From Acetobacter nitrogenifigens DSM 23921 = NBRC 105050 (GTDB lineage Bacteria > Pseudomonadota > Alphaproteobacteria > Acetobacterales > Acetobacteraceae): a stretch of 64,000 nucleotides of DNA. Below are positions 1-64,000 of the stretch, in pieces. Numbering within the stretch: position 1 is the first letter of the stretch; every line of letters starts with the position of its first letter. The position numbers were made by a program, and so were the translations under genes. The notes below the pieces were generated by a model. The model was not told where the DNA came from, did not search any database, and worked only from the letters and a program-made list of their open reading frames with translations. The stretch is taken from positions 1 to 64,000 of the forward strand of contig NZ_AUBI01000012.1 in the NCBI RefSeq assembly GCF_000429165.1, read 5' to 3'.

Positions 1-345
1 TCTTTCACCCTGACACCAGGTCAGGCCCATGAACTTCCCTCGGCCATGGCCCTCCTTGACGCATTGCCGCACGCCCCGCGCTACGTCGTCTGCGATCGGG
101 GCTATGCCTCGAACCAGTTTCGAGAGGCCTTATGGGACAGGGGTTCACGCCCGGTCATCCCGACAAAACGCAACGAACCGCAAGTAGCCTGCCCGAAATG
201 GGCCTATCGGCACCGACATCTGGTGGAAAACCTGTGGGCACGCCTCAAGGAGTGGAGAGCAGTCGCCACGCGGTATGAGAAAACCGCTACGTCCTTCATG
301 GCTGTCATCTGCATCGCTGCAACAGCAGATCATCTCAAGACCTAA
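1..345 (+). CDS. IS5-family transposase, C-terminal part (starts before window)
   Basis: The reading frame is open from base 1 to the stop at 343-345, so this is the 3' end of a transposase whose N-terminus lies outside the window. A DRGYAS motif carries the second acidic residue of a DDE transposase. About 60 residues later a segment of the HLVENLWARLKEWRAVATRY type supplies the catalytic Glu of IS5-type elements. The frame ends cleanly, so the 3' end of the element is probably intact and its right terminal repeat should lie within the first ~20 bases after the stop. Whether the element is complete cannot be judged from this window. Confidence 0.85.
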   Translation, partial: SFTLTPGQAHELPSAMALLDALPHAPRYVVCDRGYASNQFREALWDRGSRPVIPTKRNEPQVACPKWAYRHRHLVENLWARLKEWRAVATRYEKTATSFMAVICIAATADHLKT

Positions 346-710
346 CAGACCCTAGCGTCACAAAATATTCCACAAAAGAAAAATAAATACAAATTATTTA
401 TTTATCAAAAAATAATAAACAAAATTGTTATGTTTAATAAACCACATGAAATTTATATCAATTTAAATCGCATGCTCCAAATATTCACAGGAAGTAGCAA
501 ACTCTGACGATGCTGTTTTCTCATAACGGGCAACCAAATCAAAAACAGAAAATCCAATTGACGCCATACGCGCGATAAAGCTGTCTGGCGAATGCCTCGC
601 CCAAAAGCTGCAACCGCGATTACGATTGTGATCACCGGTTCAACTTGCATTTTACACTCCATAACGCGCATAGCGTTCGAGGTGTTCATAATTCAGGCAG
701 AAACCCGTCA
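346..710. other. Intergenic: IS right end followed by an AT-rich tract
   Basis: This gap holds the presumed right end of the insertion element (CAGACCCTAG just after the transposase stop). A strongly AT-rich stretch follows at about 356-480, quite unlike the surrounding sequence. The remainder (about 480-700) has ordinary composition. A minus-strand open frame at 453-689 shows no recognisable domain, signal peptide or ribosome site and was not accepted. No RNA gene was recognised. Confidence 0.4.
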
Positions 711-938
711 ATGAACAAAGATTCCGATTTTTTACCGGATGTCGGCTGGACCGAACAATCGCCCGAAGACGCGGAGGTCGATAGCAGAGCCGACGCCATA
801 GAACAGGCCGAGGGCATTGGCGAAGAACCTGCAGGAAACACGTCAGTTCTACGAACTCTCGTGCTTCCTGTTCTCTTGGGAGGTATTTTTCTTATTTTCG
901 CATTCTGGGCGGGCTTCGCCTGGTTGGGCATGTTGTAA
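711..938 (+). CDS. Small single-pass membrane protein, unknown function
   Basis: This 75-residue protein has an acidic N-terminal half (many Asp/Glu) and a C-terminal hydrophobic segment of about 22 residues (VLPVLLGGIFLIFAFWAGFAW), so it should be a tail-anchored or single-pass membrane protein with the acidic part probably cytoplasmic. The internal ATG at 711 was preferred to an earlier in-frame ATG at 645 because the acidic domain begins there and the upstream residues look non-coding. No family is recognised. It stands alone between the IS remnant and a minus-strand cassette, and the ribosome site is weak. Confidence 0.5.
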   Translation: MNKDSDFLPDVGWTEQSPEDAEVDSRADAIEQAEGIGEEPAGNTSVLRTLVLPVLLGGIFLIFAFWAGFAWLGML

Positions 939-990
939 TGGCTACCCGTGAAGCACGTCCGCACACCTCCCCTCTAATGCTAATACGTGA

Positions 991-1122
991 TCAGAGCCGC
1001 CCACTTCCGCCGTAGGGCCAGCGTCTTCTGGAGCGCCAGCGGAGGATCAGAATCATACCGATTTGCCCAAGCAAACCACCCACAAGCAGGCATGCTCCTG
1101 CGACAAGTCCGAGTTCAGACAC
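991..1122 (-). CDS. Tiny membrane protein coupled to the papain-like gene
   Basis: A 43-residue frame starts with GTG at 1120-1122, overlapping the final codons and stop of the upstream papain-like gene, as expected for translational coupling. It encodes one hydrophobic helix (ELGLVAGACLLVGGLLGQIG onward) followed by a basic Arg-rich tail, the charge pattern of an inner-membrane protein with a cytoplasmic C-terminus. It would be the fourth gene of the minus-strand cassette that starts at 3003. The small size, phage-like neighbourhood and single helix could fit a holin-like or accessory protein, but there is no sequence signature for that. Confidence 0.4.
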   Translation of the reverse strand: MSELGLVAGACLLVGGLLGQIGMILILRWRSRRRWPYGGSGRL

Positions 1123-1873
1123 TGGCAGCAGCCCGCATCTCGCTGACGAGGGCGTCGAGCATCTCGCCATTCGGTGAGACGCCATCAACGCACATCCAGT
1201 TCTGGCGAGAAACGAGCCCGTAAGCCTCGTCACAGAACTGCCGCATGAACGCGTGAGACATTCGTTTTTGTTCGCCCCATGTGTTCAGATAAAACCAATC
1301 CGCGTCGTAACCATGCAACCACACGCAATGCCCGCCCGCGATCGCATTGTTACGGTCGGGCGTGTAATCCCAATCCCCGCACCCGACGACACAAGCCCAT
1401 TCCGGAAGCGACAGTCCGATATAAAGACCGCCCAAAAATGCAATCGATCGCTGTGCGCCCGCGACATCCTGTGGATTCACGAACCCATAAGCCGTCAGAT
1501 AGTCCCGCGTCTGTCCTGGCCGCTCATATCCTTCGACACGCCAGCGTTCGAGCACGTCAACTTCCACAGCGCCCCGATCAGTTGAGGGAATATCAGGGTT
1601 AAATCCAGACTCTGCGCCATAATTGTCCATTACCTGAGATTCGCTCAGCAGAACCGGCGCCTGCGCCGCCCCGGTCCACGTACGGATCGCACTCGCGACG
1701 CCAACCTGCGTGCAGCACCCGTAGCGGTCATTCGCCCACATTGGCCACGATACGTCGTTGGCCCAGTTCGCGGACAGCGGCGGAACTGGCAGCGCCGCAG
1801 CGAGAGGCTCCGCCATGCGAAAGGTGCGCGGATCATGCCGCGCCGGAAGCTTACCCAGTTTTCTTGTGATCAT
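1115..1873 (-). CDS. Papain-like (C1-type) cysteine peptidase homologue
   Basis: This 252-residue protein has the order of a papain-fold catalytic site. Cys53/Cys54 in YGCCTQVG sit at the start of a helix, His182 is in AGGHCVWLHGY, and Asn197 is in LNTWGE, the counterpart of the papain NSWG motif. No signal peptide is visible, unlike its two upstream neighbours. Its start overlaps the stop of the preceding lipoprotein gene by 4 bp (ATGA), so it is translationally coupled, and a tiny membrane protein follows in overlap. Proteins of this kind occur on phages and accessory islands of proteobacteria. Enzyme activity is likely but the substrate is unknown. Confidence 0.65.
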   Translation of the reverse strand: MITRKLGKLPARHDPRTFRMAEPLAAALPVPPLSANWANDVSWPMWANDRYGCCTQVGVASAIRTWTGAAQAPVLLSESQVMDNYGAESGFNPDIPSTDRGAVEVDVLERWRVEGYERPGQTRDYLTAYGFVNPQDVAGAQRSIAFLGGLYIGLSLPEWACVVGCGDWDYTPDRNNAIAGGHCVWLHGYDADWFYLNTWGEQKRMSHAFMRQFCDEAYGLVSRQNWMCVDGVSPNGEMLDALVSEMRAAASV

Positions 1874-2343
1874 GGTTCATCTTCTTTTTGTGAAAGTATA
1901 GCGTCCGCATCATAATTTTTCGGCAGCGACGTTCGATCCGGATATTTCAGACAATCTCGCACGAGCGGCGCGCAGGCCGCGTGCGCACCAAACAGCAGCG
2001 ACGACGTGCCTACGTAATGCAGACTCGCGATCCGCCCCCCGCGAACGCGCGCTGTCATACGACATGACTCCTGCGCGCTCGCCGTTACAGACGGTTTCAG
2101 CAAATCACCGAGCAAAGGCACTGAGCCAGTTACGGACGGGGTCGTGATTGTCACCGGAGCGAAAATCAAAACCCAGTCGTCGCGCCCAACGCGCATCCGT
2201 TCCGCAGGCTGTCCGGCGCAGGAAACGAGATCTGGCAGGCTGACACCCACAAGGTCGCGCCTAGCCTGCCCCGGAAGCTCTGAACAGGATGAAAGAAAGA
2301 TAAAGAATGCGCTTGTCAGAGCGTATGTTCGGTTCCCGCCCAA
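1870..2343 (-). CDS. Putative lipoprotein, unknown function
   Basis: A TTG start at 2341-2343 gives a protein beginning with a short polar stretch, then a hydrophobic run ALTSAFFIFLSSC that ends in a plausible lipobox Cys, so the mature protein would be anchored to a membrane. A longer frame reaching 2436 exists, but it would bury the signal sequence under an Arg-rich leader. The mature part has no recognised domain. It lies between a Tat-type lipoprotein gene and the papain-like gene, which it overlaps by 4 bp. The start choice is tentative; the coding frame itself is well supported by the overlap. Confidence 0.5.
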   Translation of the reverse strand: MGGNRTYALTSAFFIFLSSCSELPGQARRDLVGVSLPDLVSCAGQPAERMRVGRDDWVLIFAPVTITTPSVTGSVPLLGDLLKPSVTASAQESCRMTARVRGGRIASLHYVGTSSLLFGAHAACAPLVRDCLKYPDRTSLPKNYDADAILSQKEDEP

Positions 2344-2451
2344 TCGACGCCGTCTACGCTCGACGCTTAAGCTCCCCGGGTGTAATGCTTCAGCATCCCG
2401 CACCTGGCTACTATCGCGAACTGCGCGGGCGGGCACGCTGTCAGCCCCAAC

Positions 2452-3003
2452 TTACAGTGCGACGCCAAGCACACGCAGCGCCTGCGGCTCGCTCATTGGC
2501 GTCGCGCCAGCGGAAGCTCCCGAGAGCAACGCGCGAAACAGCGCGATAACCGTCTCAAGCGCGTTCAGCGCCATCGTGGCGTCATTTCGCACCGTCGTTG
2601 ACAGAGCCGAACCGGCCCCCTGAATCGCGGCGTCGATGGAGCTCGCCACTGTCGAAAGGTCTGAGAACAGGCTGTCGACACGCGTTTTCCAGTTCGTGTC
2701 GTCGTAGGTAATCGTTACAGTCGCGCCTGCAGCCGAGCTAAACGCTGTCAACGCGGCGGCAAGGGCCGTTTCCCCGACCTCAATCGCCGGCAGATAGGGA
2801 GTCAACGACGCCACGCCGGCAGCGAGTCCCACAATCGTCGCCGCGCCGTTTAGGCCCGCCTGACCATAGGCCTGCAGCTTGGCCACATTCAGGGTAATCG
2901 CGGTAACGCCGCCGGTAGTCGTGACGGTGCAGGCCGCCGCAGTCAGCGCAGCTCCGACAAGCGCAGAATTGCGCAGAAACGAGCGGCGAGAAAAATTGGA
3001 CAC
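2452..3003 (-). CDS. Tat-signal lipoprotein, unknown function
   Basis: The GTG start at 3001-3003 is preceded at 6-7 nt by GGAGAG. It yields an N-terminus SRRSFLRNSALVGAALTAAAC, a twin-arginine signal (SRRSFL) that ends in a lipobox Cys at about position 25. The mature 158 residues are rich in Ala, Thr and Ser with little charge and look helical. No family was recognised. It is the first gene of a minus-strand cassette that continues with a lipoprotein, a papain-like peptidase and a tiny membrane protein, so the products may form one envelope-associated assembly. Longer in-frame starts up to 3135 lack a ribosome site. Confidence 0.6.
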   Translation of the reverse strand: MSNFSRRSFLRNSALVGAALTAAACTVTTTGGVTAITLNVAKLQAYGQAGLNGAATIVGLAAGVASLTPYLPAIEVGETALAAALTAFSSAAGATVTITYDDTNWKTRVDSLFSDLSTVASSIDAAIQGAGSALSTTVRNDATMALNALETVIALFRALLSGASAGATPMSEPQALRVLGVAL

Positions 3004-3211
3004 AGAATGCTCTCCACGAAGAAAGCCGCCCGAGGAGAGCGGCTTGGCCCGCGAGAGTATCTGTCTCGAAAGTCCACATTCGGCTGACGAGGCGTTCGGC
3101 GCAGTCTTATCCGCCAGAAGCGCGCCACCCGCCATGATCCAGATTGCCGCACGTTATGGGAGACGCGAAGGCGGCTCTGCGGAAACTGGACGGAGTCGGC
3201 CAGCGCGCCCG

Positions 3212-3679
3212 TTACGGCGTCGCGCGACGGAAGCGGATGATGCTGCGTGTGAGTTTATCGGGCATCCAGTTCGGCATCTTCCGCCACGGCGTCACCACAT
3301 CCGCATGATCCCGGCCATCCAGAACGACCTGACGCCGTTGCTCGGTGCCTACCCAGTCGGGAGTCCAGGCAGTCTCAACGCTGGTGATCCAGCAGTTACC
3401 CTCGATGCGATACCGTCCGATATAGGCCACGAGGGTCTTCATAAGCTGAGCCCGACCCGCGTCTGTGTTGGAGAACTCGCGCCCGCTTCCTTCCAGATTG
3501 AAGGCGACCCAACCGCTGTCGGTGAAGATGACGCGGCCGCGCGGTGAAGTCCCCATGGCGTCGATCGTGCGGAGAGTGTCCTTCTCTTCCACCTTGTAGG
3601 ACACAAGTTCCCACGTTCCGATCAGTCTGCTCCGAAGCTCTTCGCCTTCACACACCAGTTCATCACTCAAAATCGACAT
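3212..3679 (-). CDS. Lipocalin-like domain protein
   Basis: This 155-residue cytoplasmic protein contains the pattern of the lipocalin-like family (Lipocalin_5): RLIGTWELVSYKVE near residue 16, then GRVIFTDSGWVAF, YIGRYRIEGN and a C-terminal beta region ending RSIIRFRRATP. The ATG at 3677-3679 has GAGGTG five bases upstream. Family members are small beta-barrel proteins of mostly unknown ligand. The gene is divergent from a LysR regulator with a 189-bp shared promoter region, the usual arrangement for a LysR target, so its expression is probably controlled by that regulator. The true ligand or reaction cannot be told from sequence. Confidence 0.7.
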   Translation of the reverse strand: MSILSDELVCEGEELRSRLIGTWELVSYKVEEKDTLRTIDAMGTSPRGRVIFTDSGWVAFNLEGSGREFSNTDAGRAQLMKTLVAYIGRYRIEGNCWITSVETAWTPDWVGTEQRRQVVLDGRDHADVVTPWRKMPNWMPDKLTRSIIRFRRATP

Positions 3680-3868
3680 GGAATCACCTCGACACAGCCC
3701 GCTCCGGGCAGTCGTCGTCAACCGCACCGGAAGCTTCATCACAATCTGTTGTAGTAGGCCCTTTAATGCTCCCGTTGATTGCGCTCGAGTAGTGCTTTTT
3801 TGGGAAAAAAACTGTTTACAAAAATGCAAAAATAAACCCGAAATGCGCTTCAGGGAGAAGTGTCCATC
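3680..3868. promoter_or_regulatory. Divergent promoter region, lipocalin-like gene / LysR regulator
   Basis: This 189-bp spacer between two diverging genes should hold both promoters and the LysR-type binding site. It becomes AT-rich from about 3793 on. A mirror-like T6-GGG-A6 element lies at 3796-3810, and AGGGAGAA about ten bases before the LysR ATG acts as its ribosome site. No specific T-N11-A box could be assigned with confidence. Confidence 0.35.
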
Positions 3869-4786
3869 ATGGCGGATGACCAGACAGGGGATCTGCGGTT
3901 CTTCATATCGCTCATCGAAGCAGGGAGCCTGACCGCGGCCGCGCGCAGTCTCGGCAGTTCGCCCGCAGCCATATCGCGTCATCTCGCGCGGCTGGAAAAG
4001 CGTCTCGGCAGCACATTGGTGATCCGCAATACACGGCATTTTGCGCCGAGTGAAACCGGTCGGGTCTATTATGAAAACGCTCTGGGCATCGTTGCCGAGA
4101 TAGACCAGCTTGAAAGCGAAATTGCCGCCGCGGCGCACGCGCCAAGAGGCTCTTTGAACGTCGGCGCTCCCGTCGAAATCGGTCGCTATCAAATAGCTCC
4201 CTTCATCGAAGCATTCAGCCTGAAGCACCCCCAGATCAATATCAGCCTCGCCGTCGCCGCCGAAGGCCTCCACAATTTCAGCGACTGCCTGGACGTGATC
4301 CTGCGCCTCGGGATGCCAGACGAAGCCGGAGCAGTCGTCACGCGACTGGCCTCCACGACCCGCGTGCTGTGCGCATCTCCATCCTATCTCGCCCGTCGCG
4401 GAGTTCCCGCCTCCCCCAAAGACCTGCTCGACCACGATTGCCTCTGCCTTGTTCGCAACAAAACAATGACATTGTTAAACAAATGGGTAATAGGCGATGG
4501 GATGGATACTGACATAGTTTCTATAAAACCAAGACTTTCAACAACAAGCGCCGAAATACTTCACGACTGGATTTTATCCGGCCAAGGAATTGGCTACAAA
4601 CTTCTTTGTGATGTCCATAAAGATCTTGAAAATGGTCAACTCATACGCGTTCTGCCGAATATGAGAGGTGAGACCATTGACCTCTACGCTGTACAACCGA
4701 CAAGACAGCATGCGCGGGCCAGCGTTCAGGCTTTTTTGCGAGAACTCAAACCTTATATTCAAAATCTCGGTTTTTTCTATTTATAA
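3869..4786 (+). CDS. LysR-family transcriptional regulator
   Basis: This 305-residue protein has a typical LysR winged helix-turn-helix in the first ~60 residues (FFISLIEAGSLTAAARSLG, then AAISRHLARLEKRLG) and a periplasmic-binding-protein-like effector domain from about residue 90. The ATG at 3869 was preferred to an in-frame GTG nine bases earlier because an AGGGAGAA site is correctly placed for it. It diverges from the lipocalin-like gene and probably regulates it and itself. The last third of the gene (from about 4460) is more AT-rich than the first two thirds, which hints at a mosaic history. The inducer is unknown. Confidence 0.85.
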   Translation: MADDQTGDLRFFISLIEAGSLTAAARSLGSSPAAISRHLARLEKRLGSTLVIRNTRHFAPSETGRVYYENALGIVAEIDQLESEIAAAAHAPRGSLNVGAPVEIGRYQIAPFIEAFSLKHPQINISLAVAAEGLHNFSDCLDVILRLGMPDEAGAVVTRLASTTRVLCASPSYLARRGVPASPKDLLDHDCLCLVRNKTMTLLNKWVIGDGMDTDIVSIKPRLSTTSAEILHDWILSGQGIGYKLLCDVHKDLENGQLIRVLPNMRGETIDLYAVQPTRQHARASVQAFLRELKPYIQNLGFFYL

Positions 4787-5192
4787 CTGCGAGAAAATAA
4801 ATACAAATATATTTAATGGATTATATTTTTGTGTATTTGTAAATTTTATACGTTTATTAGTCACGTTGATGTCCAGAAACTCACATCGCTAACTGCCATT
4901 ACAGAACCCAGAAGAATCAGTCCCTCCAAATCACGACCAGATCTCGCTTGAGACCACAAAACATCCACACCCACCAATTCATCCGCAGCTACCATAAAGA
5001 CTACCCTGCCGACTTCAGGTGGTCGCGCTATCAAATAAATTTGTCACGGCCTTAAGAACGCTGTCCCGGCAATATGTCCGCGTCGACAATTTACTTGGAA
5101 ATGACGACGCGGAATTCAGAGTCCAAGCAACCCTCAGTGATAGCTGCCCCAATCTCAGAGGCAGCCAACAGGAGGCCTGCAACGTTCTCCCG
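4787..5192. other. Intergenic, AT-rich at its left end; nothing recognised
   Basis: 406 bases between the LysR stop and the RcnB-like stop. The first ~90 bases are very AT-rich and the rest has mixed composition. Short open frames on both strands near 5015-5206 have no family signature, no good ribosome site, and partly run opposite to the RcnB-like gene. No clear terminator hairpin or RNA gene was found. Confidence 0.35.
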
Positions 5193-5558
5193 TTACGGAT
5201 GCGCAAGTGCCCCAGCTACTACCGCGGTGATCACCCCGGTAGCAACTGCAGTCAGTAGGAATGAGTTCCCATCATGCACCCAGCGGTATCCGTAAGGCGG
5301 CGCATAAAGGCCAGGATAACCACGCCAGTCGTTTACCCACGGAGCGCCGCCATAATAGCGCATTCCAGAGCGCCACATTGGAGGACGCATAGGGGCTGGC
5401 GGAGGCGGACGGAACCGGCCCGGACCTCCGCCATGCCGCCAATGGTTGGGACCGGGGCCGCGGCCTGAACCATGCCAGCCACCCGGAGCGGGCTGAGCCT
5501 GAACCGGCAACGTTGCACACAACGCGACCAAAGCGACGACGGCAGCTATAGATCTCAC
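5193..5558 (-). CDS. RcnB-like exported protein
   Basis: This 121-residue protein starts at a GTG (5556-5558) with GGAGG five bases upstream. It has a signal peptide (SIAAVVALVALCATLPVQAQ), then a Gly/Pro/His/Trp/Arg-rich central region, then a C-terminal YRWVHDGNSFLLTAVATGVI segment. That last piece matches the conserved end of RcnB-type periplasmic proteins, where a similar W-x-G-x-x-hydrophobic-TG-I pattern occurs. RcnB in Escherichia coli takes part in nickel and cobalt homeostasis; many alphaproteobacterial relatives have no known role. The gene stands alone with no metal transporter beside it, so function is uncertain. Confidence 0.65.
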   Translation of the reverse strand: MRSIAAVVALVALCATLPVQAQPAPGGWHGSGRGPGPNHWRHGGGPGRFRPPPPAPMRPPMWRSGMRYYGGAPWVNDWRGYPGLYAPPYGYRWVHDGNSFLLTAVATGVITAVVAGALAHP

Positions 5559-5853
5559 GACGACCTCCACAAAATGACACAGACCCGCAGTAGCACAACA
5601 ATATGGAAAAACGCTGGCAGACGAATCTTGAGAGCAATTAAGCGGGTCAGCGTCCGCCAATCTGACTCTACGCCGCCAATCACACCCACGCGATCTGGTC
5701 AGTCATAGCTTTTAAATTCATACCGCATAACATATATACAGAGTTGCGCCCCATCCCAACCGGGCGCAACTTCCGCAAGCATCCCGTGAAAGCGCCGAGG
5801 ACTCCTGTGATGAGCCTCGACGCCTTCTGCGCATCCCACTGGCCTGATTGCCG

Positions 5854-6681
5854 CTAACTTCGGCCATCCAACAGGGAGCGATCAAGTTCCTTGTCCCTAC
5901 GAAGCTCAGAGTGCGGAAGACCCGGAAAGGGTGTTACTCCAACAACCCGCGCCAGCGCATCCAACCCGACAGCGTCGCATCCGTATGGTCCGACGTTGCG
6001 GCACACGATGACAGACACGGCGTGTCTTCCGGGCACATAGACGGCCTTCCAAATTGACGAAGGGATACGAACACGATCAGCGCCGACAACGCCGAGCGGT
6101 TCGCGAAAGGCCGGGCCGGTGACGACATAGGCCTCGCCGTCCCTCTTCACGATACGCCGCACGTTCCGCTCGATCTCGTTCCAATGCCCCGAATTCAGAA
6201 CGATCGCCTGAGGCACAATATTCGACAGGGCGAATGTTTCTTCCCGACCTGATCGCGTCGTGGCGTCTCCCGACGGCGCCATATGCCCCATGGACCAACC
6301 TGAACGTTTATAGGCGGATCGCGTCGATCGAACGGATCGCGGCAGTCTCATATCGTCATGAAAATGCCCTCGCCCCTTCAAATTTTCCGCCAGCAGCACG
6401 CCTGCTCCCGTAAGCCGCTCTGCGCTCCAAGCCGGTTCCCGATCTTCTGCGGAGTAACCGCTGACAAACTCCGCAGAGCAGAGAACAATCAGTTGCCGGT
6501 CAGATCGCGGAGGGACTCCCGCAACGAACTGCTCGGGGCACGCGGCGAAAACTGCCGCCGGGAACATAGCTGCAATAGCAGCTGCTAACGGCGCTGCCGC
6601 ACCAGGAAACCGCAGTAGAGTCGATTTTGACGTGCTGACGCACGCAAGTCGTAGAAGGCTCAGGATCACGTCTCGCCGCAC
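5854..6681 (-). CDS. Exported DNA/RNA non-specific endonuclease
   Basis: This 275-residue protein has an N-terminal hydrophobic export segment (about residues 27-47, ending in AVFAA). The beta-beta-alpha-metal nuclease core follows: GHMAPSGDA with catalytic His133, then FALSNIVPQ and LNSGHWNEIERNVR, where Asn163 and the Glu residues would bind metal, then AYVVTGPAF. The usual DRGH signature reads SMGH here, so the Asp and Arg before the Gly-His are replaced. The enzyme should degrade nucleic acid in the periplasm or outside the cell. It is a single gene with a DUF333 lipoprotein upstream on the same strand. Confidence 0.8.
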   Translation of the reverse strand: MRRDVILSLLRLACVSTSKSTLLRFPGAAAPLAAAIAAMFPAAVFAACPEQFVAGVPPRSDRQLIVLCSAEFVSGYSAEDREPAWSAERLTGAGVLLAENLKGRGHFHDDMRLPRSVRSTRSAYKRSGWSMGHMAPSGDATTRSGREETFALSNIVPQAIVLNSGHWNEIERNVRRIVKRDGEAYVVTGPAFREPLGVVGADRVRIPSSIWKAVYVPGRHAVSVIVCRNVGPYGCDAVGLDALARVVGVTPFPGLPHSELRRDKELDRSLLDGRS

Positions 6682-6740
6682 CGATGGTCTTTACAATTCA
6701 CCTACGAGAAAGAGTCCTTCTCGCGCCCCCCCCCAAAACA

Positions 6741-6968
6741 TCACGAACGCGAAGACCGAAACAGCGCCCATTCCTCGACGGTCCGACCATCCGGCAGGTG
6801 ACAATACCCTACCTGACCATCTCTCTCTTTTCTGATCTCCAGCCCTCCGCCTTGCTTCTGGCAATAGACCGATGCGGGATTCGCCATACCTACGGCTGAC
6901 GGCTGCTGCGTCGCACCACACCCCACGATACCGCATGCCATCATGGCGGCACAAAACAAACGCTTCAT
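6741..6968 (-). CDS. DUF333 small lipoprotein
   Basis: This 75-residue protein starts at 6968 with GGAAGGTG eight bases upstream. A short signal MKRLFCAAMMACGIVGC ends in a lipobox Cys at position 17. The mature part has the DUF333 signature: ANPASVYCQKQGG, then YCHLPDGRTVEEWALFR, with paired cysteines likely to form a disulfide. The family is common in Gram-negative bacteria as small envelope proteins and is sometimes labelled putative hemolysin, a name with weak support. It lies 59 bases upstream of the nuclease gene on the same strand and may be cotranscribed with it. Confidence 0.8.
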   Translation of the reverse strand: MKRLFCAAMMACGIVGCGATQQPSAVGMANPASVYCQKQGGGLEIRKERDGQVGYCHLPDGRTVEEWALFRSSRS

Positions 6969-7126
6969 GAAAGACACCTTCCAAAACAGAGAACGTTGAA
7001 GACACATTTCCGAAGGTAATGGAGGGTGACTCTTGATCGGTAACGTCAGCAAACCTCAGAAAAAGCTTAGCAAAACAATTTCAACAATCCTGCTCGTTTG
7101 CTGGCGCGCCATTCCAATTGCAAACG

Positions 7127-8293
7127 TCAGCCCGCCTCCTCCTGTTTATACGGGGAGAATTCACGCAGGGCCTCCGCCTCCCCAATCACCGCCATGCGCT
7201 CGTGATCAAGAAATTCGGCTACCGCATTTCGCAATCCCCGATTTTCAATCCAGTGCGCCGAATGCGTAAAACTTGGCACATAACCGCGCTGAATCTTGTG
7301 ATCACCCTGAGCGCCCGCCTCGACGCGCGAAATTCCGTTTTCTATGGCGAATTCTATTGCTCTGTAATAGCACAATTCAAAATGCAAAAACGGCCATTCG
7401 CCGACGCATCCCCAATTCCGCCCGTAAAGCGCGTCACGCCCCAGCAGGTTCAGCGCCCCGGCGACAGGCTTGCCGTTATGATCGGCGATCATAAGCACCA
7501 CGCGGTCGCCCAACCGGGCCGACAGCAAGGAGAAAAATTCGCGCGTCAAATACGCGCTGCCCCATTTTCTATCGATAGTCGATTGGTAGAACTCGAAAAA
7601 TGCATCCCATAGAGCTTCGGAAATGTCGCCGCCTCGAACCGCGCGAAACGTAAGGCCACACGCATTTGCATCCCGCCGCTCCCGCTTCAGAACCTTCCGT
7701 TTTCGCGACGCCAAACGTGAAAGGAAATCGTCGAAGCACGCGTAACCGTCATTATGCCAATGATACTGTACGCCTAACCGCTGCAGCCAACCGCGCTTGC
7801 CAAATGCGTCATAATCCTGCTCCGTGCAGAACGTCACGTGGCAAGACGAAAGCTCCAACTCTCTACATACCTGCGCAAGACCATCCGCCAACGCATCACG
7901 CGCGGACGATGCGCCCCCCGGAGCCACCAGATCAGGCCTAACCAGCAAACGCGGTCCCGGAACTGGAGAAAACGGCGACGCCACCTGCAGCTTGGGATAA
8001 TACGCTCCTCCGGCTGCCTCAAACGCACGGGCCCAACCATGGTCGAACACATATTCGCCGTATGAATGCGCCTTGAGATATGTCGGAGCCACCGCGACCA
8101 GACGCCCCTGTCCATCGTGCAGAGCCGCATGACGGGGCAGCCATCCAGTGCGCGGCGTCGCTGAACCGCTGTCTTCAATCGCCGACAGGAAAGCATGGCT
8201 GACGAAAGGATTATCGTCGCCCGCACAGGCGTCCCACGCCTCCGGAGAAAGCCCCCGAATAGAATCGTGAAGCGTGAGCGCCCACGCCGTCAT
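7127..8293 (-). CDS. FemAB-like / GNAT-fold acyltransferase (DUF482 type)
   Basis: This 388-residue cytoplasmic protein has the layout of the FemAB-like (peptidogalycan biosynthesis, former DUF482) family. An N-terminal GNAT-like half contains NPFVSHAFLSAIEDSG and YLKAHSYGEYVFDHGWA. A middle segment has SSCHVTFC. A second GNAT-like half carries YQSTIDRKWGSAYLTREFF, GRNWGC, LHFELCYYRAIEFAIE and the family-typical EAGAQGDHKIQRGYVP. Relatives are thought to transfer aminoacyl or acyl groups, but the substrate is not settled. The start overlaps the RidA stop (TGATG), so the pair is translationally coupled at the distal end of the histidine gene string. Confidence 0.85.
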   Translation of the reverse strand: MTAWALTLHDSIRGLSPEAWDACAGDDNPFVSHAFLSAIEDSGSATPRTGWLPRHAALHDGQGRLVAVAPTYLKAHSYGEYVFDHGWARAFEAAGGAYYPKLQVASPFSPVPGPRLLVRPDLVAPGGASSARDALADGLAQVCRELELSSCHVTFCTEQDYDAFGKRGWLQRLGVQYHWHNDGYACFDDFLSRLASRKRKVLKRERRDANACGLTFRAVRGGDISEALWDAFFEFYQSTIDRKWGSAYLTREFFSLLSARLGDRVVLMIADHNGKPVAGALNLLGRDALYGRNWGCVGEWPFLHFELCYYRAIEFAIENGISRVEAGAQGDHKIQRGYVPSFTHSAHWIENRGLRNAVAEFLDHERMAVIGEAEALREFSPYKQEEAG

Positions 8294-8757
8294 CAGGCGA
8301 TCTCGAACATGCCCTCGACCTCGACCGGAGCATCGAGCGGCAAAGACGGCACCCCGACGGTCGAACGCGCATGACGACCAATGTCGCCAAACACTGCGAC
8401 AGCGAGATCCGACGCGCCATTCATCACAGCCGCATGCGCGGTGAAGTCCGGCGTGCAGGAGATAAACCCGCCCAGCCGCACAACCTTCGTAACTTTGGTC
8501 AGGTCGCCAACGGCTGACTGAAGTTGTGCCGCAAGATTGATGAAGCAGAATTTCGCGGCCTCGACGCCAGTTTCGATCGACACTTCCCCGCCAAGCTTGC
8601 CAGTCGCCAGCAACTTGCCATCCTTGAGTGGTAGCTGGCCGGAAATCACGATCAGCGAACCCGAACGCGTCCAGGACACGTAGTTGGCGACAGGCGTCGC
8701 GGGCGTGGGCAGAACGATCCCCAACGCGGCAAGACGAGAAGAGGGAGTTTCAGACAT
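8293..8757 (-). CDS. RidA/YjgF-family enamine/imine deaminase
   Basis: This 154-residue protein starts at the ATG at 8755-8757, preceded by AAGGAT. It shows the larger RidA subfamily pattern (about 150 residues rather than 128): VANYVSWTRSGSLIVISGQLP near the N-terminus, KFCFINLAAQLQSAVGDL in the middle, and the end region RSTVGVPSLPLDAPVEVEG, with the Arg used by RidA proteins to hold the substrate carboxylate. RidA enzymes hydrolyse reactive enamines such as 2-aminoacrylate. It sits in a minus-strand run with HIT upstream and overlaps the FemAB-like gene by one base. Confidence 0.85.
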   Translation of the reverse strand: MSETPSSRLAALGIVLPTPATPVANYVSWTRSGSLIVISGQLPLKDGKLLATGKLGGEVSIETGVEAAKFCFINLAAQLQSAVGDLTKVTKVVRLGGFISCTPDFTAHAAVMNGASDLAVAVFGDIGRHARSTVGVPSLPLDAPVEVEGMFEIA

Positions 8758-8868
8758 TGAACGATCCTTCATATTCGGAGCCGCACCTTGCGGCCTCACC
8801 CCGACATTGACCCGGCGCCCGGCAGCCAGGGTTCCGCCAGACGGGCGCTTCCAACGCCACAGACGAAA

Positions 8869-9243
8869 TCAGCCGATCAGCGCGCCCAGAGGACCGCCGC
8901 CGAGCAGATGCGCGTGATAATGCGGGACTTCCTGCCCCGAGTTCGGCCCCACGTTCATGATCACGCGATAACCGTCCTCCTCAAGCCCCAGTTCGCGCGC
9001 GATCGCGCCCAGAGCTCGATTGAAGCCGACGATTTCCTCTCCTGAGGCTTTCGCGCTGAAATCCGCGAATGAGACGTATGCGCCCTTCGGGATCACCAGG
9101 ATATGCGAAGGCGCTTTCGGTCCAATATCGTGAAACGCCAGAACCCAGTCATCCTCATAAACCTTGTTGCAAGGGATTTCCCCTCGCAGGATTTTTGCAA
9201 AAATGTTCTGGGGATCGTAAGGCCCGATACCGCTTACCGCCAT
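8869..9243 (-). CDS. HIT-family nucleotide hydrolase (HinT-like)
   Basis: This 124-residue protein has the full histidine-triad motif HYHAHLLGG near its C-terminus. Upstream are the typical IFAKILRGEIPCNKVYEDD and AFHDIGPKAPSHILVIPK segments of HinT/PKCI-type phosphoramidases, which hydrolyse adenosine phosphoramidates. The ATG at 9241-9243 was chosen because GGAGG lies eight bases upstream. It follows hisE by 49 bases on the same strand. Placement of a HIT gene right after hisE is frequent in alphaproteobacteria, where it is probably just carried in the his transcript. Confidence 0.9.
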   Translation of the reverse strand: MAVSGIGPYDPQNIFAKILRGEIPCNKVYEDDWVLAFHDIGPKAPSHILVIPKGAYVSFADFSAKASGEEIVGFNRALGAIARELGLEEDGYRVIMNVGPNSGQEVPHYHAHLLGGGPLGALIG

Positions 9244-9292
9244 CCTGTCTTCCTCCATACGCAAAAACTGTCCGCCGCGGCGTCAACGCCGA

Positions 9293-9859
9293 TCAGGATT
9301 TGACGGGAACGCGGGACGCCTTTTCCTCGATTCCACTCGTGCCCTCGCGACGCGCCAACTCGGCCCATACTTCCGCCGGGGTCACGCCCGCATCCACCCA
9401 CATGACGATCAGATGGTAGAGAACATCCGCACTCTCTCCGATCATCTCATGGGAGCGTCCAGCAACAGCCTCAATAAGACACTCGACCGCTTCCTCGCCG
9501 AACTTCTGCGCGATCTTGCGCGTGCCGCGCGACAGAAGACGCGCAGAATGGCTGATCGCGGGGTCCGTATCGCGGCGGCTCGTCACCACGTCGAAAAGAC
9601 GATCCAGAACGCTCGCGTCGATCGCCGAATCCGGCGCAATTCGGACATCCGAAGACTGCGACGTGTTTTTTCCAACACGCGCCTTGGTTTTGGCCTTCCC
9701 CTTGCCTCGCCCCTTGGCGAGAGCCGTCGCCACGCGCGCCTTAAGTGACCCGGTCGCAGGCGCGGCCTCAATCGAGACGGCGTCAACACCGGCGCTCCGG
9801 CGCTTTTTCGCAGCGCCGGCGGTCTTGGCGGAACTTTTCTTCACAGGCGTCTTGGCCAT
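9293..9859 (-). CDS. hisE: Phosphoribosyl-ATP pyrophosphatase with basic N-terminal extension
   Basis: HisE removes pyrophosphate from phosphoribosyl-ATP, the second step of histidine synthesis. The catalytic all-alpha domain fills the last ~105 residues: [13 protein letters not shown], then [18 protein letters not shown] and the [13 protein letters not shown] helix, whose Glu/Asp residues bind magnesium. The first ~80 residues are extra. They are dominated by Lys, Ala, Arg and Gly ([30 protein letters not shown]) and resemble a histone-H1-like or nucleic-acid-binding tail rather than an enzyme part. The ATG at 9857-9859 opens this tail. The gene lies 84 bases after hisF. Confidence 0.9.
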
Positions 9860-9943
9860 CTCACATCCGGTCAGTTGCAAACTTTTGCGCACTCTGCGAT
9901 CAGGTCGCCCATCACACTGCGCAGCGTATTCATTGTATCGGCG

Positions 9944-10705
9944 TCAAGCAGTCGTCCGCACCGGCAAACCTGCGTCGGCCAAAGCACGCTTCACCTGCGG
10001 CACCGTAAACTGCCCGAAATGAAACACGCTTGCCGCCAGAAGGCCAGTCGCCCCGGCGCGAGCGCCCTCCACAAAATGCTCCAGCTCCCCGACGCCTCCT
10101 GACGCAACGACGGGCAATCTGACAGCCGCATTGGCCGCCCGCAGCAGGTCAAGATCGAAACCGGACCGCGTGCCGTCGCGATCCATCGACGTCAGCAGTA
10201 TCTCCCCCGCTCCGCGAGCCGCCACCTCACGACACCACTCGACCGCGTCACGTCCCGTCGGCGTCCGACCGCCATGCGTGTACACCTCCCAGCCGCCCCG
10301 CCCGTCGGAGCGCGCGTCGATCGCCACGACGACGCACTGGCTTCCAAACTTGTTCGCCGCTTCGTTGATCAGTTCAGGCCGGGACACCGCAGCAGAGTTC
10401 ATCGCGCATTTATCCGCGCCCGCCAACAGGAGCCTCCGCATATCGTCGGTGACGCGCACGCCTCCGCCAACAGTCAGCGGCAGAAAAATGCGTTCCGCCG
10501 TCCTGCTCACGACGTCCAGTATCGTATCGCGGTTCTCATGACTGGCGGTGATGTCGAGGAAAGTCAGCTCATCCGCCCCGGCTGCGTCATAAAGCGCCGC
10601 CTGTTCGACCGGATCGCCTGCATCGCGGAGCGACACGAAATTCACGCCTTTCACAACACGGCCATTTTTCACGTCGAGACAGGGAATGACGCGCAGCTTC
10701 AACAT
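9944..10705 (-). CDS. hisF: Imidazole glycerol phosphate synthase cyclase subunit
   Basis: This 253-residue beta/alpha barrel protein has both catalytic aspartates of HisF in standard positions, Asp11 (IPCLD) and Asp130 (VAID). Phosphate-binding segments TVGGGVRV and VASGGVG are also present. With HisH it converts PRFAR and glutamine-derived ammonia into imidazole glycerol phosphate and AICAR. Its ATG overlaps the stop of the preceding GNAT-HisA gene by one base (TGATG), so the two are coupled. Length and sequence are ordinary for the family. Confidence 0.97.
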
Positions 10706-12036
10706 CAGGCCAGAACCTCAAGAGCCTCATGCGGAGAAATGCGCCCGTCATAAAGCGCGCGCCCGACGACCACGCCCTCGATCCCCGGCGTGTCCTGTGC
10801 GACGCGCTTCAGGGCGGCAAGATGATCAAGCGAGCCCACGCCGCCGCTGGCGATGACGGGAATGGATACCGTGCGCGCGAGTTGCGCCGTCTGCTCCAGG
10901 TCGAGCCCCTCCAGCATCCCGTCACGGCTGATTTCGGTGAAGATGATCGCTGCAACCCCCGCATCCTGCATGCGCAGCCCGAGTTCGGTCGCCTGCATGT
11001 CGGAAACCTCCGCCCAGCCTTCCGTCGCGACCTGCCCTCCACGTGCGTCGATTCCGGCGACGATGCGGCCGGGAAAAGCGCGACAGGCTTCACGCACGAG
11101 TTCCGGGTTCTTCACGGCGACGGAACCGAGGATCACCCGCGTCACGCCTGCCTCCAGCCACGCAGCGATCCCTTCCATGTCGCGCAGGCCGCCGCCGAGT
11201 TGCACCGGCGTCGTCGCATTTGCGACGATCCGGCGTACAGCGTCTACGTTGGCGGAGCGACCGGCAAAAGCGCCGTTGAGATCGACAACGTGCAGCCAGC
11301 GAAACCCGGCGGCGCACCATTGCCGCGCCTGCGCGCCGGGATCGTCGGAATAAATCGTCGCGTCATCCATCTCTCCGCGCCGCAGCCGCACGCAGGCGCC
11401 GTCCTTGAGATCGATCGCCGGGTACAGCGTAAGCGGACGCGCTGACGCGCCGACAACGCCCGCGTCAGACCTGGAGTTTTCTTCCGACACCTGATGCACG
11501 ACCCGACTTTGCTCCTGAAGACGCATGACAAAATAATGACCGCGCACCAGCCGCCCGCCAACAATAGCGTATCCCGGATGCGTGCCCCACTGCTCGAAGC
11601 CCGCGCGGCGAAACAGCGCGATGGCGCGATCCTGCGTTTCCCGCACGTCAAGATTCAGAAGCTGATATCCCATCGCGCGAGCGCATTGCACGATTTCGTC
11701 AAGCAGCTTGCGCCCCAGCCCGAACCGACGGGCATAAGGCGCAATATGGAAATGCATCAGGCTCGCAGCCATCGCCTGCGCTTCGTTGTTGCGCGGTGGC
11801 CGGACGAGTTGCGCCGATCCGACGATCACGCCGTCGTGCCGTGCGACAAACAACTGGCGCTCCGGCACCAACATGACGCCCTGAAAATAACGGGAAAGCG
11901 TCTTCAATCCCTGTGGATTGACCCAGCCGAATCCCCCGCCATCGAGAATCGCGGCGTCAGTCGCCTCGCACAACGCATGCAGGTCGTCTTCCGACAACTC
12001 CTGGACACGCTCGGCGGTCAACTGCGTCTCGCTCAC
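10705..12036 (-). CDS. hisA: GNAT acetyltransferase - HisA isomerase fusion
   Basis: One uninterrupted 443-residue frame joins two enzymes. Residues ~1-175 are a GNAT N-acetyltransferase with the acetyl-CoA site [14 protein letters not shown] and the end [20 protein letters not shown]. Residues ~203-443 are a complete HisA barrel, with catalytic Asp209 (YPAIDLKDG) and Asp330 (AGIDARGG) and phosphate loops QLGGGLRD and ASGGVG. HisA isomerises ProFAR to PRFAR. A ~27-residue polar linker joins the parts. The start overlaps hisH by 4 bp and the stop overlaps hisF. Weak GTG codons exist in the linker (residues 180 and 183), but neither has a well-spaced ribosome site, so a true fusion is the simpler reading. 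Confidence 0.93.
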
Positions 12037-12731
12037 GCCTCAACCCCTTCCGATCCGCGCGAAGGCTCCCACAGCAGAAAATTCGCCATGATCTTCAGCC
12101 CCACATCCTGACTTTTCTCAACGTGGAACTGCGTCCCTGCCCGATTGCCGTGCGCGACGATCGCCGGAACGGCGCCGCCGTAATCGGTCGTCGCCAGCAA
12201 ATCTCCCGGCCCGGCCCCGGTCAGGGCGTACGAATGCACGAAGTACCCATGCGGTGCCAGGCCAAGCCCCTCGGTCAGGGGATGCGGACGGGTCAGCGTC
12301 AGTTCGTTCCACCCCATTTGCGGAAGCCGCAGGCCCGGCGCCTCCATCGGCGCGATCTCTCCGCCGATCCAGCCCAACCCCTGCGTCGCGCCATGCTCAA
12401 GCCCGCGCTCGGCCATCAACTGCATACCCACGCAGATGCCCAGGAACGGCGAGCCTCCGTCAACAGCGTCCTCGATGGACGCCCGAAGGCCGGGAACCGC
12501 CGCCAATCCGCGTGCGCAATCCGCAAACGCGCCCTGCCCCGGCAGTACGATGCGTGAAGCCCGCCGCACTGCGCCGGGATCGTTTGAAATCACGACTTCG
12601 GCGTCGACGCCGACCATTTCTGCGGCCCGCGTCGCGGCGCGAGCCGCAGACGCAAGATTGCCGCCGTCATAATCGATCACAACGATCAGTTGCCGTTCCA
12701 ACCTGGCGCCATCAGGGCTTTTCGTCGTCAT
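12033..12731 (-). CDS. hisH: Imidazole glycerol phosphate synthase glutaminase subunit
   Basis: This 232-residue class I glutamine amidotransferase has a nucleophile Cys100 in GICVGMQ and His203/Glu205 in QFHVEKSQ, where most HisH proteins read FHPEKS. It supplies ammonia to HisF. The first ~14 residues (before LIVVIDYDGGN) are longer than usual. The start overlaps the DUF2628 gene by 4 bp and the stop overlaps GNAT-hisA by 4 bp, so it is fully embedded in the his operon. Confidence 0.96.
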   Translation of the reverse strand: MTTKSPDGARLERQLIVVIDYDGGNLASAARAATRAAEMVGVDAEVVISNDPGAVRRASRIVLPGQGAFADCARGLAAVPGLRASIEDAVDGGSPFLGICVGMQLMAERGLEHGATQGLGWIGGEIAPMEAPGLRLPQMGWNELTLTRPHPLTEGLGLAPHGYFVHSYALTGAGPGDLLATTDYGGAVPAIVAHGNRAGTQFHVEKSQDVGLKIMANFLLWEPSRGSEGVEA

Positions 12732-13177
12732 AACCGGGCGCCCGCAACCGCAAACGGGTCAGGAATAAGGCCGCCCGGCGCACCATGTCGCCGCTCGCCG
12801 CCGCTCTCTGTCCGAACGCGGTCAAGATAGCGCAACAGCGCTCCGTCGCGAGACGCGCCCACGATCACGCCGTCGGGGCGAAAGCCACGCAGGCGCAACT
12901 CCCATGCGCGCAAATCGCCCGCGGACACCGCCAACACAAGGTGGCTCAGACACAGGATAGCCCACGGCGCCACGAAGCCGCCCGCGCCGGTCCGAACCAA
13001 CATCGTCGCGGAGGCTGCGAACAGCCCGCTCATCCATGCGCCACCGCGAAGCAGACCGAGCCACCCGAAAAAAGCGACGCGCCAGTCAACGCCGTCCTTT
13101 ACGAGAACAGGCGCTCGCGCATCACGCTGCGAGACCGGCGCGTTCGGCCCAGGCACCCATACGGTGAAAACTTTCAC
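12728..13177 (-). CDS. DUF2628-type membrane protein in the his operon
   Basis: This 149-residue protein resembles DUF2628: a polar N-terminus (MKVFTVWVPGP), then DWRVAFFGWLGLLRGGAWMSG, one or two further hydrophobic stretches, and a C-terminal LRLRGFRPDGVIVGASRDGALLRYL segment. It should sit in the inner membrane with two or three helices. Function is unknown. Overlaps of 4 bp on both sides (hisB before, hisH after) show it is cotranslated with histidine enzymes. A DUF2628 gene between hisB and hisH recurs in alphaproteobacteria, so the linkage is conserved, though no role in histidine synthesis is established. Confidence 0.8.
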   Translation of the reverse strand: MKVFTVWVPGPNAPVSQRDARAPVLVKDGVDWRVAFFGWLGLLRGGAWMSGLFAASATMLVRTGAGGFVAPWAILCLSHLVLAVSAGDLRAWELRLRGFRPDGVIVGASRDGALLRYLDRVRTESGGERRHGAPGGLIPDPFAVAGARL

Positions 13178-13770
13178 AGCACCCCCTTCGTCGAAGGCAC
13201 CACGCCCGACGCGCGCGGGTCTGGCTCCACCGCCATCCGCAGCGCCCGGGCCGCAGCCTTGAATGCGCTCTCTGCGATGTGGTGACAGTTTCGCCCTGCC
13301 TTGTTCGTGACATGCAGGGTCATCATTCCCGCCATCGCGAACGCCCGGAAGAATTCCTCAAACAGTTCCGTGTCCATCTCACCAACCACAGGGGCCGGGA
13401 AATCTACGGTCCACGCGATGAACGGCCGTCCGGAAAGATCGACCACAACTTCGGCCAGAGCCTCATCGAGCGGCACAAGCGCATGGCCGAATCGGCGCAC
13501 TCCACGTTTGTCGCCCAGAGCACGTGTGATCGCCTGCCCCAGGGCGATGCCCGTATCTTCGACCGTGTGATGGAAATCGACGTGCAGATCACCCTTCGCC
13601 ACAATATCGAGGTCGAGCATTCCATGCCGAGCCAGAGCCGTCAGCATGTGGTCGAAAAAACCCACGCCCGTGTCGATCGACGCGACGCCGGTCCCGTCCA
13701 GGTTCACAGTGACGGCGATATCAGTCTCACCGGTGACGCGGTGGATGGAGGCAATGCGCTGCTGGGTCAT
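13174..13770 (-). CDS. hisB: Imidazoleglycerol-phosphate dehydratase
   Basis: This 198-residue monofunctional HisB has the manganese-binding repeats of the family: GFFDHMLTALARHG, then DFHHTVEDTGIALGQ in the first half, and MMTLHVTNKAGRNCHHIAESAFKA in the second. It dehydrates imidazole glycerol phosphate to imidazole acetol phosphate. It is the first gene of the minus-strand histidine operon; the next gene starts within its stop codon (ATGA). The phosphatase domain fused to HisB in enterobacteria is absent, as expected for this lineage. Confidence 0.97.
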   Translation of the reverse strand: MTQQRIASIHRVTGETDIAVTVNLDGTGVASIDTGVGFFDHMLTALARHGMLDLDIVAKGDLHVDFHHTVEDTGIALGQAITRALGDKRGVRRFGHALVPLDEALAEVVVDLSGRPFIAWTVDFPAPVVGEMDTELFEEFFRAFAMAGMMTLHVTNKAGRNCHHIAESAFKAAARALRMAVEPDPRASGVVPSTKGVL

Positions 13771-13866
13771 GCCAACCTTTGTACAGGATGGCTGCTTCGG
13801 ACACCACCTTCGGTCTGAGAAGTTTCATGGAACGACGCGCTGCCCGGACACGCCGTGAAGCCCGCT

Positions 13867-14709
13867 TCAGGGTGCGGCACATCCCGCCGCATCCAGCACG
13901 AGACGCGCAAGCGCCGCCGCCTGCGCAGCGGGACCCGGCAGCGCAAACGCCTGCCCCGCGCCGTAAACCCCCTCCATCAACAGCAGAAGCCTGTCGGCGA
14001 GCGTTTCAGGATCGGCGACCTTCGTCTCCCGGCATTTGGCCGTCATCCACTCACGGATATCCTGTTTCAGTTCCTGTGCACGGCGGCGCACCGGATGATC
14101 GGACTCCGTATACTCAAGCAGTGCGTTGCTGAGTGCGCAGCCACGGTAATCCGGCCGGACCGCCCGCTTCGTCAGATCGTCAAAATAGGCGATGATCTGG
14201 GCGCGTGGATCGCTCGGGTAAATGGCCTCGAAACCCGCCATCCGATCATTGAAACTGCACAGGTAATCCCGCAGGAAAAGCTCAGCCAGATCGTCCTTGC
14301 ATTTGTAGGCGCGATAGAGGCTGGGCTTGGTGACATGCGCCGCACGCACGATTTCGTCCACGCCCACCGACCGGATTCCCCGCGCGTAAAACAGCGACGC
14401 AGCAGTCTCCCTTATCTTGTCACCAGCAAGAACGCGGTCTCCACGGCGGGCGACAGGCGCGCCGCCGACTGACGAAGCCCTCGCCGTGCGGACGCTTGCA
14501 GAAGAGACATCCGTTGAAGAACCGTCCTCAGGAGAAAACTCCGCCGACTCACCGCCCGTCGGGGCTGCACGTCCCCTCTCAGCGACAACGGGCATCGAGA
14601 CCTCGCCGTGCGACTGCGCAAATCTGCCGAAACTGGTGGTGAGCGGCCGCTGGTCGCTATGCGCTCCGCTCTCCACCATCGAACCCTCGCCGTCGCGATT
14701 GCGCCGCAT
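13867..14709 (-). CDS. TetR-family regulator with long N-terminal extension
   Basis: A TetR-type helix-turn-helix (IRETAASLFYARGIRSVGVDEI, then AHVTKPSLYRAYKCKDDLAELFLRDYL) starts only around residue 97. The ligand domain follows (RGCALSNALLEYTESDHPVR and a C-terminal helix with MEGVYGAGQAFALPG). The leader is Ser/Ala/Arg-rich and low in complexity. The ATG at 14709 has GGAGG four bases upstream, but the ATG at 14593-14595 also has a good GAGG, giving a 242-residue protein. The gene is divergent from an MFS exporter gene, and a palindrome between them is a likely operator. Repression of efflux until an inducer binds is the expected mode. Confidence 0.85.
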   Translation of the reverse strand: MRRNRDGEGSMVESGAHSDQRPLTTSFGRFAQSHGEVSMPVVAERGRAAPTGGESAEFSPEDGSSTDVSSASVRTARASSVGGAPVARRGDRVLAGDKIRETAASLFYARGIRSVGVDEIVRAAHVTKPSLYRAYKCKDDLAELFLRDYLCSFNDRMAGFEAIYPSDPRAQIIAYFDDLTKRAVRPDYRGCALSNALLEYTESDHPVRRRAQELKQDIREWMTAKCRETKVADPETLADRLLLLMEGVYGAGQAFALPGPAAQAAALARLVLDAAGCAAP

Positions 14710-14719
14710 CTCGCCTCCA

Positions 14720-14772
14720 TTGACAATGTTACCGACCGGTACGCTAATGCCAGATGTAACTTACCGGTAAGT
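14720..14772 (+). promoter_or_regulatory. MFS-gene promoter with TetR-type operator
   Basis: A TTGACA (14720-14725) is followed after 17 bases by GCTAAT (14743-14748), a good sigma-70-type promoter for the MFS gene. A perfect 14-bp palindrome, ACTTACCGGTAAGT, lies at 14759-14772 just before the ATG. A related imperfect copy, TACCGACCGGTA, lies in the promoter spacer at 14730-14741. Two related TACCGG-type sites overlapping promoter and start fit binding by the divergently encoded TetR protein. Confidence 0.6.
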
Positions 14773-14775
14773 CAT

Positions 14776-16092
14776 ATGCGCGCTCCATCACCGCCTCACA
14801 ACCCTTCCCCGAATCAGACGCCAGCATCTCCCCGTGTCGCCGCCCCCGTGGTCGTAGCTGTCGCCGTCGTCTTCGCCGCCCTGCTTGTTTCGGCAGGCGT
14901 CCGCGCTACGCCCGGTGTGCTGATGATGCCATTGCACGACACTCTTGGATGGAGTCGTCAGACGCTGGCGGCCACGGCGGCTGTAGGCATTTTCCTCTAC
15001 GGCCTCATGGGTCCGTTCGCGGCGGCGCTGATGCAGGCCATCGGAATCCGCCGCACGCTGCTCGGGGCGCTGGCGTTGATGGCGGCGTCGACCCTCGCCT
15101 CGTCCGCCATGACGCAGCCGTGGCAGTATTTCGTCACCTGGGGGGCGCTCACCGGCGTCGGCACCGGAGCCGTCGCCATGGTGCTGGGCGCGTCCGTCGT
15201 AAACCGCTGGTTCGTCACGCGGCGTGGTCTCGTGATGGGCATTCTCGCGGCCAGCACCGCCACCGGGTCGCTGATATTTCTGCCTGCGCTCGCCCATATC
15301 GCGCAAAGCGTCGGGTGGCGGGCCGTGACGCTCTGCGTCGGCGCCGCCTGCGTTCTGCTCATCCCGCTTGTCGCGCTGCTTCTGCCCGAACATCCTGCTG
15401 ATCGCGGCGTCCTTCCTCACGGCGCTCCGGCGGACTACGCGCCGCCACCGCCGCCGACGACGCATCCTGCGAAACTTGCGATCGAAACCCTTCTGAGCGC
15501 CGCGCAGCGACGTGATTTCTGGTTGTTGTTTCTGACGTTCTTCGTCTGCGGCTTCACGACGAATGGCCTGATCGGCACCCATTTCATCGCCATCTGCGCC
15601 GATCATGGGATCGCCGAGGTTCCAGCTGCTGGCATACTGGCGATGATGGGTCTGTGCGACCTTTTCGGCACGACCCTGTCTGGCTGGCTGACCGATCGCT
15701 TCGACGCGCGCCGGTTGCTGTTCGCCTATTACGGAATCCGTGGGCTTTCGCTCTGCTTCCTGCCTTTTTCTGATTTTTCCGGTCCCAGCCTGACCATATT
15801 CGGCGTGTTCTATGGTCTGGACTGGATCGCCACCGTCCCGCCGACGCTGCGACTGACCAACGCCGCGTTCGGAGAGCGCGCGGCGCCCATCGTATTCGGG
15901 TGGATAGTCTGCGGCCATCAGGTTGGCGCAGCATCCGCAGCGTTCATCGCCGGAATGCTTCGTCAGGCTCAGGGCAATTACAAAGATGCGCTGATACTGT
16001 CCGGTTGCACGGGCGTAATCGCCGCCTTCATGGCGCTCTCGATCGGCCGACGCAAGACTGAGCTACAGACCACAGAATCTTACGCCGCCTGA
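14776..16092 (+). CDS. Major facilitator superfamily transporter
   Basis: This 438-residue protein has twelve predicted hydrophobic helices and an internal polar loop (about residues 215-240, Pro-rich). Segments such as LHDTLGWSRQTLAATAAVG, GVGTGAVAMVLGASVVNRWF and GWLTDRFDARRLLF (loop 8-9 motif) resemble the monocarboxylate/oxalate-formate-like MFS group. Starting at 14776 places the palindrome directly upstream and removes an improbable leader. Divergence from a TetR gene suggests an inducible exporter or uptake carrier; the substrate cannot be told. Confidence 0.85.
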   Translation: MRAPSPPHNPSPNQTPASPRVAAPVVVAVAVVFAALLVSAGVRATPGVLMMPLHDTLGWSRQTLAATAAVGIFLYGLMGPFAAALMQAIGIRRTLLGALALMAASTLASSAMTQPWQYFVTWGALTGVGTGAVAMVLGASVVNRWFVTRRGLVMGILAASTATGSLIFLPALAHIAQSVGWRAVTLCVGAACVLLIPLVALLLPEHPADRGVLPHGAPADYAPPPPPTTHPAKLAIETLLSAAQRRDFWLLFLTFFVCGFTTNGLIGTHFIAICADHGIAEVPAAGILAMMGLCDLFGTTLSGWLTDRFDARRLLFAYYGIRGLSLCFLPFSDFSGPSLTIFGVFYGLDWIATVPPTLRLTNAAFGERAAPIVFGWIVCGHQVGAASAAFIAGMLRQAQGNYKDALILSGCTGVIAAFMALSIGRRKTELQTTESYAA

Positions 16093-16220
16093 GCGCTATA
16101 AAAATAGGACCTGGCCCCTGCACCCAGCCCACTGAATCAAGGCACGCGCTGCGTTACTCGCGGCAGGCTTTACGCTTTCCATCCCACGACGCGTTCGCCG
16201 TTGACGAAAGCGCCCAGTCG

Positions 16221-16247
16221 GGCTGCGAAGGGTGCCCCCTCGCAGCC
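16221..16247. terminator. Hairpin between converging genes
   Basis: A perfect 8-bp stem, GGCTGCGA (16221-16228) with TCGCAGCC (16240-16247), lies between the MFS stop and the oxidoreductase stop, about 20 bases past the latter. There is no U-tract on either strand, so an intrinsic terminator is possible but unproven. Confidence 0.3.
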
Positions 16248-16266
16248 TGCGGCCTCCGGCGCGTGA

Positions 16267-17367
16267 TCAGACGTTGAACAGGTCTTTGTAAGCGCGCGGC
16301 TGACACCGCAAATACTGATTCGGCGCCCGCACCCTGGCGCCAAGGTGGGCCGCCGCATGCCACGGCCAGCGCGGGTCGTAGAGAATGGTGCGCGCCAGTG
16401 CGATCATATCTGCGTCCCCTGTGGCGACGATCTGTTCAGCCTGCTCGAAGCCGGTGATCAGCCCGACCGCAACGACCGGCAAGCGCGTCGCCGCCTTCAC
16501 CGCGCGCGCCAGCGGAACCTGATAACCGGGATGCACAGGAATTTTCTGGTCCGGCGTCAACCCGCCGCTGGAGACGTGCACGGCGTCGCATCCCCGCGTC
16601 TCCAGCGCCTGCGCCAGAGCGATCGTCTGTTCGACATCCCACCCGCCCGGCGCCCAGTCGGAGCCGGAAACGCGAATCGTCACAGGCCCGTTGGTAAACG
16701 CCTCGCGCACGGCGTCGAAAACCTCAAGCGGAAAGCGCAGGCGGTTTTCCAGAGAGCCGCCATATTCATCCTCTCGCTGATTGGCGAGCGGCGACAGGAA
16801 CTGATGCAGCAGATAACCGTGCGCAGCATGCAACTGCACCGCGTCAATCCCCAGCCGGGCGGCCCTGCGGGCGGCGGCGGCAAAGGCGTCGCGCACGCGC
16901 CGCAGCCCATCCTTGTCGAGGGCCGCAGGAGCTTCGGTCCCCGGCGCGTACGGCGTCGCAGACGGCGCCTCGGTACGCCAGCCATTCTCCACGTTCGAGG
17001 GGATGAGCTGCCCCCCTTTCCACGGAACCTCGTGCGACGCCTTGCGCCCTGCGTGCGCAAGCTGAATCGCGATCGGCGTATCGGACCAGGCGCGTACGCC
17101 ATCCAGCGTCCGACGCAGCGCAGCCTCGGTCACGTCATCCCACAATCCGACATCGCCGTAGGAGATCCGCCCTTCAGGCAGGACCGCCGTGGCCTCGATC
17201 GTGAGCAGACCGGCGCCGGAAAGCGCAAGCCCGCCGAGATGGATCAGGTGCCAGTCATTCATGCAGCCATTCTGGGCTGAGTACTGACACATCGGCGCGA
17301 TGACGATCCTGTTGGCCAGTTCCAGCGAACCGACACGAACAGGCTCAAAGAGTTTTGGTCCGGCCAT
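16267..17367 (-). CDS. NADH:flavin oxidoreductase, Old Yellow Enzyme family (YqjM-like)
   Basis: This 366-residue FMN-dependent ene-reductase starts at 17367 with GGAG five bases upstream. Family marks are NRIVIAPMCQYSA with the redox-tuning Cys of the YqjM class, IQLAHAGRKAS, DAVQLHAAHGYLLHQFLSPLANQR with the His-Ala-Ala-His substrate site, YGGSLENRLRFPLEVF, and IALARTILYDPRWPWHAA near the end. It reduces activated C=C bonds of enals, enones or nitro compounds with NAD(P)H. The gene is transcribed alone, divergent from the Smr gene, with a 21-bp inverted repeat in the spacer. Confidence 0.92.
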   Translation of the reverse strand: MAGPKLFEPVRVGSLELANRIVIAPMCQYSAQNGCMNDWHLIHLGGLALSGAGLLTIEATAVLPEGRISYGDVGLWDDVTEAALRRTLDGVRAWSDTPIAIQLAHAGRKASHEVPWKGGQLIPSNVENGWRTEAPSATPYAPGTEAPAALDKDGLRRVRDAFAAAARRAARLGIDAVQLHAAHGYLLHQFLSPLANQREDEYGGSLENRLRFPLEVFDAVREAFTNGPVTIRVSGSDWAPGGWDVEQTIALAQALETRGCDAVHVSSGGLTPDQKIPVHPGYQVPLARAVKAATRLPVVAVGLITGFEQAEQIVATGDADMIALARTILYDPRWPWHAAAHLGARVRAPNQYLRCQPRAYKDLFNV

Positions 17368-17392
17368 GATCACTCCAAATTTTATACGCCGC

Positions 17393-17518
17393 GCCTCGGC
17401 TTCTATCGCCGCACGGATGTGGAATACTCAATGCCTCAAATCAGGCGGGCGCAATATCCCTCCCCCCTCGGTCGAAGCGGGTTTTTCGTTTGCCCCTTGC
17501 GGCGATAGAAGCCGAGGC
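17393..17518. repeat. Perfect 21-bp inverted repeat with 84-bp spacer
   Basis: The 21 bases at 17393-17413 (starting GCCTCGGCTTC) are repeated exactly, inverted, at 17498-17518. The copies lie between the divergent oxidoreductase and Smr genes. The match does not extend beyond 21 bases on either side. It could be a cruciform or long RNA hairpin, a regulator site pair, or the footprint of a small mobile element. Confidence 0.75.
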
Positions 17519-17579
17519 GGCATCATGACCAAAGGTCGCGCATACGGCGAACGACCATAGAGAAGCGAGAGGATCAGGC

Positions 17580-18458
17580 GTGCGCCGCAGGACGTTGCGC
17601 GATGACGAGCGAGAGCTCTGGATGCGCTGCGTGCGTGACGTGACGCCGCTGGGGCGGCCTGCGCCCGACACAAGGCCGGGCGAAAGCGATATTCCGGCGC
17701 AGAACGCCGCCGAAGCGCCATCGTTGCGCACGACAAACGCGCACGCCCCGCGTCCCTTGCCGCCAACTCCCGGCCTGAAAGCATCACGGCAGGCGAATTT
17801 GAGTCCAGCTCATCTCGAAGCGCCCGCTCAAGGCCTGAATGTACGCAACCCGACTGCGCCGAACGCGATCGCCCGATCCCGGAGCGATGCGGCCCTTTCC
17901 ATACCCCGAACGCCCACATCCTCGTTTCTGCCCGCCGCCGAAGCGGCCATGGCGGCGCATCTGCGCGCGAAGGCATCTCGCCGAGCCGGAAGCGGCACGA
18001 CAGGCAAGGCGACCGTCACAACGCCTGCGTCAGGCATCGATCCCCGCAACCTTCGCAAACTGGCGACCGGGCGCGTTCCGGTAGAGAGAAGGCTGGACCT
18101 GCACGGAATGACCGCTCAGGCTGCGTTCTACCGTCTGCAAGCCTTTCTGCACGAAGCATACGTCGAGGGCGTTCGATGCGTCGAAATCGTCACGGGTCTC
18201 GGGTCGGGACCGGAGGGAGGAATCCTGCGTCGCGAACTCCCGCACTGGCTCGGGCGGGTCGACTTGCGTCGCGTGGTCCTCGCCGCGACGCATAGCCATC
18301 AGGCCAATCAGGGCGCCGTGCGTCTTCTGCTCCGCAGGCGCGACGTCTCGCCAGTAAAAAAAATACGCAACCACACAGCCAGCGCGATGACCGACGACGA
18401 GGCCTTGCGCAACGTCCCACCTTCCCACGCCGTTAAGAAGCGACGCCGTGGACGGTGA
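17580..18458 (+). CDS. Smr (MutS2 C-terminal) domain protein
   Basis: This 292-residue protein starts with GTG and a conserved N-terminus RDDERELWMRCVRDVTPL. A long Pro/Ala/Ser-rich disordered stretch follows (about 30-160), then an Smr domain: RRLDLHGMTAQAAFYRL with the LDLHG motif and VTGLGSGPEGGILRRELPHWL. Smr domains nick or bind branched DNA, or cleave RNA in ribosome rescue. This short stand-alone type lacks the MutS part. The last codons overlap the start of the FecCD permease gene by 11 bases, so both may be on one message even though their roles seem unrelated. Confidence 0.88.
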   Translation: MRRRTLRDDERELWMRCVRDVTPLGRPAPDTRPGESDIPAQNAAEAPSLRTTNAHAPRPLPPTPGLKASRQANLSPAHLEAPAQGLNVRNPTAPNAIARSRSDAALSIPRTPTSSFLPAAEAAMAAHLRAKASRRAGSGTTGKATVTTPASGIDPRNLRKLATGRVPVERRLDLHGMTAQAAFYRLQAFLHEAYVEGVRCVEIVTGLGSGPEGGILRRELPHWLGRVDLRRVVLAATHSHQANQGAVRLLLRRRDVSPVKKIRNHTASAMTDDEALRNVPPSHAVKKRRRGR

Positions 18459-19587
18459 TTCCGCCGACGTGACGAGCACTTCCCGCCCCCCTGCAGCGCC
18501 GCCGGAAACGTCGTTTCCCGACGTTTCCAGTCCAGCGGTTCCTTCGCCGGAGATTGAGACGGCGCTCGTGGCTTACCGGTCTCTGCAACGGCGGCGGATC
18601 GTCGTTCTGGCGAGCCTTCTGGCATTGCTGAGCGTCACGTTCGTGATCAATCTGGCCCTTGGCCCGGCGAGACTGGGCGTCGACGACATCTTTCGGGCCC
18701 TGCTTGGACAAGGCGACGCTGGAGCGCAAACCATCATCTGGCGTTTACGCCTGCCCTATGCGGTGATGGCGGTCCTGACCGGCCTCGCTCTCGGTCTCGC
18801 CGGGGCCGAGATGCAAACCATTCTGGACAATCCGCTGGCCAGCCCCTTCACGCTCGGTCTGTCGGCGGCCGCAGCGTTCGGAGCCTCCCTCGCTATTATT
18901 CTTGACTGGCGCCTACCCTTTCCGTTTCTAAGCGGCGAAGGCGCTGTCGCCGCCAATGCATTTCTGTTCGCAATCGGTTCATCCCTGGCGCTCGACGCCG
19001 TCGCCCGCCTTCGAGGCTCCGCGACCAATACGGTCGTCATGTTTGGCATCGCTCTGGTCTTTACCTTTCAGGCCTGCGTCGCCCTCCTGCAATTCATTGC
19101 ATCAGAAGACGCGTTGCAGGATTTGATTTTCTGGACGATGGGCAGCGTCACGCGCGCAACATGGCCGAAAATCGGTGCGCTGTTCGTCGCCTGCGTAATC
19201 GTTGCGCCCTTTTCACTCCGTTCAGCGTGGGCTCTGACCGCGCTGCGGCTGGGCGAAGACCGCGCCGCCAGCATGGGGGTCGACGTCCGCCGCGTGCGCC
19301 TCGCCTCGCTCATGCGGATCAGTGTTCTTGCCGCCATCGCCGTCGCATTTTCGGGAACCATCGGTTTCGTAGGGCTGGTGGCGCCCCATATCGCGCGCCG
19401 CCTGGTCGGCGAAGACCACCGGGCTTACCTGCCCGCCGCAGCCCTTTCCGGCTGCCTGATCATGTCAGGCGCAACCCTAGCCTCACGCAATCTGGTGCCA
19501 GGCCAGGTCCTTCCGGTCGGGATCGTCACCGCGCTTGTGGGAATCCCCTTTTTCCTGGGCGTCGTTTTGCGGCGTCCGGCGTCATGA
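18448..19587 (+). CDS. FecCD-type ABC transporter permease
   Basis: This 379-residue inner-membrane protein matches the FecCD/BtuC family. Signature segments are RLPYAVMAVLTGLALGLAGAEMQ, NPLASPFTLGLSAAAAFGA, FWTMGSVTRATW, GTIGFVGLVAPHIARRLVG (the coupling region for the ATPase) and a C-terminal LPVGIVTALVGIPFFLGVVLRR. About ten helices follow a 45-residue Ser/Pro/Thr-rich leader. Such permeases carry ferric siderophores, haem or cobalamin. The start is GTG, overlapping the Smr gene; the stop overlaps the ATPase start (ATGA). No periplasmic binding-protein gene is adjacent, so the binding partner must be elsewhere. Confidence 0.9.
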   Translation: MDGDSADVTSTSRPPAAPPETSFPDVSSPAVPSPEIETALVAYRSLQRRRIVVLASLLALLSVTFVINLALGPARLGVDDIFRALLGQGDAGAQTIIWRLRLPYAVMAVLTGLALGLAGAEMQTILDNPLASPFTLGLSAAAAFGASLAIILDWRLPFPFLSGEGAVAANAFLFAIGSSLALDAVARLRGSATNTVVMFGIALVFTFQACVALLQFIASEDALQDLIFWTMGSVTRATWPKIGALFVACVIVAPFSLRSAWALTALRLGEDRAASMGVDVRRVRLASLMRISVLAAIAVAFSGTIGFVGLVAPHIARRLVGEDHRAYLPAAALSGCLIMSGATLASRNLVPGQVLPVGIVTALVGIPFFLGVVLRRPAS

Positions 19588-20369
19588 GAGAGGCTATACA
19601 AGATTCTCTGACGGCTGGTCCGCTCACTATCTCCTACGGACGCAGGCGCATTCTGGACGGGGTGACCGTCGGCCCCCTCCCTCCCGGCTCGATCACCGCA
19701 TTGCTGGGCGCGAACGGCAGCGGCAAATCGACGCTGCTGCGGGCGCTTGCAGGGCTGAAAGCCGCAGACGGAGCGATATCGCTCGGCGATATCCCCCTCG
19801 GCGCCCTCGCTCCCCCCGAACGCGCACGTTACTGCGCCTATATGCCCCAGACGTTGCCGCCGCCGATCCGGATGCAAACTCTGGAAACAGTGCTCGTGGC
19901 CATGCGCACTGACAATCGTTCTCGCAAATCGAATCACATCGCCCAAGCGCTGAAGATTTTATCAGATCTGGGCATAGCCTCGCTTGCGCATCACTACCTC
20001 GATGAATTATCGGGCGGGCAGCGGCAGCTTGCAGGTCTGGCCCAAGCGCTGGCGCGATCTCCAAGGGTGCTTCTTCTCGACGAACCCCTGAGCGCCCTCG
20101 ACCTGCGCCATCAACTCGAAGTCATGGACCTGTTGCGTGACGAAACAGCCTCTCGCGGAATGATCACCATAATCGTGCTGCACGATCTCGGCGTCGCCCT
20201 GCGACGCTCTGACCAGGCCATACTTCTTGCAGAGGGTCACGTCGTAAGCGCCGGCCCAGTGAATCAGGTGGTGACCCCGGAACATTTGCGCAGGGCGTTT
20301 GGTGTGGAGGCGCGTATCGAAATCAGCAGCGACGGGCGCCCTATGCTGCTGGTCGACGGGGTCGCCTGA
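19584..20369 (+). CDS. ABC transporter ATP-binding protein (FecE-like)
   Basis: This 261-residue ATPase has Walker A GANGSGKST, signature ELSGGQRQLAGLAQAL, Walker B VLLLDEPLSALD and switch His in IVLHDLGVAL. This set is typical of FecE/BtuD ATPases. The ATG at 19584 overlaps the permease stop by 4 bp; an extended open frame further upstream lies inside the permease gene and is not real. The protein drives the FecCD-type permease and would import an iron chelate or related ligand delivered by one of the nearby TonB receptors. Confidence 0.92.
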   Translation: MREAIQDSLTAGPLTISYGRRRILDGVTVGPLPPGSITALLGANGSGKSTLLRALAGLKAADGAISLGDIPLGALAPPERARYCAYMPQTLPPPIRMQTLETVLVAMRTDNRSRKSNHIAQALKILSDLGIASLAHHYLDELSGGQRQLAGLAQALARSPRVLLLDEPLSALDLRHQLEVMDLLRDETASRGMITIIVLHDLGVALRRSDQAILLAEGHVVSAGPVNQVVTPEHLRRAFGVEARIEISSDGRPMLLVDGVA

Positions 20370-20391
20370 AACAATCCCGAATAACCTCAAA

Positions 20392-20444
20392 GATCGCGAC
20401 CCCGCCTGTTTCGAAGGAACACAGGCCGGACGCGATCCTTTTTA
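20392..20444. terminator. Rho-independent terminator after the ABC genes
   Basis: GATCGCG (20392-20398) pairs with CGCGATC (20431-20437), and an inner CCTGT/ACAGG pairing continues the stem. The run CTTTTTATT follows on the plus strand. It ends the Smr-permease-ATPase transcript and may also serve the converging receptor gene. Confidence 0.75.
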
Positions 20445-22853
20445 TTCGAATGTGCCAGCAATCGTCACAACGGCAGCAAAGCCGGATCCGACATTGTAGC
20501 TCGGATTCGAACCGCTGACGGTCTTGCCGTAAATCCCGGTGATCGATTTCGCGGCCGTCACGGAATATCCGGTCATCGATGACAGGTAATGCACATCTCC
20601 CAGATTGGTCAGACTTAACATCGCCTTGGGATGAAATCGCCCCACTTTTGGAAGATAACGACCGAAAGAGAGATCCGCCGTGAAATAGGCTGGAATTCCC
20701 TGATCGTTCATCAACGTCGAGTATTGCGAATCTGAATAGCGGAAATTGAAATTTCCGAATGTCGTGCCATCGTCATAGGTCAGGCCCAAAGCCGCGAGAA
20801 ATTTGGGTGACGCCACTTCCTGCTTGCCCTTAGTTCGAAAATAATCTCCGCCATAGGCGATGTTATTGCCGACCGACGTATGCATGTACTGCCCTGACGC
20901 ATAGGCGCTGATATGATGCCATGGACGAGTGGATATCTCCGCCTGAACGCCACGCGCCGTTTCCCCGCCTGCGTCAATCGGCTGGGATACGATCAGCGTT
21001 GAATTCGGCAGATAGGTGGAGCTGCTGATCTGGTGATGCGTCAGATTGTAGTTAAACCCGGACACGTTGAACATGATCGGTCCATAATGACGAAAGCCGA
21101 TTTCCTCTCCGATCATATACTCAGGCCGATAATCGCTTAACGGCGATGACGCCACAACAGGCGACGTGAAGCTATATGTCGCCACCTGAGACTGGAATGA
21201 AGACGGAGCCCGGTAACCGGTCGTTCCATTTATATAGATCTGATTTTCAGGATCGATCTTGTAGCTGATGAGCAGTTGAGGCGCCGGTATGAACATATTC
21301 TTAACCGATTTGTAGGGATCGGCGCCCGGAAGGTTCTCTGTGAATTGCCGACTGATCATGTTCGTGCGCAGACCGGCATTGATCGTCAACCGATCATGGA
21401 ATAGACGCAGTTCGTCTTCCAGCGCTAGGGTGTTCGACTGCTGCATGCCGTTGATATCGTATTGGGTCAGCGCTCTGCCTCCGACTTTCAGATATCCGTT
21501 ATTCTCCGAGTACCCGCCATGTGAATCGACGACATAATGATTTTGATACTCGGTATGCACAACATAAGAATACCAATATGAAAATTTTACCGTGTTATTG
21601 CCCTTTTTCCACGCCCCGATCAAATTCAACCCGCTAGACGTCTGTACCCAGGGGTGAATGCTGATCGCCGTGACGTTTCCGCTTCCAGACGAATATCCAT
21701 CGAGATTCGAATACTTTTCAGACCCAAAATAACCATTGGACGTTGGTATGGACACGCCATAATTGTTCGGGCCATAGGTTTCGACCGCATAGGGCTGAGC
21801 GTCCAGCGTCAGCCCGCTCCCAAAATCAAAGTGATTTTTGATCGTGCCAACAATCGCATTTGTCGCTTTGGTATTTAATTTGTAATATGACGTGTTTCCT
21901 GCGGTATATTTTGAACTCGTATTATAACTGTCGCCGTACTCGTGCCACTGGGCGAGGGTAGGATATAACCACTCGGTCTGGTTCGCGTAGTTGTAGCTGA
22001 ATATCAATTCTGAACTGCTGCGTCGTCCCCACTGCTTCTCAAGAGCAGCATCGATGTGCCAGCGATACATGTCGCCCGGACCACGCCAGAGATTCGCACT
22101 GGAATAAGAACCAGACACAAATCCCGTCACGCCAGAATGTCCTATTTCCCCTGTGTCAACGCGGATAAATTCCTTATTCGTGCTGTGAGTTCCGCCTGAC
22201 GCCTCGACATACGCCCCAAATTTTTTTGACGGATGGCGCAAATTCAACGTCATTTGCGCGCCGTCGGCGTTATATGTCGGCGCTGTAAGATCAGAAGATC
22301 CCTGGCTGACAGATACGGACGCCATATTTTCATTATCCACCATGGCGGACGTGTAAGCGCCGTAAGTGAACGGGTCAGCGAGCGGCATGCCTTCATAAAC
22401 CATCCCGATCTGGGTCTGGTCCAGACCGCGGATATGTATGGTTTCCGACGTGGTGCTCAACGGCCCCTCGTTATTGCCCTGCACGCCAGGCAAACTGGAC
22501 ACCAGAACACCAGGGTTCACAAGCGGGGATTGTTTTGAAATATATTCCTGATTTACAGAACTTATCGTTTTTGCAACCGTCTGCCTCTCCATCATCCCGC
22601 CGCCAAGTGCGCGATGAGAAGCCTGCACGTTCACTGTTTCAGCCTGAGTGGCCATAAGTCGCGTATGCGGCTTCGTACGAGTGGCGGATTTCAGTGGCGC
22701 GTCGGGTTTGGCGCTGACTATCGCCTCGGCCTTCGATCGGCTTTTCGTATGAGAGTGATGGCTTGCCGCAATCGCCTGGGAATAAGGTCGCGCGATAAAG
22801 ACAGAGCAGGCGACAAAAATCGTGCTGCAAAGGGATGCTTTTTTTAACGTCAT
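20442..22853 (-). CDS. TonB-dependent outer-membrane receptor
   Basis: This 803-residue receptor has a signal peptide (to about residue 30), then a His/Lys/Ser/Ala-rich stretch, and a TonB-box-like ETVNVQA at 72-78. The plug domain follows (QTVAKTISSVNQEYI, GPLSTTSETIHIRGLDQTQIGMVYEGMPLAD), then a 22-strand barrel region ending in an aromatic-rich strand with terminal VTIAGTFE. It should bring a bulky ligand such as a ferric chelate across the outer membrane. It faces the FecCD-type permease and ATPase genes in convergent orientation, which may be its inner-membrane partners. Substrate is unknown. Confidence 0.9.
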   Translation of the reverse strand: MTLKKASLCSTIFVACSVFIARPYSQAIAASHHSHTKSRSKAEAIVSAKPDAPLKSATRTKPHTRLMATQAETVNVQASHRALGGGMMERQTVAKTISSVNQEYISKQSPLVNPGVLVSSLPGVQGNNEGPLSTTSETIHIRGLDQTQIGMVYEGMPLADPFTYGAYTSAMVDNENMASVSVSQGSSDLTAPTYNADGAQMTLNLRHPSKKFGAYVEASGGTHSTNKEFIRVDTGEIGHSGVTGFVSGSYSSANLWRGPGDMYRWHIDAALEKQWGRRSSSELIFSYNYANQTEWLYPTLAQWHEYGDSYNTSSKYTAGNTSYYKLNTKATNAIVGTIKNHFDFGSGLTLDAQPYAVETYGPNNYGVSIPTSNGYFGSEKYSNLDGYSSGSGNVTAISIHPWVQTSSGLNLIGAWKKGNNTVKFSYWYSYVVHTEYQNHYVVDSHGGYSENNGYLKVGGRALTQYDINGMQQSNTLALEDELRLFHDRLTINAGLRTNMISRQFTENLPGADPYKSVKNMFIPAPQLLISYKIDPENQIYINGTTGYRAPSSFQSQVATYSFTSPVVASSPLSDYRPEYMIGEEIGFRHYGPIMFNVSGFNYNLTHHQISSSTYLPNSTLIVSQPIDAGGETARGVQAEISTRPWHHISAYASGQYMHTSVGNNIAYGGDYFRTKGKQEVASPKFLAALGLTYDDGTTFGNFNFRYSDSQYSTLMNDQGIPAYFTADLSFGRYLPKVGRFHPKAMLSLTNLGDVHYLSSMTGYSVTAAKSITGIYGKTVSGSNPSYNVGSGFAAVVTIAGTFE

Positions 22854-23066
22854 TACAAAGTCCGTTCATGGTGAAGGAACGGCGAGATGAACGGCTCCCG
22901 CGCGGCAGCCATGAGCTATTGCGAAATACCCCCGTATTCAAATGACATTTCGTTATAAATTTTGTGTATTTTTTATGAATGTTTTATGATTTCCCAATAA
23001 TTGAATTGCGCAATGCGTCAATTGCGACTTGAAACAATTACCGACAAAAACTTCAGAGAATAAAAT
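22854..23066. promoter_or_regulatory. Divergent promoter region, TonB receptor / phospholipase
   Basis: This 213-bp AT-rich spacer holds both start regions. Two direct copies of AATTGCG lie at 23004-23010 and 23020-23026, 16 bases apart, with a palindromic ATTGCGCAAT inside, and could bind a regulator. A clear Fur box was not found here. Confidence 0.3.
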
Positions 23067-24272
23067 ATGTTTCGACCAAGACGGTTTTCCCTGCCTCTTC
23101 TGGCTTCGTTTGTTTTGACACCGACATACAGCGTTCACGCTCAAGGCGTGGACGACTCCGTGCGTCTGAACCAGATACAGATTATCGGCACACACAACAG
23201 CTACCGTTCCGACATTTCTCCGGTCACTCTGAAATGGCTGCAAAAGTTGAGCCCGCAGATGGCGGACGCGCTCGATTATCGTCACACGAATCTGGACAAA
23301 CAGTTCGATAGCGGCGTGCGCCAGATTGAAATCGATATTTATGCGGATACGCATGGCGGCGAATACAGCCACCCCAAGGGCCCTGCATGGGAACGCCAAT
23401 CCGGCCTGAAGCCGGACCCGGCGTCTGAATCCTCGTCCCTCATGCAGGGGGACGATTTCAAGGTGATGCACATCGTCGATGTCGACCAACGTTCGAACTG
23501 CGAGCCCTTGCGAAAATGCCTGGAGATTGTCTCGTCATGGTCCAAGGCCCATCCTGGCCACCTGCCACTTTTCGTGGATCTTGAGACCAAGCAGGATATT
23601 CCGTTCAAGAGTGAAAAATTTCCCTTCACTACCCCGGAAGCATTCACCCCGGCCACTTACGACAAACTCGACAAGGAAATTCTGGAAACAGTAGGACGCG
23701 CGAATATCCTGACGCCCGACGACGTAAGAGGACAGTTCGATACGCTGGATCAGGCGGTGCGCGTGACCGGGTGGCCTACCCTTTCGCAGGCGCGGGGGAA
23801 GATCATCTTTCTGTTTGATCGTCCCCACGACACCGCACGCTACACGCAAGGACATCCCGCCCTGCGCGGACGTGTCGTTTTCACAAACTCTCATCCGGGC
23901 GACCCCGACGGCGCCTTCACCGAGGTGAACGAAGGCTTTGTAGGTCAGGCAGGCAACGGCAGCGCCGCTGTGAATAACGCCGCAGCCGAAAAATCCATCT
24001 CCGAGCTGGTGAAGGCCGGTTACCTTGTTCGCACGCGGGCCGACGCAAACACCGTCGAACCACGCGCTGGCGACACGTCCCGCCGCGATGTCGCCTTCCA
24101 CAGCGGCGCGCAGATCATCAGCACCGACTTTCCCGGACTGGAGCCTGCGCGCTGGAACAATTATGTAGTGGCGTTTCCGGACGGATTGATTGCGCGTTGC
24201 GATCCGCTCAACGCGCCGAAAGATTGCCAAAGCGCGTCTCTGGAGAAGCGGGATGCTTCGGCGACCCGATAG
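23067..24272 (+). CDS. Exported Ca-dependent phosphoinositide phospholipase C-like protein
   Basis: This 401-residue protein has a cleavable signal (LPLLASFVLTPTYSVHAQ). The catalytic fold of the bacterial PI-PLC-C1 family follows: IQIIGTHNSYR with the first catalytic His, LDYRHTNLDKQFDSGVRQIEIDIYAD with calcium-binding acids, FKVMHIVDVDQ with the second His, and HLPLFVDLETKQD. The end has GAQIISTDFPG, a family mark. It would act in the periplasm or outside on phosphodiesters, perhaps phosphoinositides or other glycerophosphodiesters. It diverges from a TonB receptor gene, so the pair may release and import a phosphorylated ligand. Substrate is an inference only. Confidence 0.85.
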   Translation: MFRPRRFSLPLLASFVLTPTYSVHAQGVDDSVRLNQIQIIGTHNSYRSDISPVTLKWLQKLSPQMADALDYRHTNLDKQFDSGVRQIEIDIYADTHGGEYSHPKGPAWERQSGLKPDPASESSSLMQGDDFKVMHIVDVDQRSNCEPLRKCLEIVSSWSKAHPGHLPLFVDLETKQDIPFKSEKFPFTTPEAFTPATYDKLDKEILETVGRANILTPDDVRGQFDTLDQAVRVTGWPTLSQARGKIIFLFDRPHDTARYTQGHPALRGRVVFTNSHPGDPDGAFTEVNEGFVGQAGNGSAAVNNAAAEKSISELVKAGYLVRTRADANTVEPRAGDTSRRDVAFHSGAQIISTDFPGLEPARWNNYVVAFPDGLIARCDPLNAPKDCQSASLEKRDASATR

Positions 24273-24311
24273 TCATTACAAGACCGGGCTATCTGGAAGC
24301 GGGCTGACAAT

Positions 24312-24352
24312 AAAAAAGGTCGACTTACGGCGTTGGCGTAAGTCGACCTTTT
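24312..24352. terminator. Strong bidirectional intrinsic terminator
   Basis: A perfect 12-bp stem, GGTCGACTTACG (24318-24329) with CGTAAGTCGACC (24337-24348), encloses a 7-base loop. TTTT follows it on the plus strand, and AAAAAA precedes it, which gives a U-tract on the minus strand. It lies between the converging phospholipase and siderophore-receptor genes and should end both. Confidence 0.9.
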
Positions 24353-24432
24353 CTCGACGTCAGATCAGAGTGCGTATCCGAACAAAATTGCAACCGGCCT
24401 GAGCAATCAGGCAGGCCGACTTTGGTACGCAA

Positions 24433-26859
24433 TCAGTAAGTGAACGACAGGCTTCCCAGGAAAGTTCGGCCGACCGAGGGGGTCGCCCTGTCGCTGAACA
24501 GGTTGGAATAATTCACCCGGTTCGTAAGATTGTATCCATTCAGCGCCATACGCCAGCGATGCCCGATGTTGTGAGAAATCATCGCATCCCAATCCATCGT
24601 GTGCGGCACACGCGCCGTATTCGCAGCGTTGAGGTAAACCGCGTCGCGCCATGTAAGTCCACCGCCAAACGTCACGTTCCAGGGCGTATCCGGGGCGATC
24701 GTATATGTCGTCCAGAGCGTCGCCATGTTCTTCGGCGCATACTGAATACGCTTTCCAACATCAGCCGCCGTCAAAGACCATGTCGTGGTCGCGTCATAAT
24801 AGGCGTATGTGCCAATCACGTTCCAGTTCTTGAGAATTTGCCCGGAAAGGCTGAGTTCCACGCCCTGATTTCTCTGGCGGTCGCTGGATGACGACACGGT
24901 TCCCGTGCTGGGATCGGTCATCATGGCGTTGCCCTTCTCGAGCCTGAAAACGGACGCTGTGGCGCCAAGTCGGCCATGGAAAAACTGCTGCTTGATCCCC
25001 AGTTCGTAGAGACTCGACTGCTCTGGCTTGAAGCCCTGAGTCGAGGATTTCAGCGGCTCGGAACTGTTCGTCACGTAGAGCCCGAGCGGCGTCGTCGAGC
25101 GCGCCCAGTTGAAATACACCATTGTATTCTTGCTTGGCGTGTACATCAGGCTGACCGTCGGATTGAACGTGTCCTGCTGCTGCCCGTAATGGACGCCGCC
25201 GCCAACCATCCCGCCATTCGCGGAGTAATGGCTGTTCCAGTGATCCCAGCGGAAGCCGCCCTTGATGGAGAACCACGGCGCGACCCACATCTGCTCCGAA
25301 AAGAAAGCGCCGACATCAGTGGCGTCGCCCGTCTTGTAGAGCGCTCGTCCCACTCCGGAGATATTCACCAGGTTACTTTGATACTGGCCGGCGCCGCCCA
25401 GCAGCAGCCCCGTCTGGGTATGAGAGGGGTGCACCAGACTCGTGGTGTCGGACGCCGTGCCATTCTGACCGTTAAAGTTATAGGCGTAGTTGGTGCGTCG
25501 GTCATAAACGTGTTCGACGTCCCACCCTGCAATCATCTCATGCTTGATCGATCCAGTTTTGAATTTCGCCAACACAGAGAAGACGTTCTGCACAGACCAG
25601 TCATTTTGCTGATATGGCTCAGGACCGCCAAGATGACCGCGACGGTCCACCGTCGCAGCGGAGGGGTCCGTAAAGAATTCACTGGCGCAGGTCGTGTCGC
25701 AACCCGGTTGGGACGCAGAGAACCAGCGCTGATACATGCCGCCACGAAGATCATCGAACACAGTGATGTACTGACTGATCTCTGACTGAAGCCTGCCAGT
25801 CAGCATGTTTTCATTGGTGACGTCCTGATCGTAATTCGTTCCATACCAGTTGTGACGGTTCAGCCCATATTCCGTGGCCGGACGAGCGATCGCGGTCCCC
25901 GGTTTCGTGATGACCGGCACGCCATAATCGGGAATCCGGTTATCCGACTGGTGAAAATATTCCAGCGTGAAAGTCGTTTTCGTCCCCAGCCCAAACCCTA
26001 TCGACGGCGCCAACCCCCAACGATGGGAGTAAATATTGTCTCGCCCAACCTCGTTGTTTTCATTCCCCATCCCGGTAATACGGATCGCCGTGTGCTCGCC
26101 TATCTGCTGGTTGAAATCCAGTGTCCCTCGATAGTATTCACCAGAGCCGCCAGAGAATTGCGCGCCGTAGTTGTTACCCAGATGCGCCACCTTGGTGGTA
26201 ATGTTGATGGCGCCGCCTGTCGTTCCGTTTCCAAACACCTCCGAAGATGGTCCCTTGATGACGGAGATGTGGTCGTAGTCGAAACTGTCGCGCGTATAGA
26301 CGCCGAAATCTCGCAAGCCATTTTCGTAAATATCGTTCTGGGCCTGGAACCCGCGGATCAGGAACTGATCCCCCGACATCCCGCCCTCGCCCTCGCCCAC
26401 CGAAGCCGTAACGCCCGGCACGTCCCGCAACGCCTCGTCAAGCGATTTGACGTTCTGCTGCTCCATCAGAATGCGCGGAACAGCGTTCACCGTCTGCGGC
26501 GTATGCATGATATCCTGCGGCATACGGCCAATGCCGATCGGATCGTTCAGAATATTCATGCTGCGTCCGGTGACGAGCAAAGACTCCCCATCGCCAGACT
26601 GAGCGCTTCTGCCCGTCTTCCGGGCGGCGTGCTCGTCCCCGTTTAATGCCGCCGCAGGAGCATATCCGGGAGCAGGCGACGGCGTGTTTGTCGCGGGTTT
26701 ACTTGCCTCTGCGACGTGCCGGTGATGGTGTTTGTGGCGTTGCGGGCTCTGCGTCTGGTCATTCGCGCTTGCGAGCGGCGCACCAAGCGAAGCCCCCATG
26801 GCGAGGGAGCCGAGAGCAAGGGACAACGAAGGGGTGCGATACTTGGCGCCGGAAGACAA
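24433..26859 (-). CDS. TonB-dependent siderophore receptor (Fiu/PiuA-like)
   Basis: From a TTG at 26857-26859 (CAGGAG eight bases upstream) the product has 808 residues. The N-terminus has a signal to about residue 32, a His-rich segment RHKHHHRH at 41-48, a TonB-box-like ESLLVTG at 92-98 and a plug with TPQTVNAVPRILMEQQNVKSL and VIKGPSSEVFGNGTTGGAIN. The barrel carries the SDNRIPDYGVPV segment seen in Fiu/PiuA catecholate receptors and ends in SLSFTY. It should take up catecholate-iron complexes. A longer frame to 26913 would overlap the Fur-like box, so the later start is preferred. A Sel1 gene lies upstream on the same strand. Confidence 0.92.
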   Translation of the reverse strand: MSSGAKYRTPSLSLALGSLAMGASLGAPLASANDQTQSPQRHKHHHRHVAEASKPATNTPSPAPGYAPAAALNGDEHAARKTGRSAQSGDGESLLVTGRSMNILNDPIGIGRMPQDIMHTPQTVNAVPRILMEQQNVKSLDEALRDVPGVTASVGEGEGGMSGDQFLIRGFQAQNDIYENGLRDFGVYTRDSFDYDHISVIKGPSSEVFGNGTTGGAINITTKVAHLGNNYGAQFSGGSGEYYRGTLDFNQQIGEHTAIRITGMGNENNEVGRDNIYSHRWGLAPSIGFGLGTKTTFTLEYFHQSDNRIPDYGVPVITKPGTAIARPATEYGLNRHNWYGTNYDQDVTNENMLTGRLQSEISQYITVFDDLRGGMYQRWFSASQPGCDTTCASEFFTDPSAATVDRRGHLGGPEPYQQNDWSVQNVFSVLAKFKTGSIKHEMIAGWDVEHVYDRRTNYAYNFNGQNGTASDTTSLVHPSHTQTGLLLGGAGQYQSNLVNISGVGRALYKTGDATDVGAFFSEQMWVAPWFSIKGGFRWDHWNSHYSANGGMVGGGVHYGQQQDTFNPTVSLMYTPSKNTMVYFNWARSTTPLGLYVTNSSEPLKSSTQGFKPEQSSLYELGIKQQFFHGRLGATASVFRLEKGNAMMTDPSTGTVSSSSDRQRNQGVELSLSGQILKNWNVIGTYAYYDATTTWSLTAADVGKRIQYAPKNMATLWTTYTIAPDTPWNVTFGGGLTWRDAVYLNAANTARVPHTMDWDAMISHNIGHRWRMALNGYNLTNRVNYSNLFSDRATPSVGRTFLGSLSFTY

Positions 26860-26909
26860 AGACGCTGCTCCTGCAAATGATTCTGAATACGAATTAAGCC
26901 TTCTGTCAT

Positions 26910-26928
26910 TCAAATGATAACCATTTGC
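26910..26928 (-). promoter_or_regulatory. Fur-box-like operator upstream of the Fiu-like receptor
   Basis: Read on the minus strand, this 19-mer agrees with the classical Fur box at about 12 of 19 positions. It contains the perfect inverted pair CAAATG / CATTTG around a 5-base centre. It sits about 50 bases before the preferred start codon. This fits iron-repressed expression of the receptor. Confidence 0.6.
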
Positions 26929-27014
26929 AAGTGCAATCAGGACACACCTGACATCAAAAGATATGATTCGGTCAGATTTCTGATATGCAACGGAAGCAAT
27001 TCAGACGCTTTCCG

Positions 27015-27779
27015 TTACTGATCCGCCGCGACGCCCAAAGCGCCCAGCCGCGCCCGCGCGCGCTCAAGCAACGCCGTGTCTCCAGCGGCGCCCAAGCTTC
27101 GCAGCCGTTTTTCCATCGCGAGCAAGATGTCGCTGGTGGCCTCTTCTACCGCGCGACGCCACCACGTCAGCGCATCTTCACGCCGCCCCATTTCAAGCAA
27201 CGCCGTCGCGTAATTATGCTGCCCTCTGTAATCACCGCCCTCAGCCGACCGCCTGTACCACTGAAGCGCAACTTCTGGATCACGCGGCGTATGCCATCCC
27301 TCCTCGGTAAATCTCCCGACGAGGTTCATAGACTTTGCGTGCCCACGGTCAGCCGCGCTGCGAAAAAGAAACAGTGCTTGCTCAAGGTCTGCAGGACGAC
27401 CAAGACCCCGCATGGTCATGATTCCGAGGTTGTAACACCCCCAAAGATCACCCAAATCCGCCGCAGCCCTGTAGCTGCTGACCGCTTTGGCAAGGTCAAC
27501 AGGGCAACCCCAGCCGAAATGATGGCACCGGCCCAGCATGTTGTACGCCGGAGCATACCCTGCGCCTGCGGCGATGGCGTACCACTCCCGTCCCTGTTCG
27601 GGATCTCGTGGGCCGTACTGATCGCTTAGAAGAATATCGCCCCATCGAACCTGATCGAGAACATGCCCCTGTGCCGCACGTTCGCGGATCTCGAGAACAA
27701 AATCCGGCAAAGGCGTCGCAGATTTCTTCGTCGTAACGGGGCGACGAGACATTCGCCGCAGGAGGTTGTCGAAAGCCAC
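27015..27779 (-). CDS. Sel1-repeat protein
   Basis: This 254-residue cytoplasmic protein is built of Sel1-like (TPR-related) repeats: QGREWYAIAAGAGYAPAYNM, LAKAVSSYRAAADLGDLWGC, LEQALFLFRSAADRGHAKSM and PEVALQWYRRSAEGGDYRGQ. Each has the ALxWYRxAAxxGxxxA pattern. Such solenoids mediate protein contacts. It is directly upstream of the Fiu-like receptor on the same strand. In Pseudomonas a Sel1 gene, an iron/2-oxoglutarate oxygenase (PiuC) and the PiuA receptor form a cluster; here the oxygenase is absent from the window. Length and start (27779) are plausible, with no strong ribosome site seen. Confidence 0.85.
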   Translation of the reverse strand: MAFDNLLRRMSRRPVTTKKSATPLPDFVLEIRERAAQGHVLDQVRWGDILLSDQYGPRDPEQGREWYAIAAGAGYAPAYNMLGRCHHFGWGCPVDLAKAVSSYRAAADLGDLWGCYNLGIMTMRGLGRPADLEQALFLFRSAADRGHAKSMNLVGRFTEEGWHTPRDPEVALQWYRRSAEGGDYRGQHNYATALLEMGRREDALTWWRRAVEEATSDILLAMEKRLRSLGAAGDTALLERARARLGALGVAADQ

Positions 27780-28369
27780 TGTTATAAATTCTCATGCGAT
27801 TGGTTGCGGGGAACCTCGTATTGCGAACGAAAGTCAGTCACAGCTCGATAGATATAGCCGCACAGAACGTCAACCAGGAACGCACACGCGCATGGTCAGC
27901 GTTCCTTTAAAAACTCATACCAGACGTAAGCGATCGCGTTACCATGCCCATATCTTGTTAACAGACATGCCTTTTTCTATACTCTGCATTCCATTGATGA
28001 CGAGAGCCCTCACTGAGGGAACGCGCGCCCCTCGATAATTTCGAAGTATTTTCGCAAGTATGAGCAGAGATTATCGGTAACTATATATAAGTATTTTTCG
28101 GTTTTATTTTTATTTTTTAATCCCACACCAAAACCCAAAAAATACATCACGCGATAAAGCGAAGAAAAACAATACAACAAGATCGATGTTGCGGGCGTAC
28201 CAGAAAAACAGACTAACTCTATATTTAATAAAACACCTATATAATACTGAATTTATCGCCGCCGACTACAAAACCCCCTCCGCAGGACAACAGATCGAAG
28301 CAGACACAGAGCACTGAAGTTAAGGCTGCCCCAACTCCAGACGTTACGTCGAACCGCCGGACCCGACGC
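27780..28369. other. 590-bp gap with a strongly AT-rich core
   Basis: This lies between the Sel1 start and the glycosylase stop. The centre (about 28040-28260) is rich in A and T homopolymer-like runs, in contrast to both flanks. It could hold the Sel1 promoter and a transferred or remnant segment. Only short open frames lacking family matches were seen. No RNA gene was recognised. Confidence 0.35.
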
Positions 28370-29020
28370 TCACCCGGTAAGGACGTTGGCCGCGACTGCC
28401 CGTCCCTCCTCGCTCGCCCGCCACAGATACCAGGTCGCGACGGAGCGCCAAGGCGCGAGCGGAAGAGACTCTTCCAGCAACGCACGAGGTTTCGGCTGCG
28501 CATCCAGCCCCTTTATACGCCGCCACCCTTCCCGCACCCCAAAATCGTCGACCGGCATCACGTCCGGCCGCCCAAGCGTGAACATCAGCAGCATCTCGAC
28601 AGTCCAGCGACCGACGCCTTTCAACGAAATCAGACGCGCGATCAGCTTCTCGTCATCAAGACGCGCCGCCTGCGCGCGAGACGGCACGGTCCCGTCAAGT
28701 CTCGCCCGAGCAAGCCCCTGCAGCGTTTCGGCCTTGCGCGCCGACAGGCCGCAGCCGCGCAGACACCCTTCGTCCTGCTCCAGCAACCACTCCGCAGAAG
28801 GAAGACCGCCAGCCGCCGCCTCCAGACGACCAAGGATCGCAGCCGCCGCGCGGCCGTGCAGTTGCTGATAGACCACGGCCCGCACCAAGGCGTCATATGG
28901 TTCACGCCGTTCCCTGTCCTGCGTGAGGCGACATCGACCGACGCGCCTGATCAGCGCCGCCATGTCCGGATCGGCCTCCGACAGATGACGTTCAGCCACG
29001 CGATGAGAGAGTGCGGGCAT
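28370..29020 (-). CDS. DNA-3-methyladenine glycosylase II (AlkA-type, HhH-GPD)
   Basis: From the ATG at 29018-29020 (AGGAG ten bases upstream) the protein has 216 residues, the size of compact bacterial AlkA enzymes without the extra N-terminal domain. The helix-hairpin-helix LISLKGVGRWTVEMLLMFTLGR is followed by VMPVDDFGVREG, where the second Asp (about 159) is the catalytic base. PYDALVRAVVYQQLHGRAA and GLSARKAETL are also family-typical. It removes alkylated purines from DNA in base excision repair. A longer frame to 29218 adds residues without homology. The gene is transcribed alone. Confidence 0.92.
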   Translation of the reverse strand: MPALSHRVAERHLSEADPDMAALIRRVGRCRLTQDRERREPYDALVRAVVYQQLHGRAAAAILGRLEAAAGGLPSAEWLLEQDEGCLRGCGLSARKAETLQGLARARLDGTVPSRAQAARLDDEKLIARLISLKGVGRWTVEMLLMFTLGRPDVMPVDDFGVREGWRRIKGLDAQPKPRALLEESLPLAPWRSVATWYLWRASEEGRAVAANVLTG

Positions 29021-29645
29021 GAGGCAATCACTCCTGTCGCCAGACCACATGACGGTTCGAACCGATTCGAGCGTCTGCACATTGTCTGATCCAATGAACA
29101 CCCGTGACCACATAGCCACGCTCACCGGAACAAGTCCGCCTGACATATCGCGCCCGTCAGGCGACAGTAAGCTCAACCTGCCCTGATGCAGCGCCGCCTC
29201 TTTCACGACATGCGGCAATCACGGTCAAAACATAAGCGTTCGTTTAAGAGGATCAGACACTGCTCGCCTCTCGACCCGCTAGCGTATGCGCACGCATGAC
29301 GCATCGGCGCCGCAAGCGAAGATGGAGCAGAAGCGAACCGGATCGAGCGGTAAGGTTTGCGTCCGACAACACGTCCGCTTTTATTGAGAAACAGTTCACG
29401 CCGCCAGAAGCAGGACCGCCCCGCAAGCGACGCCACGTCCCCACCCAGAGCGCCACAACCGCGCCGTCGAGGAATCCCGGCCGACGCACGGTGAATCCGG
29501 CCTGATAATTCCGCGCTCAGGCGGACTGATACGTTGCATTACCTTAACCCGGCAGGATACGGGTGGCCACGCGCTGACGGCGGTGGCAGATTGAGACGGC
29601 GGCTCGCAGGCAAACGCAGGTCCATCCGGAGAACGACCCTTTTTC
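29021..29645. other. 625-bp gap before the TonB-like gene; no gene accepted
   Basis: GC-rich sequence with several overlapping short frames on both strands (for example minus 29253-29489 and 29396-29647). None has a recognised domain, signal peptide or well-placed ribosome site. The right end should hold the promoter of the TonB-like gene. A decayed gene is possible but cannot be named. Confidence 0.35.
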
Positions 29646-30800
29646 ATGACGGTGACGCTGAGGCCTTATTCCCGCGTCAGGGATCCAAGGGAGCCGGTGC
29701 TGGTTCCGCGTCACGGCGAGACACGCCCGGGCGCAGCGGCGCCGAGACCGCTCGCGTCATCCGACGAGAACGGTCGCAATGGACTTGCGCCCACATTCAT
29801 CGACCGCCCCGAGGGCTACCGCAAACTGCGTCGCACCAGGACGCCCATGCGGCCCCGGCAGATTTTCGCCGACCCAGACATTGTGGCCGTGCTGGTCATC
29901 TCGATGGCGCTGCACGCCGCGTTGCTGGCCTTCGCCCTGATAATGGCCGCGCATCATCGGCCGCGGGGGTCGCCGATGGCCCCAGAATCGAATTCCGTGG
30001 ACATGATGTTCGTTACCCCGCCAGCCCAGAGCGGCATGGTCGGCGAACATTCTGACGACGCCGCCGGCGGCAACGCCTCGTCCTCGTCCTCTCAAAGCAG
30101 CGACGCCGAGCCGGAGAAAGCCGAGTCCGCCAAGGGAGACGCGCAGCCGACGCCTGAGACGCCGTCCACGCCGCCGCTTCCGCAGGCCTCCGCCGACGAA
30201 AGCTACCCGACGCCCACGCCGACCCCCGCGCCGATCAACCCGACGTCAAGCAACTCCGGGCAGGGAAGCAAGCAGACAGAGAAGCAGTCGACGCACAAGC
30301 AGTCGGTGCAGCGCCAGACGCATCGCCAGCACGCGCCGTCCCCGTTCGACACGCCTATGGACCTGTCACTCGACCAGTCCTCCGCGCCGCGCCGCAACCG
30401 GCGTGGGCGTTCGGGCGGCTCCGGCGGTCCCATCGACCTCTCGATCGGGCCTATGGTGCAGAACGGCCGTCTCAACGCGCCTTATTCCACGCGATCCACG
30501 ACGCGCGGCGTCAGCGACGATTACAGCGCCGAGGTCGACCGCTGGATACGCCGCCACATGTACTATCCGGAGGACGCAGCCCGAAACGGCGAGGAAGGTC
30601 CGTCCTCCGTACATGTCGTGATCGACAGGGCCGGACGCGTGCGGTTCGTCCGTCTGACGGGACAGTCAGGCTCCTATGAACTCGACGCCTCGACGACCGG
30701 CATGTTCCATGGCGCAGAACTGCCGCCGGTGCCGCCTGACATTCCGGGCGACCACTTCGATCTCGACGTTACGATCAACTACATACTTATCCGGCACTGA
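29646..30800 (+). CDS. TonB-like energy-transducing protein
   Basis: This 384-residue protein has a basic cytoplasmic leader of ~75 residues, a single membrane helix (about 78-102, IVAVLVISMALHAALLAFALIM) and a long Ser/Pro/Thr/Gln-rich periplasmic spanner. A C-terminal domain of about 90 residues (YSAEVDRWIRRHMYYPEDAA, then VHVVIDRAGRVRFVRLTGQSG) has the TonB/TolA C-terminal pattern. It may energise the receptors in this window with an ExbBD pair located elsewhere. The cytoplasmic leader is longer than usual; an ATG at residue 68 would give a classical short one. Confidence 0.8.
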   Translation: MTVTLRPYSRVRDPREPVLVPRHGETRPGAAAPRPLASSDENGRNGLAPTFIDRPEGYRKLRRTRTPMRPRQIFADPDIVAVLVISMALHAALLAFALIMAAHHRPRGSPMAPESNSVDMMFVTPPAQSGMVGEHSDDAAGGNASSSSSQSSDAEPEKAESAKGDAQPTPETPSTPPLPQASADESYPTPTPTPAPINPTSSNSGQGSKQTEKQSTHKQSVQRQTHRQHAPSPFDTPMDLSLDQSSAPRRNRRGRSGGSGGPIDLSIGPMVQNGRLNAPYSTRSTTRGVSDDYSAEVDRWIRRHMYYPEDAARNGEEGPSSVHVVIDRAGRVRFVRLTGQSGSYELDASTTGMFHGAELPPVPPDIPGDHFDLDVTINYILIRH

Positions 30801-30851
30801 CGCGCGCCTTCGCGCCGCGCCAGACCCGGGAGCGGACGCAGGAGAGCCAGA

Positions 30852-32357
30852 ATGCCTGAAACACAAACGATCGAAACACTTGAGATCGGGATGCTGGCGG
30901 CCGGGACGCAAGCGATACTGAGCGAAGTCGGTTCGGACTTCGTCTCATTCACTGACGCTGGCGATGCCGTGCAGCGGATCGAAGCGCTGTATGAAGAGAG
31001 CGCCGAGGCGCTGCGCGCCGCGTTCCGTAACCGCGAAGCGGGTTCGATCGCTCAGCCGACCTACCCCTACCTGGCCTTCCCGGTCTCTCACGGCCCTGCG
31101 CCGGGCGTCCGTCCGCCCTTCGACATCGTGCTCGAACCCGGCTTTTACGGCACGACGCTAACCCGGCCGACTTTGTTTCACGACTATCTTCTCGAGCAGA
31201 TCGAGTTGTTGATTCGTCATTACGAGCAACCCGTTCTAGTCGGCAGGTCACGCCGCCCGATCCCGCTCCCCTACGTCATGGACGATGCGGTGGCCGGGTT
31301 GACCGAAGCGGACCTCCGCCTGTTGCAGGACCACTTCGCCCTGCCAAACCTGCGCGCAACGGACGATTCCATAGCAAACTGCGCGCTGGTGCCCGAAGAC
31401 GGACGCCCACGCCCTCTGGCGCTGTTTACAGCAGAGCGCACGGATTACTCGCTGGCCCGCCTGCACCACTACACCGGCACGGCCCCTGCGCATTTTCAAC
31501 GTTTCATTCTGCTGACCAATTACCAGCGTTACGTCGACGCCTTTCGCGCCTATGGCCAGCAGGAGGTCCTCAAGGGCGGCGAATACGATGCGTTCATCGA
31601 GCCGGGCGATATCATTTTCCAGCAGGACACCGCCGAAACCGGTGGTGGGACCGCCCAGCTGACCAGCCTCCCGCAGATGCCCGCGTATCATCTGCGCCGC
31701 CCGGACGGGAACGGAATCACGCTGGTCAATATCGGCGTCGGTCCCGCAAACGCGAAGACCATCACCGACCATATGGCTGTCCTGCGGCCGCATTGCTGGC
31801 TGATGGTCGGGCACTGTGCCGGGCTCCGTCGCACCCAGCTTCTCGGAGACTATGTCCTCGCACACGGCTATGTACGGCAGGATCATGTTCTGGACGACGA
31901 CCTGCCGCCATGGGTGCCGGTTCCGCCCATCGCCGAGATTCAGGTGGCGCTTCAGGAAGTGACTGCGCGCGTCACCGGGCTGCGTCACGCTGAATTGAAG
32001 ACACGATTGCGTACCGGAACCGTGATGACGACCGACAACCGGAACTGGGAATTGCGGCTGAACGCGCTGTTCGCAGAGATCAACATGTCGCGTGCGATCG
32101 CCGTCGACATGGAATCCGCAACGATCGCAGCCAACGGTTTCCGGTTCCGCGTGCCCTACGGCACGCTCCTGTGCGTATCCGACAAGCCGCTGCACGGAGA
32201 ATTGAAGCTGCGTGGAATGGCCAACGCCTTCTACCGGGAGCGCGTAAACCAGCATCTCGTCGTCGGAATCGAGACCATGCGCCTGTTGCGCGAACAGGGG
32301 GTGGCGGGGCTACACTCACGCAAGCTGCGCGGTTTTGACGAGCCGCCGTTCCGCTGA
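30852..32357 (+). CDS. amn: AMP nucleosidase
   Basis: This 501-residue protein matches Amn in length (E. coli 484) and layout. An N-terminal AMN domain has FDIVLEPGFYGTTLTRPTLF and YVDAFRAYGQ. A C-terminal nucleoside-phosphorylase-like domain has GVGPANAKTITDHMAVLRPHCWLMVGHCAGLR, DYVLAHGYVRQDHVLDDDLP and VDMESATIAANGFRFRVPYGTLLCVSDKPLHGELKLRG. It hydrolyses AMP to adenine and ribose 5-phosphate. Two downstream genes on the same strand include a phosphoribosyltransferase-like protein that could turn adenine back to AMP, so adenylate balance is a plausible shared theme. Confidence 0.95.
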   Translation: MPETQTIETLEIGMLAAGTQAILSEVGSDFVSFTDAGDAVQRIEALYEESAEALRAAFRNREAGSIAQPTYPYLAFPVSHGPAPGVRPPFDIVLEPGFYGTTLTRPTLFHDYLLEQIELLIRHYEQPVLVGRSRRPIPLPYVMDDAVAGLTEADLRLLQDHFALPNLRATDDSIANCALVPEDGRPRPLALFTAERTDYSLARLHHYTGTAPAHFQRFILLTNYQRYVDAFRAYGQQEVLKGGEYDAFIEPGDIIFQQDTAETGGGTAQLTSLPQMPAYHLRRPDGNGITLVNIGVGPANAKTITDHMAVLRPHCWLMVGHCAGLRRTQLLGDYVLAHGYVRQDHVLDDDLPPWVPVPPIAEIQVALQEVTARVTGLRHAELKTRLRTGTVMTTDNRNWELRLNALFAEINMSRAIAVDMESATIAANGFRFRVPYGTLLCVSDKPLHGELKLRGMANAFYRERVNQHLVVGIETMRLLREQGVAGLHSRKLRGFDEPPFR

Positions 32358-32444
32358 CCTCCGGTCCCGGCCCCCGCCTGTCTTCAAGGCGGCGGCGCCT
32401 TCCGAGGCGAAGCAGTCACTGTTGTTGATGTGAGGATACTCTCT

Positions 32445-32861
32445 GTGCCGACGCCCCCATCCAGCCCGCCTGAAGTGATACCGACGATCCGGGTGGTCGC
32501 GATGCCAACCGACACCAATCCCGCTGGCGACATCTTCGGCGGTTGGCTCGTTTCACAGATGGATCTCGCGGCCGGCACCGCTGCAGCGTTCCGCGCGCAG
32601 GGGCGCTGCGTGACGGTCGCGATCGACAGCTTCATTTTCCATGAGCCCGTCATCGTCGGCGACGAGGTCAGCATCTACACCAAGATCGTGCAGACCGGCC
32701 GCAGTTCCATGGTCATCCATGTCGAGACCTGGCGCCGCGCCCGGAACACCAAGGACCGCCGCAAGGTCACGCAAGGAAAATTCACCTTCGTGGCGCTGGA
32801 CGAAAATCGCAAACCCCGCCCGCTCCCTCCGGAGGACGGCTTCGATACGGTCACAGCGTGA
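32445..32861 (+). CDS. Acyl-CoA thioesterase (YciA-like hotdog fold)
   Basis: The GTG at 32445 has GAGG ten bases upstream; an earlier GTG at 32430 lacks a site. The 138-residue product shows the YciA/BACH pattern: IRVVAMPTDTNPAGDIFGGWLVSQMDLAAG, with the catalytic Asp on the hotdog helix, then CVTVAIDSFIFHEPVIVGDEVSIYTKIV and FTFVALDENRKPRPLP. Such enzymes hydrolyse short to medium acyl-CoAs in the cytoplasm. The stop overlaps the next gene by 4 bp (GTGA), coupling it to the phosphoribosyltransferase-like gene. The link to purine salvage is not obvious. Confidence 0.9.
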   Translation: MPTPPSSPPEVIPTIRVVAMPTDTNPAGDIFGGWLVSQMDLAAGTAAAFRAQGRCVTVAIDSFIFHEPVIVGDEVSIYTKIVQTGRSSMVIHVETWRRARNTKDRRKVTQGKFTFVALDENRKPRPLPPEDGFDTVTA

Positions 32862-33514
32862 GTCACGGTCAGGACAACCAGATAACCCCCGGCGGCTCCA
32901 GCCCGCCGCTGGCTTCCACGACTTGGCGCGTGGACGTGGCGGGCCGCGAGATCGAACTGCCGATAACGCCTGTCAAGCCGGACCTCGCCATCGCCCTGAT
33001 GATGATTACGGACATGGGCGTGTCGTTCGGCGATCATATCGGCGCTGAACTGGCGAAGATTCTGCGCCCCTTACAGCCGGAGATCGTCGTCGGTGCGGCG
33101 ACGCTCGGCATTCCGGTCGCCATCGAAGTCACCCGCCATCTCGGCCTCGACCAGTACATAATCCTGCAGAAATCTCCGAAACTGCACCTGACGAACGCGC
33201 TGAGCAGACCGTTGCAGTCGATCACCTCTCACGGCGATCAGGCCCTTCGCCTCGACCGCGCTGCTCTGCCGCTGCTGATGCGCCGTCGGGTGGTCATCGT
33301 TGACGACGTAATCGCGACGGGCGGCAGCATCGCAGCCTGCATTGCGCTCGCACGGGATGCTGCGGCGGAAGTCGTCGGCGTCGGGTGCGTGTTGACGGAC
33401 GGCGCCGACTGGCGCGCCAGACTGGGCGAGGACGCCGGACTGGTCCGCTCGCTCGCCCACGTGCCACAGTTCAGGCCAACCACCCTCGGAGTATGGGAAC
33501 CGATCGAGGAGTAG
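32858..33514 (+). CDS. Phosphoribosyltransferase-like protein (adenine PRT-like)
   Basis: This 218-residue protein is a type I phosphoribosyltransferase. The PRPP-binding loop is VVIVDDVIATGGS at residues 145-157, and a GAATLGIPVAIEV segment precedes it. Upstream ILQKSPKLHLTNAL resembles the flexible hood of APRT/XPRT enzymes. The first ~35 residues are not typical. It starts with GTG inside the thioesterase stop and follows AMP nucleosidase by two genes, so adenine is the most attractive substrate. Related proteins annotated only as phosphoribosyltransferase exist, so exact base specificity is open. Confidence 0.8.
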   Translation: MSHGQDNQITPGGSSPPLASTTWRVDVAGREIELPITPVKPDLAIALMMITDMGVSFGDHIGAELAKILRPLQPEIVVGAATLGIPVAIEVTRHLGLDQYIILQKSPKLHLTNALSRPLQSITSHGDQALRLDRAALPLLMRRRVVIVDDVIATGGSIAACIALARDAAAEVVGVGCVLTDGADWRARLGEDAGLVRSLAHVPQFRPTTLGVWEPIEE

Positions 33515-33699
33515 GCTCAGTCTGCTCGCCAACGCGTTCCGCAGCCGAACCTGCCATCTTCTATACCTCACGATTTCTGCCGCTCGCTCCGGGACGTCCT
33601 GCAAATTTTCCATGTGTCGGCGCCCGTTTCAGAAACACGCGATTAAACCTATCGAAACCGCTCTCACGCAGGATGCTCCTGACAACAGAGGCATTCCGA

Positions 33700-34450
33700 G
33701 TGAACGATTCAGCGCCGATCCCCCATATCTTCATCGCCACGCCCTGCTTTGGGGGCGTCGTGACGCAGACCTATATGCAATCCATTCTGGGAAGCGTCCT
33801 TTCCGCCCCGCATCAGGGACTGGAGCTGACGCTATCGATGGTCGGCAATGACGCCCTGATCACCCGCTGCCGCAACACGCTGCTGCACCAGTTTTTCTCC
33901 CAAAGCCACGCGACGCATATCCTGTTCGTCGACAGCGACATCGGCTTTCAACCGGACGCCATCGGGCGTCTTGTCGCGACGAAAAAAGATCTCGTCGCCG
34001 GTCTGTATCCCCTGAAGGACCGTTACTGGGATGCCCTGACAGACGCACAGACACAACGCGGGGAACCGCCGGCGACAGCGTCCCTGCGTTATGTCGGCGA
34101 ATGCGAGCGTCTGCATGAGGCGACGCCCGCAGGTAACGGCGCAAGCCTTGTCGAAGCGGGCTACGCGGGGACTGGCTTCATGCTGATCAGCCGCCGGGCA
34201 GAGCGCTTCTGCGCAACCCGCGGCGGCCGAGGCATACGCCCTGTTCGATTGCATGATTGACCCGGAGACCGGAACCTATCTCAGCGAGGATTTCACGTTC
34301 TGCCGACGCTGGCGACAGATTGGCGGCGAGGTGTGGCTCGATCCGTCAATCGTCCTCACGCACACCGGTCCATCGACTTTCAGCGGTCATCCAGTCAACC
34401 GTGTCGGAATCGCGCACGGAGCGCAGGCTTTTCACGTCTCCCACCTTTAA
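33700..34450 (+). pseudogene. GT-A-type glycosyltransferase, broken by a frameshift
   Basis: From GTG at 33700 (AGAGG eight bases before) the frame reads IFIATPCFGGVVTQTYMQSI, then LITRCRNTLLHQFF, HILFVDSDIGFQPDAIGRL (the DxD-like site) and AGTGFMLISRRAERF. It then runs into non-homologous residues and stops at 34260. The expected continuation (AEAYALFDCMIDPETGTYLS, then EDFTFCRRWRQIGGEVWLDPS) lies in the +1 frame through 34450. A one-base indel between about 34200 and 34235 splits the gene. It is either a recent pseudogene or a sequencing error. Intact relatives are cytoplasmic proteins with a glycosyltransferase fold whose acceptors are unknown. Confidence 0.8.
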
Positions 34451-34513
34451 ACCGGTGGCCTGAAAACACACGCCTGACGCGAAACCCCGAAGCAATCGCC
34501 CCCAGGCCGGGCG

Positions 34514-35332
34514 TCAGAAGTCAGGTAGCGTTTGCGACAGGATGCCGCCCTGACGCAGCGGCGCGATCTTCCGGGCAAGCCCTGTGGCGTCGTCCGTCTC
34601 GATCATCAGCCCGGCGACCGTCGCCTCGCCCTCCGCAGGCTGCAGCCTCTCGCCCGGCATCTTGCGAACGAAACGCGCCAGCGCAGCCTCCTTCTGCATG
34701 CCTATGACGCTGTCGTAATCGCCGCACATGCCCGCGTCGCTCTGGAAAGCCGTGCCTCTCGTGAGAATACGGTGGTCGGCTGTCGGGGTGTGCGTGTGCG
34801 TGCCGATCACCAGAGACGCCTTGCCGTCGAGCGCGTGCCCAAGCGCCCATTTCTCGCTGCTCGCCTCCGCATGCACGTCGATAATGGCGGCCTGCACTGT
34901 CACGCCCAGACGATGGCGCGCCATCAGCTCCTGCGTCATGCGGAACGGGTCGTCGAGCGGATCCATGAACAGCCGCCCCATCACATTGGCGACCAACACG
35001 CGGCGCCCATCCGCCAGAGTGAACACAGTGCTGCCCTGCCCCGGCGTGCCGGGCGGGTAATTCAGGGGGCGGACGACGTTCGGCAGACCGTCGATCTCCG
35101 CCACCAGATCCTTGCGGTCCCAGCTATGGTTGCCAAGAGTCATGACGTCCACACCGCAGGCAGACAGGTCGCGGGCAATGGCGGCGGACAGGCCGAAGCC
35201 ATGGCTGGCGTTCTCTGCGTTCGCAATCACAACGTCTAGCGACAGGCGCTTACGCAATTCGGGAACTCGGGCGATCACGGCGTCCCGTCCGGCGCGGCCG
35301 ACGATGTCCCCCAGAAACAGTATCCGCACCAA
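34514..35332 (-). CDS. YmdB-family metallophosphoesterase (TIGR00282)
   Basis: This 272-residue protein matches the YmdB family throughout: MVRILFLGDIVGRAGRDAV, ANAENASHGFGLSAAIA, DVMTLGNHSWDRKDL, MGRLFMDPLDDPF, DVHAEASSEKWALGHALDGK, VIGTHTHTPTADHRIL and GTAFQSDAGMCGDYDSVIGM. These include the dimetal ligands. YmdB of Bacillus is a 2',3'/3',5'-cyclic nucleotide phosphodiesterase that affects development. Proteobacterial members are less studied. It is transcribed alone on the minus strand between the broken glycosyltransferase and the exported deaminase. Confidence 0.92.
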   Translation of the reverse strand: MVRILFLGDIVGRAGRDAVIARVPELRKRLSLDVVIANAENASHGFGLSAAIARDLSACGVDVMTLGNHSWDRKDLVAEIDGLPNVVRPLNYPPGTPGQGSTVFTLADGRRVLVANVMGRLFMDPLDDPFRMTQELMARHRLGVTVQAAIIDVHAEASSEKWALGHALDGKASLVIGTHTHTPTADHRILTRGTAFQSDAGMCGDYDSVIGMQKEAALARFVRKMPGERLQPAEGEATVAGLMIETDDATGLARKIAPLRQGGILSQTLPDF

Positions 35333-35450
35333 ATTCTCCTGCTATCGTTCCCACTGTCGGCCTCTGCGCCGATCCGCCTGGACGCTGTAGCGTACCGGAC
35401 TGGAAACGTCAGTTCTTCCCCTCAATCCCACACACTGGAGACGCCCCTCG

Positions 35451-36020
35451 ATGCCGCCCGTCCCTCCCGGAAAATCGTTACGACGCCGGACTGCCCTCGC
35501 GGCGGTCGCCGCTGTCGGCGCTCAGATGGCGACGTCAAAAAGCCGCGCAAGCGCAGCGACAGGAGCCAACGCCGAGGATGAGCGCTTCATGACGCAGGCC
35601 ATTGAAGAGGCGCGCAAGGCGGACTTCCCGTTTGGCTGCGTCATCACCGCCAATGGCGCCGTTATCGCGCGCGGCGGCAATATCGGGCGACAGCACCACG
35701 ATCCTACGGCGCATGGAGAAATGACCGCGATCCGCAACTGCGTCTCGGCCGACAAGACCTCCGAACTGAAGGGCGCCACGCTCTACACAACCGGAGAGCC
35801 ATGCCCGATGTGCATGGGCGCCATCGTCTGGTCCGGCATTTCGCGCGTGGTCTATGCAGTCTCGATCGACGAGCTTGCGACCCACATGAACCAGATCATG
35901 GTCTCGTCGGAACAGATTGCGCGGGCGTCCTTTCATCCCGTCGAAATCGTCGGCGGCGTCGGCCTGCAAGAGGCAAGGCCGCTGTTCGCGCGGTTCAAGA
36001 AACAGACGGCGCCGGGATAA
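35451..36020 (+). CDS. Exported (Tat-type) nucleoside/guanine deaminase-like protein
   Basis: This 189-residue protein has the zinc cytidine/deoxycytidylate-deaminase motifs HGEMTAIRN (His88, catalytic Glu90) and TGEPCPMCMGA (Cys118, Cys121), with FPFGCVITANGAVIARGGN typical of guanine deaminase / TadA-like enzymes. The first ~36 residues are unusual: a triple Arg at 11-13 and then a hydrophobic run TALAAVAAVGAQMATS ending SRASA, which looks like a twin-arginine export signal. That would place the deaminase in the periplasm. It stands alone. Possible substrates are extracellular purine bases or nucleosides. Confidence 0.85.
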   Translation: MPPVPPGKSLRRRTALAAVAAVGAQMATSKSRASAATGANAEDERFMTQAIEEARKADFPFGCVITANGAVIARGGNIGRQHHDPTAHGEMTAIRNCVSADKTSELKGATLYTTGEPCPMCMGAIVWSGISRVVYAVSIDELATHMNQIMVSSEQIARASFHPVEIVGGVGLQEARPLFARFKKQTAPG

Positions 36021-36055
36021 AGCGTTGCGAACGTCGCGAACTTAACGCCTGACGG

Positions 36056-36667
36056 TCAGGACGACGACGGATCGCAGCGGATCGTTTCCAGCTCTGTCAC
36101 GATGAACGGCAGGGGCCTGTCATATGGTCCCACGGGCACGTCATCCCGCTCCTGCGTCGAAAGGGCATAGCCAATAGCTATCGCGTCGGGATTGGCGACA
36201 AGCGTGCGATCATAATAGCCGCCGCCATACCCCAGGCGGTAGCCGCGCCGGTCGAAGGCCAGCATGGGAACCAGAATGATCCCGGGCGTTCCAGTCTCCC
36301 CATCGGGATGCATCGTGCCGAAACGCCCGGCGATCATCCCGACATCGGGGCGCCACTGACGAAACAGCAGCGGATTTCCCTTTTTCGTCGTCTCCGGCAG
36401 CAGCACATTCCGCCCTGACGCATGGAGAAACTCGTTAAGCGGGCGAAGATCGATCTCGCCTTCCAGTGGCCATAGCGAGGCTATCGCGACATTAGGGCGA
36501 AGAAGGATTTCGTGGCCCAGGCGGCCGACGAGCTGGTTCTGCTTGTCCGGCGATGCGCCCCGCGAAGCTCGGAGCAAAGCTCGGAGCGCCGCCTTGCGTT
36601 CGGTGGTTTCCGCCGACTCCCGGGCGGGGGGGGAATCTTCAGGCATCGTTGCTTCGGGGGTATTCAT
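36056..36667 (-). CDS. 5-formyltetrahydrofolate cyclo-ligase family protein
   Basis: This 203-residue protein has the family marks KAALRALLRASR (basic N-terminal helix), ASLWPLEGEIDLRPLN, LLPETTKKGNPLLFRQW, and the nucleotide site ILVPMLAFDRRGYRLGYGGGYYDRTL. It makes 5,10-methenyl-THF from 5-formyl-THF with ATP. The ATG at 36665-36667 was preferred because a 6S RNA candidate lies immediately upstream; the ribosome site is weak, and ATG at 36644-36646 is another option. The order zapA, 6S RNA, cyclo-ligase is widely kept in proteobacteria. Confidence 0.88.
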   Translation of the reverse strand: MNTPEATMPEDSPPARESAETTERKAALRALLRASRGASPDKQNQLVGRLGHEILLRPNVAIASLWPLEGEIDLRPLNEFLHASGRNVLLPETTKKGNPLLFRQWRPDVGMIAGRFGTMHPDGETGTPGIILVPMLAFDRRGYRLGYGGGYYDRTLVANPDAIAIGYALSTQERDDVPVGPYDRPLPFIVTELETIRCDPSSS

Positions 36668-36671
36668 GTGC

Positions 36672-36830
36672 GGAGCCGCCATGGCCGTTGGACTGTACAA
36701 CCTCCAGGACCTGCTAGTGCAGGTGGGCGCCGGATAACATGACCACGGCCACGTCAGCGCCAGCTCCCGAGGAAGTGCTTATCGGCCCAGGGGTATGATC
36801 TGCCTGACGAGCCGGGCAGCCCCGCCCTTC
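36672..36830 (-). ncRNA. ssrS: 6S RNA candidate
   Basis: This stretch fills the exact slot of 6S RNA, between zapA and the 5-formyl-THF cyclo-ligase gene on the same strand. The ends can pair (36815-36823 with 36672-36680, nine pairs including G-U), and the 3' half has a small hairpin ACCTGC-ACTA-GCAGGT at 36709-36724, as in the 3' side of the 6S central bubble. 6S RNA mimics an open promoter and binds sigma-70 RNA polymerase. The call rests on context and folding by eye; the ends are approximate. Confidence 0.55.
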
Positions 36831-36834
36831 CTAT

Positions 36835-37173
36835 TTAGTCTCGCTCAAGCGCCGCCGCAATGGCTTCCGCGCGTTCCGCGAGAACGGAGAGCTGCTCCCC
36901 AAGAAGCGCACGGTCGCGCACCGCCTGCCGCCCTTCCGCCAGCGCCTCGGTCGTCTCCACCGGGAGCTTTTGGGCCGACACGTCCGCGACCTCGTCAGCC
37001 ATCAGCAGGGCGGCGAGGACCAGCACCTTCGCCTCGCCGCTGAACCCGAGGTTGCGGACGCGGCTCACCCGCTTCTCCACCTCTTGCGCCATCGACAACA
37101 GATGGCGCTCTTCGCCCTGCTCGCACCCGATCGTGTAGGCGTATCCGTTGATGCGTACCGTCACCTGCGCCAC
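36835..37173 (-). CDS. zapA: Cell division protein ZapA
   Basis: This 112-residue protein has the ZapA N-terminal beta-alpha domain: MAQVTVRINGYAYTIGCEQG, then EERHLLSMAQEVEKRVSRVR and VLVLAALLMADEVADVSAQK. A C-terminal helix probably forms the dimer coiled coil. ZapA stabilises FtsZ filaments at the division site. It follows a small coiled-coil gene on the same strand by three bases, and the 6S RNA candidate starts right after its stop. The length is normal for alphaproteobacteria. Confidence 0.92.
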   Translation of the reverse strand: MAQVTVRINGYAYTIGCEQGEERHLLSMAQEVEKRVSRVRNLGFSGEAKVLVLAALLMADEVADVSAQKLPVETTEALAEGRQAVRDRALLGEQLSVLAERAEAIAAALERD

Positions 37174-37176
37174 GGT

Positions 37177-37674
37177 TTATTCCTCCAGCCCGGTCGGGGC
37201 GCGATGATCGAATCCAGAAAAACCCTGCGACCCACTGTTCGAGAACTGCTGGTCGTGAAAATGTTGATCCTGGAAATGCTGACCGGATGCATGATCGGCT
37301 GCGTAATCCATGCCCGGCGCGACATGATCAGGCGCCATATGGCTGGAGCCCGCGGCGTCACCGGGCGCGGCGATCCCTGAGAGCGAAGACGATCCGTCGT
37401 CGTCGCCATACGAGGGCTCTTCACCGACCGGAGCCGGGCCTGGCTCGGCCGTCTCTTCCAGCACGTCACGCACCCTCATGATGAGGGCGTCGAGATTGGC
37501 CGCGATCATCTGAACGTCCGGACCTGCAGGCGCGGTGGGCGCGGCGACGACTGTGGCGGCCATCGCCTTGCGGCGCTCGATCGCGAAGGCGATGCGCTCC
37601 AGAGCCGAATTCAGCCTTGCAACCGCCTCTCCCGCCGAGAGGGCGGAGTGAGTATGTTCACTCTGTTCAGCCAC
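37177..37674 (-). CDS. Small helical protein upstream of zapA, unknown role
   Basis: From GTG at 37672-37674 (AAGGCGG upstream) the 165-residue product begins with a helical segment SAGEAVARLNSALERIAFAI, resembling the short DUF4164-type helices often encoded before zapA. A Pro/Ala linker and a second helix MIAANLDALIMRVRDVLEE follow. The last 60 residues are His/Gln/Asp/Ser-rich and disordered (ASGQHFQDQHFHDQQF). ATG codons at 37704 and 37695 are alternative starts with no ribosome site. Being three bases ahead of zapA on the same strand suggests a cell-division or envelope role, but that is an inference. Confidence 0.65.
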   Translation of the reverse strand: MAEQSEHTHSALSAGEAVARLNSALERIAFAIERRKAMAATVVAAPTAPAGPDVQMIAANLDALIMRVRDVLEETAEPGPAPVGEEPSYGDDDGSSSLSGIAAPGDAAGSSHMAPDHVAPGMDYAADHASGQHFQDQHFHDQQFSNSGSQGFSGFDHRAPTGLEE

Positions 37675-37741
37675 GCTACCGCCTTGCTCTCGCATTGAAA
37701 CCATCTGGCAAGAATCGCCGCCACAGGATTGAACGTCAAGC

Positions 37742-38257
37742 ATGTTCCACACTTCGCCGCCGCCCTTCGCCCGCGACGGGTTCGTGACGCTCGAAGTCGG
37801 AGACCTCGCGACTGCGCGGACCGCGGCGGCGGCAGCGGCTCTTGGCGGGTTCACGGCCGTACTGCTGTCGCCGGTGGGCGCCGCGTCCTTCATGGGCGTA
37901 AAATGGTGGCGCGCCATCATAAGCGCCCTGACGTCCGACGGCGCCGTGAACGAATCGGCTCGAAACGACATCTCCGAACGCCACGACTTCATCGATATCC
38001 TCGACTGCGACCGGTTCGCAGGTCACGCCGCGACCGCACTCGCCGCCGGGCAGGAACGGATCGTGCTGCATCCCTCCTGCCCCCAGATCCGATCCATCGA
38101 AGTGCTCGCCGAGTCCCTTGGCCGCCATGTGCTACGCGACAGGCCCAACGCGATAGTCGTCACCCCCTCCATGACGGCGGAAGATGTCCTCACGCTTCTT
38201 CCGCGAAGCGACGTTGCGGCCGGGCCGCATGGACAGCGCGCCGTCCGGACCGCATAG
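37742..38257 (+). CDS. Conserved-looking protein of unknown function
   Basis: This 171-residue protein has no family I recognise. It has an Ala-rich first half with GFVTLEVGDLATARTAAAAA and GFTAVLLSPVGAASFMGVKWW. A second half (FIDILDCDRFAGHAATALAAG, IVLHPSCPQIRSIEVLAESL) has the alternating pattern of a Rossmann-like or barrel fragment. It is soluble, with no signal peptide. The gene diverges from the zapA-side gene and lies 45 bases before the ThiE-like gene on the same strand, so the two are probably one operon and may work together. Confidence 0.65.
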   Translation: MFHTSPPPFARDGFVTLEVGDLATARTAAAAAALGGFTAVLLSPVGAASFMGVKWWRAIISALTSDGAVNESARNDISERHDFIDILDCDRFAGHAATALAAGQERIVLHPSCPQIRSIEVLAESLGRHVLRDRPNAIVVTPSMTAEDVLTLLPRSDVAAGPHGQRAVRTA

Positions 38258-38302
38258 CAACGCAGGACGACAGCCTTACGTGACAGGACCAGAGGACAGA
38301 AC

Positions 38303-38965
38303 ATGAGCGACCGGGTGGAACAGGCATCGGACGAGACGACTGCGTGCGAGCTGTATCTCGTCACTCCGGTAGTGGATGACGGGGATGCGTTCCTTCCGGT
38401 TCTTGAACGCGCGCTCGCCAAGCTTCCCGCCGCAGCCGTTCGTCTGCGGCTTGCCGATCTGCCGGAAGACCGCCTGAAGCGCATCGTCACCCGCCTGCGC
38501 CCGTCGGTGCAGGATCGCGGCGTCGCGTTGATTCTGGACAGCCACCCTTCGCTCGCCCTTTCGACCGGATGCGACGGCGTTCACGTCGATGCGGAAGACA
38601 CCGCAACAGCGCGACTGATCGTCGGGAATGATCTTCAACTGGGCGCATTCTGCGGAACGAGCCGGGACCTCGCCATGACCGCAGGAGAGGCCGGAGCGGA
38701 CTACGTCTCGTTCGGCCCGTTCACTCAGGCGTCCGAGATCACGTCGGACGCCGAGTTGGTGGGCTGGTGGTCCGCGGTCATGGAATTGCCCGCTGTGGCG
38801 GAAGTGACGATTGACGCTGGAGGCGATTACGCAGCCGCGTTGCGACCTCTGGCCAAAACTGCCGATTTCCTCGCGCTTGGCGGCGATGAGGGCGCCTTGT
38901 CGCCGTGGAGCGATCCGGCGGGCGCGCTGGCCGCGCTATCGGGCGTCCTGACGACAGGATTGTAG
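38303..38965 (+). CDS. Thiamine-phosphate-synthase-like (ThiE/TenI) protein
   Basis: This 220-residue protein has the ThiE/TenI barrel marks CDGVHVDAEDTATARLIVG and LGAFCGTSRDLAMTAGEAGADYVSFGPF. The N-terminal substrate lysine and QLR(E/D)K region of true ThiE is not seen; VRLRLADLPEDRL stands there. It may therefore be a TenI-like or otherwise divergent member. ThiE joins the pyrimidine and thiazole parts of thiamine. No other thiamine gene or TPP riboswitch is nearby. The preceding 171-residue unknown protein is probably cotranscribed. Confidence 0.75.
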   Translation: MSDRVEQASDETTACELYLVTPVVDDGDAFLPVLERALAKLPAAAVRLRLADLPEDRLKRIVTRLRPSVQDRGVALILDSHPSLALSTGCDGVHVDAEDTATARLIVGNDLQLGAFCGTSRDLAMTAGEAGADYVSFGPFTQASEITSDAELVGWWSAVMELPAVAEVTIDAGGDYAAALRPLAKTADFLALGGDEGALSPWSDPAGALAALSGVLTTGL

Positions 38966-39223
38966 CGTGGTCAAATGGAGTATCGCGTAGAGGCCGAAGG
39001 CCGGGTGTAGGAGCAGCAGCCCCGCCCGCCCCTGCGCGCCAGATGACGACGCGATCGTTATGATCGTAGGCACAGTCCACGCAGCGGCCCCCTGCGTACG
39101 TGTCGTGACGTCTGCGTCGAAGTTCGGTTACGTCCTATCGATCTAAACCCGCTGTCGGATAAGGCGCCCCAGAAGACGAAAGAACATTATCTCGTTCCCA
39201 AGCCTGCATCGCCGGATCGTGAG

Positions 39224-39391
39224 CTACGCGCGTCGCAGAAACCACACCGTCACCAGCAGGGGCGCACCGAGCCCTACCGCACCGGCAATGTCACCAACCG
39301 GCCCCTCCACGACGAGAGCGCCGACAAGCCCCACGAACGTAACGACCGAAATCCAGATCGGCGGCCACCACTTCGAACGCAAAAGCAGCAT
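39224..39391 (-). CDS. 55-residue membrane protein coupled to PepSY gene
   Basis: The ATG at 39389-39391 overlaps the stop of the PepSY gene (TGATG). The product has two hydrophobic helices (PIWISVVTFVGLVGALVV and IAGAVGLGAPLLVTVWFL) and a basic end, so it should be a small inner-membrane protein. Small two-helix proteins after PepSY_TM genes are common in proteobacteria and may assist the same iron-related membrane complex. No specific function is known. Confidence 0.7.
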   Translation of the reverse strand: MLLLRSKWWPPIWISVVTFVGLVGALVVEGPVGDIAGAVGLGAPLLVTVWFLRRA

Positions 39392-40560
39392 CACGTGCGC
39401 CCCTCCACCAGCAACAGCTCCTCGGCCAGAGCCGCCTCCCCTGCTGTGGCATCTCCCGCCACGACACGGGATTTTCGCCCGCCGCCGAATAGCAGGTAGA
39501 CGCCGGAGCCAAGCACCGCGATTGTCACAACGTCGAGCAGCGCCCAGAGCCACTTCAATGTGAGACCGCCGTAATCGCCGAAATGCAGCGGGCGGCAGAT
39601 TTCCAGCATGCGAAGATACCATGGCATCGCCGCGACGAAGGCGACTGTTCCGGTGCGGGAATCAACGAGTACGGGCGTCAGCATTCGCGATCGCAATTTC
39701 GACTGCCCCTGCGTCCAGACGACGTAGTGGTCCGGGCTTCCGCTAATATGCGTCGGGTAGGTCACGAATGTGGTCGCCATGCCGGGCAGAGCCGCTTCCG
39801 CCGCACGGATCGCGACCGACACGGGCGCATGCGGCGCCAGCGCCGGATCGTGGATGTATGGCCCCAGGATCGGCGCCACGTCGCGCATTTCCCACAGGCC
39901 GAACAGCGGCGTCGCCAGAGAGTTCATGACGCCGGTCAGACCGACGATCATCGCCCAGCAACCCGACGTCAGACCAATCAGATTGTGCATGTCGAGCCAA
40001 CGCAGGCGCGACGAGCGCTTCCGCCGGATTTCACCGAAGCCCATGCGGCGGCTGAACGGTGCGTAAAGCACCACGCCGGAAACGATGGCCACGGCGAACG
40101 CCACGCCCATGAGACCGAGAAAGAGTTCACCCGGCAGTCCCGCGAGCATTTCCGCGTGCAGCCGGAGGATGAAATCCATGACGGAGTCACCCGGAGGGTC
40201 GCCGTCATGCAAAAGCACGCCGCTCTCAGCGCTGAACGTCATCTGGTGCGTGTGGTCGAATGTGTCGTCCGGCCCAGGGGAAAGGCGCAGGAGAATCCGT
40301 TGCTTGTCATGGTCAAGATAAACGAGGCGAACGCTTTCCTTCGGGTAGGCGCTGTGAGCGCCGCTGACGGCGGCGTCCAGTGCCGTCGCCCCGAAGAGTT
40401 TCGCCCCCGCGTCCGACGCGGGCGGGTCGAAGAAATTCGATATTTCGTCAGAGAAAATAAGCGGCAGGCCCGTCACGCACAGCATGAGCAGAAACAGGGT
40501 GCACACGATGCTCGACCACTTGTGCCACCACCGCCACCGCCGCAGCACCTGATTGTTCAT
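39391..40560 (-). CDS. PepSY-associated TM-helix protein (iron-regulated type)
   Basis: This 389-residue inner-membrane protein has the PepSY_TM layout: an N-terminal helix after RRWRWWHKWSSIVCTLFLLM, a periplasmic PepSY-like section (SGAHSAYPKESVRLVYLDHD), two central helices with conserved His (LHAEMLAGLPGELFLGLMG and WLDMHNLIGLTSGCWAMIVGLTG), a second periplasmic section and a last helix (WALLDVVTIAVLGSGVYLLF). Relatives next to TonB receptors are thought to help reduce siderophore iron. A Fur-like box lies 58 bases upstream, which supports iron control. A 55-residue membrane protein is translationally coupled after it. Confidence 0.9.
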   Translation of the reverse strand: MNNQVLRRWRWWHKWSSIVCTLFLLMLCVTGLPLIFSDEISNFFDPPASDAGAKLFGATALDAAVSGAHSAYPKESVRLVYLDHDKQRILLRLSPGPDDTFDHTHQMTFSAESGVLLHDGDPPGDSVMDFILRLHAEMLAGLPGELFLGLMGVAFAVAIVSGVVLYAPFSRRMGFGEIRRKRSSRLRWLDMHNLIGLTSGCWAMIVGLTGVMNSLATPLFGLWEMRDVAPILGPYIHDPALAPHAPVSVAIRAAEAALPGMATTFVTYPTHISGSPDHYVVWTQGQSKLRSRMLTPVLVDSRTGTVAFVAAMPWYLRMLEICRPLHFGDYGGLTLKWLWALLDVVTIAVLGSGVYLLFGGGRKSRVVAGDATAGEAALAEELLLVEGRT

Positions 40561-40617
40561 GAACCCGCCTCATTCCGTTTTCACCCGCCGACGCATCGGG
40601 GAAGCGGGAGTGGTATT

Positions 40618-40636
40618 GCGACTTATTATCATAGTC
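40618..40636 (-). promoter_or_regulatory. Fur-box-like operator upstream of the PepSY gene
   Basis: The minus-strand 19-mer GACTATGATAATAAGTCGC agrees with the classical Fur box at about 13 of 19 positions, including the core ATGATAAT. It lies 58 bases before the PepSY start codon, in the only AT-rich part of the spacer. This supports repression by Fur under iron sufficiency. Confidence 0.65.
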
Positions 40637-40686
40637 AACAACAAGCCGCGCGCGTCCCGCTCTCACCCGGACGGATGCCGGAGAGA

Positions 40687-42225
40687 TCAGTTCGCCGAAG
40701 CAGCCCTGGAACGCCCCAGTTTTGCCATGACCAGACCGGGGAAGCGCATGAAAGCGCCTCGTTCGGACGCATCCATGCACCCAAACCACAAGACGCCGTA
40801 AAACACCGCAGAGAGCACGACAAAGGCGAGTGCCGCGACCGAAAGCGACATCTCGACGAGGCTCGCCACGAGCGCCAGAAACCCGACGACAGCCGCGGGC
40901 AGAATGCGCCGGATGGCGGCGCCGAGCGGCCTGTAAAGGCGCACGCTGACCCAACTGCGCACGATAAAGTCGAGCGTCATGCGTAGCGCCCAGGCGAACG
41001 CAGCCCCGATCACGCCAAAGCGGACAAGGCAGATGTAAAGCAGCGGCGTGTAGACAAGGAATTCTCCGATCGACAGCTTCGCGCTGGCGTCGGGACGTCC
41101 GATGCCGTCCAGAAAGCCCGCTGCGATCGAATCGACGCCAGAAATGAACACGCCGAGGCAGAGGAACTTCATGATCGTGCTGCTCTGCGTCGCAAAAGAC
41201 GGATCGATCCACAGCGCCAGAAGCGGGTGGCTGAACAACGCCGCGAACAGGCACACGGGAAACAGCAGGGCCTGAATGGTGAGCACGCTGGTCCGGTAGA
41301 GCGCGACCGTCGTCTCCACATCCCGTCTCCACGACGCGGCGAAGGCTGGAAAAGCCGATCCCGTAACGGCGTTGGTCAGCAGGGAGAACCGACCCACAAC
41401 GTCGGCAGGGGTGGTGTAATAGCTGGTGGCCGCGGCGGAGATGACGCTCGCGATCATGAAACGGTCCATGTAGTTCAGGACCGGATAGGCAATGTTGGAC
41501 ACCGTCATCCAGCCGCCGACCCTGAACAGCGGCGCAAGCAGGCGCGGACGCGCGCGCGCGGTGCGTATCTGCGGCATGAGGCGCAGGCAAATCCTCAGGT
41601 AACTGACCGTCATCCACAGGCGGCACGCCGCAAGGACCAGCATCACCCCGATCAGGTTGTTCCAGACCAGCAACGCCAGCAGCGGTCCGAGGTAATACAT
41701 GATGGAAATCGGGATATTGACCAGATTGGCCGCCCTGAAGGCCTGAAACGCCGTCATCACGCCCCACATGGCGGCGTTCGCCATCACCAGCGGCGCGGTC
41801 GCGCAGAGCACCCACAGGGCGATTGTCGTCTGGCGCTCAAGCTCAGACGGGATTTTCAGCCCGTGATGGACCCAGAAAGCCACCGCCACAGCTGCGATCA
41901 AACCGCCGATCACGCCGAACACCGTCAGCGTGATGATACCGGTGAGCGTGACGTCCGCGGTTTCCTCGTCCGGCTCGTCTGTCGCGCGGTCGGCGATCGT
42001 GCGTGTCAGGGCGCGCCCAAGGCCGAAATCGAAGATGCCGAACGTGCCGACCAGACTCAGCGCGATGCTGAACACGCCCCAGCGCGACAGGCCCAGCAGA
42101 TGAATGAGTTTCGGAGTGACCAGCAGTGCGACGAAAATTGGCGCAATCCGCCCGAGCATGTTCCAGCCGGTATTAGACAGGATGTGCTTCGGCTGAGCGG
42201 GAGAACGAGGGCTGGGGGACGCCAT
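40687..42225 (-). CDS. Polysaccharide/lipid-linked oligosaccharide flippase-like protein
   Basis: This 512-residue protein has about 12-14 hydrophobic helices and the Wzx/MATE-like polysaccharide exporter pattern. Near the start is GWNMLGRIAPIFVALLVTPKLIHLLG, then FGIFDFGLGRALTRTIADRA with the conserved polar residues of the second helix, and DRFMIASVISAAATSYYTTPADVVGRF mid-protein. It would flip undecaprenyl-linked sugars for surface polysaccharide. It is not next to glycosyltransferases apart from the broken one at 33.7 kb, so the polymer is unknown. The gene is transcribed alone. Confidence 0.85.
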   Translation of the reverse strand: MASPSPRSPAQPKHILSNTGWNMLGRIAPIFVALLVTPKLIHLLGLSRWGVFSIALSLVGTFGIFDFGLGRALTRTIADRATDEPDEETADVTLTGIITLTVFGVIGGLIAAVAVAFWVHHGLKIPSELERQTTIALWVLCATAPLVMANAAMWGVMTAFQAFRAANLVNIPISIMYYLGPLLALLVWNNLIGVMLVLAACRLWMTVSYLRICLRLMPQIRTARARPRLLAPLFRVGGWMTVSNIAYPVLNYMDRFMIASVISAAATSYYTTPADVVGRFSLLTNAVTGSAFPAFAASWRRDVETTVALYRTSVLTIQALLFPVCLFAALFSHPLLALWIDPSFATQSSTIMKFLCLGVFISGVDSIAAGFLDGIGRPDASAKLSIGEFLVYTPLLYICLVRFGVIGAAFAWALRMTLDFIVRSWVSVRLYRPLGAAIRRILPAAVVGFLALVASLVEMSLSVAALAFVVLSAVFYGVLWFGCMDASERGAFMRFPGLVMAKLGRSRAASAN

Positions 42226-42507
42226 GAACGGTCAGATCCTGCGAACGGCCGAATGGACCGGCCTTGTGCCAAATAGCGCGCCTGACAATAGCGTATGGCG
42301 GAGTCGAGGACAGGCTCGTTCGATCGCCACGCGTACTGATTATCGCTAGGATCATTATCTAGACGGCGCGAAACGAGCGCGCCAGTGGGCTCGAAGCCCT
42401 TACCGGAAGCGATTCCGGTCATCGGTCGTCCTTACGTGTGAAGAACGACCGGATCGACGCAACGGGGCGGCTGCCGTGAAACGACCACGCGCCCCGCGAT
42501 CAGATGA

Positions 42508-42930
42508 TCAGGCGACGATTTCCGTCTCGGCGAAGAAGAAGCGGATCTCGTTCGCCGCGTTCTCTGCGCTGTCGGAACCGTGGACGGAGTTCGCTTCGAT
42601 GCTCTCGGCGAACTGCGCGCGGATCGTGCCGGCGTCGGCCTTCTTCGGGTCGGTCGCGCCCATGACTTCACGGTTCTTCAGAACCGCGTTCTCGCCCTCG
42701 AGAACCTGCAGCACGACAGGGCCGGAGATCATGAAGGAGACCAGATCGCCGTAGAAGGGACGCTCTTTGTGGACAGCATAGAAAGCGCCAGCCTGGGCTT
42801 CCGTCAGCTGCACGCGCTTCTGGCCGACGATGCGCAGACCGGCGTCTTCGAACACGGCGTTGATCTTGCCGGTCAGGTTGCGGCGGGTCGCATCGGGCTT
42901 GATGATGGAGAGTGTGCGTTCAACGGCCAT
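42508..42930 (-). CDS. ndk: Nucleoside diphosphate kinase
   Basis: This 140-residue enzyme has the phosphorylated His117 in NSVHGSDS and the family marks [34 protein letters not shown] and [21 protein letters not shown]. It moves the gamma phosphate from ATP to other nucleoside diphosphates. Length and motifs are standard. It is transcribed alone on the minus strand, divergent from the ABC-F ATPase gene. Confidence 0.97.
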
Positions 42931-43153
42931 GGTCGGCTCCCAGTTCTCACGTGAAGCGGATCGCCGTTACGACGGCCCGCAGGCAGCGCCCATCTAGAGC
43001 ATTCCGCGCCCGACGGGTAGGCCCCCGCAGCGCAGAACCGCCTGTGAAACGATATGGTCATGCGTTCGGACGGTTCGCGTTCGCACGTATGACTATGGTA
43101 TCCCACCCGTCGCACATCGTCCTTCGCCGCCAACTTCCCCAAGCGAGATCCCG

Positions 43154-45049
43154 TTGAGCCTGCTTATCATCACCGACCTCACCCTTCGCATCGCCGGACG
43201 GACGCTGCTCGATCACGCCAGCCTTTCGATCGAACCCGGCCGAAAAGTCGGCCTGATCGGCAGGAACGGCGCGGGCAAATCGACGCTGCTCGCCGCGATC
43301 GCCGGGGACATCGCACCGGATGACGGGACGATCAGGCTGTCGGCGCGCGCGCGAATGGGGCGTGTGAAGCAGGAGGCGCCGTCTGGACCCGCCTCCCTGC
43401 TGGAGACCGTGCTTGCGGGCGATCTGGAGCGCGCGTCCCTCCTCGCCGAGGCTGAAACCGCGACCGATGGAGCGCGGATCGCCGAGGTCCACGACCGACT
43501 CGCCGCCATTCAGGCCGACAGCGCGCCTGCGCGGGCCGGGACTATCCTCGCCGGTCTGGGCTTTGACGCGGAGGCTCAGGCTCGCCCCGTCTCGGACTTC
43601 TCCGGCGGCTGGCGTATGCGCGTGGCTCTGGCCACCGCGCTGTTCCTCAATCCCGATCTGCTGATCCTCGACGAACCAACCAACCATCTCGACCTTGAAG
43701 CGTCGCTCTGGCTCGAAGGCTGGCTGGCTCGCTTTTCCGGGGCTGCGCTGATCGTCAGCCATGATCGCGGGCTGCTGGATTCAACGGTGGACGCCATTGC
43801 GCATCTCGACCGCGGCAAGCTGTCCCTGACGCCGGGCGGCTATGAGGAATTCGTCCGCATCCGCACCGAACAGGCCTTGCAACAGGCGCGCGCAGCGGAG
43901 CGGGTTGCGGCCCAGCGCGCGCACATGCAGTCCTTCGTGGACCGCTTCCGCGCGAAAGCCACGAAGGCGAAACAAGCGCAGGCGCGCATCAAGGCGCTGG
44001 AAAAACTGCCAGTCATCGAAAACGTCGTGGAGGACGCCCCTACCCGCTTTGCGTTCCCCGAGCCCGAACAATTGCCGCCGCCCATGCTGACTATGGACCG
44101 CGTGACGGCGGGCTATGACGGGCGGCCGATCCTGTCGAACCTGACGCTTCGCCTCGATATGGAGGACCGGATTGCGTTGCTGGGCGCGAACGGCAACGGC
44201 AAATCGACCTTCGCCAAGCTTGTGGCCGGGCGCATGGAGCCGATGTCCGGCTCGATCAGCCGCAGCTCCAAGATGCGGGTTGGCTATTTTGCGCAGCACC
44301 AGACCGAAGAACTGGTGATGGGCGACACCCCGATAAACCACATGGCCCGCGCCCTGCCGCAGGCGGCGCCAGCAGTCGTACGCGCGCAGCTCGCGCGCTT
44401 CGGGCTGGATGCGGGCAAGGCGGAAAGCCGCGTTTCTGACCTGTCAGGCGGCGAGAAAGCGCGTCTCCTGTTGGCGCTGGCGACACGCGACGCCCCGCAA
44501 TTGCTGATCCTCGACGAACCGACGAACCATCTCGACCTCGACGCCAAGGACGCCCTGATCCGCGCGCTATCTGCGTTTGAAGGGGCGGTGCTGCTGATCA
44601 GCCATGATCCGCATCTTGTCGAGCTTGTGGCCGACCGGCTCTGGCTGGTCGCCGATGGCAAGGTGACGCCTTTCGAAGGCGACATGAGCGAATACCGGAC
44701 ATGGCTGTCCGAACGCGCGCGCGCGGCCTCCCGCGCGGCTTCGTCGAAATCCGACGCCGCGCCCGCCGCGCGCAAGGAGGACCGACGGGAACGCGCGGAG
44801 GCCCGCAAGGCTCTGGCGCCGTTGCGCAAACGGGTGAAAGACGCGGAAACGCTGATGAGCCGTCTAGGAAGCGAACACGCGACGATCGAGGCGAAGCTGG
44901 CCGATCCGGGGCTTTACGCGTCGTCCGCCACACAGGAACTGACGAAGCTGACGACGAGGCTCGCGGCGGTAAAGCGCGAACAGGAGAAAGCGGAGGAGGT
45001 GTGGTTCGAGGCTCAGGCTGAGCTTGATGAGGCGTCTCAGGCCGCCTGA
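43154..45049 (+). CDS. ABC-F family ATPase
   Basis: This 631-residue soluble protein has two ABC domains and no membrane part. The first has GRNGAGKST, SDFSGGWRMRVALATALF and LLILDEPTNHLDLEA. The second has GANGNGKST, SDLSGGEKARLLLALAT and LLILDEPTNHLDLDA. The linker between them and a C-terminal Arg/Ala/Glu-rich coiled coil (ERAEARKALAPLRKRVKDAE) place it near the Uup/YheS group. ABC-F proteins act on the ribosome or in DNA transposition control. The frame starts with TTG at 43154 without a strong ribosome site. Confidence 0.93.
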   Translation: MSLLIITDLTLRIAGRTLLDHASLSIEPGRKVGLIGRNGAGKSTLLAAIAGDIAPDDGTIRLSARARMGRVKQEAPSGPASLLETVLAGDLERASLLAEAETATDGARIAEVHDRLAAIQADSAPARAGTILAGLGFDAEAQARPVSDFSGGWRMRVALATALFLNPDLLILDEPTNHLDLEASLWLEGWLARFSGAALIVSHDRGLLDSTVDAIAHLDRGKLSLTPGGYEEFVRIRTEQALQQARAAERVAAQRAHMQSFVDRFRAKATKAKQAQARIKALEKLPVIENVVEDAPTRFAFPEPEQLPPPMLTMDRVTAGYDGRPILSNLTLRLDMEDRIALLGANGNGKSTFAKLVAGRMEPMSGSISRSSKMRVGYFAQHQTEELVMGDTPINHMARALPQAAPAVVRAQLARFGLDAGKAESRVSDLSGGEKARLLLALATRDAPQLLILDEPTNHLDLDAKDALIRALSAFEGAVLLISHDPHLVELVADRLWLVADGKVTPFEGDMSEYRTWLSERARAASRAASSKSDAAPAARKEDRRERAEARKALAPLRKRVKDAETLMSRLGSEHATIEAKLADPGLYASSATQELTKLTTRLAAVKREQEKAEEVWFEAQAELDEASQAA

Positions 45050-45196
45050 TCAAGCCATCTCCCGGATCGGGCGGTTGGGGTCGCAGTTGCGGCCGCCAGA
45101 CGACGAAACGCCGCTTTCAGCGCTGACGCAACAGTTTCTGCTATTCCTGCCGATACACGTCATGTTTTCTTACACGCGCAGCACGGACCGCGCCTG

Positions 45197-46087
45197 TCAT
45201 CTGACTTCCCGCGACGGAACAGGCACGTTGCACAACGCAACGCCGTGCGCCGCACGCACGAAGAACGGATCGGTCCGCGCAGCCCGCGCATCCAGATAGG
45301 CCGCGAACGTTGGGCTGTCGGTTCGCATCGTCTGCACATGAGGACGCGCCGCCTGCGGCAGATCAGCGGCGAGAGTCATGCTTTTGATCGGAACGTCCTG
45401 ATGCGCGTCGGTGTAAAAACCTAACGCCCCTGTCCCACGTCGAAGAGCGCCGAAATACTCCATGCCGACAAGGACGCGCCCGACGACCGCCAGATTACGA
45501 TCAAGCTGTCTCGGAGCCTCACCGTTCACCACGTAAAGCTCCCGCCCGTCCCCGGTGTCAGGCGGCATTTCACGCCCCACGCCAACGGTTCCGTAACACT
45601 GCGCGGGCCAGACACGCGCCCCGTCGCTTCCCGCAGCCCATCCCGCCGCAAGTCCGGCCTGCGGCGCGTAGGGGTCGGGGTAGCCGAGCGGACGAAACGC
45701 GACACCCGCCAGAGGCCTGTCGTATTCCGCCGGGGGCTGTTCGACGAAACCTTTCGGAGACGCCGTCTTCTCGTCCCGCACGCGCCACTGCACGACATAA
45801 TCATCCTGCACGCGGGTGATGGCGCCGCCGTCCCACGCATGGGCTTGCGCAAGACGCACGACATTCGCGACGTGAACTGGCGCGAAATCAGGAGCAAGCT
45901 CGATCACGACTCTCCCGCCATCGGCCATGACCATCTGCAACAGTCGCTCCGGGGCGACGGTCCTCCATGCGCTGTCCGGCGCATGGGCGACGATTTCGGC
46001 GGGCGTCGGCGCAGCCGCGTGAGCTGCGACGTTCGAAAGCAGGAAAGCCAGGACGGCATGATTCAGGCGCATCGAAAAAGAATGCAT
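45197..46087 (-). CDS. Exported cyclophilin-type peptidyl-prolyl isomerase
   Basis: This 296-residue protein has a signal peptide (MRLNHAVLAFLLSNVAAHAA) and a divergent cyclophilin domain: GGRVVIELAPDFAPVHVANVVRLAQAHAWDGGAITRVQDDYVVQWR at the start, then a long insert (GYPDPYAPQAGLAAGW) and ARVWPAQCYGTVGVGRE, ELYVVNGEAPRQLDRNLAVVGRVLVGME at the end. It would catalyse proline isomerisation in the periplasm. It is longer than E. coli PpiA (190) because of the insert and tail. ATG at MRLNH may be the true start. Confidence 0.85.
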   Translation of the reverse strand: MHSFSMRLNHAVLAFLLSNVAAHAAAPTPAEIVAHAPDSAWRTVAPERLLQMVMADGGRVVIELAPDFAPVHVANVVRLAQAHAWDGGAITRVQDDYVVQWRVRDEKTASPKGFVEQPPAEYDRPLAGVAFRPLGYPDPYAPQAGLAAGWAAGSDGARVWPAQCYGTVGVGREMPPDTGDGRELYVVNGEAPRQLDRNLAVVGRVLVGMEYFGALRRGTGALGFYTDAHQDVPIKSMTLAADLPQAARPHVQTMRTDSPTFAAYLDARAARTDPFFVRAAHGVALCNVPVPSREVR

Positions 46088-46172
46088 GTTTATTTCGGAA
46101 ACGGATAGATCTCTGGAATCAAAACAGGGCGGGGCGGCGAATCATGACCGCCGGGGCGTTTACGGCGGCCAT

Positions 46173-46988
46173 TCAGCCACCCGTTTGCGTTTTCCTGAAG
46201 CTGGCGGGCGACACGCCCAGCAAGTGCGTGAAGGCTTTTGCAAACGCGCTCAGGGATGCGTACCCCGCTTCGGCGGCGACATCCGTCACGCGCGCTCCCT
46301 CCGCAAGCAGGACCGCCGCATGAAAAAGACGAACCTGCGTGATCCAGTCCTGCCAGGTCATTTTCGTCTCAGCACGGAAATGACGACGAAAACTGCGTTC
46401 CGACATGCCTGCGCGTCCTACCGCCTGCGCCAGATCCGTCTCGGCAGGACAAGCTAAGGCCGCGTCCATGGCCCGCGCCAACGATGGGTGGGCCGCACGT
46501 GGCAGCGTGAAGCGACGCTCAGCTTTTTCCCGCATCTGCTCAAGGCAGAGCAAGCCCAAAGTATTGAAAAAACTTATGGCGACCGAGTCATGTTCCGCCG
46601 AGTCCACGCTCCAGCGAAGGGTATGAAACAGCATTTCCTGCAACAGAGCGGTCACAGGAAACGTCTGGATATGTTCAGCGCGATCAGGGGGAAACTGAGC
46701 CGGATCAAAATAGACCGACACCCCCTCCAGGTCGCGGATCATGGTCCGATGCCGCGTCCCCGCTGGAATCCATATGGCGTGGGCGGCGGGCAGCAGATAT
46801 CGCCCCTCCCGAGCTTCGATCTGCGTCGCGCCGCGTCTTGCGTAAGTGATCTGATGACAGGGATGCTCATGCCAATCGTAGAAGACTGGCGTGGATGGAT
46901 TACGAAACGCAAAACCGGGCGTCCCCGGCCCATCAAGCCTGTTTTCTATCAGAACGCTCAGCGTCTCTCTGGCTGTCAGGGTCTTCAT
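46173..46988 (-). CDS. AraC-family transcriptional regulator
   Basis: This 271-residue protein has an N-terminal cupin domain (VFYDWHEHPCHQITYARRGATQI, then HAIWIPAGTRHRTMIRD) and two helix-turn-helix motifs at the C-terminus (DLAQAVGRAGMSERSFRRHF and RVTDVAAEAGYASLSAFAKAF). The start at 46988 avoids a TTG that would add MSERRP. It is divergent from a methyltransferase gene with a directly repeated TGGCCGA in between, so control of that gene is likely. The cupin ligand is unknown. Confidence 0.9.
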   Translation of the reverse strand: MKTLTARETLSVLIENRLDGPGTPGFAFRNPSTPVFYDWHEHPCHQITYARRGATQIEAREGRYLLPAAHAIWIPAGTRHRTMIRDLEGVSVYFDPAQFPPDRAEHIQTFPVTALLQEMLFHTLRWSVDSAEHDSVAISFFNTLGLLCLEQMREKAERRFTLPRAAHPSLARAMDAALACPAETDLAQAVGRAGMSERSFRRHFRAETKMTWQDWITQVRLFHAAVLLAEGARVTDVAAEAGYASLSAFAKAFTHLLGVSPASFRKTQTGG

Positions 46989-47016
46989 TGGCCGACGTTC
47001 GCTCAAATATGGCCGA
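46989..47016. promoter_or_regulatory. Direct repeat, candidate AraC-type operator
   Basis: TGGCCGA occurs at 46989-46995 and again at 47010-47016, 21 bases apart (two helical turns), the usual form of an AraC-family site. An inverted CGGCCA follows at 47028-47033. The repeats lie between the AraC regulator and the methyltransferase gene. Confidence 0.4.
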
Positions 47017-47076
47017 TCAGCGTCAGACGGCCAATCGCCACTTCTTTATCCTGAACGCATAAAGAAGGAAAGAACG

Positions 47077-47859
47077 ATGATCGAACCGTCCGCCTCACAC
47101 GCAGCCCGCATAGTTTCGCAATTCACGCGTTGGGCGAAACCGTTTTCCGAATTGCCTATCCACGCCGAAACAGACAGCATGGCGCAGACCGTCGCCGCCT
47201 GTTCTATCGCCAAGGGCATGAAGACGCTCGACGTCGCCTGCGGGCCGGGAATCGTCGCCTGTGAACTGGCGCGATCAGAGGCGCAGGTCACCGGCGTCGA
47301 TCTGACGCCGGCCATGATCGAGCAGGCGCGCCAGCGTGCGCACAGGCTGGGTTGTGACGTGGATTTTCAAATCGGCGACGCACAACATCTGACATTCGAA
47401 GATGCAAGCTTCGACAGGGTTGTGACGCGTTACAGCTTTCATCATATGCAGGAACCGGGAAAAACTCTGACAGAAATGGCGCGCGTGTGCCGCCCGGACG
47501 GCATGATCATCGTGATCGACGCAACCCCGACGCCCGAATGTCAAAAGGCATATGACTACGCCGAAACACTCCGTGATCCTTCGCATACCTCGGCCCTGAC
47601 ACTGTCGCAGTTGCACGCGCTGGGCGCCGAAGCAGGACTGTCTCTCGTGGCGACCTATCAGTATCGTCTCGAATCCAGATTGTCGGATCAGGTCGCTCCT
47701 GAAGACTGGCCCGCACTGCAGGCGCTGTTTGCAAGGGACATCGCCTCCGGAAAGAATACTCTGGGCATGGACGCATGGGAGGCGGAAGACGGCGTTCGCT
47801 TTTATTTTCCAATTTCAATCGTCGTTTGGAAAAAGAGTTCGGTCACGCCCGTCGCGTAG
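47077..47859 (+). CDS. Class I SAM-dependent methyltransferase
   Basis: This 260-residue protein starts at ATG 47077 with GAAGGAAAG upstream. Rossmann-like methyltransferase motifs are TLDVACGPGIVACELA (SAM-binding loop), VTGVDLTPAMIEQARQRA and FDRVVTRYSFHHMQEPGKTL, then RVCRPDGMIIVID. This is the UbiE/Coq5-like Methyltransf_11 group. Substrate is unknown. It is divergent from an AraC regulator, likely its controller. The frame could extend upstream, but those residues run through the AraC gene region and are not likely. Confidence 0.88.
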   Translation: MIEPSASHAARIVSQFTRWAKPFSELPIHAETDSMAQTVAACSIAKGMKTLDVACGPGIVACELARSEAQVTGVDLTPAMIEQARQRAHRLGCDVDFQIGDAQHLTFEDASFDRVVTRYSFHHMQEPGKTLTEMARVCRPDGMIIVIDATPTPECQKAYDYAETLRDPSHTSALTLSQLHALGAEAGLSLVATYQYRLESRLSDQVAPEDWPALQALFARDIASGKNTLGMDAWEAEDGVRFYFPISIVVWKKSSVTPVA

Positions 47860-48079
47860 CGCGAATAATTTTTTCCTGCGCGATAGCCGCTATCAGGCCC
47901 CGGCGCAGACAAATCCGGCGAAGCGGGCACAAGAGACGCGTCTTTCCATGGAGTGCTCATTCAGGATCTTGGGCCACGCCAATATTGCGACAGCCGTCAT
48001 GCTTCTCGGAACCTGCCTTCATCCCACCCGGCAAGTTGCATCGACCAGCGTGCAATTACAGGTCCGCGCCCGGAACGCC

Positions 48080-48556
48080 TTAACTCGCGCCCTCCTCGAA
48101 GCGTATCTGTGACGGGTCGATGGCTTCGCTCGGAGCATGATCCGGAACGATGGTTTTCGATGAGGACGGAGGCGCAGCACCCGCCTTCCCTGCCGCCGCG
48201 TTCGCACAGGGCTGCGGGCGGCGGCGCGGTGGACCCGCTCCGTTAGAGGCGTCGGCATACTGACCGCCGCCAGCATCGTCCGGCGCGCCCATGCCGCCTC
48301 CCCCCATACCGCCGCCGCCCATGCCGCCCCCATAACCGGAAAGACCGCTCAGACCACGCATGCCCATACCCAGACCGCTTCCCACTCCCCCGCCGATCAA
48401 CCCGCCAGCGAGGCCGCCGACCATGCCCGCGCCGCGACCGATCGAACTCATCAGCGAACCATGGGGGGCTTTTCCACAGCTTTGGTTATTGTCATCGTGC
48501 GACCCGGAGCATGCCGCGAGCGTCAGGGACGCGAGCAATCCCGCGCACAGTTTCAT
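48080..48556 (-). CDS. Gly-rich putative lipoprotein
   Basis: From ATG at 48554-48556 the 158-residue product starts MKLCAGLLASLTLAACSGS, a lipoprotein signal with lipobox LAAC. It continues with a long Gly-rich segment (GMVGGLAGGLIGGGVGSGLG and repeats of GGGMG) and a polar tail. The Gly-rich part resembles glycine-zipper proteins that pack in membranes. An upstream in-frame start at MSLKSLAV is possible. No function is known. Confidence 0.6.
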   Translation of the reverse strand: MKLCAGLLASLTLAACSGSHDDNNQSCGKAPHGSLMSSIGRGAGMVGGLAGGLIGGGVGSGLGMGMRGLSGLSGYGGGMGGGGMGGGGMGAPDDAGGGQYADASNGAGPPRRRPQPCANAAAGKAGAAPPSSSKTIVPDHAPSEAIDPSQIRFEEGAS

Positions 48557-48809
48557 CACAGGTTTACTCAAAGTGCGCGCCCTCAACACCGCGAGCGATT
48601 TCAGGCTCATGGAACGCCAGAACGCTCGAAACCACCATATGGAAGGCCCGCCCTGCGCAGTCCTCTCTCGGCCCGGAGTATCCTCCGGGGGAGCGGCATC
48701 GCACAGCGCATGAACCGTCACGAACTGTTATTGAACGCGACGAAAACGACTCTCCCGTTTCCGCGCGTAACAGAGCCGCACATAATCAGATGAAGTGGCG
48801 ATCAGGCCT

Positions 48810-50279
48810 TCAGGCGGAAGCGTAAGGATCCGCGACTTGCGGCCAGAGAGGACGCCCCGCGCGAGGCAAATCGAGTTCCGCCATATCGGGCCTTACGCAG
48901 CCCGGCGCCGAAACGAAGAGAACTTCCGAAGCGACGCCGACGAAGCGATTGTAAAAATGTTGCGCTGACTTCACGATCACCGCACGTTTGCTCGACAGGT
49001 CGATTCCAAGGTTCGTGAAGGCTTCAGGCGAAAACGTCTGCTGGCGTCTGGAAACAATGACGACGTCAACCCCTTCGACTTCCAGCCACGCAGCCGCCCC
49101 CAAGGAAGAACGGCCTCCGCCCAGCCCCACCTGCAAAAGTTCGTCCGTCACCCCACGAACGACGCCCGTTACATCCAGCGGATCGCTGGAGGTCAGCCCG
49201 CATTTGCCGCCGACGCGCAGGGTCAAGGTTTCCCCGGCGCCTGCCTCAAGACACGCCGATACGACCATCGGGTCCCAGATACACCCAAGAGCCACTCCCT
49301 CGACGCCGCTATCAAGAAGGTGGCGCAGAACAACCGTATTATCAGAGGGCGCGCCGCCGCCCGCGTTATCTGAAACGTCCGCTAGCACCAGCGGCCTGCC
49401 TGGCGGAGCGGTGAGAATACGTTCGATTGCTTCGTCGACGGACAGGAGACTGGCTTCATTCGCCTCTCGCATGTCCCATATTTCCTGGGCTAGGCGGGCG
49501 GCGAGATCGGCGGCTCGTCCCGCGTCCCCGTCAGCGATAACCAGCGTCTTTGCGCCAACGTCCGGAACGTCCGCCCAGGGGAAGCCATGGGCAAAGGAGA
49601 CCGAAAGAATCCCGTCCTTTCCTTCGAGCGCCTGCATTCTGTCGACGAAGGAGCGCACCGGCTCGTGCGGCGTACGCCAGACCGAGAGCATACGGCAATC
49701 GTGCTCAGCCATGACCGGGTTTATGCGTCCTTCAGCGGTATCGACCGCCAGACGATAAAGTTCGATCGCTCGCGGTTCGATATCGTCGTGCGGATACTCC
49801 TTGTACAAAACGATCAGGTTTGCGCTCTCTCGCATTTTTTTTGTCAAATGACAGTGCAAATCAAGAACGGTTCCTACGACTGCGTCAGTACCGACTATGG
49901 CGCGCACGTGAGCGAGCATGTCACCCTCACAATCATCATAGCCCACAGCCACCATCGCGCCGTGCATGGACAAAAGAACGACGTCAACCGGCAACGCCGC
50001 CTTCAGGTCATCCATGATGTATCCGCGTATTTCCTCATAAACGCCACGCAACGTCAGGCCTGCGGGTTGCGCGAATGAGCACACGCTTTCAATAATCTCA
50101 TGCCCCTCGGCCTCCGCGAGTTGTCGCCATGCTTTCAGCGGCACGCTGGCCATTGTTGTCGGGTGGTCGGTGGCGCCGTTACGGAACCAGTCACGGTCGC
50201 CCATGAACGCGCTGCGCCCGGTCATGATCGGCGAGAACGTATTTGTTTCTGTCCCGAACGTCGCTATGAAAATTCTCAT
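48810..50279 (-). CDS. M81-family metallopeptidase (MlrC-like)
   Basis: This 489-residue protein fits peptidase family M81: FGTETNTFSPIMTGRSAF at the start, SMHGAMVAVGYDDCEGDML (104 onward), VLDLHCHLTKKM (140 onward) with metal-binding His, YPHDDIEP, and a C-terminal domain with VLADVSDNAGGGAPSDNTVVL. MlrC of sphingomonads, a member, cuts linearised microcystin. The start overlaps the G3E GTPase stop by 4 bp, so it is the last gene of a coupled trio with the D-aminoacylase-like and GTPase genes. It probably hydrolyses a short or modified peptide in the cytoplasm. Confidence 0.9.
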   Translation of the reverse strand: MRIFIATFGTETNTFSPIMTGRSAFMGDRDWFRNGATDHPTTMASVPLKAWRQLAEAEGHEIIESVCSFAQPAGLTLRGVYEEIRGYIMDDLKAALPVDVVLLSMHGAMVAVGYDDCEGDMLAHVRAIVGTDAVVGTVLDLHCHLTKKMRESANLIVLYKEYPHDDIEPRAIELYRLAVDTAEGRINPVMAEHDCRMLSVWRTPHEPVRSFVDRMQALEGKDGILSVSFAHGFPWADVPDVGAKTLVIADGDAGRAADLAARLAQEIWDMREANEASLLSVDEAIERILTAPPGRPLVLADVSDNAGGGAPSDNTVVLRHLLDSGVEGVALGCIWDPMVVSACLEAGAGETLTLRVGGKCGLTSSDPLDVTGVVRGVTDELLQVGLGGGRSSLGAAAWLEVEGVDVVIVSRRQQTFSPEAFTNLGIDLSSKRAVIVKSAQHFYNRFVGVASEVLFVSAPGCVRPDMAELDLPRAGRPLWPQVADPYASA

Positions 50280-51256
50280 TTATCTGATTCCTGTGTGATC
50301 ACGACGCAGCGGTCGAGCGCCTCCGCCAGATCCCTCGACGGGAATCCCTGGCGGCGCCCAATAAATACAAGTCGGGTGCGTGGGTCAGTCGCCGCCCGGT
50401 CAGGCGCAGGCCCGAGAGACGCGCGGCGTCCGACCATTTGAAGCAGAAGCGGGCGTCCAGACGCCCCCGCATGATAGAGAATACCCTTCGCTCGCAGAAG
50501 TTGAGCTGAAAAACGTCCTACCGTTTCCTGAAACAATGCAAGATCGACAGGGCGCGCTGATTCCCAGGCCAGACTTGCAAAATTGTCCTCAGCTTTACCG
50601 CCTTCCACGCCAGAGGCGAACGCCGTAAATCGCCTCCGCCCTGCCGGTCCGGACAGAGCCGAGTGCGCCAACAACGCTTCAGGGGTATCGACAACAGGCG
50701 TCCCCGGAGCAATGTTCCGCAAACGCGTTTGGACGAAATCGACTTCTGCGGGAGCAAGAAGATCCAGACGCGACAGCGTCAGCAGATCAGCGGCTCGTAT
50801 CTGTTCAATCCACAGCGGGTCGAAAGCCCTCTCATCTTCAGCAACCAGCCACTGCGCGTCGACGACGCAAAGAACGCCCTCCAGAGCCGCATGTCTCCAA
50901 ATCACGGAGTCCATCAGCGCCGTTCGCATATCGGACAACCGGGAAACCCCGCTGCATTCGATCACGATCATTTCCGGCTGCGGCGTTCTCCCAAGCAACA
51001 TCCTGATTGTCGAAAAGAGGTCTCCCTGCAACGAGCAGCACACGCACCCATTGCGAAGCGAGAGAATATCTTCCTCTCGCCGCTCGATCAGCGTTGAATC
51101 TACGTCTATGGCGCCAAAATCGTTGACGATCACGGCAAGATTTTCGGCCTCCCGACGCGCCATCAATCTGTTGAGAAGCGTCGTCTTGCCTGCGCCAAGA
51201 AAGCCGCCCAGCACATAGACCGGGACGGCGACGTCGCCGAGCAGCGAACCGTTCAT
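50276..51256 (-). CDS. G3E-family GTPase (CobW/metallochaperone-like)
   Basis: This 326-residue protein has Walker A GGFLGAGKT at 17-25, the metal-binding GCVCCS at 70-75 (CxCC), IVIECSG at 97-103 (Walker B region) and SRLDLL as the NKxD-like site, then a C-terminal CobW_C-like half. Such GTPases deliver zinc, cobalt or nickel to enzymes. ATGA overlaps on both sides tie it to a D-aminoacylase-like amidohydrolase before and an M81 metallopeptidase after, both metal enzymes, so a dedicated metal-supply role is likely. The metal and client are not proven by the sequence. Confidence 0.9.
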   Translation of the reverse strand: MNGSLLGDVAVPVYVLGGFLGAGKTTLLNRLMARREAENLAVIVNDFGAIDVDSTLIERREEDILSLRNGCVCCSLQGDLFSTIRMLLGRTPQPEMIVIECSGVSRLSDMRTALMDSVIWRHAALEGVLCVVDAQWLVAEDERAFDPLWIEQIRAADLLTLSRLDLLAPAEVDFVQTRLRNIAPGTPVVDTPEALLAHSALSGPAGRRRFTAFASGVEGGKAEDNFASLAWESARPVDLALFQETVGRFSAQLLRAKGILYHAGASGRPLLLQMVGRRASLGPAPDRAATDPRTRLVFIGRRQGFPSRDLAEALDRCVVITQESDK

Positions 51257-52743
51257 CGACGCCCTAACCGCCCCCTGACCGGCCGTCCCGGGGCGGCATC
51301 CACCCGCAATTCTCCGCCGTCGATAACCGGTTCGCCATTCACCAGGAGAAAGGATACGCCTTCCGAACGTCGGTTCATCGCCGAAAATTCAGCCTTGTCG
51401 GCAATCGTATCCGGATCGAAAATCACGATATCGGCGTCGCAACCCTCTTGCAGTCGCCCCTTTCGACGCATCTGCGGAGCCGCGGATTCGATGATTTTCG
51501 CGGGCCCCAGAGAACAGCGACGCATTGCCTCAAGAAGAGAAACTTTCTTTCGTTCCCGCATATACTCCCGAAGAAATTTTGTGAACGTTCCGGAAGACCG
51601 AGGATGCGACGACGCCTCCGCCGGCAACGGCCATTCGCCGCCTTCGTAGGTCGAGCCATCCGGCAGGGTCCACGGCATGGCGTCCGACGCGATGATACCG
51701 CCAGGATACAGTACCGACGTATCCAGCAACTCCCTATGGCGGGGAACGCCTTCGACATCGAGAAAATGCCACAAGACCAACGTGTCCGGGCGCTCCTGCT
51801 GCGCGGCGAGAAGTTCGTCCCGGCTGGATATCCTTTGTCCGTTCTCAACCTTCTGGATAGCCGGGTAATCATTTCCCGTCCGTTCCCGAAACGCCGGATC
51901 CGCAAAGAACGGCGCTCCGATCACTGTGGACCCGGTTCCGTACGGATAAGCTTCCACCGTAACCTTCAGGCCTTGCTTCTGGGCCATGAGCACCAGTTCG
52001 GCCGCGCGCTCCACATCCTGCAAGCTGGTGCTGTTGAAGTGGCAGATATGCATATGCGCGCCAGTAGCGCCTGCGTAGCCGATGAGCCGCGTATAGGCGT
52101 CGATCGAGCTTCTCGGATCGATGTTCGATGAATAAGCAATATGGGTGTATGTCGGGACGTCATAACGTGCGGCAAGCGAGCAGACATCGACGATCTCCTT
52201 CGCTCCCGCGCCCGGGAGATAGGCATTCGGGATGCCTATACCGACGCCGCCTTCTTCCAGCCCCCGCTCGACGAGAGCGAGGATTTTTCTGCTTTCACTG
52301 TCTGAAGCCGTGTTCTGGCTCCAGCGCGGGTCGTCAAAACACTTGCCCATGAAAGACAACGATGGCTCCAGCGGTCGCTCGATGATCGCCGAAATTCTGG
52401 CGAACGCCCATGCCGCCGCAGCGCCATAGTTCAGCACACGCCCGACGTCCGCCTGCTTCTCGTACCATTTCGCCACGGGCAGAATGCCTACCTCACACTC
52501 GAGGGTCGTCGTCACCCCGTCGAACGCTTGCATCCGGTCGGCAGGTATCGATTGCCCGTGCGCGTGAATATCTATGAAACCGGGAGCCACGACCTGGCCC
52601 GCAGCGTCGATCTCCCGAACGGCTGCTCCCGAGACCGCTCCAACCCGCTCGATGGTCCCGGAACGTATGGCGACGTCGCCACGTTTCTCCAGTCCCGTTT
52701 CCGGGTCGACGAGAATGCCGTCGCGGATAATAACGTCGTACAT
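51253..52743 (-). CDS. N-acyl-D-amino-acid deacylase-like amidohydrolase
   Basis: Starting at the ATG at 52741-52743 (AGGA eight bases upstream; ATG at 52752 also possible) the protein has 496 residues. It fits the D-aminoacylase branch of the amidohydrolases: GFIDIHAHGQ with metal His60/His62, TTTLECEVG with the metal Cys83, THIAYSS and HICHFNSTS for further metal His, and GGIIASDAMPW with the catalytic Asp. It should cleave N-acyl-D-amino acids or related N-acyl/ureido compounds. It overlaps the GTPase gene by 4 bp and follows the CapA-like gene by 10 bases. Confidence 0.9.
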   Translation of the reverse strand: MYDVIIRDGILVDPETGLEKRGDVAIRSGTIERVGAVSGAAVREIDAAGQVVAPGFIDIHAHGQSIPADRMQAFDGVTTTLECEVGILPVAKWYEKQADVGRVLNYGAAAAWAFARISAIIERPLEPSLSFMGKCFDDPRWSQNTASDSESRKILALVERGLEEGGVGIGIPNAYLPGAGAKEIVDVCSLAARYDVPTYTHIAYSSNIDPRSSIDAYTRLIGYAGATGAHMHICHFNSTSLQDVERAAELVLMAQKQGLKVTVEAYPYGTGSTVIGAPFFADPAFRERTGNDYPAIQKVENGQRISSRDELLAAQQERPDTLVLWHFLDVEGVPRHRELLDTSVLYPGGIIASDAMPWTLPDGSTYEGGEWPLPAEASSHPRSSGTFTKFLREYMRERKKVSLLEAMRRCSLGPAKIIESAAPQMRRKGRLQEGCDADIVIFDPDTIADKAEFSAMNRRSEGVSFLLVNGEPVIDGGELRVDAAPGRPVRGRLGRR

Positions 52744-52753
52744 ATTGCTCATC

Positions 52754-54073
52754 CTATGCAGGCACGTAGCGCAGCGTTTCGCCATCGAGCGCCAATTCCG
52801 TGCCAAACGGTCGGGATAACGCATCAAGGCGTCCCAGGATCGATCTGGCTTGTTCACCTTTGGCAAGTCGGGGAACGCCACGTTGATGCGCCGCTCCGCC
52901 AAGCCCGAGTTCGACAGGATGAATGACCATTTCCTTCAGAAGACCATGCTCGAATTTACAAATTGGCGTCACGGTTTCCCAAAATCTTGTTTCAGCAGGA
53001 AAACCCTTCGTATCGTTCTCCGTACGTAGCCGATAGACATGCGCGGGCGTCATGTCAGATGGGGCTCGAAACCGACGGTACGAGTCTGCCGGCAGTCGCG
53101 GCACCAACTCATTCTGGCCGATGAAATTTCCCAGACTGTAAAAGATCGGCTTCCCCCGGTAGAATTCTATTCCCCTAAGGAGATGCGGGCCGTGTCCAGC
53201 GACGACATCGGCGCCGGCGTCGATAACGCTGTGAGCGAAATCGCGAAAAAATGGCGCAGGCGTCTCTTCGTCAATGACGCCAGCGTCGTTGTAGCCGGGC
53301 TCGTGCGAATGCACGCTCACTATGACGACGTCAGAGACCAGGCGCGCTTCTTTCACCCAGCGGACGATGTCATCCACGTCCTCAGCGCGAGCCGTCGCCC
53401 TAATTCTGGTCTCCTTGCCGGGACGGAAATTCAATCCCCCTAAGGGCAACATTTGAGGATCGGCTGGCTCGAACCCAAAACCAAGCCTGACGATCGCGCG
53501 TCGCATAGTCTCAAGCCCCAGTTGCTCCGCGATCTCCCGCAAAACCGCCATCTGCGCTTCGGTGACTTCATATGTAGCCGCATAGTGGAGAGGATTGCAC
53601 CCGGGGCGCCCCTGCATGGCGTCTGTCTGGGCGGCCGCTTCCTGCCCGACGCCGAACGTGGACGTGCATGACAGCATCGCCACGGTTCCGTTCGGATGCG
53701 TGCAATATGTCGGCATACGGGCGCGGGTCAGGTCCGGGCCTATGCCCGCGTAAAGAACCTGCCTTTCGTCGAGTTCTTTCATCGCCTTGCGCAGACCGGA
53801 AATACTGTAATCCAGACTATGATTCGTCGCCGCGGCGAACAGGTCGAAGCCTGCTTCGGTCAGTTCGTCGATAACCCATGACGCCGCGCCGAAATGGGAC
53901 CCTCCGCTCTCGAGCGCGGGATCTCCTTCATAATCGTTCGGCAACACCTCGAGATTGGTGAAAGAAACGTCAGCCTCACGAATCAAATCGAATAGCGGCG
54001 CAATGCGCGCGTCGGAGAAACTGTTCAAACGACGCAACAGAATGCTATCGCCGGTGAGCGAAAGTGAAAGCAT
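52754..54073 (-). CDS. CapA/PgsA-family metallophosphatase-like protein
   Basis: This 439-residue protein has the CapA (poly-gamma-glutamate synthesis) pattern: LSLTGDSILLRR, DVSFTNLEV, FDLFAAATNHSLDYSISGLRK with the metal site, VVIVSVHSHEPGY, and AGADVVAGHGPHLLRGIEFYRGKPIFYSLGNF. There is no signal peptide or membrane helix, unlike capsule CapA/PgsA proteins, so it is probably a cytoplasmic hydrolase. No PgsB/C partners are present. It sits between the TonB receptor and the D-aminoacylase-like gene, which suggests a role in using a gamma-glutamyl or phosphorylated compound rather than making a capsule. Confidence 0.85.
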   Translation of the reverse strand: MLSLSLTGDSILLRRLNSFSDARIAPLFDLIREADVSFTNLEVLPNDYEGDPALESGGSHFGAASWVIDELTEAGFDLFAAATNHSLDYSISGLRKAMKELDERQVLYAGIGPDLTRARMPTYCTHPNGTVAMLSCTSTFGVGQEAAAQTDAMQGRPGCNPLHYAATYEVTEAQMAVLREIAEQLGLETMRRAIVRLGFGFEPADPQMLPLGGLNFRPGKETRIRATARAEDVDDIVRWVKEARLVSDVVIVSVHSHEPGYNDAGVIDEETPAPFFRDFAHSVIDAGADVVAGHGPHLLRGIEFYRGKPIFYSLGNFIGQNELVPRLPADSYRRFRAPSDMTPAHVYRLRTENDTKGFPAETRFWETVTPICKFEHGLLKEMVIHPVELGLGGAAHQRGVPRLAKGEQARSILGRLDALSRPFGTELALDGETLRYVPA

Positions 54074-54151
54074 ACTTCATTCCCAGCAAAATCCCGTCCA
54101 GCGAACGGAACTTGCGTTTCGACGGATTATCTCGTCGTTCAGTAAACTCGA

Positions 54152-54177
54152 GCGTTTCGTCGCATCTGACGAAACGC
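54152..54177 (-). terminator. Hairpin between TonB receptor and CapA-like gene
   Basis: A perfect 10-bp stem, GCGTTTCGTC (54152-54161) with GACGAAACGC (54168-54177), encloses a 6-base loop 16 bases after the receptor stop. Only a weak T-run follows on the minus strand. It may attenuate transcription so the receptor is made in excess over the enzymes downstream. Confidence 0.5.
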
Positions 54178-54193
54178 CCTGTCGTGACTGATT

Positions 54194-56617
54194 TCAGAAG
54201 TCGAAGCCGAACCGGCCGCCGACGAAACGGGGAGAGCCTGAGATACCCGTCAGTGCCGTCGTCGCCGCCACCGGGACGACCAGTATGTAATGCCGGTTCG
54301 TCAGATTTTCAGCGTATGCAGTAACGAACCACTTGCTGTTGATCGGCTTGAACGTAACGCTGGCGCCCATCAGGAAATAAGACGGCACGACGTAAACGCC
54401 GGAGCCGCGCGGCTGCAGGCTGTCCTGCTGCGTCCGGTAAGAGTAATCGACCGCAAAGTTCAGCTTGTATTTCTTGAAGACAGGGCGAGTGTCGTAACTG
54501 GCCATGCCGCTCAGGGTAAGCTTCGGCATACCCATATCAGCGCCGTCATAGCTGCTGTAGACGGGGGAATAGACGCCCGTCAGTTTGTAATTGGCCGAAA
54601 CCGCAGCGCTGTTGACCTGTTGGTAATCCGTATATTTTCCCCGCAGGTAACCGAAAGTCTGTGTAAGAGTCAGGCCGGGAAACGGGTTCGCGTCCACCGT
54701 GAACTCGGTTCCCCAGATTTTCGAATGCGGGATATTGACGTAGGATCCATATGTTCCGGGCGTGCCGCTGCTCGTTGCGACGTTCGGATTGCCCGAAATG
54801 ACCACAGTGCCGAGCATCTGCTTGTCATGATAGTCGTCGTAGAACATCGCCGTGTTGAGGCGTAGCCTGTGATTGAAGAATTCCGTTTTCAGACCGATCT
54901 CATACGCCAGAACCCATTCGGGTTTAAACGGTTTGATCTGAACATCGGATACGGTGGTGTTGGTCGTGAATCCGCCCGGTTTCACGCCGCGCGAGATGCT
55001 TGCATACGCCAGGATATTATCCGTAGCCTGCCAGGCGAGCGCGGCTTTTCCAGAAAACTGGTTGGTCAGCGCGCCTCTGGTCCCAAAGCTCGTCTCACTC
55101 ATACAGGTTGCCGCGCCGTTACACCTCGCGGCCTGAGTCGTCGAAGGCTGCATGTAGTATTGTTTGACCGCATCGCCAACAAGCTGACGCTCGTCGCTCT
55201 GATGCGTCAGACCGAACGTGAACTTCAGCTTGCGCGTCAAATCGTAGCCTAACGTCGCATACTGGCTGAAATTTTCTTGCGGCTGATTATGCAGACTGTC
55301 TCGGAAATACCCTACGTAATCCGTAAGATCGAACCAGTTGGCGCCGAAGGCCCGAACCCGATTGTAGTATAGGCCTGTCGTCCAGTGAAACCGGCCATTC
55401 AGCAGCGGCTTTCCTTCCAGGCGGATTTCTTGAGAGAAGACATTCGTATTTCCTGCGAAATACGTATCGCCGGAACGGAACGCCAGGGCGTCGCGGTCGA
55501 CATATTCATGTCTCTGTTGTTGAGAGAAATTACTGATACTGACCAGCTTTGCGAAATTCAGTTCGCGAGACGCCTTGAGTGTAATCCCCCACGTCACGTC
55601 ATTATTCGACGGAATACTCTTGGGGTTGATGCCGATCAGTTTTGCGTATTGCGGATTCAGACTCCAGCCCGTGGCGTAAATGTTCTGATCGCGCGGAGCG
55701 TTGCTGAGCGTGGAAAAATCCTGGAGCACGAAAGCGCCTGTGGCGTCCGAGCGATCGAGCGACCAGTTGCTGATCAGATCGATATTGGTCTTCTCGTCAG
55801 GCTGCCATGCAAGACGCCCTCTGATAGCGCCCATGTTCGCATTGCCAAGTTTTTGCCCCGTCACGCGATTAAAGCGAAACGCTCCCCCTTCCATGTTCAA
55901 AGCGGAGATACGGTATTGCAGATTGCTCGTGATCGGTCCGGAAACATATAACGTGGTCTTGCTGCGATCCCGGGTCGCAAGATCTTCTGTAATTCCGTAG
56001 TGAAGTTCTTTCGTGGGCGCCCGGCTTTCGATGCGCACCTCTCCACCGGTGTCCGACAGCCCGTGAGTAAATCCTACAGGACCCGGATCCGCAGCCACGC
56101 TCTGCACATCGAACATCTGGCCGCTGCTCATGGACGAAATCGGGTAGGCGACGTCGTCAAAGTAGGTCAACACCGACGGCATGTTGTTCTGGGTGTAATC
56201 CTGGAGACCGATGCCGCGCAGGTAGTAAGAGGGCGCATTCGAACCGCCTTCCGTCTGCACCGTAAGGTTCGGCACAATGCGACCGAGATCCATGACGCTG
56301 TTAATATGACGCTGCGTCAACACCTCCTGATCCAGATAAGTCGCCGAGTTGGCTTCGTGCTGCTGCGCCGAAAACTTCAATACGCGATGGCGTGCCACCA
56401 CGCTGACAGCTTCCGTGTCCGTTCGCACCATGGATTGTCGCTTGCGCAGCGTAGCGGGTTTTGCAGGCTGCGCCACAGCCGCAGTTCCGACGTTTACGTG
56501 CGGCGCGGCTTTTTTGTGCGTCGCAGACGCCGCGCGCACAGCGCCACCATGAAGCGCGCATAGCGCGGTGGCCACGGAGAGCGACTTTTTCAGGTGCAAT
56601 GATGAAACGCGAACCAT
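54194..56617 (-). CDS. TonB-dependent outer-membrane receptor of the D-amino-acid locus
   Basis: This 807-residue receptor has a signal peptide (to about 30), an Ala/Lys/His/Pro-rich linker, a TonB-box-like EAVSVVA at 69-75 and a plug (QEVLTQRHINSVMDLGRIVP, APSYYLRGIGLQDYTQNNMP). A barrel follows and ends in VGGRFGFDF with the terminal aromatic residue. It sits between the RpiR regulator and the CapA-like, D-aminoacylase, GTPase and M81 genes on the same strand, so its ligand is probably the substrate of that pathway rather than iron. No Fur-like box was seen upstream. Confidence 0.9.
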   Translation of the reverse strand: MVRVSSLHLKKSLSVATALCALHGGAVRAASATHKKAAPHVNVGTAAVAQPAKPATLRKRQSMVRTDTEAVSVVARHRVLKFSAQQHEANSATYLDQEVLTQRHINSVMDLGRIVPNLTVQTEGGSNAPSYYLRGIGLQDYTQNNMPSVLTYFDDVAYPISSMSSGQMFDVQSVAADPGPVGFTHGLSDTGGEVRIESRAPTKELHYGITEDLATRDRSKTTLYVSGPITSNLQYRISALNMEGGAFRFNRVTGQKLGNANMGAIRGRLAWQPDEKTNIDLISNWSLDRSDATGAFVLQDFSTLSNAPRDQNIYATGWSLNPQYAKLIGINPKSIPSNNDVTWGITLKASRELNFAKLVSISNFSQQQRHEYVDRDALAFRSGDTYFAGNTNVFSQEIRLEGKPLLNGRFHWTTGLYYNRVRAFGANWFDLTDYVGYFRDSLHNQPQENFSQYATLGYDLTRKLKFTFGLTHQSDERQLVGDAVKQYYMQPSTTQAARCNGAATCMSETSFGTRGALTNQFSGKAALAWQATDNILAYASISRGVKPGGFTTNTTVSDVQIKPFKPEWVLAYEIGLKTEFFNHRLRLNTAMFYDDYHDKQMLGTVVISGNPNVATSSGTPGTYGSYVNIPHSKIWGTEFTVDANPFPGLTLTQTFGYLRGKYTDYQQVNSAAVSANYKLTGVYSPVYSSYDGADMGMPKLTLSGMASYDTRPVFKKYKLNFAVDYSYRTQQDSLQPRGSGVYVVPSYFLMGASVTFKPINSKWFVTAYAENLTNRHYILVVPVAATTALTGISGSPRFVGGRFGFDF

Positions 56618-56692
56618 ACGTCACTCCGAGGGGATTTTAATTGCGATATCAAAACAATAACAACGCGATAGGGCTACAACGCGGCCCATCTC

Positions 56693-57553
56693 TCAACTCT
56701 TGAAGGCGAGAACGTCGATCTCCTCCATCAGGCTTTCCACCTGCGTGAGCCTGCTCGCCACGGCGCCGCCGACGGACTGTTCGAGCAGCGACGCAAGGCA
56801 GTTCACCAACGTCATGGCCGCGCCATAACTGTCGAAAATCCCCCTGCCCTCGACCGCGCAGCGAAGCGTCAGATTGACACCGTCATCGTTGGGCGGAGCA
56901 TCGAAGTCCCCGATCTGAAGCACTTTCGCACCACGCCGCTGGGCCACACGCGCAATCCGCCCGCGGACAGGGCGCCGTCGCCGAAAGGACAACAATACGA
57001 CCAGATCGTTTTCCGCAACATTCACCAGATCTTCGCCCAAAGTCATCCCCGCACGGGGAAGAAGAGCAGCGCCCTCGCGCATGAGATTGAGAATATTGTG
57101 AAGATAGGAACCAACGATCATCGAGTTACGAAAACCGACGATCCAGATGCGGCGAGCGTCCCTGAGCATCGCGACCGCCCGCTCCAGCTTGTCGGCGGCA
57201 AGATCGTCGGCCGTGCGCGACAGGTTATGATTTTCCTGCCGCACATAGTCAGTAAAATCGTAATTGATCTTTTCATGACGTTCCGTGCTGCGAAGAGCCA
57301 CAAGCGGCGACCCCATCTGCGCGCGTTCACGCGCCTGGGTGTGCGCCTGCTGATAGCTTTCATAGCCCAGACGACGAAAAAAGCGCGCCGCCGTCGGGTT
57401 CGACACCTGCGCACGCGTCGCAATTTCTCCGGCAGTAAAGCCCGAGAAATTACATTCCATCTCAAGTATGACCGCGGCGAGCCTGCGTTCGCCGACGGAC
57501 AACTCGTCTTGAACGTTCATGATTCGAACCTCGATCGGGGTGTCGTTTTCCAT
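56693..57553 (-). CDS. RpiR-family regulator with SIS domain
   Basis: This 286-residue protein has an N-terminal RpiR helix-turn-helix (LSVGERRLAAVILEMECNFS, FTAGEIATRAQVSNPTAARF) and a C-terminal SIS domain (RRIWIVGFRNSMIVGSYLHN, ENDLVVLLSFRRRRPV) that normally binds a phosphosugar or other phosphorylated ligand. The ATG at 57551-57553 has GTGAGTGCGG just before it. It is the first gene of the minus arm and faces the plus arm across a 144-bp spacer with a 9-bp inverted repeat. It probably controls both arms. Confidence 0.9.
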   Translation of the reverse strand: MENDTPIEVRIMNVQDELSVGERRLAAVILEMECNFSGFTAGEIATRAQVSNPTAARFFRRLGYESYQQAHTQARERAQMGSPLVALRSTERHEKINYDFTDYVRQENHNLSRTADDLAADKLERAVAMLRDARRIWIVGFRNSMIVGSYLHNILNLMREGAALLPRAGMTLGEDLVNVAENDLVVLLSFRRRRPVRGRIARVAQRRGAKVLQIGDFDAPPNDDGVNLTLRCAVEGRGIFDSYGAAMTLVNCLASLLEQSVGGAVASRLTQVESLMEEIDVLAFKS

Positions 57554-57570
57554 CCGCACTCACTTCACTT

Positions 57571-57598
57571 TCGGAATGAAACACATTTATCATTCCGA
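57571..57598. promoter_or_regulatory. 9-bp inverted repeat, candidate RpiR operator
   Basis: TCGGAATGA (57571-57579) is repeated exactly in inverted form, TCATTCCGA (57590-57598), with a 10-base AT-rich centre. It lies in the 144-bp spacer between the RpiR gene and the plus-strand catabolic arm. RpiR regulators bind such GGAAT-type palindromes in some bacteria, so this is a strong candidate operator for both arms. Confidence 0.65.
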
Positions 57599-57697
57599 AC
57601 ACAACATGAAAAAATTATTTCGTTACGATCTTGACGAACCGACCTCCGGCGCGGCCTGATGCGACTCCCCCTCCCAAATCAGCGTCAGTAACGCCCG

Positions 57698-58288
57698 ATG
57701 CTTTCTCCAGCCTACATAGCCCCCACCCCGGTTACCGAGGAGCAGTTTGCGCGCCCGGCCGGACCGACCGCAGCCGCTCCGGTGCGCGCAACCGTACGTG
57801 CCGGGCCGCAATACACCCTCACGTCACTCATGTCGCTTCAGGCGCTGGCGACCTCGCGCGGGTGCAATCCTCTGTTCTACAAGCAGGAAAGCGAGCGCTT
57901 CGGTCTCGGCAACATCAAGGCGTTCGGCTGCGCCCATGCGCTGCAGAAACGCGCGACAGACGACACTCAAGGGGTCTCGGTGGTCAAGGGCGAGCGCGAC
58001 TGCCGCCGTGGCATCTATGTCCATGAGCATGTCACCGCCGCTCGCGCGGACGCCGTCTCCGACGCCGCCATGTGGCGCGCGCAGCAGGCGCCCGAGCGTA
58101 ACGGGTGGCGCGTGACATCTGGCACGTCCCGTTCCAGTTACGGAGAGAGTCCGGGCTGGGTCATGCAGGGCTACAGCTTTATCGACGAAGAAATCCGTAA
58201 CCAGACGCCCGACGCGCCGCCGACGCACGTGTTACTTCAGGCGCATATAGACGGTGAAGCAAGCCAAGTCGCCGTCTGTGTCGGTTGA
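57698..58288 (+). pseudogene. Decayed diaminopropionate ammonia-lyase (dpaL-like)
   Basis: A 196-residue frame keeps scattered segments of diaminopropionate ammonia-lyase, a PLP enzyme. These are FYKQESERFGLGNIKAFG (around the PLP lysine), a degraded ATDDTQGVSV where intact enzymes read CATDGNHGRSVAWGA, IYVHEHVTAARADA, GWRVTSGTSRSSYGESPGWVMQGY and PTHVLLQAHIDGEA. Blocks between them are missing, and the frame stops at about half of the usual ~400 residues. This is a relic, not a working enzyme. It is the first item of the plus arm, so the pathway may once have ended in deamination of a diamino or D-amino acid. Confidence 0.75.
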
Positions 58289-58477
58289 TGAACTACGCAT
58301 CAACGCAACGCGTTTGAACGCTTCACTACAAACCGCCAGAACACATCGCCGCCCTTTTTGGCGACTGCGTGCCGCACAACATCAAGGAATGCACAGCGCC
58401 GAAAGATTTGGTTCGAGGCACAGAAGTTTTCGCGCGCTTCGTTCTGCGTTATAGCGAAATTTCATCGGAGCAGGGTC

Positions 58478-59392
58478 ATGACAAGAGAAATTATCATCGC
58501 CGGCGCGCAGATGGGGCCGATCGCGCGGGTCGACACAAGAGAAAGCGTGGTGGCTCGCATGACCACTCTGCTTGAGAAGGCCGCGCGAATGGGCGCGCAA
58601 CTGGTCGTTTTCCCGGAGCTCGCGCTTACGACGTTTTTTCCTCGCTGGTTCATGGCGGAACAACAGGAGATCGACGTCTTCTTTGAAACGCAAATGCCAA
58701 ACGAGTCGACAGAGCCACTTTTCACGCGTGCGCGGTCTCTGGGCGTGGCGTTCACGTTCGGTTTCGCTGAAAAAGTGACCGAAAATGGGATCGTCAGACG
58801 TTTCAATACGTCAGTTCTCGTCAACATACAGGGGGAGATTGTCGCGCGTTATCGCAAAATCCACCTACCGGGTCATTCCGAACATGAGCCATGGCGCGCG
58901 TTTCAGCATCTCGAAAAACGTTATTTCGAACCAGGAGAGGGATTTTTCGAAACGACCGACCTTCTTGGCGGCCACTTCTCCATGGCCATCTGCAACGATC
59001 GGCGCTGGCCGGAAACATATCGCGAAATGGCGTTGCGTGGGGCCGAGGTCGCGACCATCGGTTACAACACGCCTCTACATTACGCGCAGGCCCCGGAGCA
59101 CGACCACCTTCAGTCCTTTCATAACCACCTTTGCCTGCAAGCCGGGGCCTACCAGAACGGCCTGTGGGTCGTGGGCGTCGGCAAGACGGGCGTCGAGGAG
59201 GGTTGCGGCCTGCTCGGCCAAAGCTGCATCGTCGCCCCCACGGGTGAAATCGTCTCGATGGCCAGCACCACTGGCGACGAAGTGATCGTCGCGGCGTGCG
59301 ATCTCGACCGTTGCGCGGAAATTCGCGAAAATATTTTCAATTTCGCGAAAAATCGACGCCCGGAAATGTACCCGTTGCTCAGCGCAGTATGA
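58478..59392 (+). CDS. N-carbamoyl-D-amino-acid hydrolase (nitrilase family)
   Basis: This protein of exactly 304 residues, the length of known D-carbamoylases, has its catalytic triad in place: Glu47 (FPELAL), Lys127 (RYRKIHLPG) and Cys172 (AICNDRRWPET). Other matches are TTFFPRWFMAEQ, HLEKRYFEPGEGFF and GCGLLGQSCIVAPTGEIV. It cuts N-carbamoyl-D-amino acids to D-amino acid, CO2 and ammonia, the last step of the hydantoinase route. The ATG at 58478 has a GGAG upstream. No hydantoinase is in the window. It is followed by two MFS transporters and two hydrolases. Confidence 0.93.
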   Translation: MTREIIIAGAQMGPIARVDTRESVVARMTTLLEKAARMGAQLVVFPELALTTFFPRWFMAEQQEIDVFFETQMPNESTEPLFTRARSLGVAFTFGFAEKVTENGIVRRFNTSVLVNIQGEIVARYRKIHLPGHSEHEPWRAFQHLEKRYFEPGEGFFETTDLLGGHFSMAICNDRRWPETYREMALRGAEVATIGYNTPLHYAQAPEHDHLQSFHNHLCLQAGAYQNGLWVVGVGKTGVEEGCGLLGQSCIVAPTGEIVSMASTTGDEVIVAACDLDRCAEIRENIFNFAKNRRPEMYPLLSAV

Positions 59393-59597
59393 GCGCGAGC
59401 CTGCTCCGCAGCGATAAAATCGTTTTTAAATCGCATCGTCTGTTGGACGAATGGAAACTGGAGGCTAGCCTGTCGGCAGACACCGTTTATGGGAACGTCA
59501 CCACGCGAGGAGCACGACGCCTTTGGCCCCTGACGACGCCAACCCCACAGACGGCCAATCCCAGACGCCAGCGCGCGCATCGCCCAGGAGCCCTGCC

Positions 59598-60941
59598 ATG
59601 ACTGCGGTCCGGACATCGACACTCTCAGACTCCCTCGGCGCCGGGACGCTGCCCACAGCGACCCTCGATGCGCTTTATCGCCGGATCGATCTGCGGGTCG
59701 TGACGATACTCGCGGTTTCATATCTTCTCGACTGTATCGACCGGCTCAATATCGGTTTCGCACAACACCAGATTTCAGAGCGGATCGGCCTTACGCCACA
59801 GGATTACGGCTTCGCGGCGGGTATCTTCTTCATCGGCTACGTGCTGTTTGAAATCCCGTCGAATTTACTTCTGCCGAAGGTCGGCGCCCGACGAACCTTC
59901 TTCCGCATCATGGTCCTGTGGGGACTGACCTCCGCCAGCATGGGTCTGATCACCAACCGCAACGCCTTCTATGTCATGCGTTTTCTACTCGGCGTCTTCG
60001 AGGCCGGGTTCGCTCCCGCCGCAATGTATTATCTGGCGAGCTGGTATCCACGCGAACGCATGGCTACTGCGATTTCGATCCAGCAGATTGCGGCGCCCAT
60101 GTCCGGCGTCATCGCCGGTCCCGTGTCAGGCATGCTTGTCCAGAACATGGATCACGTCGCCGGAGTCGACGGCTGGCGGTGGATGTTCTTTCTCGAAGGT
60201 CTGCCGTCGATCATCATGGGCTTCGTCGTTTTCGCGACGCTGCCGGACAAACCTTCCGAAGCACGGTGGCTGACGCCCGCCGAGGCCCGGATCGTCGAAG
60301 AAAACGCATCCTCGACCGGAAGCAGCCACCACGGATTTTCCGCCGTGCTGCGCGACAAAATGATCTACATCCTGTCGCTCGGCTACTTCTGCGTGATCTG
60401 CGGTCTCTACACGATCAGCTTCTGGCTGCCTACGGTCCTGCGTCAGTCAGGCGCGACCAGCGATCTTCAGATCGGATTTCTTGCCGCCATCCCGTTTTTC
60501 TGCGGAACTGTCGCCATCCTGACATGGGGACGGAGATCCGACCGCCTGCAGGAACGACGCTGGCATGGCGCCATCCCGGCTCTTCTCGCCGCGGTCGGGC
60601 TGGCGTCAATCGTCGCTACGACAGGCAGTCTGGTCGGCGCCGTAATCGCCTTGAGCGTAACGGCCATGTGCCTTTACTCCACATATCTGGTCTTCCTGTC
60701 CGTGCCTTCCGATCTTCTCAAGGGGCCGGGAGCAGCAGGCGGATACGCCCTGATCAATTCGATCGGCCTTCTTGGTGGTTTTTGTAGTCCGATCATCATC
60801 GGCCACGTCACGCAGATCACCGGCAACGTCAACGCGGGCCTGCTGACCATGAGCGGGATCGTCGCTCTTGGCGGGCTTATTTTCATCTTCGCCATTCCCG
60901 GAGGGCGCGCCACGCCAGCCGGGACGATGCCGCCGGAGTAA
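59598..60941 (+). CDS. MFS transporter, anion:cation symporter type
   Basis: This 447-residue protein starts at ATG 59598 with AGGAG eight bases upstream. Twelve helices are predicted, with ACS-family marks: LDCIDRLNIGFAQ in helix 1, GFAAGIFFIGYVLFEIPSNLLLPKVGARRTFF, and FEAGFAPAAMYYLASWYPRERM. Relatives carry organic anions such as tartrate, allantoate or phthalate. It is the first of two MFS genes after the D-carbamoylase, separated by seven bases from the second, and probably takes up an N-modified amino acid. Confidence 0.9.
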   Translation: MTAVRTSTLSDSLGAGTLPTATLDALYRRIDLRVVTILAVSYLLDCIDRLNIGFAQHQISERIGLTPQDYGFAAGIFFIGYVLFEIPSNLLLPKVGARRTFFRIMVLWGLTSASMGLITNRNAFYVMRFLLGVFEAGFAPAAMYYLASWYPRERMATAISIQQIAAPMSGVIAGPVSGMLVQNMDHVAGVDGWRWMFFLEGLPSIIMGFVVFATLPDKPSEARWLTPAEARIVEENASSTGSSHHGFSAVLRDKMIYILSLGYFCVICGLYTISFWLPTVLRQSGATSDLQIGFLAAIPFFCGTVAILTWGRRSDRLQERRWHGAIPALLAAVGLASIVATTGSLVGAVIALSVTAMCLYSTYLVFLSVPSDLLKGPGAAGGYALINSIGLLGGFCSPIIIGHVTQITGNVNAGLLTMSGIVALGGLIFIFAIPGGRATPAGTMPPE

Positions 60942-60948
60942 CGTAGTG

Positions 60949-62232
60949 ATGGCCGCCATGAGAGAGAGCCACGAAACGACGCCGGGCCAGAGCGGTGCCT
61001 CACGGTTTGGCAAGGACGCCATCCTGACTTTCGGCCTGCTGTATCTCGCGTGGTGCGTGTCCTACATGGACCGCGCGGCCATCACGTTCTCCGCGCCAGC
61101 GATGCTGCGCGACATCCATATGTCGCCGACGGAACAAGGCTTCATCGTCGGTATTTTCTACCTCAGCTACTCGTTGATGCAGACGCCCGGCGGCTGGCTC
61201 GCCGACCGCTTTGGCGCGAAGGCAGTGGTTCTGGCCGGCCTTGTCGCGTGGTCAGCCTTCACGCTCGGGACCGGGCTGGTCCAGTCTGTCGCGGCGCTGT
61301 TGGCCGTCCGGCTGCTGTTCGGCATTGGCGAAGGCGTGTTTCCCGCCGCCAGCCTCAAGGCCCTATATGACGCGGTGCCAGCCCGCGCCCGTGACAAGGC
61401 GCCGTCCGCGCTGATGTCCTCGAATTATTTCGGATACCTGATCGCGCCGTCGATTCTGCTGCCCGTGCTCGCCTGGATGGGCTGGCGTTGGACATTTTAC
61501 GTGATGAGCGGCATCGGTTTCGCCACCGCGCTTCTGGTGCTCCTGCTGGCGCCGAAAGGTTCTGCTCCATCCCGCGATGCGCCTTCCGCTCCGAAAGGGG
61601 CTGGCGTCCTCAGGGCGTTGCGTCTTCCAGGCGTCACCCGGCTGATGGCGACCTGGTTCCTGATCAGCTTCATCAACAAGGGGCTGGAAAGTTGGATGCC
61701 CACATACCTTCTTCATGAGCGCGGCGTATCGCTCAAGGAAGCAGGCGTTCTTCTCACCCTGCCATATGCCGCGGCAACCATCGCCGCCCTGATTGGCGGC
61801 TGGGCGATGTCCCGCTGGTTTGCGCAACGCGAAGAACGATTTATCTCGCTGTGCGTCGTCATCTCATGCGCGGCGCTGCTCGCCATGGCGTATTGCTCGT
61901 CCGTGCTGGCCGTCGTCGGCTTCGAGACGCTGCTCTACTTCTTCAAGACGCTCGTGTTCGCGGCGGTCCTCTGCCTGCCGGGCCGCTTCCTGCCGCAGGA
62001 CATCGCAGGCGTCGGTTACGGTCTGATCAATTTCGGCGGCCAGATCGCGGGTTTCGTGGCGCCGCCTGTGATCGGCACAGTTCTCAGCATGACCGGCAGT
62101 TACCCCGCCGCCTTTCTTACCCTTCTCGTCGCGGGCGTTCTTGCCCTCGCGCTGAACAGCGCGCTTGGCAGGTTCAAGAATCCCGCTGGAAAACTGATGA
62201 CTTTCGGAGCCGACAATCATGGAACTGTGTGA
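60949..62232 (+). CDS. MFS transporter, second of the catabolic arm
   Basis: This 427-residue protein has twelve helices and MFS marks: LTFGLLYLAWCVSYMDRAAI, GFIVGIFYLSYSLMQTPGGWLADRFGAK and LFGIGEGVFPAASLKALYDAV. These place it in the same broad anion:cation symporter group as its neighbour but clearly different in sequence. The ATG at 60949 has GGAG ten bases upstream. The end overlaps the amidase start by 14 bases. Two carriers in one operon suggest separate uptake of two forms of substrate, or import plus export. Confidence 0.9.
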   Translation: MAAMRESHETTPGQSGASRFGKDAILTFGLLYLAWCVSYMDRAAITFSAPAMLRDIHMSPTEQGFIVGIFYLSYSLMQTPGGWLADRFGAKAVVLAGLVAWSAFTLGTGLVQSVAALLAVRLLFGIGEGVFPAASLKALYDAVPARARDKAPSALMSSNYFGYLIAPSILLPVLAWMGWRWTFYVMSGIGFATALLVLLLAPKGSAPSRDAPSAPKGAGVLRALRLPGVTRLMATWFLISFINKGLESWMPTYLLHERGVSLKEAGVLLTLPYAAATIAALIGGWAMSRWFAQREERFISLCVVISCAALLAMAYCSSVLAVVGFETLLYFFKTLVFAAVLCLPGRFLPQDIAGVGYGLINFGGQIAGFVAPPVIGTVLSMTGSYPAAFLTLLVAGVLALALNSALGRFKNPAGKLMTFGADNHGTV

Positions 62233-63724
62233 CGCAACTGCTGTCGAGCTGCTCGATCTTTACCGCTCCGGCGAAGCCTCCCCGGTCGAGGTGTTGCGAT
62301 CCTGCCAGAACCGGACGGACAAGGTTAACCCCGCCGTCAACGCCATCGTTTGCGAAGATCGCGACGCAGCTTTGGCTTCGGCCCGCCTGGCGGAGGACGC
62401 ATGGCGACGCGGCGAACCCACCGGCCCCCTTTGCGGCATTCCCCTTGCAGTAAAAGATACGCACGTCACGGGCGGTCTTCGCACCACATTCGGCAGCCCG
62501 CAGTTTCGCGACTGGATACCGGAAAAGGATCAGAATTTCGTCGCTACATTAAGGGTGGCTGGAGCAGTGATCACCGGAAAGACCAACGTCCCCGAATGGG
62601 CGGCTGGCGCCAACAGCCGAAATCCCGTTTACGGCGCAACAGGAAATCCATTCGATCCTGCGCTCAACGCCGCCGGATCGTCCGGCGGATCGGCGACGGC
62701 GCTCGCCTGCGGCATGGCCGCCCTCGCCACCGGCTCTGACACGGGCGGTTCCTTGCGGAACCCCGCGGCATTTAACGGCGTCGTCGGATACAGACCATCT
62801 TCGGGGCTCCTTCCCAGCGAACGTCGCGTGCACGGCTGGTCCTGCCTGTCCTGCGACGGCCCAATGGGCCGCACCGTGGCGGACACTGCCCTTATGCTCT
62901 CCGTCTCAGCGGGCGATTTCAGCTACGACCCCCTCGCCTACACGCTGCCCGGAGAGGCTGTTCGCGCCCGGCCAGAGCGGTATTTTCCGTCAGAGCCGAT
63001 TGATCTTTCGAAACTGCGTCTCGCCGCCACGGAAGATTTCGGCCATGCGCCGACCGAGAGCATCGTCAGACGCGCCTTTCGCGACAAACTGCCTGCCATA
63101 ACCGCACTGTTCGCCTCCAGCGAAAACGCCGCCCCCGACTGCTCGGGTGGTCATGAGGCTTTCGCGATCCTGCGTGCGGCGATGTTCCAGTCCACCCACG
63201 GCGAACGCTACAAAACACATTACGATCTTTTGGGGCCGAACATACGCGCAAATGTCGAAGAAGCCGCCACCTACTCACTTGTCGATTACGCCTGGGCGGC
63301 GGAGACGCAGACGAAAATCTATCGCCGGTATCAGACCTTCTTCGAAAATTTCGACATCATCGTAAGCCCTGCGATCACCATAAGCCCACGTCCATGGACC
63401 GAACTTTATCCAACCGAGATCGACGGCGTCCCGACGACGAACTATTTCCAATGGCTCTCCCTCGCCTATCTGGTCACGTTGACAGGACATCCCTGCGTCA
63501 GCATCCCGGTCGGTGTCGACGAACGGGGCATGCCGTTCGGCCTGCAGATCGTCGGACCGCGCGGCGCCGACTCTCTGGTCCTGCAAACAGCCGCCGCCAT
63601 CGAAGCAGCCTTCTCAACCTCCCCGACATTGCGCCGTCCGGTCCCTGACATTACCGCGCTCTCAACCATGCAACCTATCGCCTCGCGCCCCGGCTTCATG
63701 CCCCTGCCCGGCAGCGACGCGTAA
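62219..63724 (+). CDS. Amidase signature (AS) family hydrolase
   Basis: This 501-residue amidase has the Ser-cisSer-Lys triad in order: Lys79 (IPLAVKDTH), Ser154 (NAAGSSGGSAT) and nucleophile Ser178 (GSDTGGSLRN), spaced as in known AS enzymes. The family hydrolyses a wide range of amides. It starts with ATG inside the preceding MFS gene (14-base overlap), so it is translationally linked to the transporter, and an M20 hydrolase follows after 41 bases. It is a candidate for removing an amide cap from the imported compound. Confidence 0.93.
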   Translation: MELCDATAVELLDLYRSGEASPVEVLRSCQNRTDKVNPAVNAIVCEDRDAALASARLAEDAWRRGEPTGPLCGIPLAVKDTHVTGGLRTTFGSPQFRDWIPEKDQNFVATLRVAGAVITGKTNVPEWAAGANSRNPVYGATGNPFDPALNAAGSSGGSATALACGMAALATGSDTGGSLRNPAAFNGVVGYRPSSGLLPSERRVHGWSCLSCDGPMGRTVADTALMLSVSAGDFSYDPLAYTLPGEAVRARPERYFPSEPIDLSKLRLAATEDFGHAPTESIVRRAFRDKLPAITALFASSENAAPDCSGGHEAFAILRAAMFQSTHGERYKTHYDLLGPNIRANVEEAATYSLVDYAWAAETQTKIYRRYQTFFENFDIIVSPAITISPRPWTELYPTEIDGVPTTNYFQWLSLAYLVTLTGHPCVSIPVGVDERGMPFGLQIVGPRGADSLVLQTAAAIEAAFSTSPTLRRPVPDITALSTMQPIASRPGFMPLPGSDA

Positions 63725-63765
63725 TCGTTCCCTGCCCGTCAATCTGATCATCGAGGAAAACCGCC

Positions 63766-64000
63766 ATGCGTAACAGCGACGAAGTCTGGAGCCGCATCGA
63801 TGAACTCGGCCCGGCGTTCTGTGATCTGTCCGACCGTATCTGGGATCAACCTGAACTGGCCTATGGCGAGTTCGCGGCCGTCGCCGAACACGCGGCCATG
63901 CTTGAGCAGCAAGGCTTCAAGGTCACGCGCGACGTCGCCGGAATTCCCACCGCTGTAACTGGAGAGTTTGGCGAAGAAGGCCCTGTCATCGCGATTCTGG
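63766..64000 (+). CDS. M20-family amidohydrolase/peptidase, N-terminal part (runs off window end)
   Basis: The first 78 residues of a longer protein are present. MRNSDEVWSRIDELGPAF and SDRIWDQPELAYGEFAAV followed by EQQGFKVTRDVAGIPTAVTG and EEGPVIAIL match the start of AbgB-type M20 amidohydrolases, which cut p-aminobenzoyl-glutamate or other N-acyl amino acids and dipeptides. The metal ligands lie beyond the window. It continues the plus catabolic arm, and GAGG precedes its ATG at about ten bases. Confidence 0.85.
   Translation, partial: MRNSDEVWSRIDELGPAFCDLSDRIWDQPELAYGEFAAVAEHAAMLEQQGFKVTRDVAGIPTAVTGEFGEEGPVIAIL

Follow-up and report, generated by a model that had tools for sequence, protein, structure and literature searches.

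A locus from a relative of the vinegar bacteria, Acetobacter nitrogenifigens DSM 23921, probably serves to take up N-capped D-amino acids, strip off the cap, and degrade the amino acid. It lies at the end of a 64,000-nucleotide stretch of DNA (the window) and continues beyond it. The preferred reading, given slightly better than even confidence, is that the locus forms a regulon for breaking down amino acids, of D or mixed configuration, that carry an N-acyl or N-carbamoyl cap. A beta-substituted alanine such as D-serine or diaminopropionate is a likely core. One of its proteins, related by sequence to an antibiotic-peptide epimerase, appears to flip the handedness of a food compound. The evidence includes the gene set and its recurrence in relatives, the family membership and retained catalytic motifs of the proteins, and two decayed genes.

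Gene content and organization

The locus is composed of two divergent arms. The minus arm begins with an RpiR-family regulator (56693..57559; PF01380 at 38 bits and PF01418 at 32 bits, both above cut-off), followed by a TonB-dependent outer-membrane receptor (54194..56617; PF00593 at 100 bits, PF07715 at 28.5 bits), a PGA_cap/CapA-like protein of MslH type and predicted epimerase (52754..54073), a D-aminoacylase-like amidohydrolase (51253..52752; NF006560/PRK09061 at 748 bits, cut-off 340), a G3E/CobW GTPase and predicted metallochaperone (50276..51256; PF02492 at 143 bits), and M81a, an MlrC-type zinc amidohydrolase (48810..50279; PF07364 at 278 bits and PF07171 at 171 bits). The start of the D-aminoacylase-like gene was set at 52752, the listed TTG start at 52902 being probably too early. 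A hairpin without a clear T-run was observed in the gap between the TonB receptor and CapA-like genes.

On the plus strand, an N-carbamoyl-D-amino-acid hydrolase (D-carbamoylase; 58478..59392) is followed by the transporters MFS1 (59523..60941; PF07690 at 171 bits) and MFS2 (60868..62232; PF07690 at 182 bits, listed start probably too early), an amidase-signature hydrolase (62219..63724; PF01425 at 308 bits), and an M20 amidohydrolase (C11:63766-65193; TIGR01891 at 257 bits, cut-off 154) that crosses the window end at 64000. The D-carbamoylase start was set at 58478, and the ORF listed from 58358 probably begins too early. Beyond the window, this arm extends to 69562 with a GntP permease (65231-66577; TIGR00791 at 360 bits, cut-off 293), a D-Ser-dehydratase-type PLP enzyme (66603-67649), RidA (67673-68035), and a second M81 protein, M81b (68081-69562). 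An ACC deaminase gene (72113-73129) comes later than M81b in convergent orientation. All families named in an earlier note on this DNA (M81, G3E, D-aminoacylase, CapA-like, receptor, RpiR, carbamoylase, two MFS carriers, amidase, and M20) were present where it had placed them. Its description of an RpiR regulator facing two arms was corrected, RpiR being the leading gene of the minus arm.

The central gap before the D-carbamoylase (57719-58455) holds plus-strand remnants of two genes that are intact in relatives. These included a decayed diaminopropionate ammonia-lyase, DpaL (57719..58273), identified by tblastn, and a 29-residue C-terminal scrap of an L-carbamoylase-type amidase of the TIGR01879 family (58369..58455; 58.6% identity, E ~2e-6). 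In a tblastn search of the whole window, the DpaL remnant, which has internal deletions, matched residues 13-243 of the DpaL of relative L006 at 39% (E ~1e-37), and these matches were the sole ones in its own genome. An intact DpaL was found in Gluconacetobacter (491 bits, cut-off 276). Relatives have a larger version of the locus that includes DpaL and an L-carbamoylase-type enzyme; both were lost in the window lineage. The hint of a diaminopropionate core that DpaL gives therefore comes from a gene no longer functional in this species.

Similarity of the CapA-like protein to MslH

MslH is a lasso-peptide C-terminal Trp epimerase (PMC10406935; PDB 8gq9). Its structure matched residues 2-429 of the window PGA_cap protein with 352 bits, and all eight MslH metal and catalytic residues were retained (D11, E44, N87, H88, D91, H259, H261, and H295; DENHDHHH), whereas the generic PGA_cap proteins L247 and L248 have Gly in place of H261. 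The window protein grouped with MslH at 99% SH-aLRT in a tree of 56 of the 75 aligned rows, from which 19 near-duplicates or fragments had been removed by hand. Foldseek searches with the predicted fold returned MslH structures as the best matches (8ith and 8gq9, E ~1e-35; next other protein, 7e-7); the fold was predicted from four sequences with low confidence (mean pLDDT 56), and this result is therefore supportive only. On these grounds, the protein was reassigned from the CapA-like hydrolase proposed earlier to the MslH type.

Since all eight MslH residues are retained, the protein probably epimerizes its substrates, which are predicted to be N-acyl or N-carbamoyl amino acids. The substrate of MslH itself is a 21-residue peptide, and activity on small molecules is therefore an extrapolation. 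The window protein scored 391 bits against the NCBIfam MslH model NF038314, below its cut-off of 700, and was thus not filed as a lasso-peptide Trp epimerase.

Hydrolases and the PLP enzyme

The D-carbamoylase assignment is strong: PDB 1erz matched residues 42-342 of the listed ORF with 408 bits, in contrast to 85 bits for the best solved CN hydrolase chain outside the D-carbamoylase group. N-carbamoylputrescine amidase, the best NCBIfam model (112 bits, cut-off 410), was dropped because solved D-carbamoylases match far better. The nearest solved relatives of the D-aminoacylase-like enzyme were N-acyl-D-glutamate deacylase (3gip, 113 bits) and D-aminoacylase (90 bits), and its family match points to N-acyl-D-amino acids as the predicted substrates. 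The PLP enzyme carries the motif NHAC, corresponding to the His/Cys metal pair of D-serine dehydratase, and the pair was found at all 21 loci examined. Aldolases carry a His/Asp metal pair and dehydratases a His/Cys pair (PMC4401734); D-threonine aldolase was ruled out for the PLP enzyme by this difference.

Both M81 proteins contain the M81 N- and C-domains (Pfam) and, as judged by eye, the zinc-ligand motifs, which in M81a are ETN, DLH, and YPH. The zinc ligands of MlrC are E39/D167/H169/H191 (PMC9982164). Neither M81 protein reached the cut-off of 999 for the microcystinase model NF041767 (333 and 395 bits). The M20 and amidase proteins carry no D-specific assignment. The earlier proposal that the hydrolases all cut C-N bonds in blocked or D-configured amino acids was altered accordingly, and also because the MslH-type protein among them is predicted to epimerize. 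Its more general direction, a chemistry of N-acyl and N-carbamoyl D-amino acids, agrees with the D-carbamoylase, the D-aminoacylase family, and an H-x-C D-Ser-dehydratase-type PLP enzyme beside RidA.

Regulation and uptake

A candidate operator (57570..57599) is a perfect 10-bp inverted repeat with a 10-bp spacer, lying on the upstream side of RpiR and separated by 10 bp from its start as listed. When 3 or fewer mismatches were allowed, the palindrome had one match in the window against 0.02 expected. Among the relatives compared, it was found only in A. sacchari (L005 and L210), and no half-site was present near RpiR in L006, L009, and L007. The window contained no match to a Fur-box consensus when as many as 3 mismatches were allowed; iron or siderophore regulation was rejected for this reason, and the earlier suggestion of a siderophore-like substrate was not borne out. 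Nor was a substrate too large for porins. The TonB receptor gave only weak hits to generic models.

Recurrence in relatives

The grouping of these genes is more than chance, as the set occurs in three genera and the D-aminoacylase/G3E/M81 triad recurs among M81 loci. Both arms were found in two Gluconacetobacter species, with plus-arm proteins 71-85% identical to those of the window. Here the arms follow one another in tandem on the same strand, separated by two genes of opposite orientation. In Komagataeibacter, most of the set was present in a rearranged order, with a D-carbamoylase group divergent from an RpiR that is only 36% identical. The divergent layout is therefore shared with Komagataeibacter but not with Gluconacetobacter.

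The M81-locus counts rest on 80 of the 115 confirmed relatives. Among these 80 loci, the triad was found in 18, and a G3E gene was present in every locus that had a D-aminoacylase-like gene (18/18). Outside the Acetobacteraceae, the triad was accompanied by a TRAP transporter and a DAO-family oxidoreductase at all 14 loci holding a D-aminoacylase-like gene, and the same combination was found in annotated plasmid records. Another eight of the 80 encoded the oxidoreductase without a D-aminoacylase-like gene, and 53 encoded none of the four partner genes. The best model for the Rhodobacterales DAO-family partner was ThiO glycine oxidase (76 bits, cut-off 251). Genes of relatives were called by a crude ORF/GC3 caller that misses or lengthens genes; it lost the G3E gene in L006 and L009 and the PLP enzyme in L207 and L209, all of which were regained by tblastn. 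Because the linkage recurs, the alternative of scattered homologues fails, and the earlier view that these genes belong together was upheld. No description of the present locus was found among the open-access literature matches listed.

Neighbors of MslH-type genes

The most novel part of the finding is the position of MslH-type genes beside hydrolases of capped amino acids, archaea included. In other loci, these genes lie near TIGR01879-family carbamoylases, M20 proteins, and a D-hydantoinase, and in three Haladaptatus plasmids near a D-aminoacylase and an H-x-C PLP enzyme. A reference hydrolase occurred within 2.5 kb on the same strand in only 20 of 49 MslH-type loci, a count in which related species were counted separately and the references were partly picked from these same neighbors. 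A separate Pfam count was therefore carried out on 29 loci selected by hand, with a single locus for most genera and two for each of two genera. In this count, M20 was the commonest of the 25 families listed among close neighbors. It occurred in 8 of 112 close neighbors and at most 1 of 91 distant genes (raw counts; two of 93 chosen distant genes ran off a locus end and were left out). A same-genus genome (G295) contains an MslH-type gene but has no match to the PLP enzyme.

A broader possibility, judged somewhat less likely than not, is that MslH-type calcineurin-fold proteins annotated as capsule proteins (CapA) form a family, spread over bacteria and archaea, whose members racemize N-acyl and N-carbamoyl amino acids for catabolism in a metal-dependent way. 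They would be partnered with any available stereospecific hydrolase (D-aminoacylase, L- or D-carbamoylase, M20, or hydantoinase), and MslH would be a biosynthetic recruit of this family. Such a role was not described among the open-access literature matches listed.

Proposed pathway and alternatives

In the proposed pathway, the capped compound would be imported by the TonB receptor and the MFS and GntP carriers. The MslH-type protein may interconvert the two configurations at the alpha carbon while the amino acid is still capped, which would make both forms usable by stereospecific hydrolases. Different caps would be removed by the D-aminoacylase-like enzyme, the two M81 proteins, the D-carbamoylase, the amidase, and the M20 protein, with the G3E GTPase possibly helping to metallate the D-aminoacylase-like enzyme. 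The H-x-C PLP enzyme would then act on the freed D-amino acid by eliminating its beta substituent, and RidA would hydrolyze the enamine or imine, giving ammonia and a 2-keto acid, which for Ser or Dap would be pyruvate. RpiR may sense an intermediate and act at the 57570-57599 palindrome. If correct, a group of proteins annotated as CapA (capsule synthesis) would be catabolic amino-acid epimerases. The MslH fold would then have a general role, and new racemases would become available for producing single-handed amino acids. In addition, the M81 family, represented in the cited literature only by the microcystin enzyme MlrC, would gain a natural partner set and substrate class, and the locus would demonstrate how bacteria draw nitrogen from ureido compounds and capped D-amino acids.

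It is less probable that the MslH-type protein acts as a hydrolase, either a phosphoesterase or an amidase, and has no epimerase activity. Its calcineurin fold would suit this function, hydrolase genes often adjoin MslH-type genes, and no activity of a catabolic MslH homologue was found among the open-access literature matches listed; however, the retention of H261 and the other MslH residues, as opposed to Gly261 in the two generic proteins, and the clustering with MslH argue against it. Also unlikely is a diaminopropionate-derived ureido compound (2,3-diureidopropionate, albizziine, or ureidomethylhydantoin) as the natural substrate, which would make the locus an aerobic counterpart of the lower reductive urate pathway. 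There, the 2-ureido group is taken off by YgeW or, in a different species, by UacY, a member of the D-aminoacylase-type family PF07969; the M20 enzyme YgeY takes off the 3-ureido group, and DpaL (YgeX) yields pyruvate (PMC12507026). A PF07969 enzyme, an L-carbamoylase-type enzyme, a D-carbamoylase, and DpaL do occur together in relatives, but the DpaL and L-carbamoylase-type genes are dead in the window species, XdhD, YgfK, and SsnA were not recognized among the annotated locus genes, and the M81 proteins, amidase, and TonB receptor would be left unexplained.

There is still less to favor the idea that the locus serves to scavenge or disarm a siderophore or peptide antibiotic containing D-Ser, Dap, or hydroxy-Asp residues. 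In this reading, the TonB receptor of the minus arm would handle import, the M81, amidase, and M20 enzymes would dismantle the peptide, and the remainder would consume the D-residues. The M81 member MlrC cleaves linear microcystin at its Adda-Glu bond (PMC4810221), and the PLP enzyme is related to D-threo-3-hydroxyaspartate dehydratase. Against this stand the lack of Fur-box matches in the window, hydrolases without signal peptides as judged by eye, and the 14 non-Acetobacteraceae triad loci, which have a TRAP carrier and no match to the window TonB receptor. Plants N-malonylate D-amino acids and ACC, and an N-malonyl or similar conjugate of either from host plants was considered a very improbable substrate. 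The window genome has an ACC deaminase gene close to the M81b end, and Komagataeibacter has one close to the PLP enzyme (TIGR01274 at 540 and 549 bits, cut-off 392); the Gluconacetobacter copy, 94% identical to that of the window genome, adjoins M81b. In the window genome, however, a regulator and an NAD-binding epimerase-type gene separate the two, the deaminase may be an unrelated neighbor, and no malonate-using gene was noticed in the locus.

Comparison with known systems

The locus works like the ong cluster and the lower reductive urate pathway, while it is a member of neither. The ong cluster of Pseudoalteromonas, which acts on oxidized chitin (GlcNAc1A), includes the MurR/RpiR-family repressor OngR, TonB receptors, the D-aminoacylase-like deacetylase OngB, the D-amino-acid deaminase OngC, and the RidA protein OngD (PMC9537276). 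The logic of import, deacylation, and deamination is common to both, and the set is matched here at the family level by a TonB receptor, an RpiR-family regulator, a D-aminoacylase-like enzyme, a PLP deaminase-type enzyme, and RidA. However, the window deacylase scored only 59 bits against OngB (9kb1), below the 90 bits for D-aminoacylases, and is no OngB orthologue. A KDG or other sugar kinase, a GH20 OngA, and an SSS symporter were absent among the 15 locus proteins run against Pfam. The window locus has GntP and MFS carriers in place of SSS, and adds two M81 proteins, G3E, D-carbamoylase, amidase, M20, and the MslH-type protein.

The lower reductive urate pathway (YgeW/UacY, YgeY, YgeX; PMC12507026) arranges a PF07969 enzyme, an M20-type enzyme, and DpaL around a ureido-diaminopropionate, and relatives of the window locus have all of these classes. 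In contrast, DpaL is decayed in the window, where a D-specific carbamoylase and a dehydratase-type PLP enzyme are present; XdhD, YgfK, SsnA, and HyuA of the urate cluster were not recognized among the locus genes. The two M81 proteins resemble the microcystinase MlrC (PDB 7ylq; 309 bits for M81a and 374 bits for M81b) and share its zinc-ligand motifs, but no other mlr gene was recognized among the annotated locus genes. MslH and the window protein are alike over nearly their full length and in their metal and catalytic residues, and differ in the catabolic context of the window gene and its score below the NCBIfam cut-off. Hydantoinase/carbamoylase and N-acylamino-acid racemase/acylase systems combine a racemase acting on a capped or cyclic amino acid with a stereospecific hydrolase. 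The same pairing is proposed here, with the difference that the putative racemase has the MslH/calcineurin fold instead of an enolase or hydantoin-racemase fold.

Organization and recurrence of the locus

The locus spans positions 48810 to 69,562 of contig 11 (118,738 bases of a 4.27 Mb genome), of which the window covers positions 1-64000. Outward from the regulator, the minus arm encodes RpiR, the TonB receptor, a CapA-like (PGA_cap) protein, a D-aminoacylase-like enzyme, a G3E GTPase, and the M81 peptidase M81a. The plus arm, which extends beyond the M20 gene as read from stretch C11:62001-82000 (L085), encodes a D-carbamoylase, two MFS carriers, an amidase, the M20 hydrolase, a GntP permease, a PLP enzyme (domains Ala-racemase-N and D-Ser-dehydratase), RidA, and a second M81 peptidase, M81b, beyond which lie a regulator gene, a gene of NAD-binding epimerase type, and an ACC deaminase in convergent orientation (540 bits against a cut-off of 392). 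Four M81 copies were found in the genome, two of which mark both ends of the locus, and none was found in 14 control genomes. Among the locus proteins, an N-terminal export signal was visible by eye in the TonB receptor only, and the hydrolases look cytoplasmic from their sequences.

The locus is real, and its gene set recurs in Gluconacetobacter and Komagataeibacter. The earlier note, which had proposed a divergent locus for an N-capped D-amino-acid or ureido compound, was right in its observation and largely right in its theme; the divergent arms are not kept in Gluconacetobacter. In G. asukensis and G. tumulicola, identities to the window proteins were 62% for RpiR, 71-72% for the TonB receptor, 73-75% for the CapA-like protein, 75-76% for the D-aminoacylase-like enzyme, 52% for G3E, and 74% for M81a. 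M81a is followed by a diaminopropionate ammonia-lyase (DpaL), an L-carbamoylase-type gene (a label for the TIGR01879 hydantoinase/carbamoylase family, not a substrate assignment; 412 bits in the G. asukensis locus L006, cut-off 204), and the D-carbamoylase (83%). The remaining plus-arm counterparts were MFS1 (72-73%), MFS2 (71-74%), amidase (79-80%), M20 (84%), GntP (80%), PLP enzyme (81-82%), RidA (80%), and M81b (85%), with ACC deaminase (94%) convergent to M81b. Gene order within the arms was that of the window, and the arms follow each other in tandem on a single strand, separated by two genes of opposite orientation (an aldehyde dehydrogenase and a dehydrogenase).

In Komagataeibacter melomenusus, most of the set is present but rearranged, and, as in the window, the D-carbamoylase group is divergent from RpiR. 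The RpiR side includes RpiR (36%), MFS1, TonB, CapA-like, D-aminoacylase-like, G3E, and M81a, followed by ACC deaminase, PLP enzyme, RidA, M81b, and GntP; the divergent side includes DpaL, the L-carbamoylase-type gene, D-carbamoylase, amidase, an unnamed ORF, and MFS2. The D-carbamoylase match (L208; G1039:C71:38108-39037) contains one in-frame TGA, and this gene may be broken or mis-sequenced. Partial sets also occurred. For example, two stretches from one other genus (L211, L213) carried the PLP enzyme, RidA, M81b, and GntP as a module that lacked the remaining genes, apart from a CN-hydrolase (27%) close by. The first half of this module was present in a third genome, on a short contig (L212). 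Similarly, genome G184 (L131) combined the CapA-like, MFS1, and TonB genes with a TIGR01879-family enzyme and the same M20 (57%).

Related genes were also observed elsewhere in the genome. One further M81 gene (G000:C10:66599-67435, L086) is flanked by apparent peptide ABC transporter genes, and another (G000:C8:57333-58187, L087) has a low GC3 (0.44) and adjoins a large gene, perhaps for a TonB receptor, both judged by eye. In the window, two more large minus-strand genes (20442-22853 and 24433-26913) resembled TonB receptors by eye, and neither matched the reference set, which included the locus receptor, at E 1e-8.

Gene remnants upstream of the D-carbamoylase

The gap of about 900 bases between RpiR and the D-carbamoylase contains no recognised intact gene. 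In tblastn searches, the Gluconacetobacter DpaL matched the gap at 57722-58270 (39%, E ~1e-37) with internal deletions, and the L-carbamoylase-type query matched at 58369-58455 (58.6% over 29 residues, E ~2e-6). No second DpaL match was found elsewhere in the genome at E 0.001. Acetobacter sacchari TBRC 11175, the closest named relative (M81a 96% identical), has a shorter DpaL match at the same position (29%, E 4e-8). Since the corresponding genes immediately precede the D-carbamoylase in Gluconacetobacter and Komagataeibacter, the window locus is a worn form of a larger locus. Additionally, a perfect 10-bp inverted repeat occupies 57570-57599, ending 10 bp upstream of RpiR at its listed start. 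One match was found in the window, against 0.02 expected, and the repeat, which overlaps a plus-strand promoter-like match, is no more than a candidate operator.

An MslH-type protein in catabolic company

The CapA-like protein (52754-54073, minus strand) matched the lasso-peptide epimerase MslH along almost its entire length (352 bits), and its catabolic company is the feature most worth specialist attention. It retains all eight metal-binding or catalytic residues described for MslH (D11, E44, N87, H88, D91, H259, H261, H295; PMC10406935), as do 67 of the 75 aligned rows, MslH included. The full set was missing in the generic PGA_cap proteins L247 and L248 (Gly at 261) and in L152, L166, L178, L182, and L239, while L167 was incomplete. 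MslH grouped with the window protein (SH-aLRT 99), and generic PGA_cap proteins lay outside their clade, in a quick, midpoint-rooted tree of 56 rows whose several long branches leave other placements unsure. At E 1e-40, and with the own genome counted, MslH-type genes were present in 37/299 genomes of Acetobacteraceae, 9/385 of the class, and 8/398 of the phylum. Elsewhere in the window, the N-terminus of the gene at 34514-35332 resembles a YmdB-type metallophosphoesterase, the type cited as the fold relative of MslH.

A reference hydrolase was found within 2.5 kb on the same strand in 20 of 49 MslH-type loci and was missing from the other 29. The neighbours included L-carbamoylase-type genes (L123, L124, L127, L128, L131; the three checked all exceeded the TIGR01879 cut-off), M20 genes 62-65% identical to that of the window (L137, L157-L160, L168) or of another type (L120, L126, L129, L130, L180). 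One locus each had a D-hydantoinase (L161, at 541 bits against a cut-off of 393), an amidohydrolase close to Xaa-Pro dipeptidase models (L133), a weak match to M81 (L119), or the D-aminoacylase-like gene (L118). The D-hydantoinase adjoining in L161 lies about 5 kb away in L162 and L163 of the same Acetobacteraceae genus. In Ruegeria and Sulfitobacter, the MslH-type gene follows an ABC transporter and shares 4 bases with a 'dapE' M20 gene.

The association extended to archaea. In three Haladaptatus plasmids (L228, L233, L234), the MslH-type gene was accompanied by a D-aminoacylase (in the one tested, 196 bits to the PRK09061 model, under the cut-off of 340) and by a PLP enzyme annotated as alanine racemase, which in all three has H-x-C, the pair of D-Ser dehydratases (BhcC model 274 bits, under the cut-off of 690, in the one tested). 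An amidohydrolase is annotated in two of the three, and the one tested was of M20 type; the plasmids also carry an SSS symporter and, in two of the three, a creatininase. Natrialba has a TIGR01879-family enzyme nearby (355 bits, cut-off 204). Like the 29 loci without a reference hydrolase, several plasmid loci speak against the association: L225, L229, L237, L239, and L241 have neighbours other than the hydrolase set, and the sole candidate in L236 is a carbon-nitrogen hydrolase at a distance of about 3 kb. L238 and L240 are unannotated records. On the Sinorhizobium fredii NGR234 symbiotic plasmid (L242; pNGR234a 165965-177227), the MslH-type gene lies behind a dipeptide ABC transporter and is followed by an aminotransferase and an aldehyde dehydrogenase, with no annotated hydrolase. 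A PatB/MalY-type C-S lyase was observed near the gene in L149 (model match) and, going by the start of the sequence alone, in L124; this hints that the substrates in some lineages may be cysteine S-conjugates.

The M81, D-aminoacylase-like, and G3E genes outside the family

With M81a as query, loci were fetched for 80 of 115 relatives. A D-aminoacylase-like gene was present within 7 kb in 18 of the 80, all 18 of which also have G3E; four are from Acetobacteraceae, and the 14 others all hold a DAO-family FAD oxidoreductase (PF01266) and a TRAP large permease as well. Among the 62 loci without the D-aminoacylase-like gene, eight had a DAO-family gene and 53 had none of the four partners. This tie between M81, the D-aminoacylase family, and the DAO-family oxidoreductase (for which the best model, ThiO glycine oxidase, gave 76 bits, under the cut-off of 251) also merits specialist attention, and the group looks like a separate amino-acid pathway. 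It was stable in L018, which has an XRE-cupin regulator, and in the 13 other non-Acetobacteraceae loci.

Annotated plasmids gave similar sets: XRE regulator, FAD oxidoreductase, three TRAP genes, M81, amidohydrolase, and CobW in Sulfitobacter alexandrii, and M81, binding protein, amidohydrolase, and CobW in Roseomonas marmotae. Tistrella and Acuticoccus have the amidohydrolase/CobW pair, with no M81 annotated in the stretch. A Streptomyces plasmid carries an amidohydrolase of the D-aminoacylase-like family with M20, GNAT, and menC-annotated genes; N-acylamino-acid racemases belong to the menC family.

Comparison with known pathways

By bits, the PLP enzyme is nearest to D-threonine aldolases (173), and it carries NHAC where these carry H-x-D. 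D-threo-3-hydroxyaspartate dehydratase likewise has NHAC, and H-x-C was kept in 21 of 21 loci examined; the His/Cys pair is described as a mark of D-serine dehydratase (PMC4401734). With RidA adjoining, the natural reading would be a beta-elimination to an enamine or imine, followed by hydrolysis to a keto acid, and the lost DpaL would lead from diaminopropionate to the same product. DpaL is described in the reductive urate pathway as acting after two ureido groups are removed by YgeW or UacY (PF07969) and YgeY (M20) (PMC12507026). The ong pathway for oxidised chitin (GlcNAc1A) is described with a MurR/RpiR-family repressor, TonB receptors, a D-aminoacylase-like deacetylase, a D-amino-acid deaminase, and RidA (PMC9537276; PMC12017989). 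The locus resembles both pathways in its working and belongs to neither.
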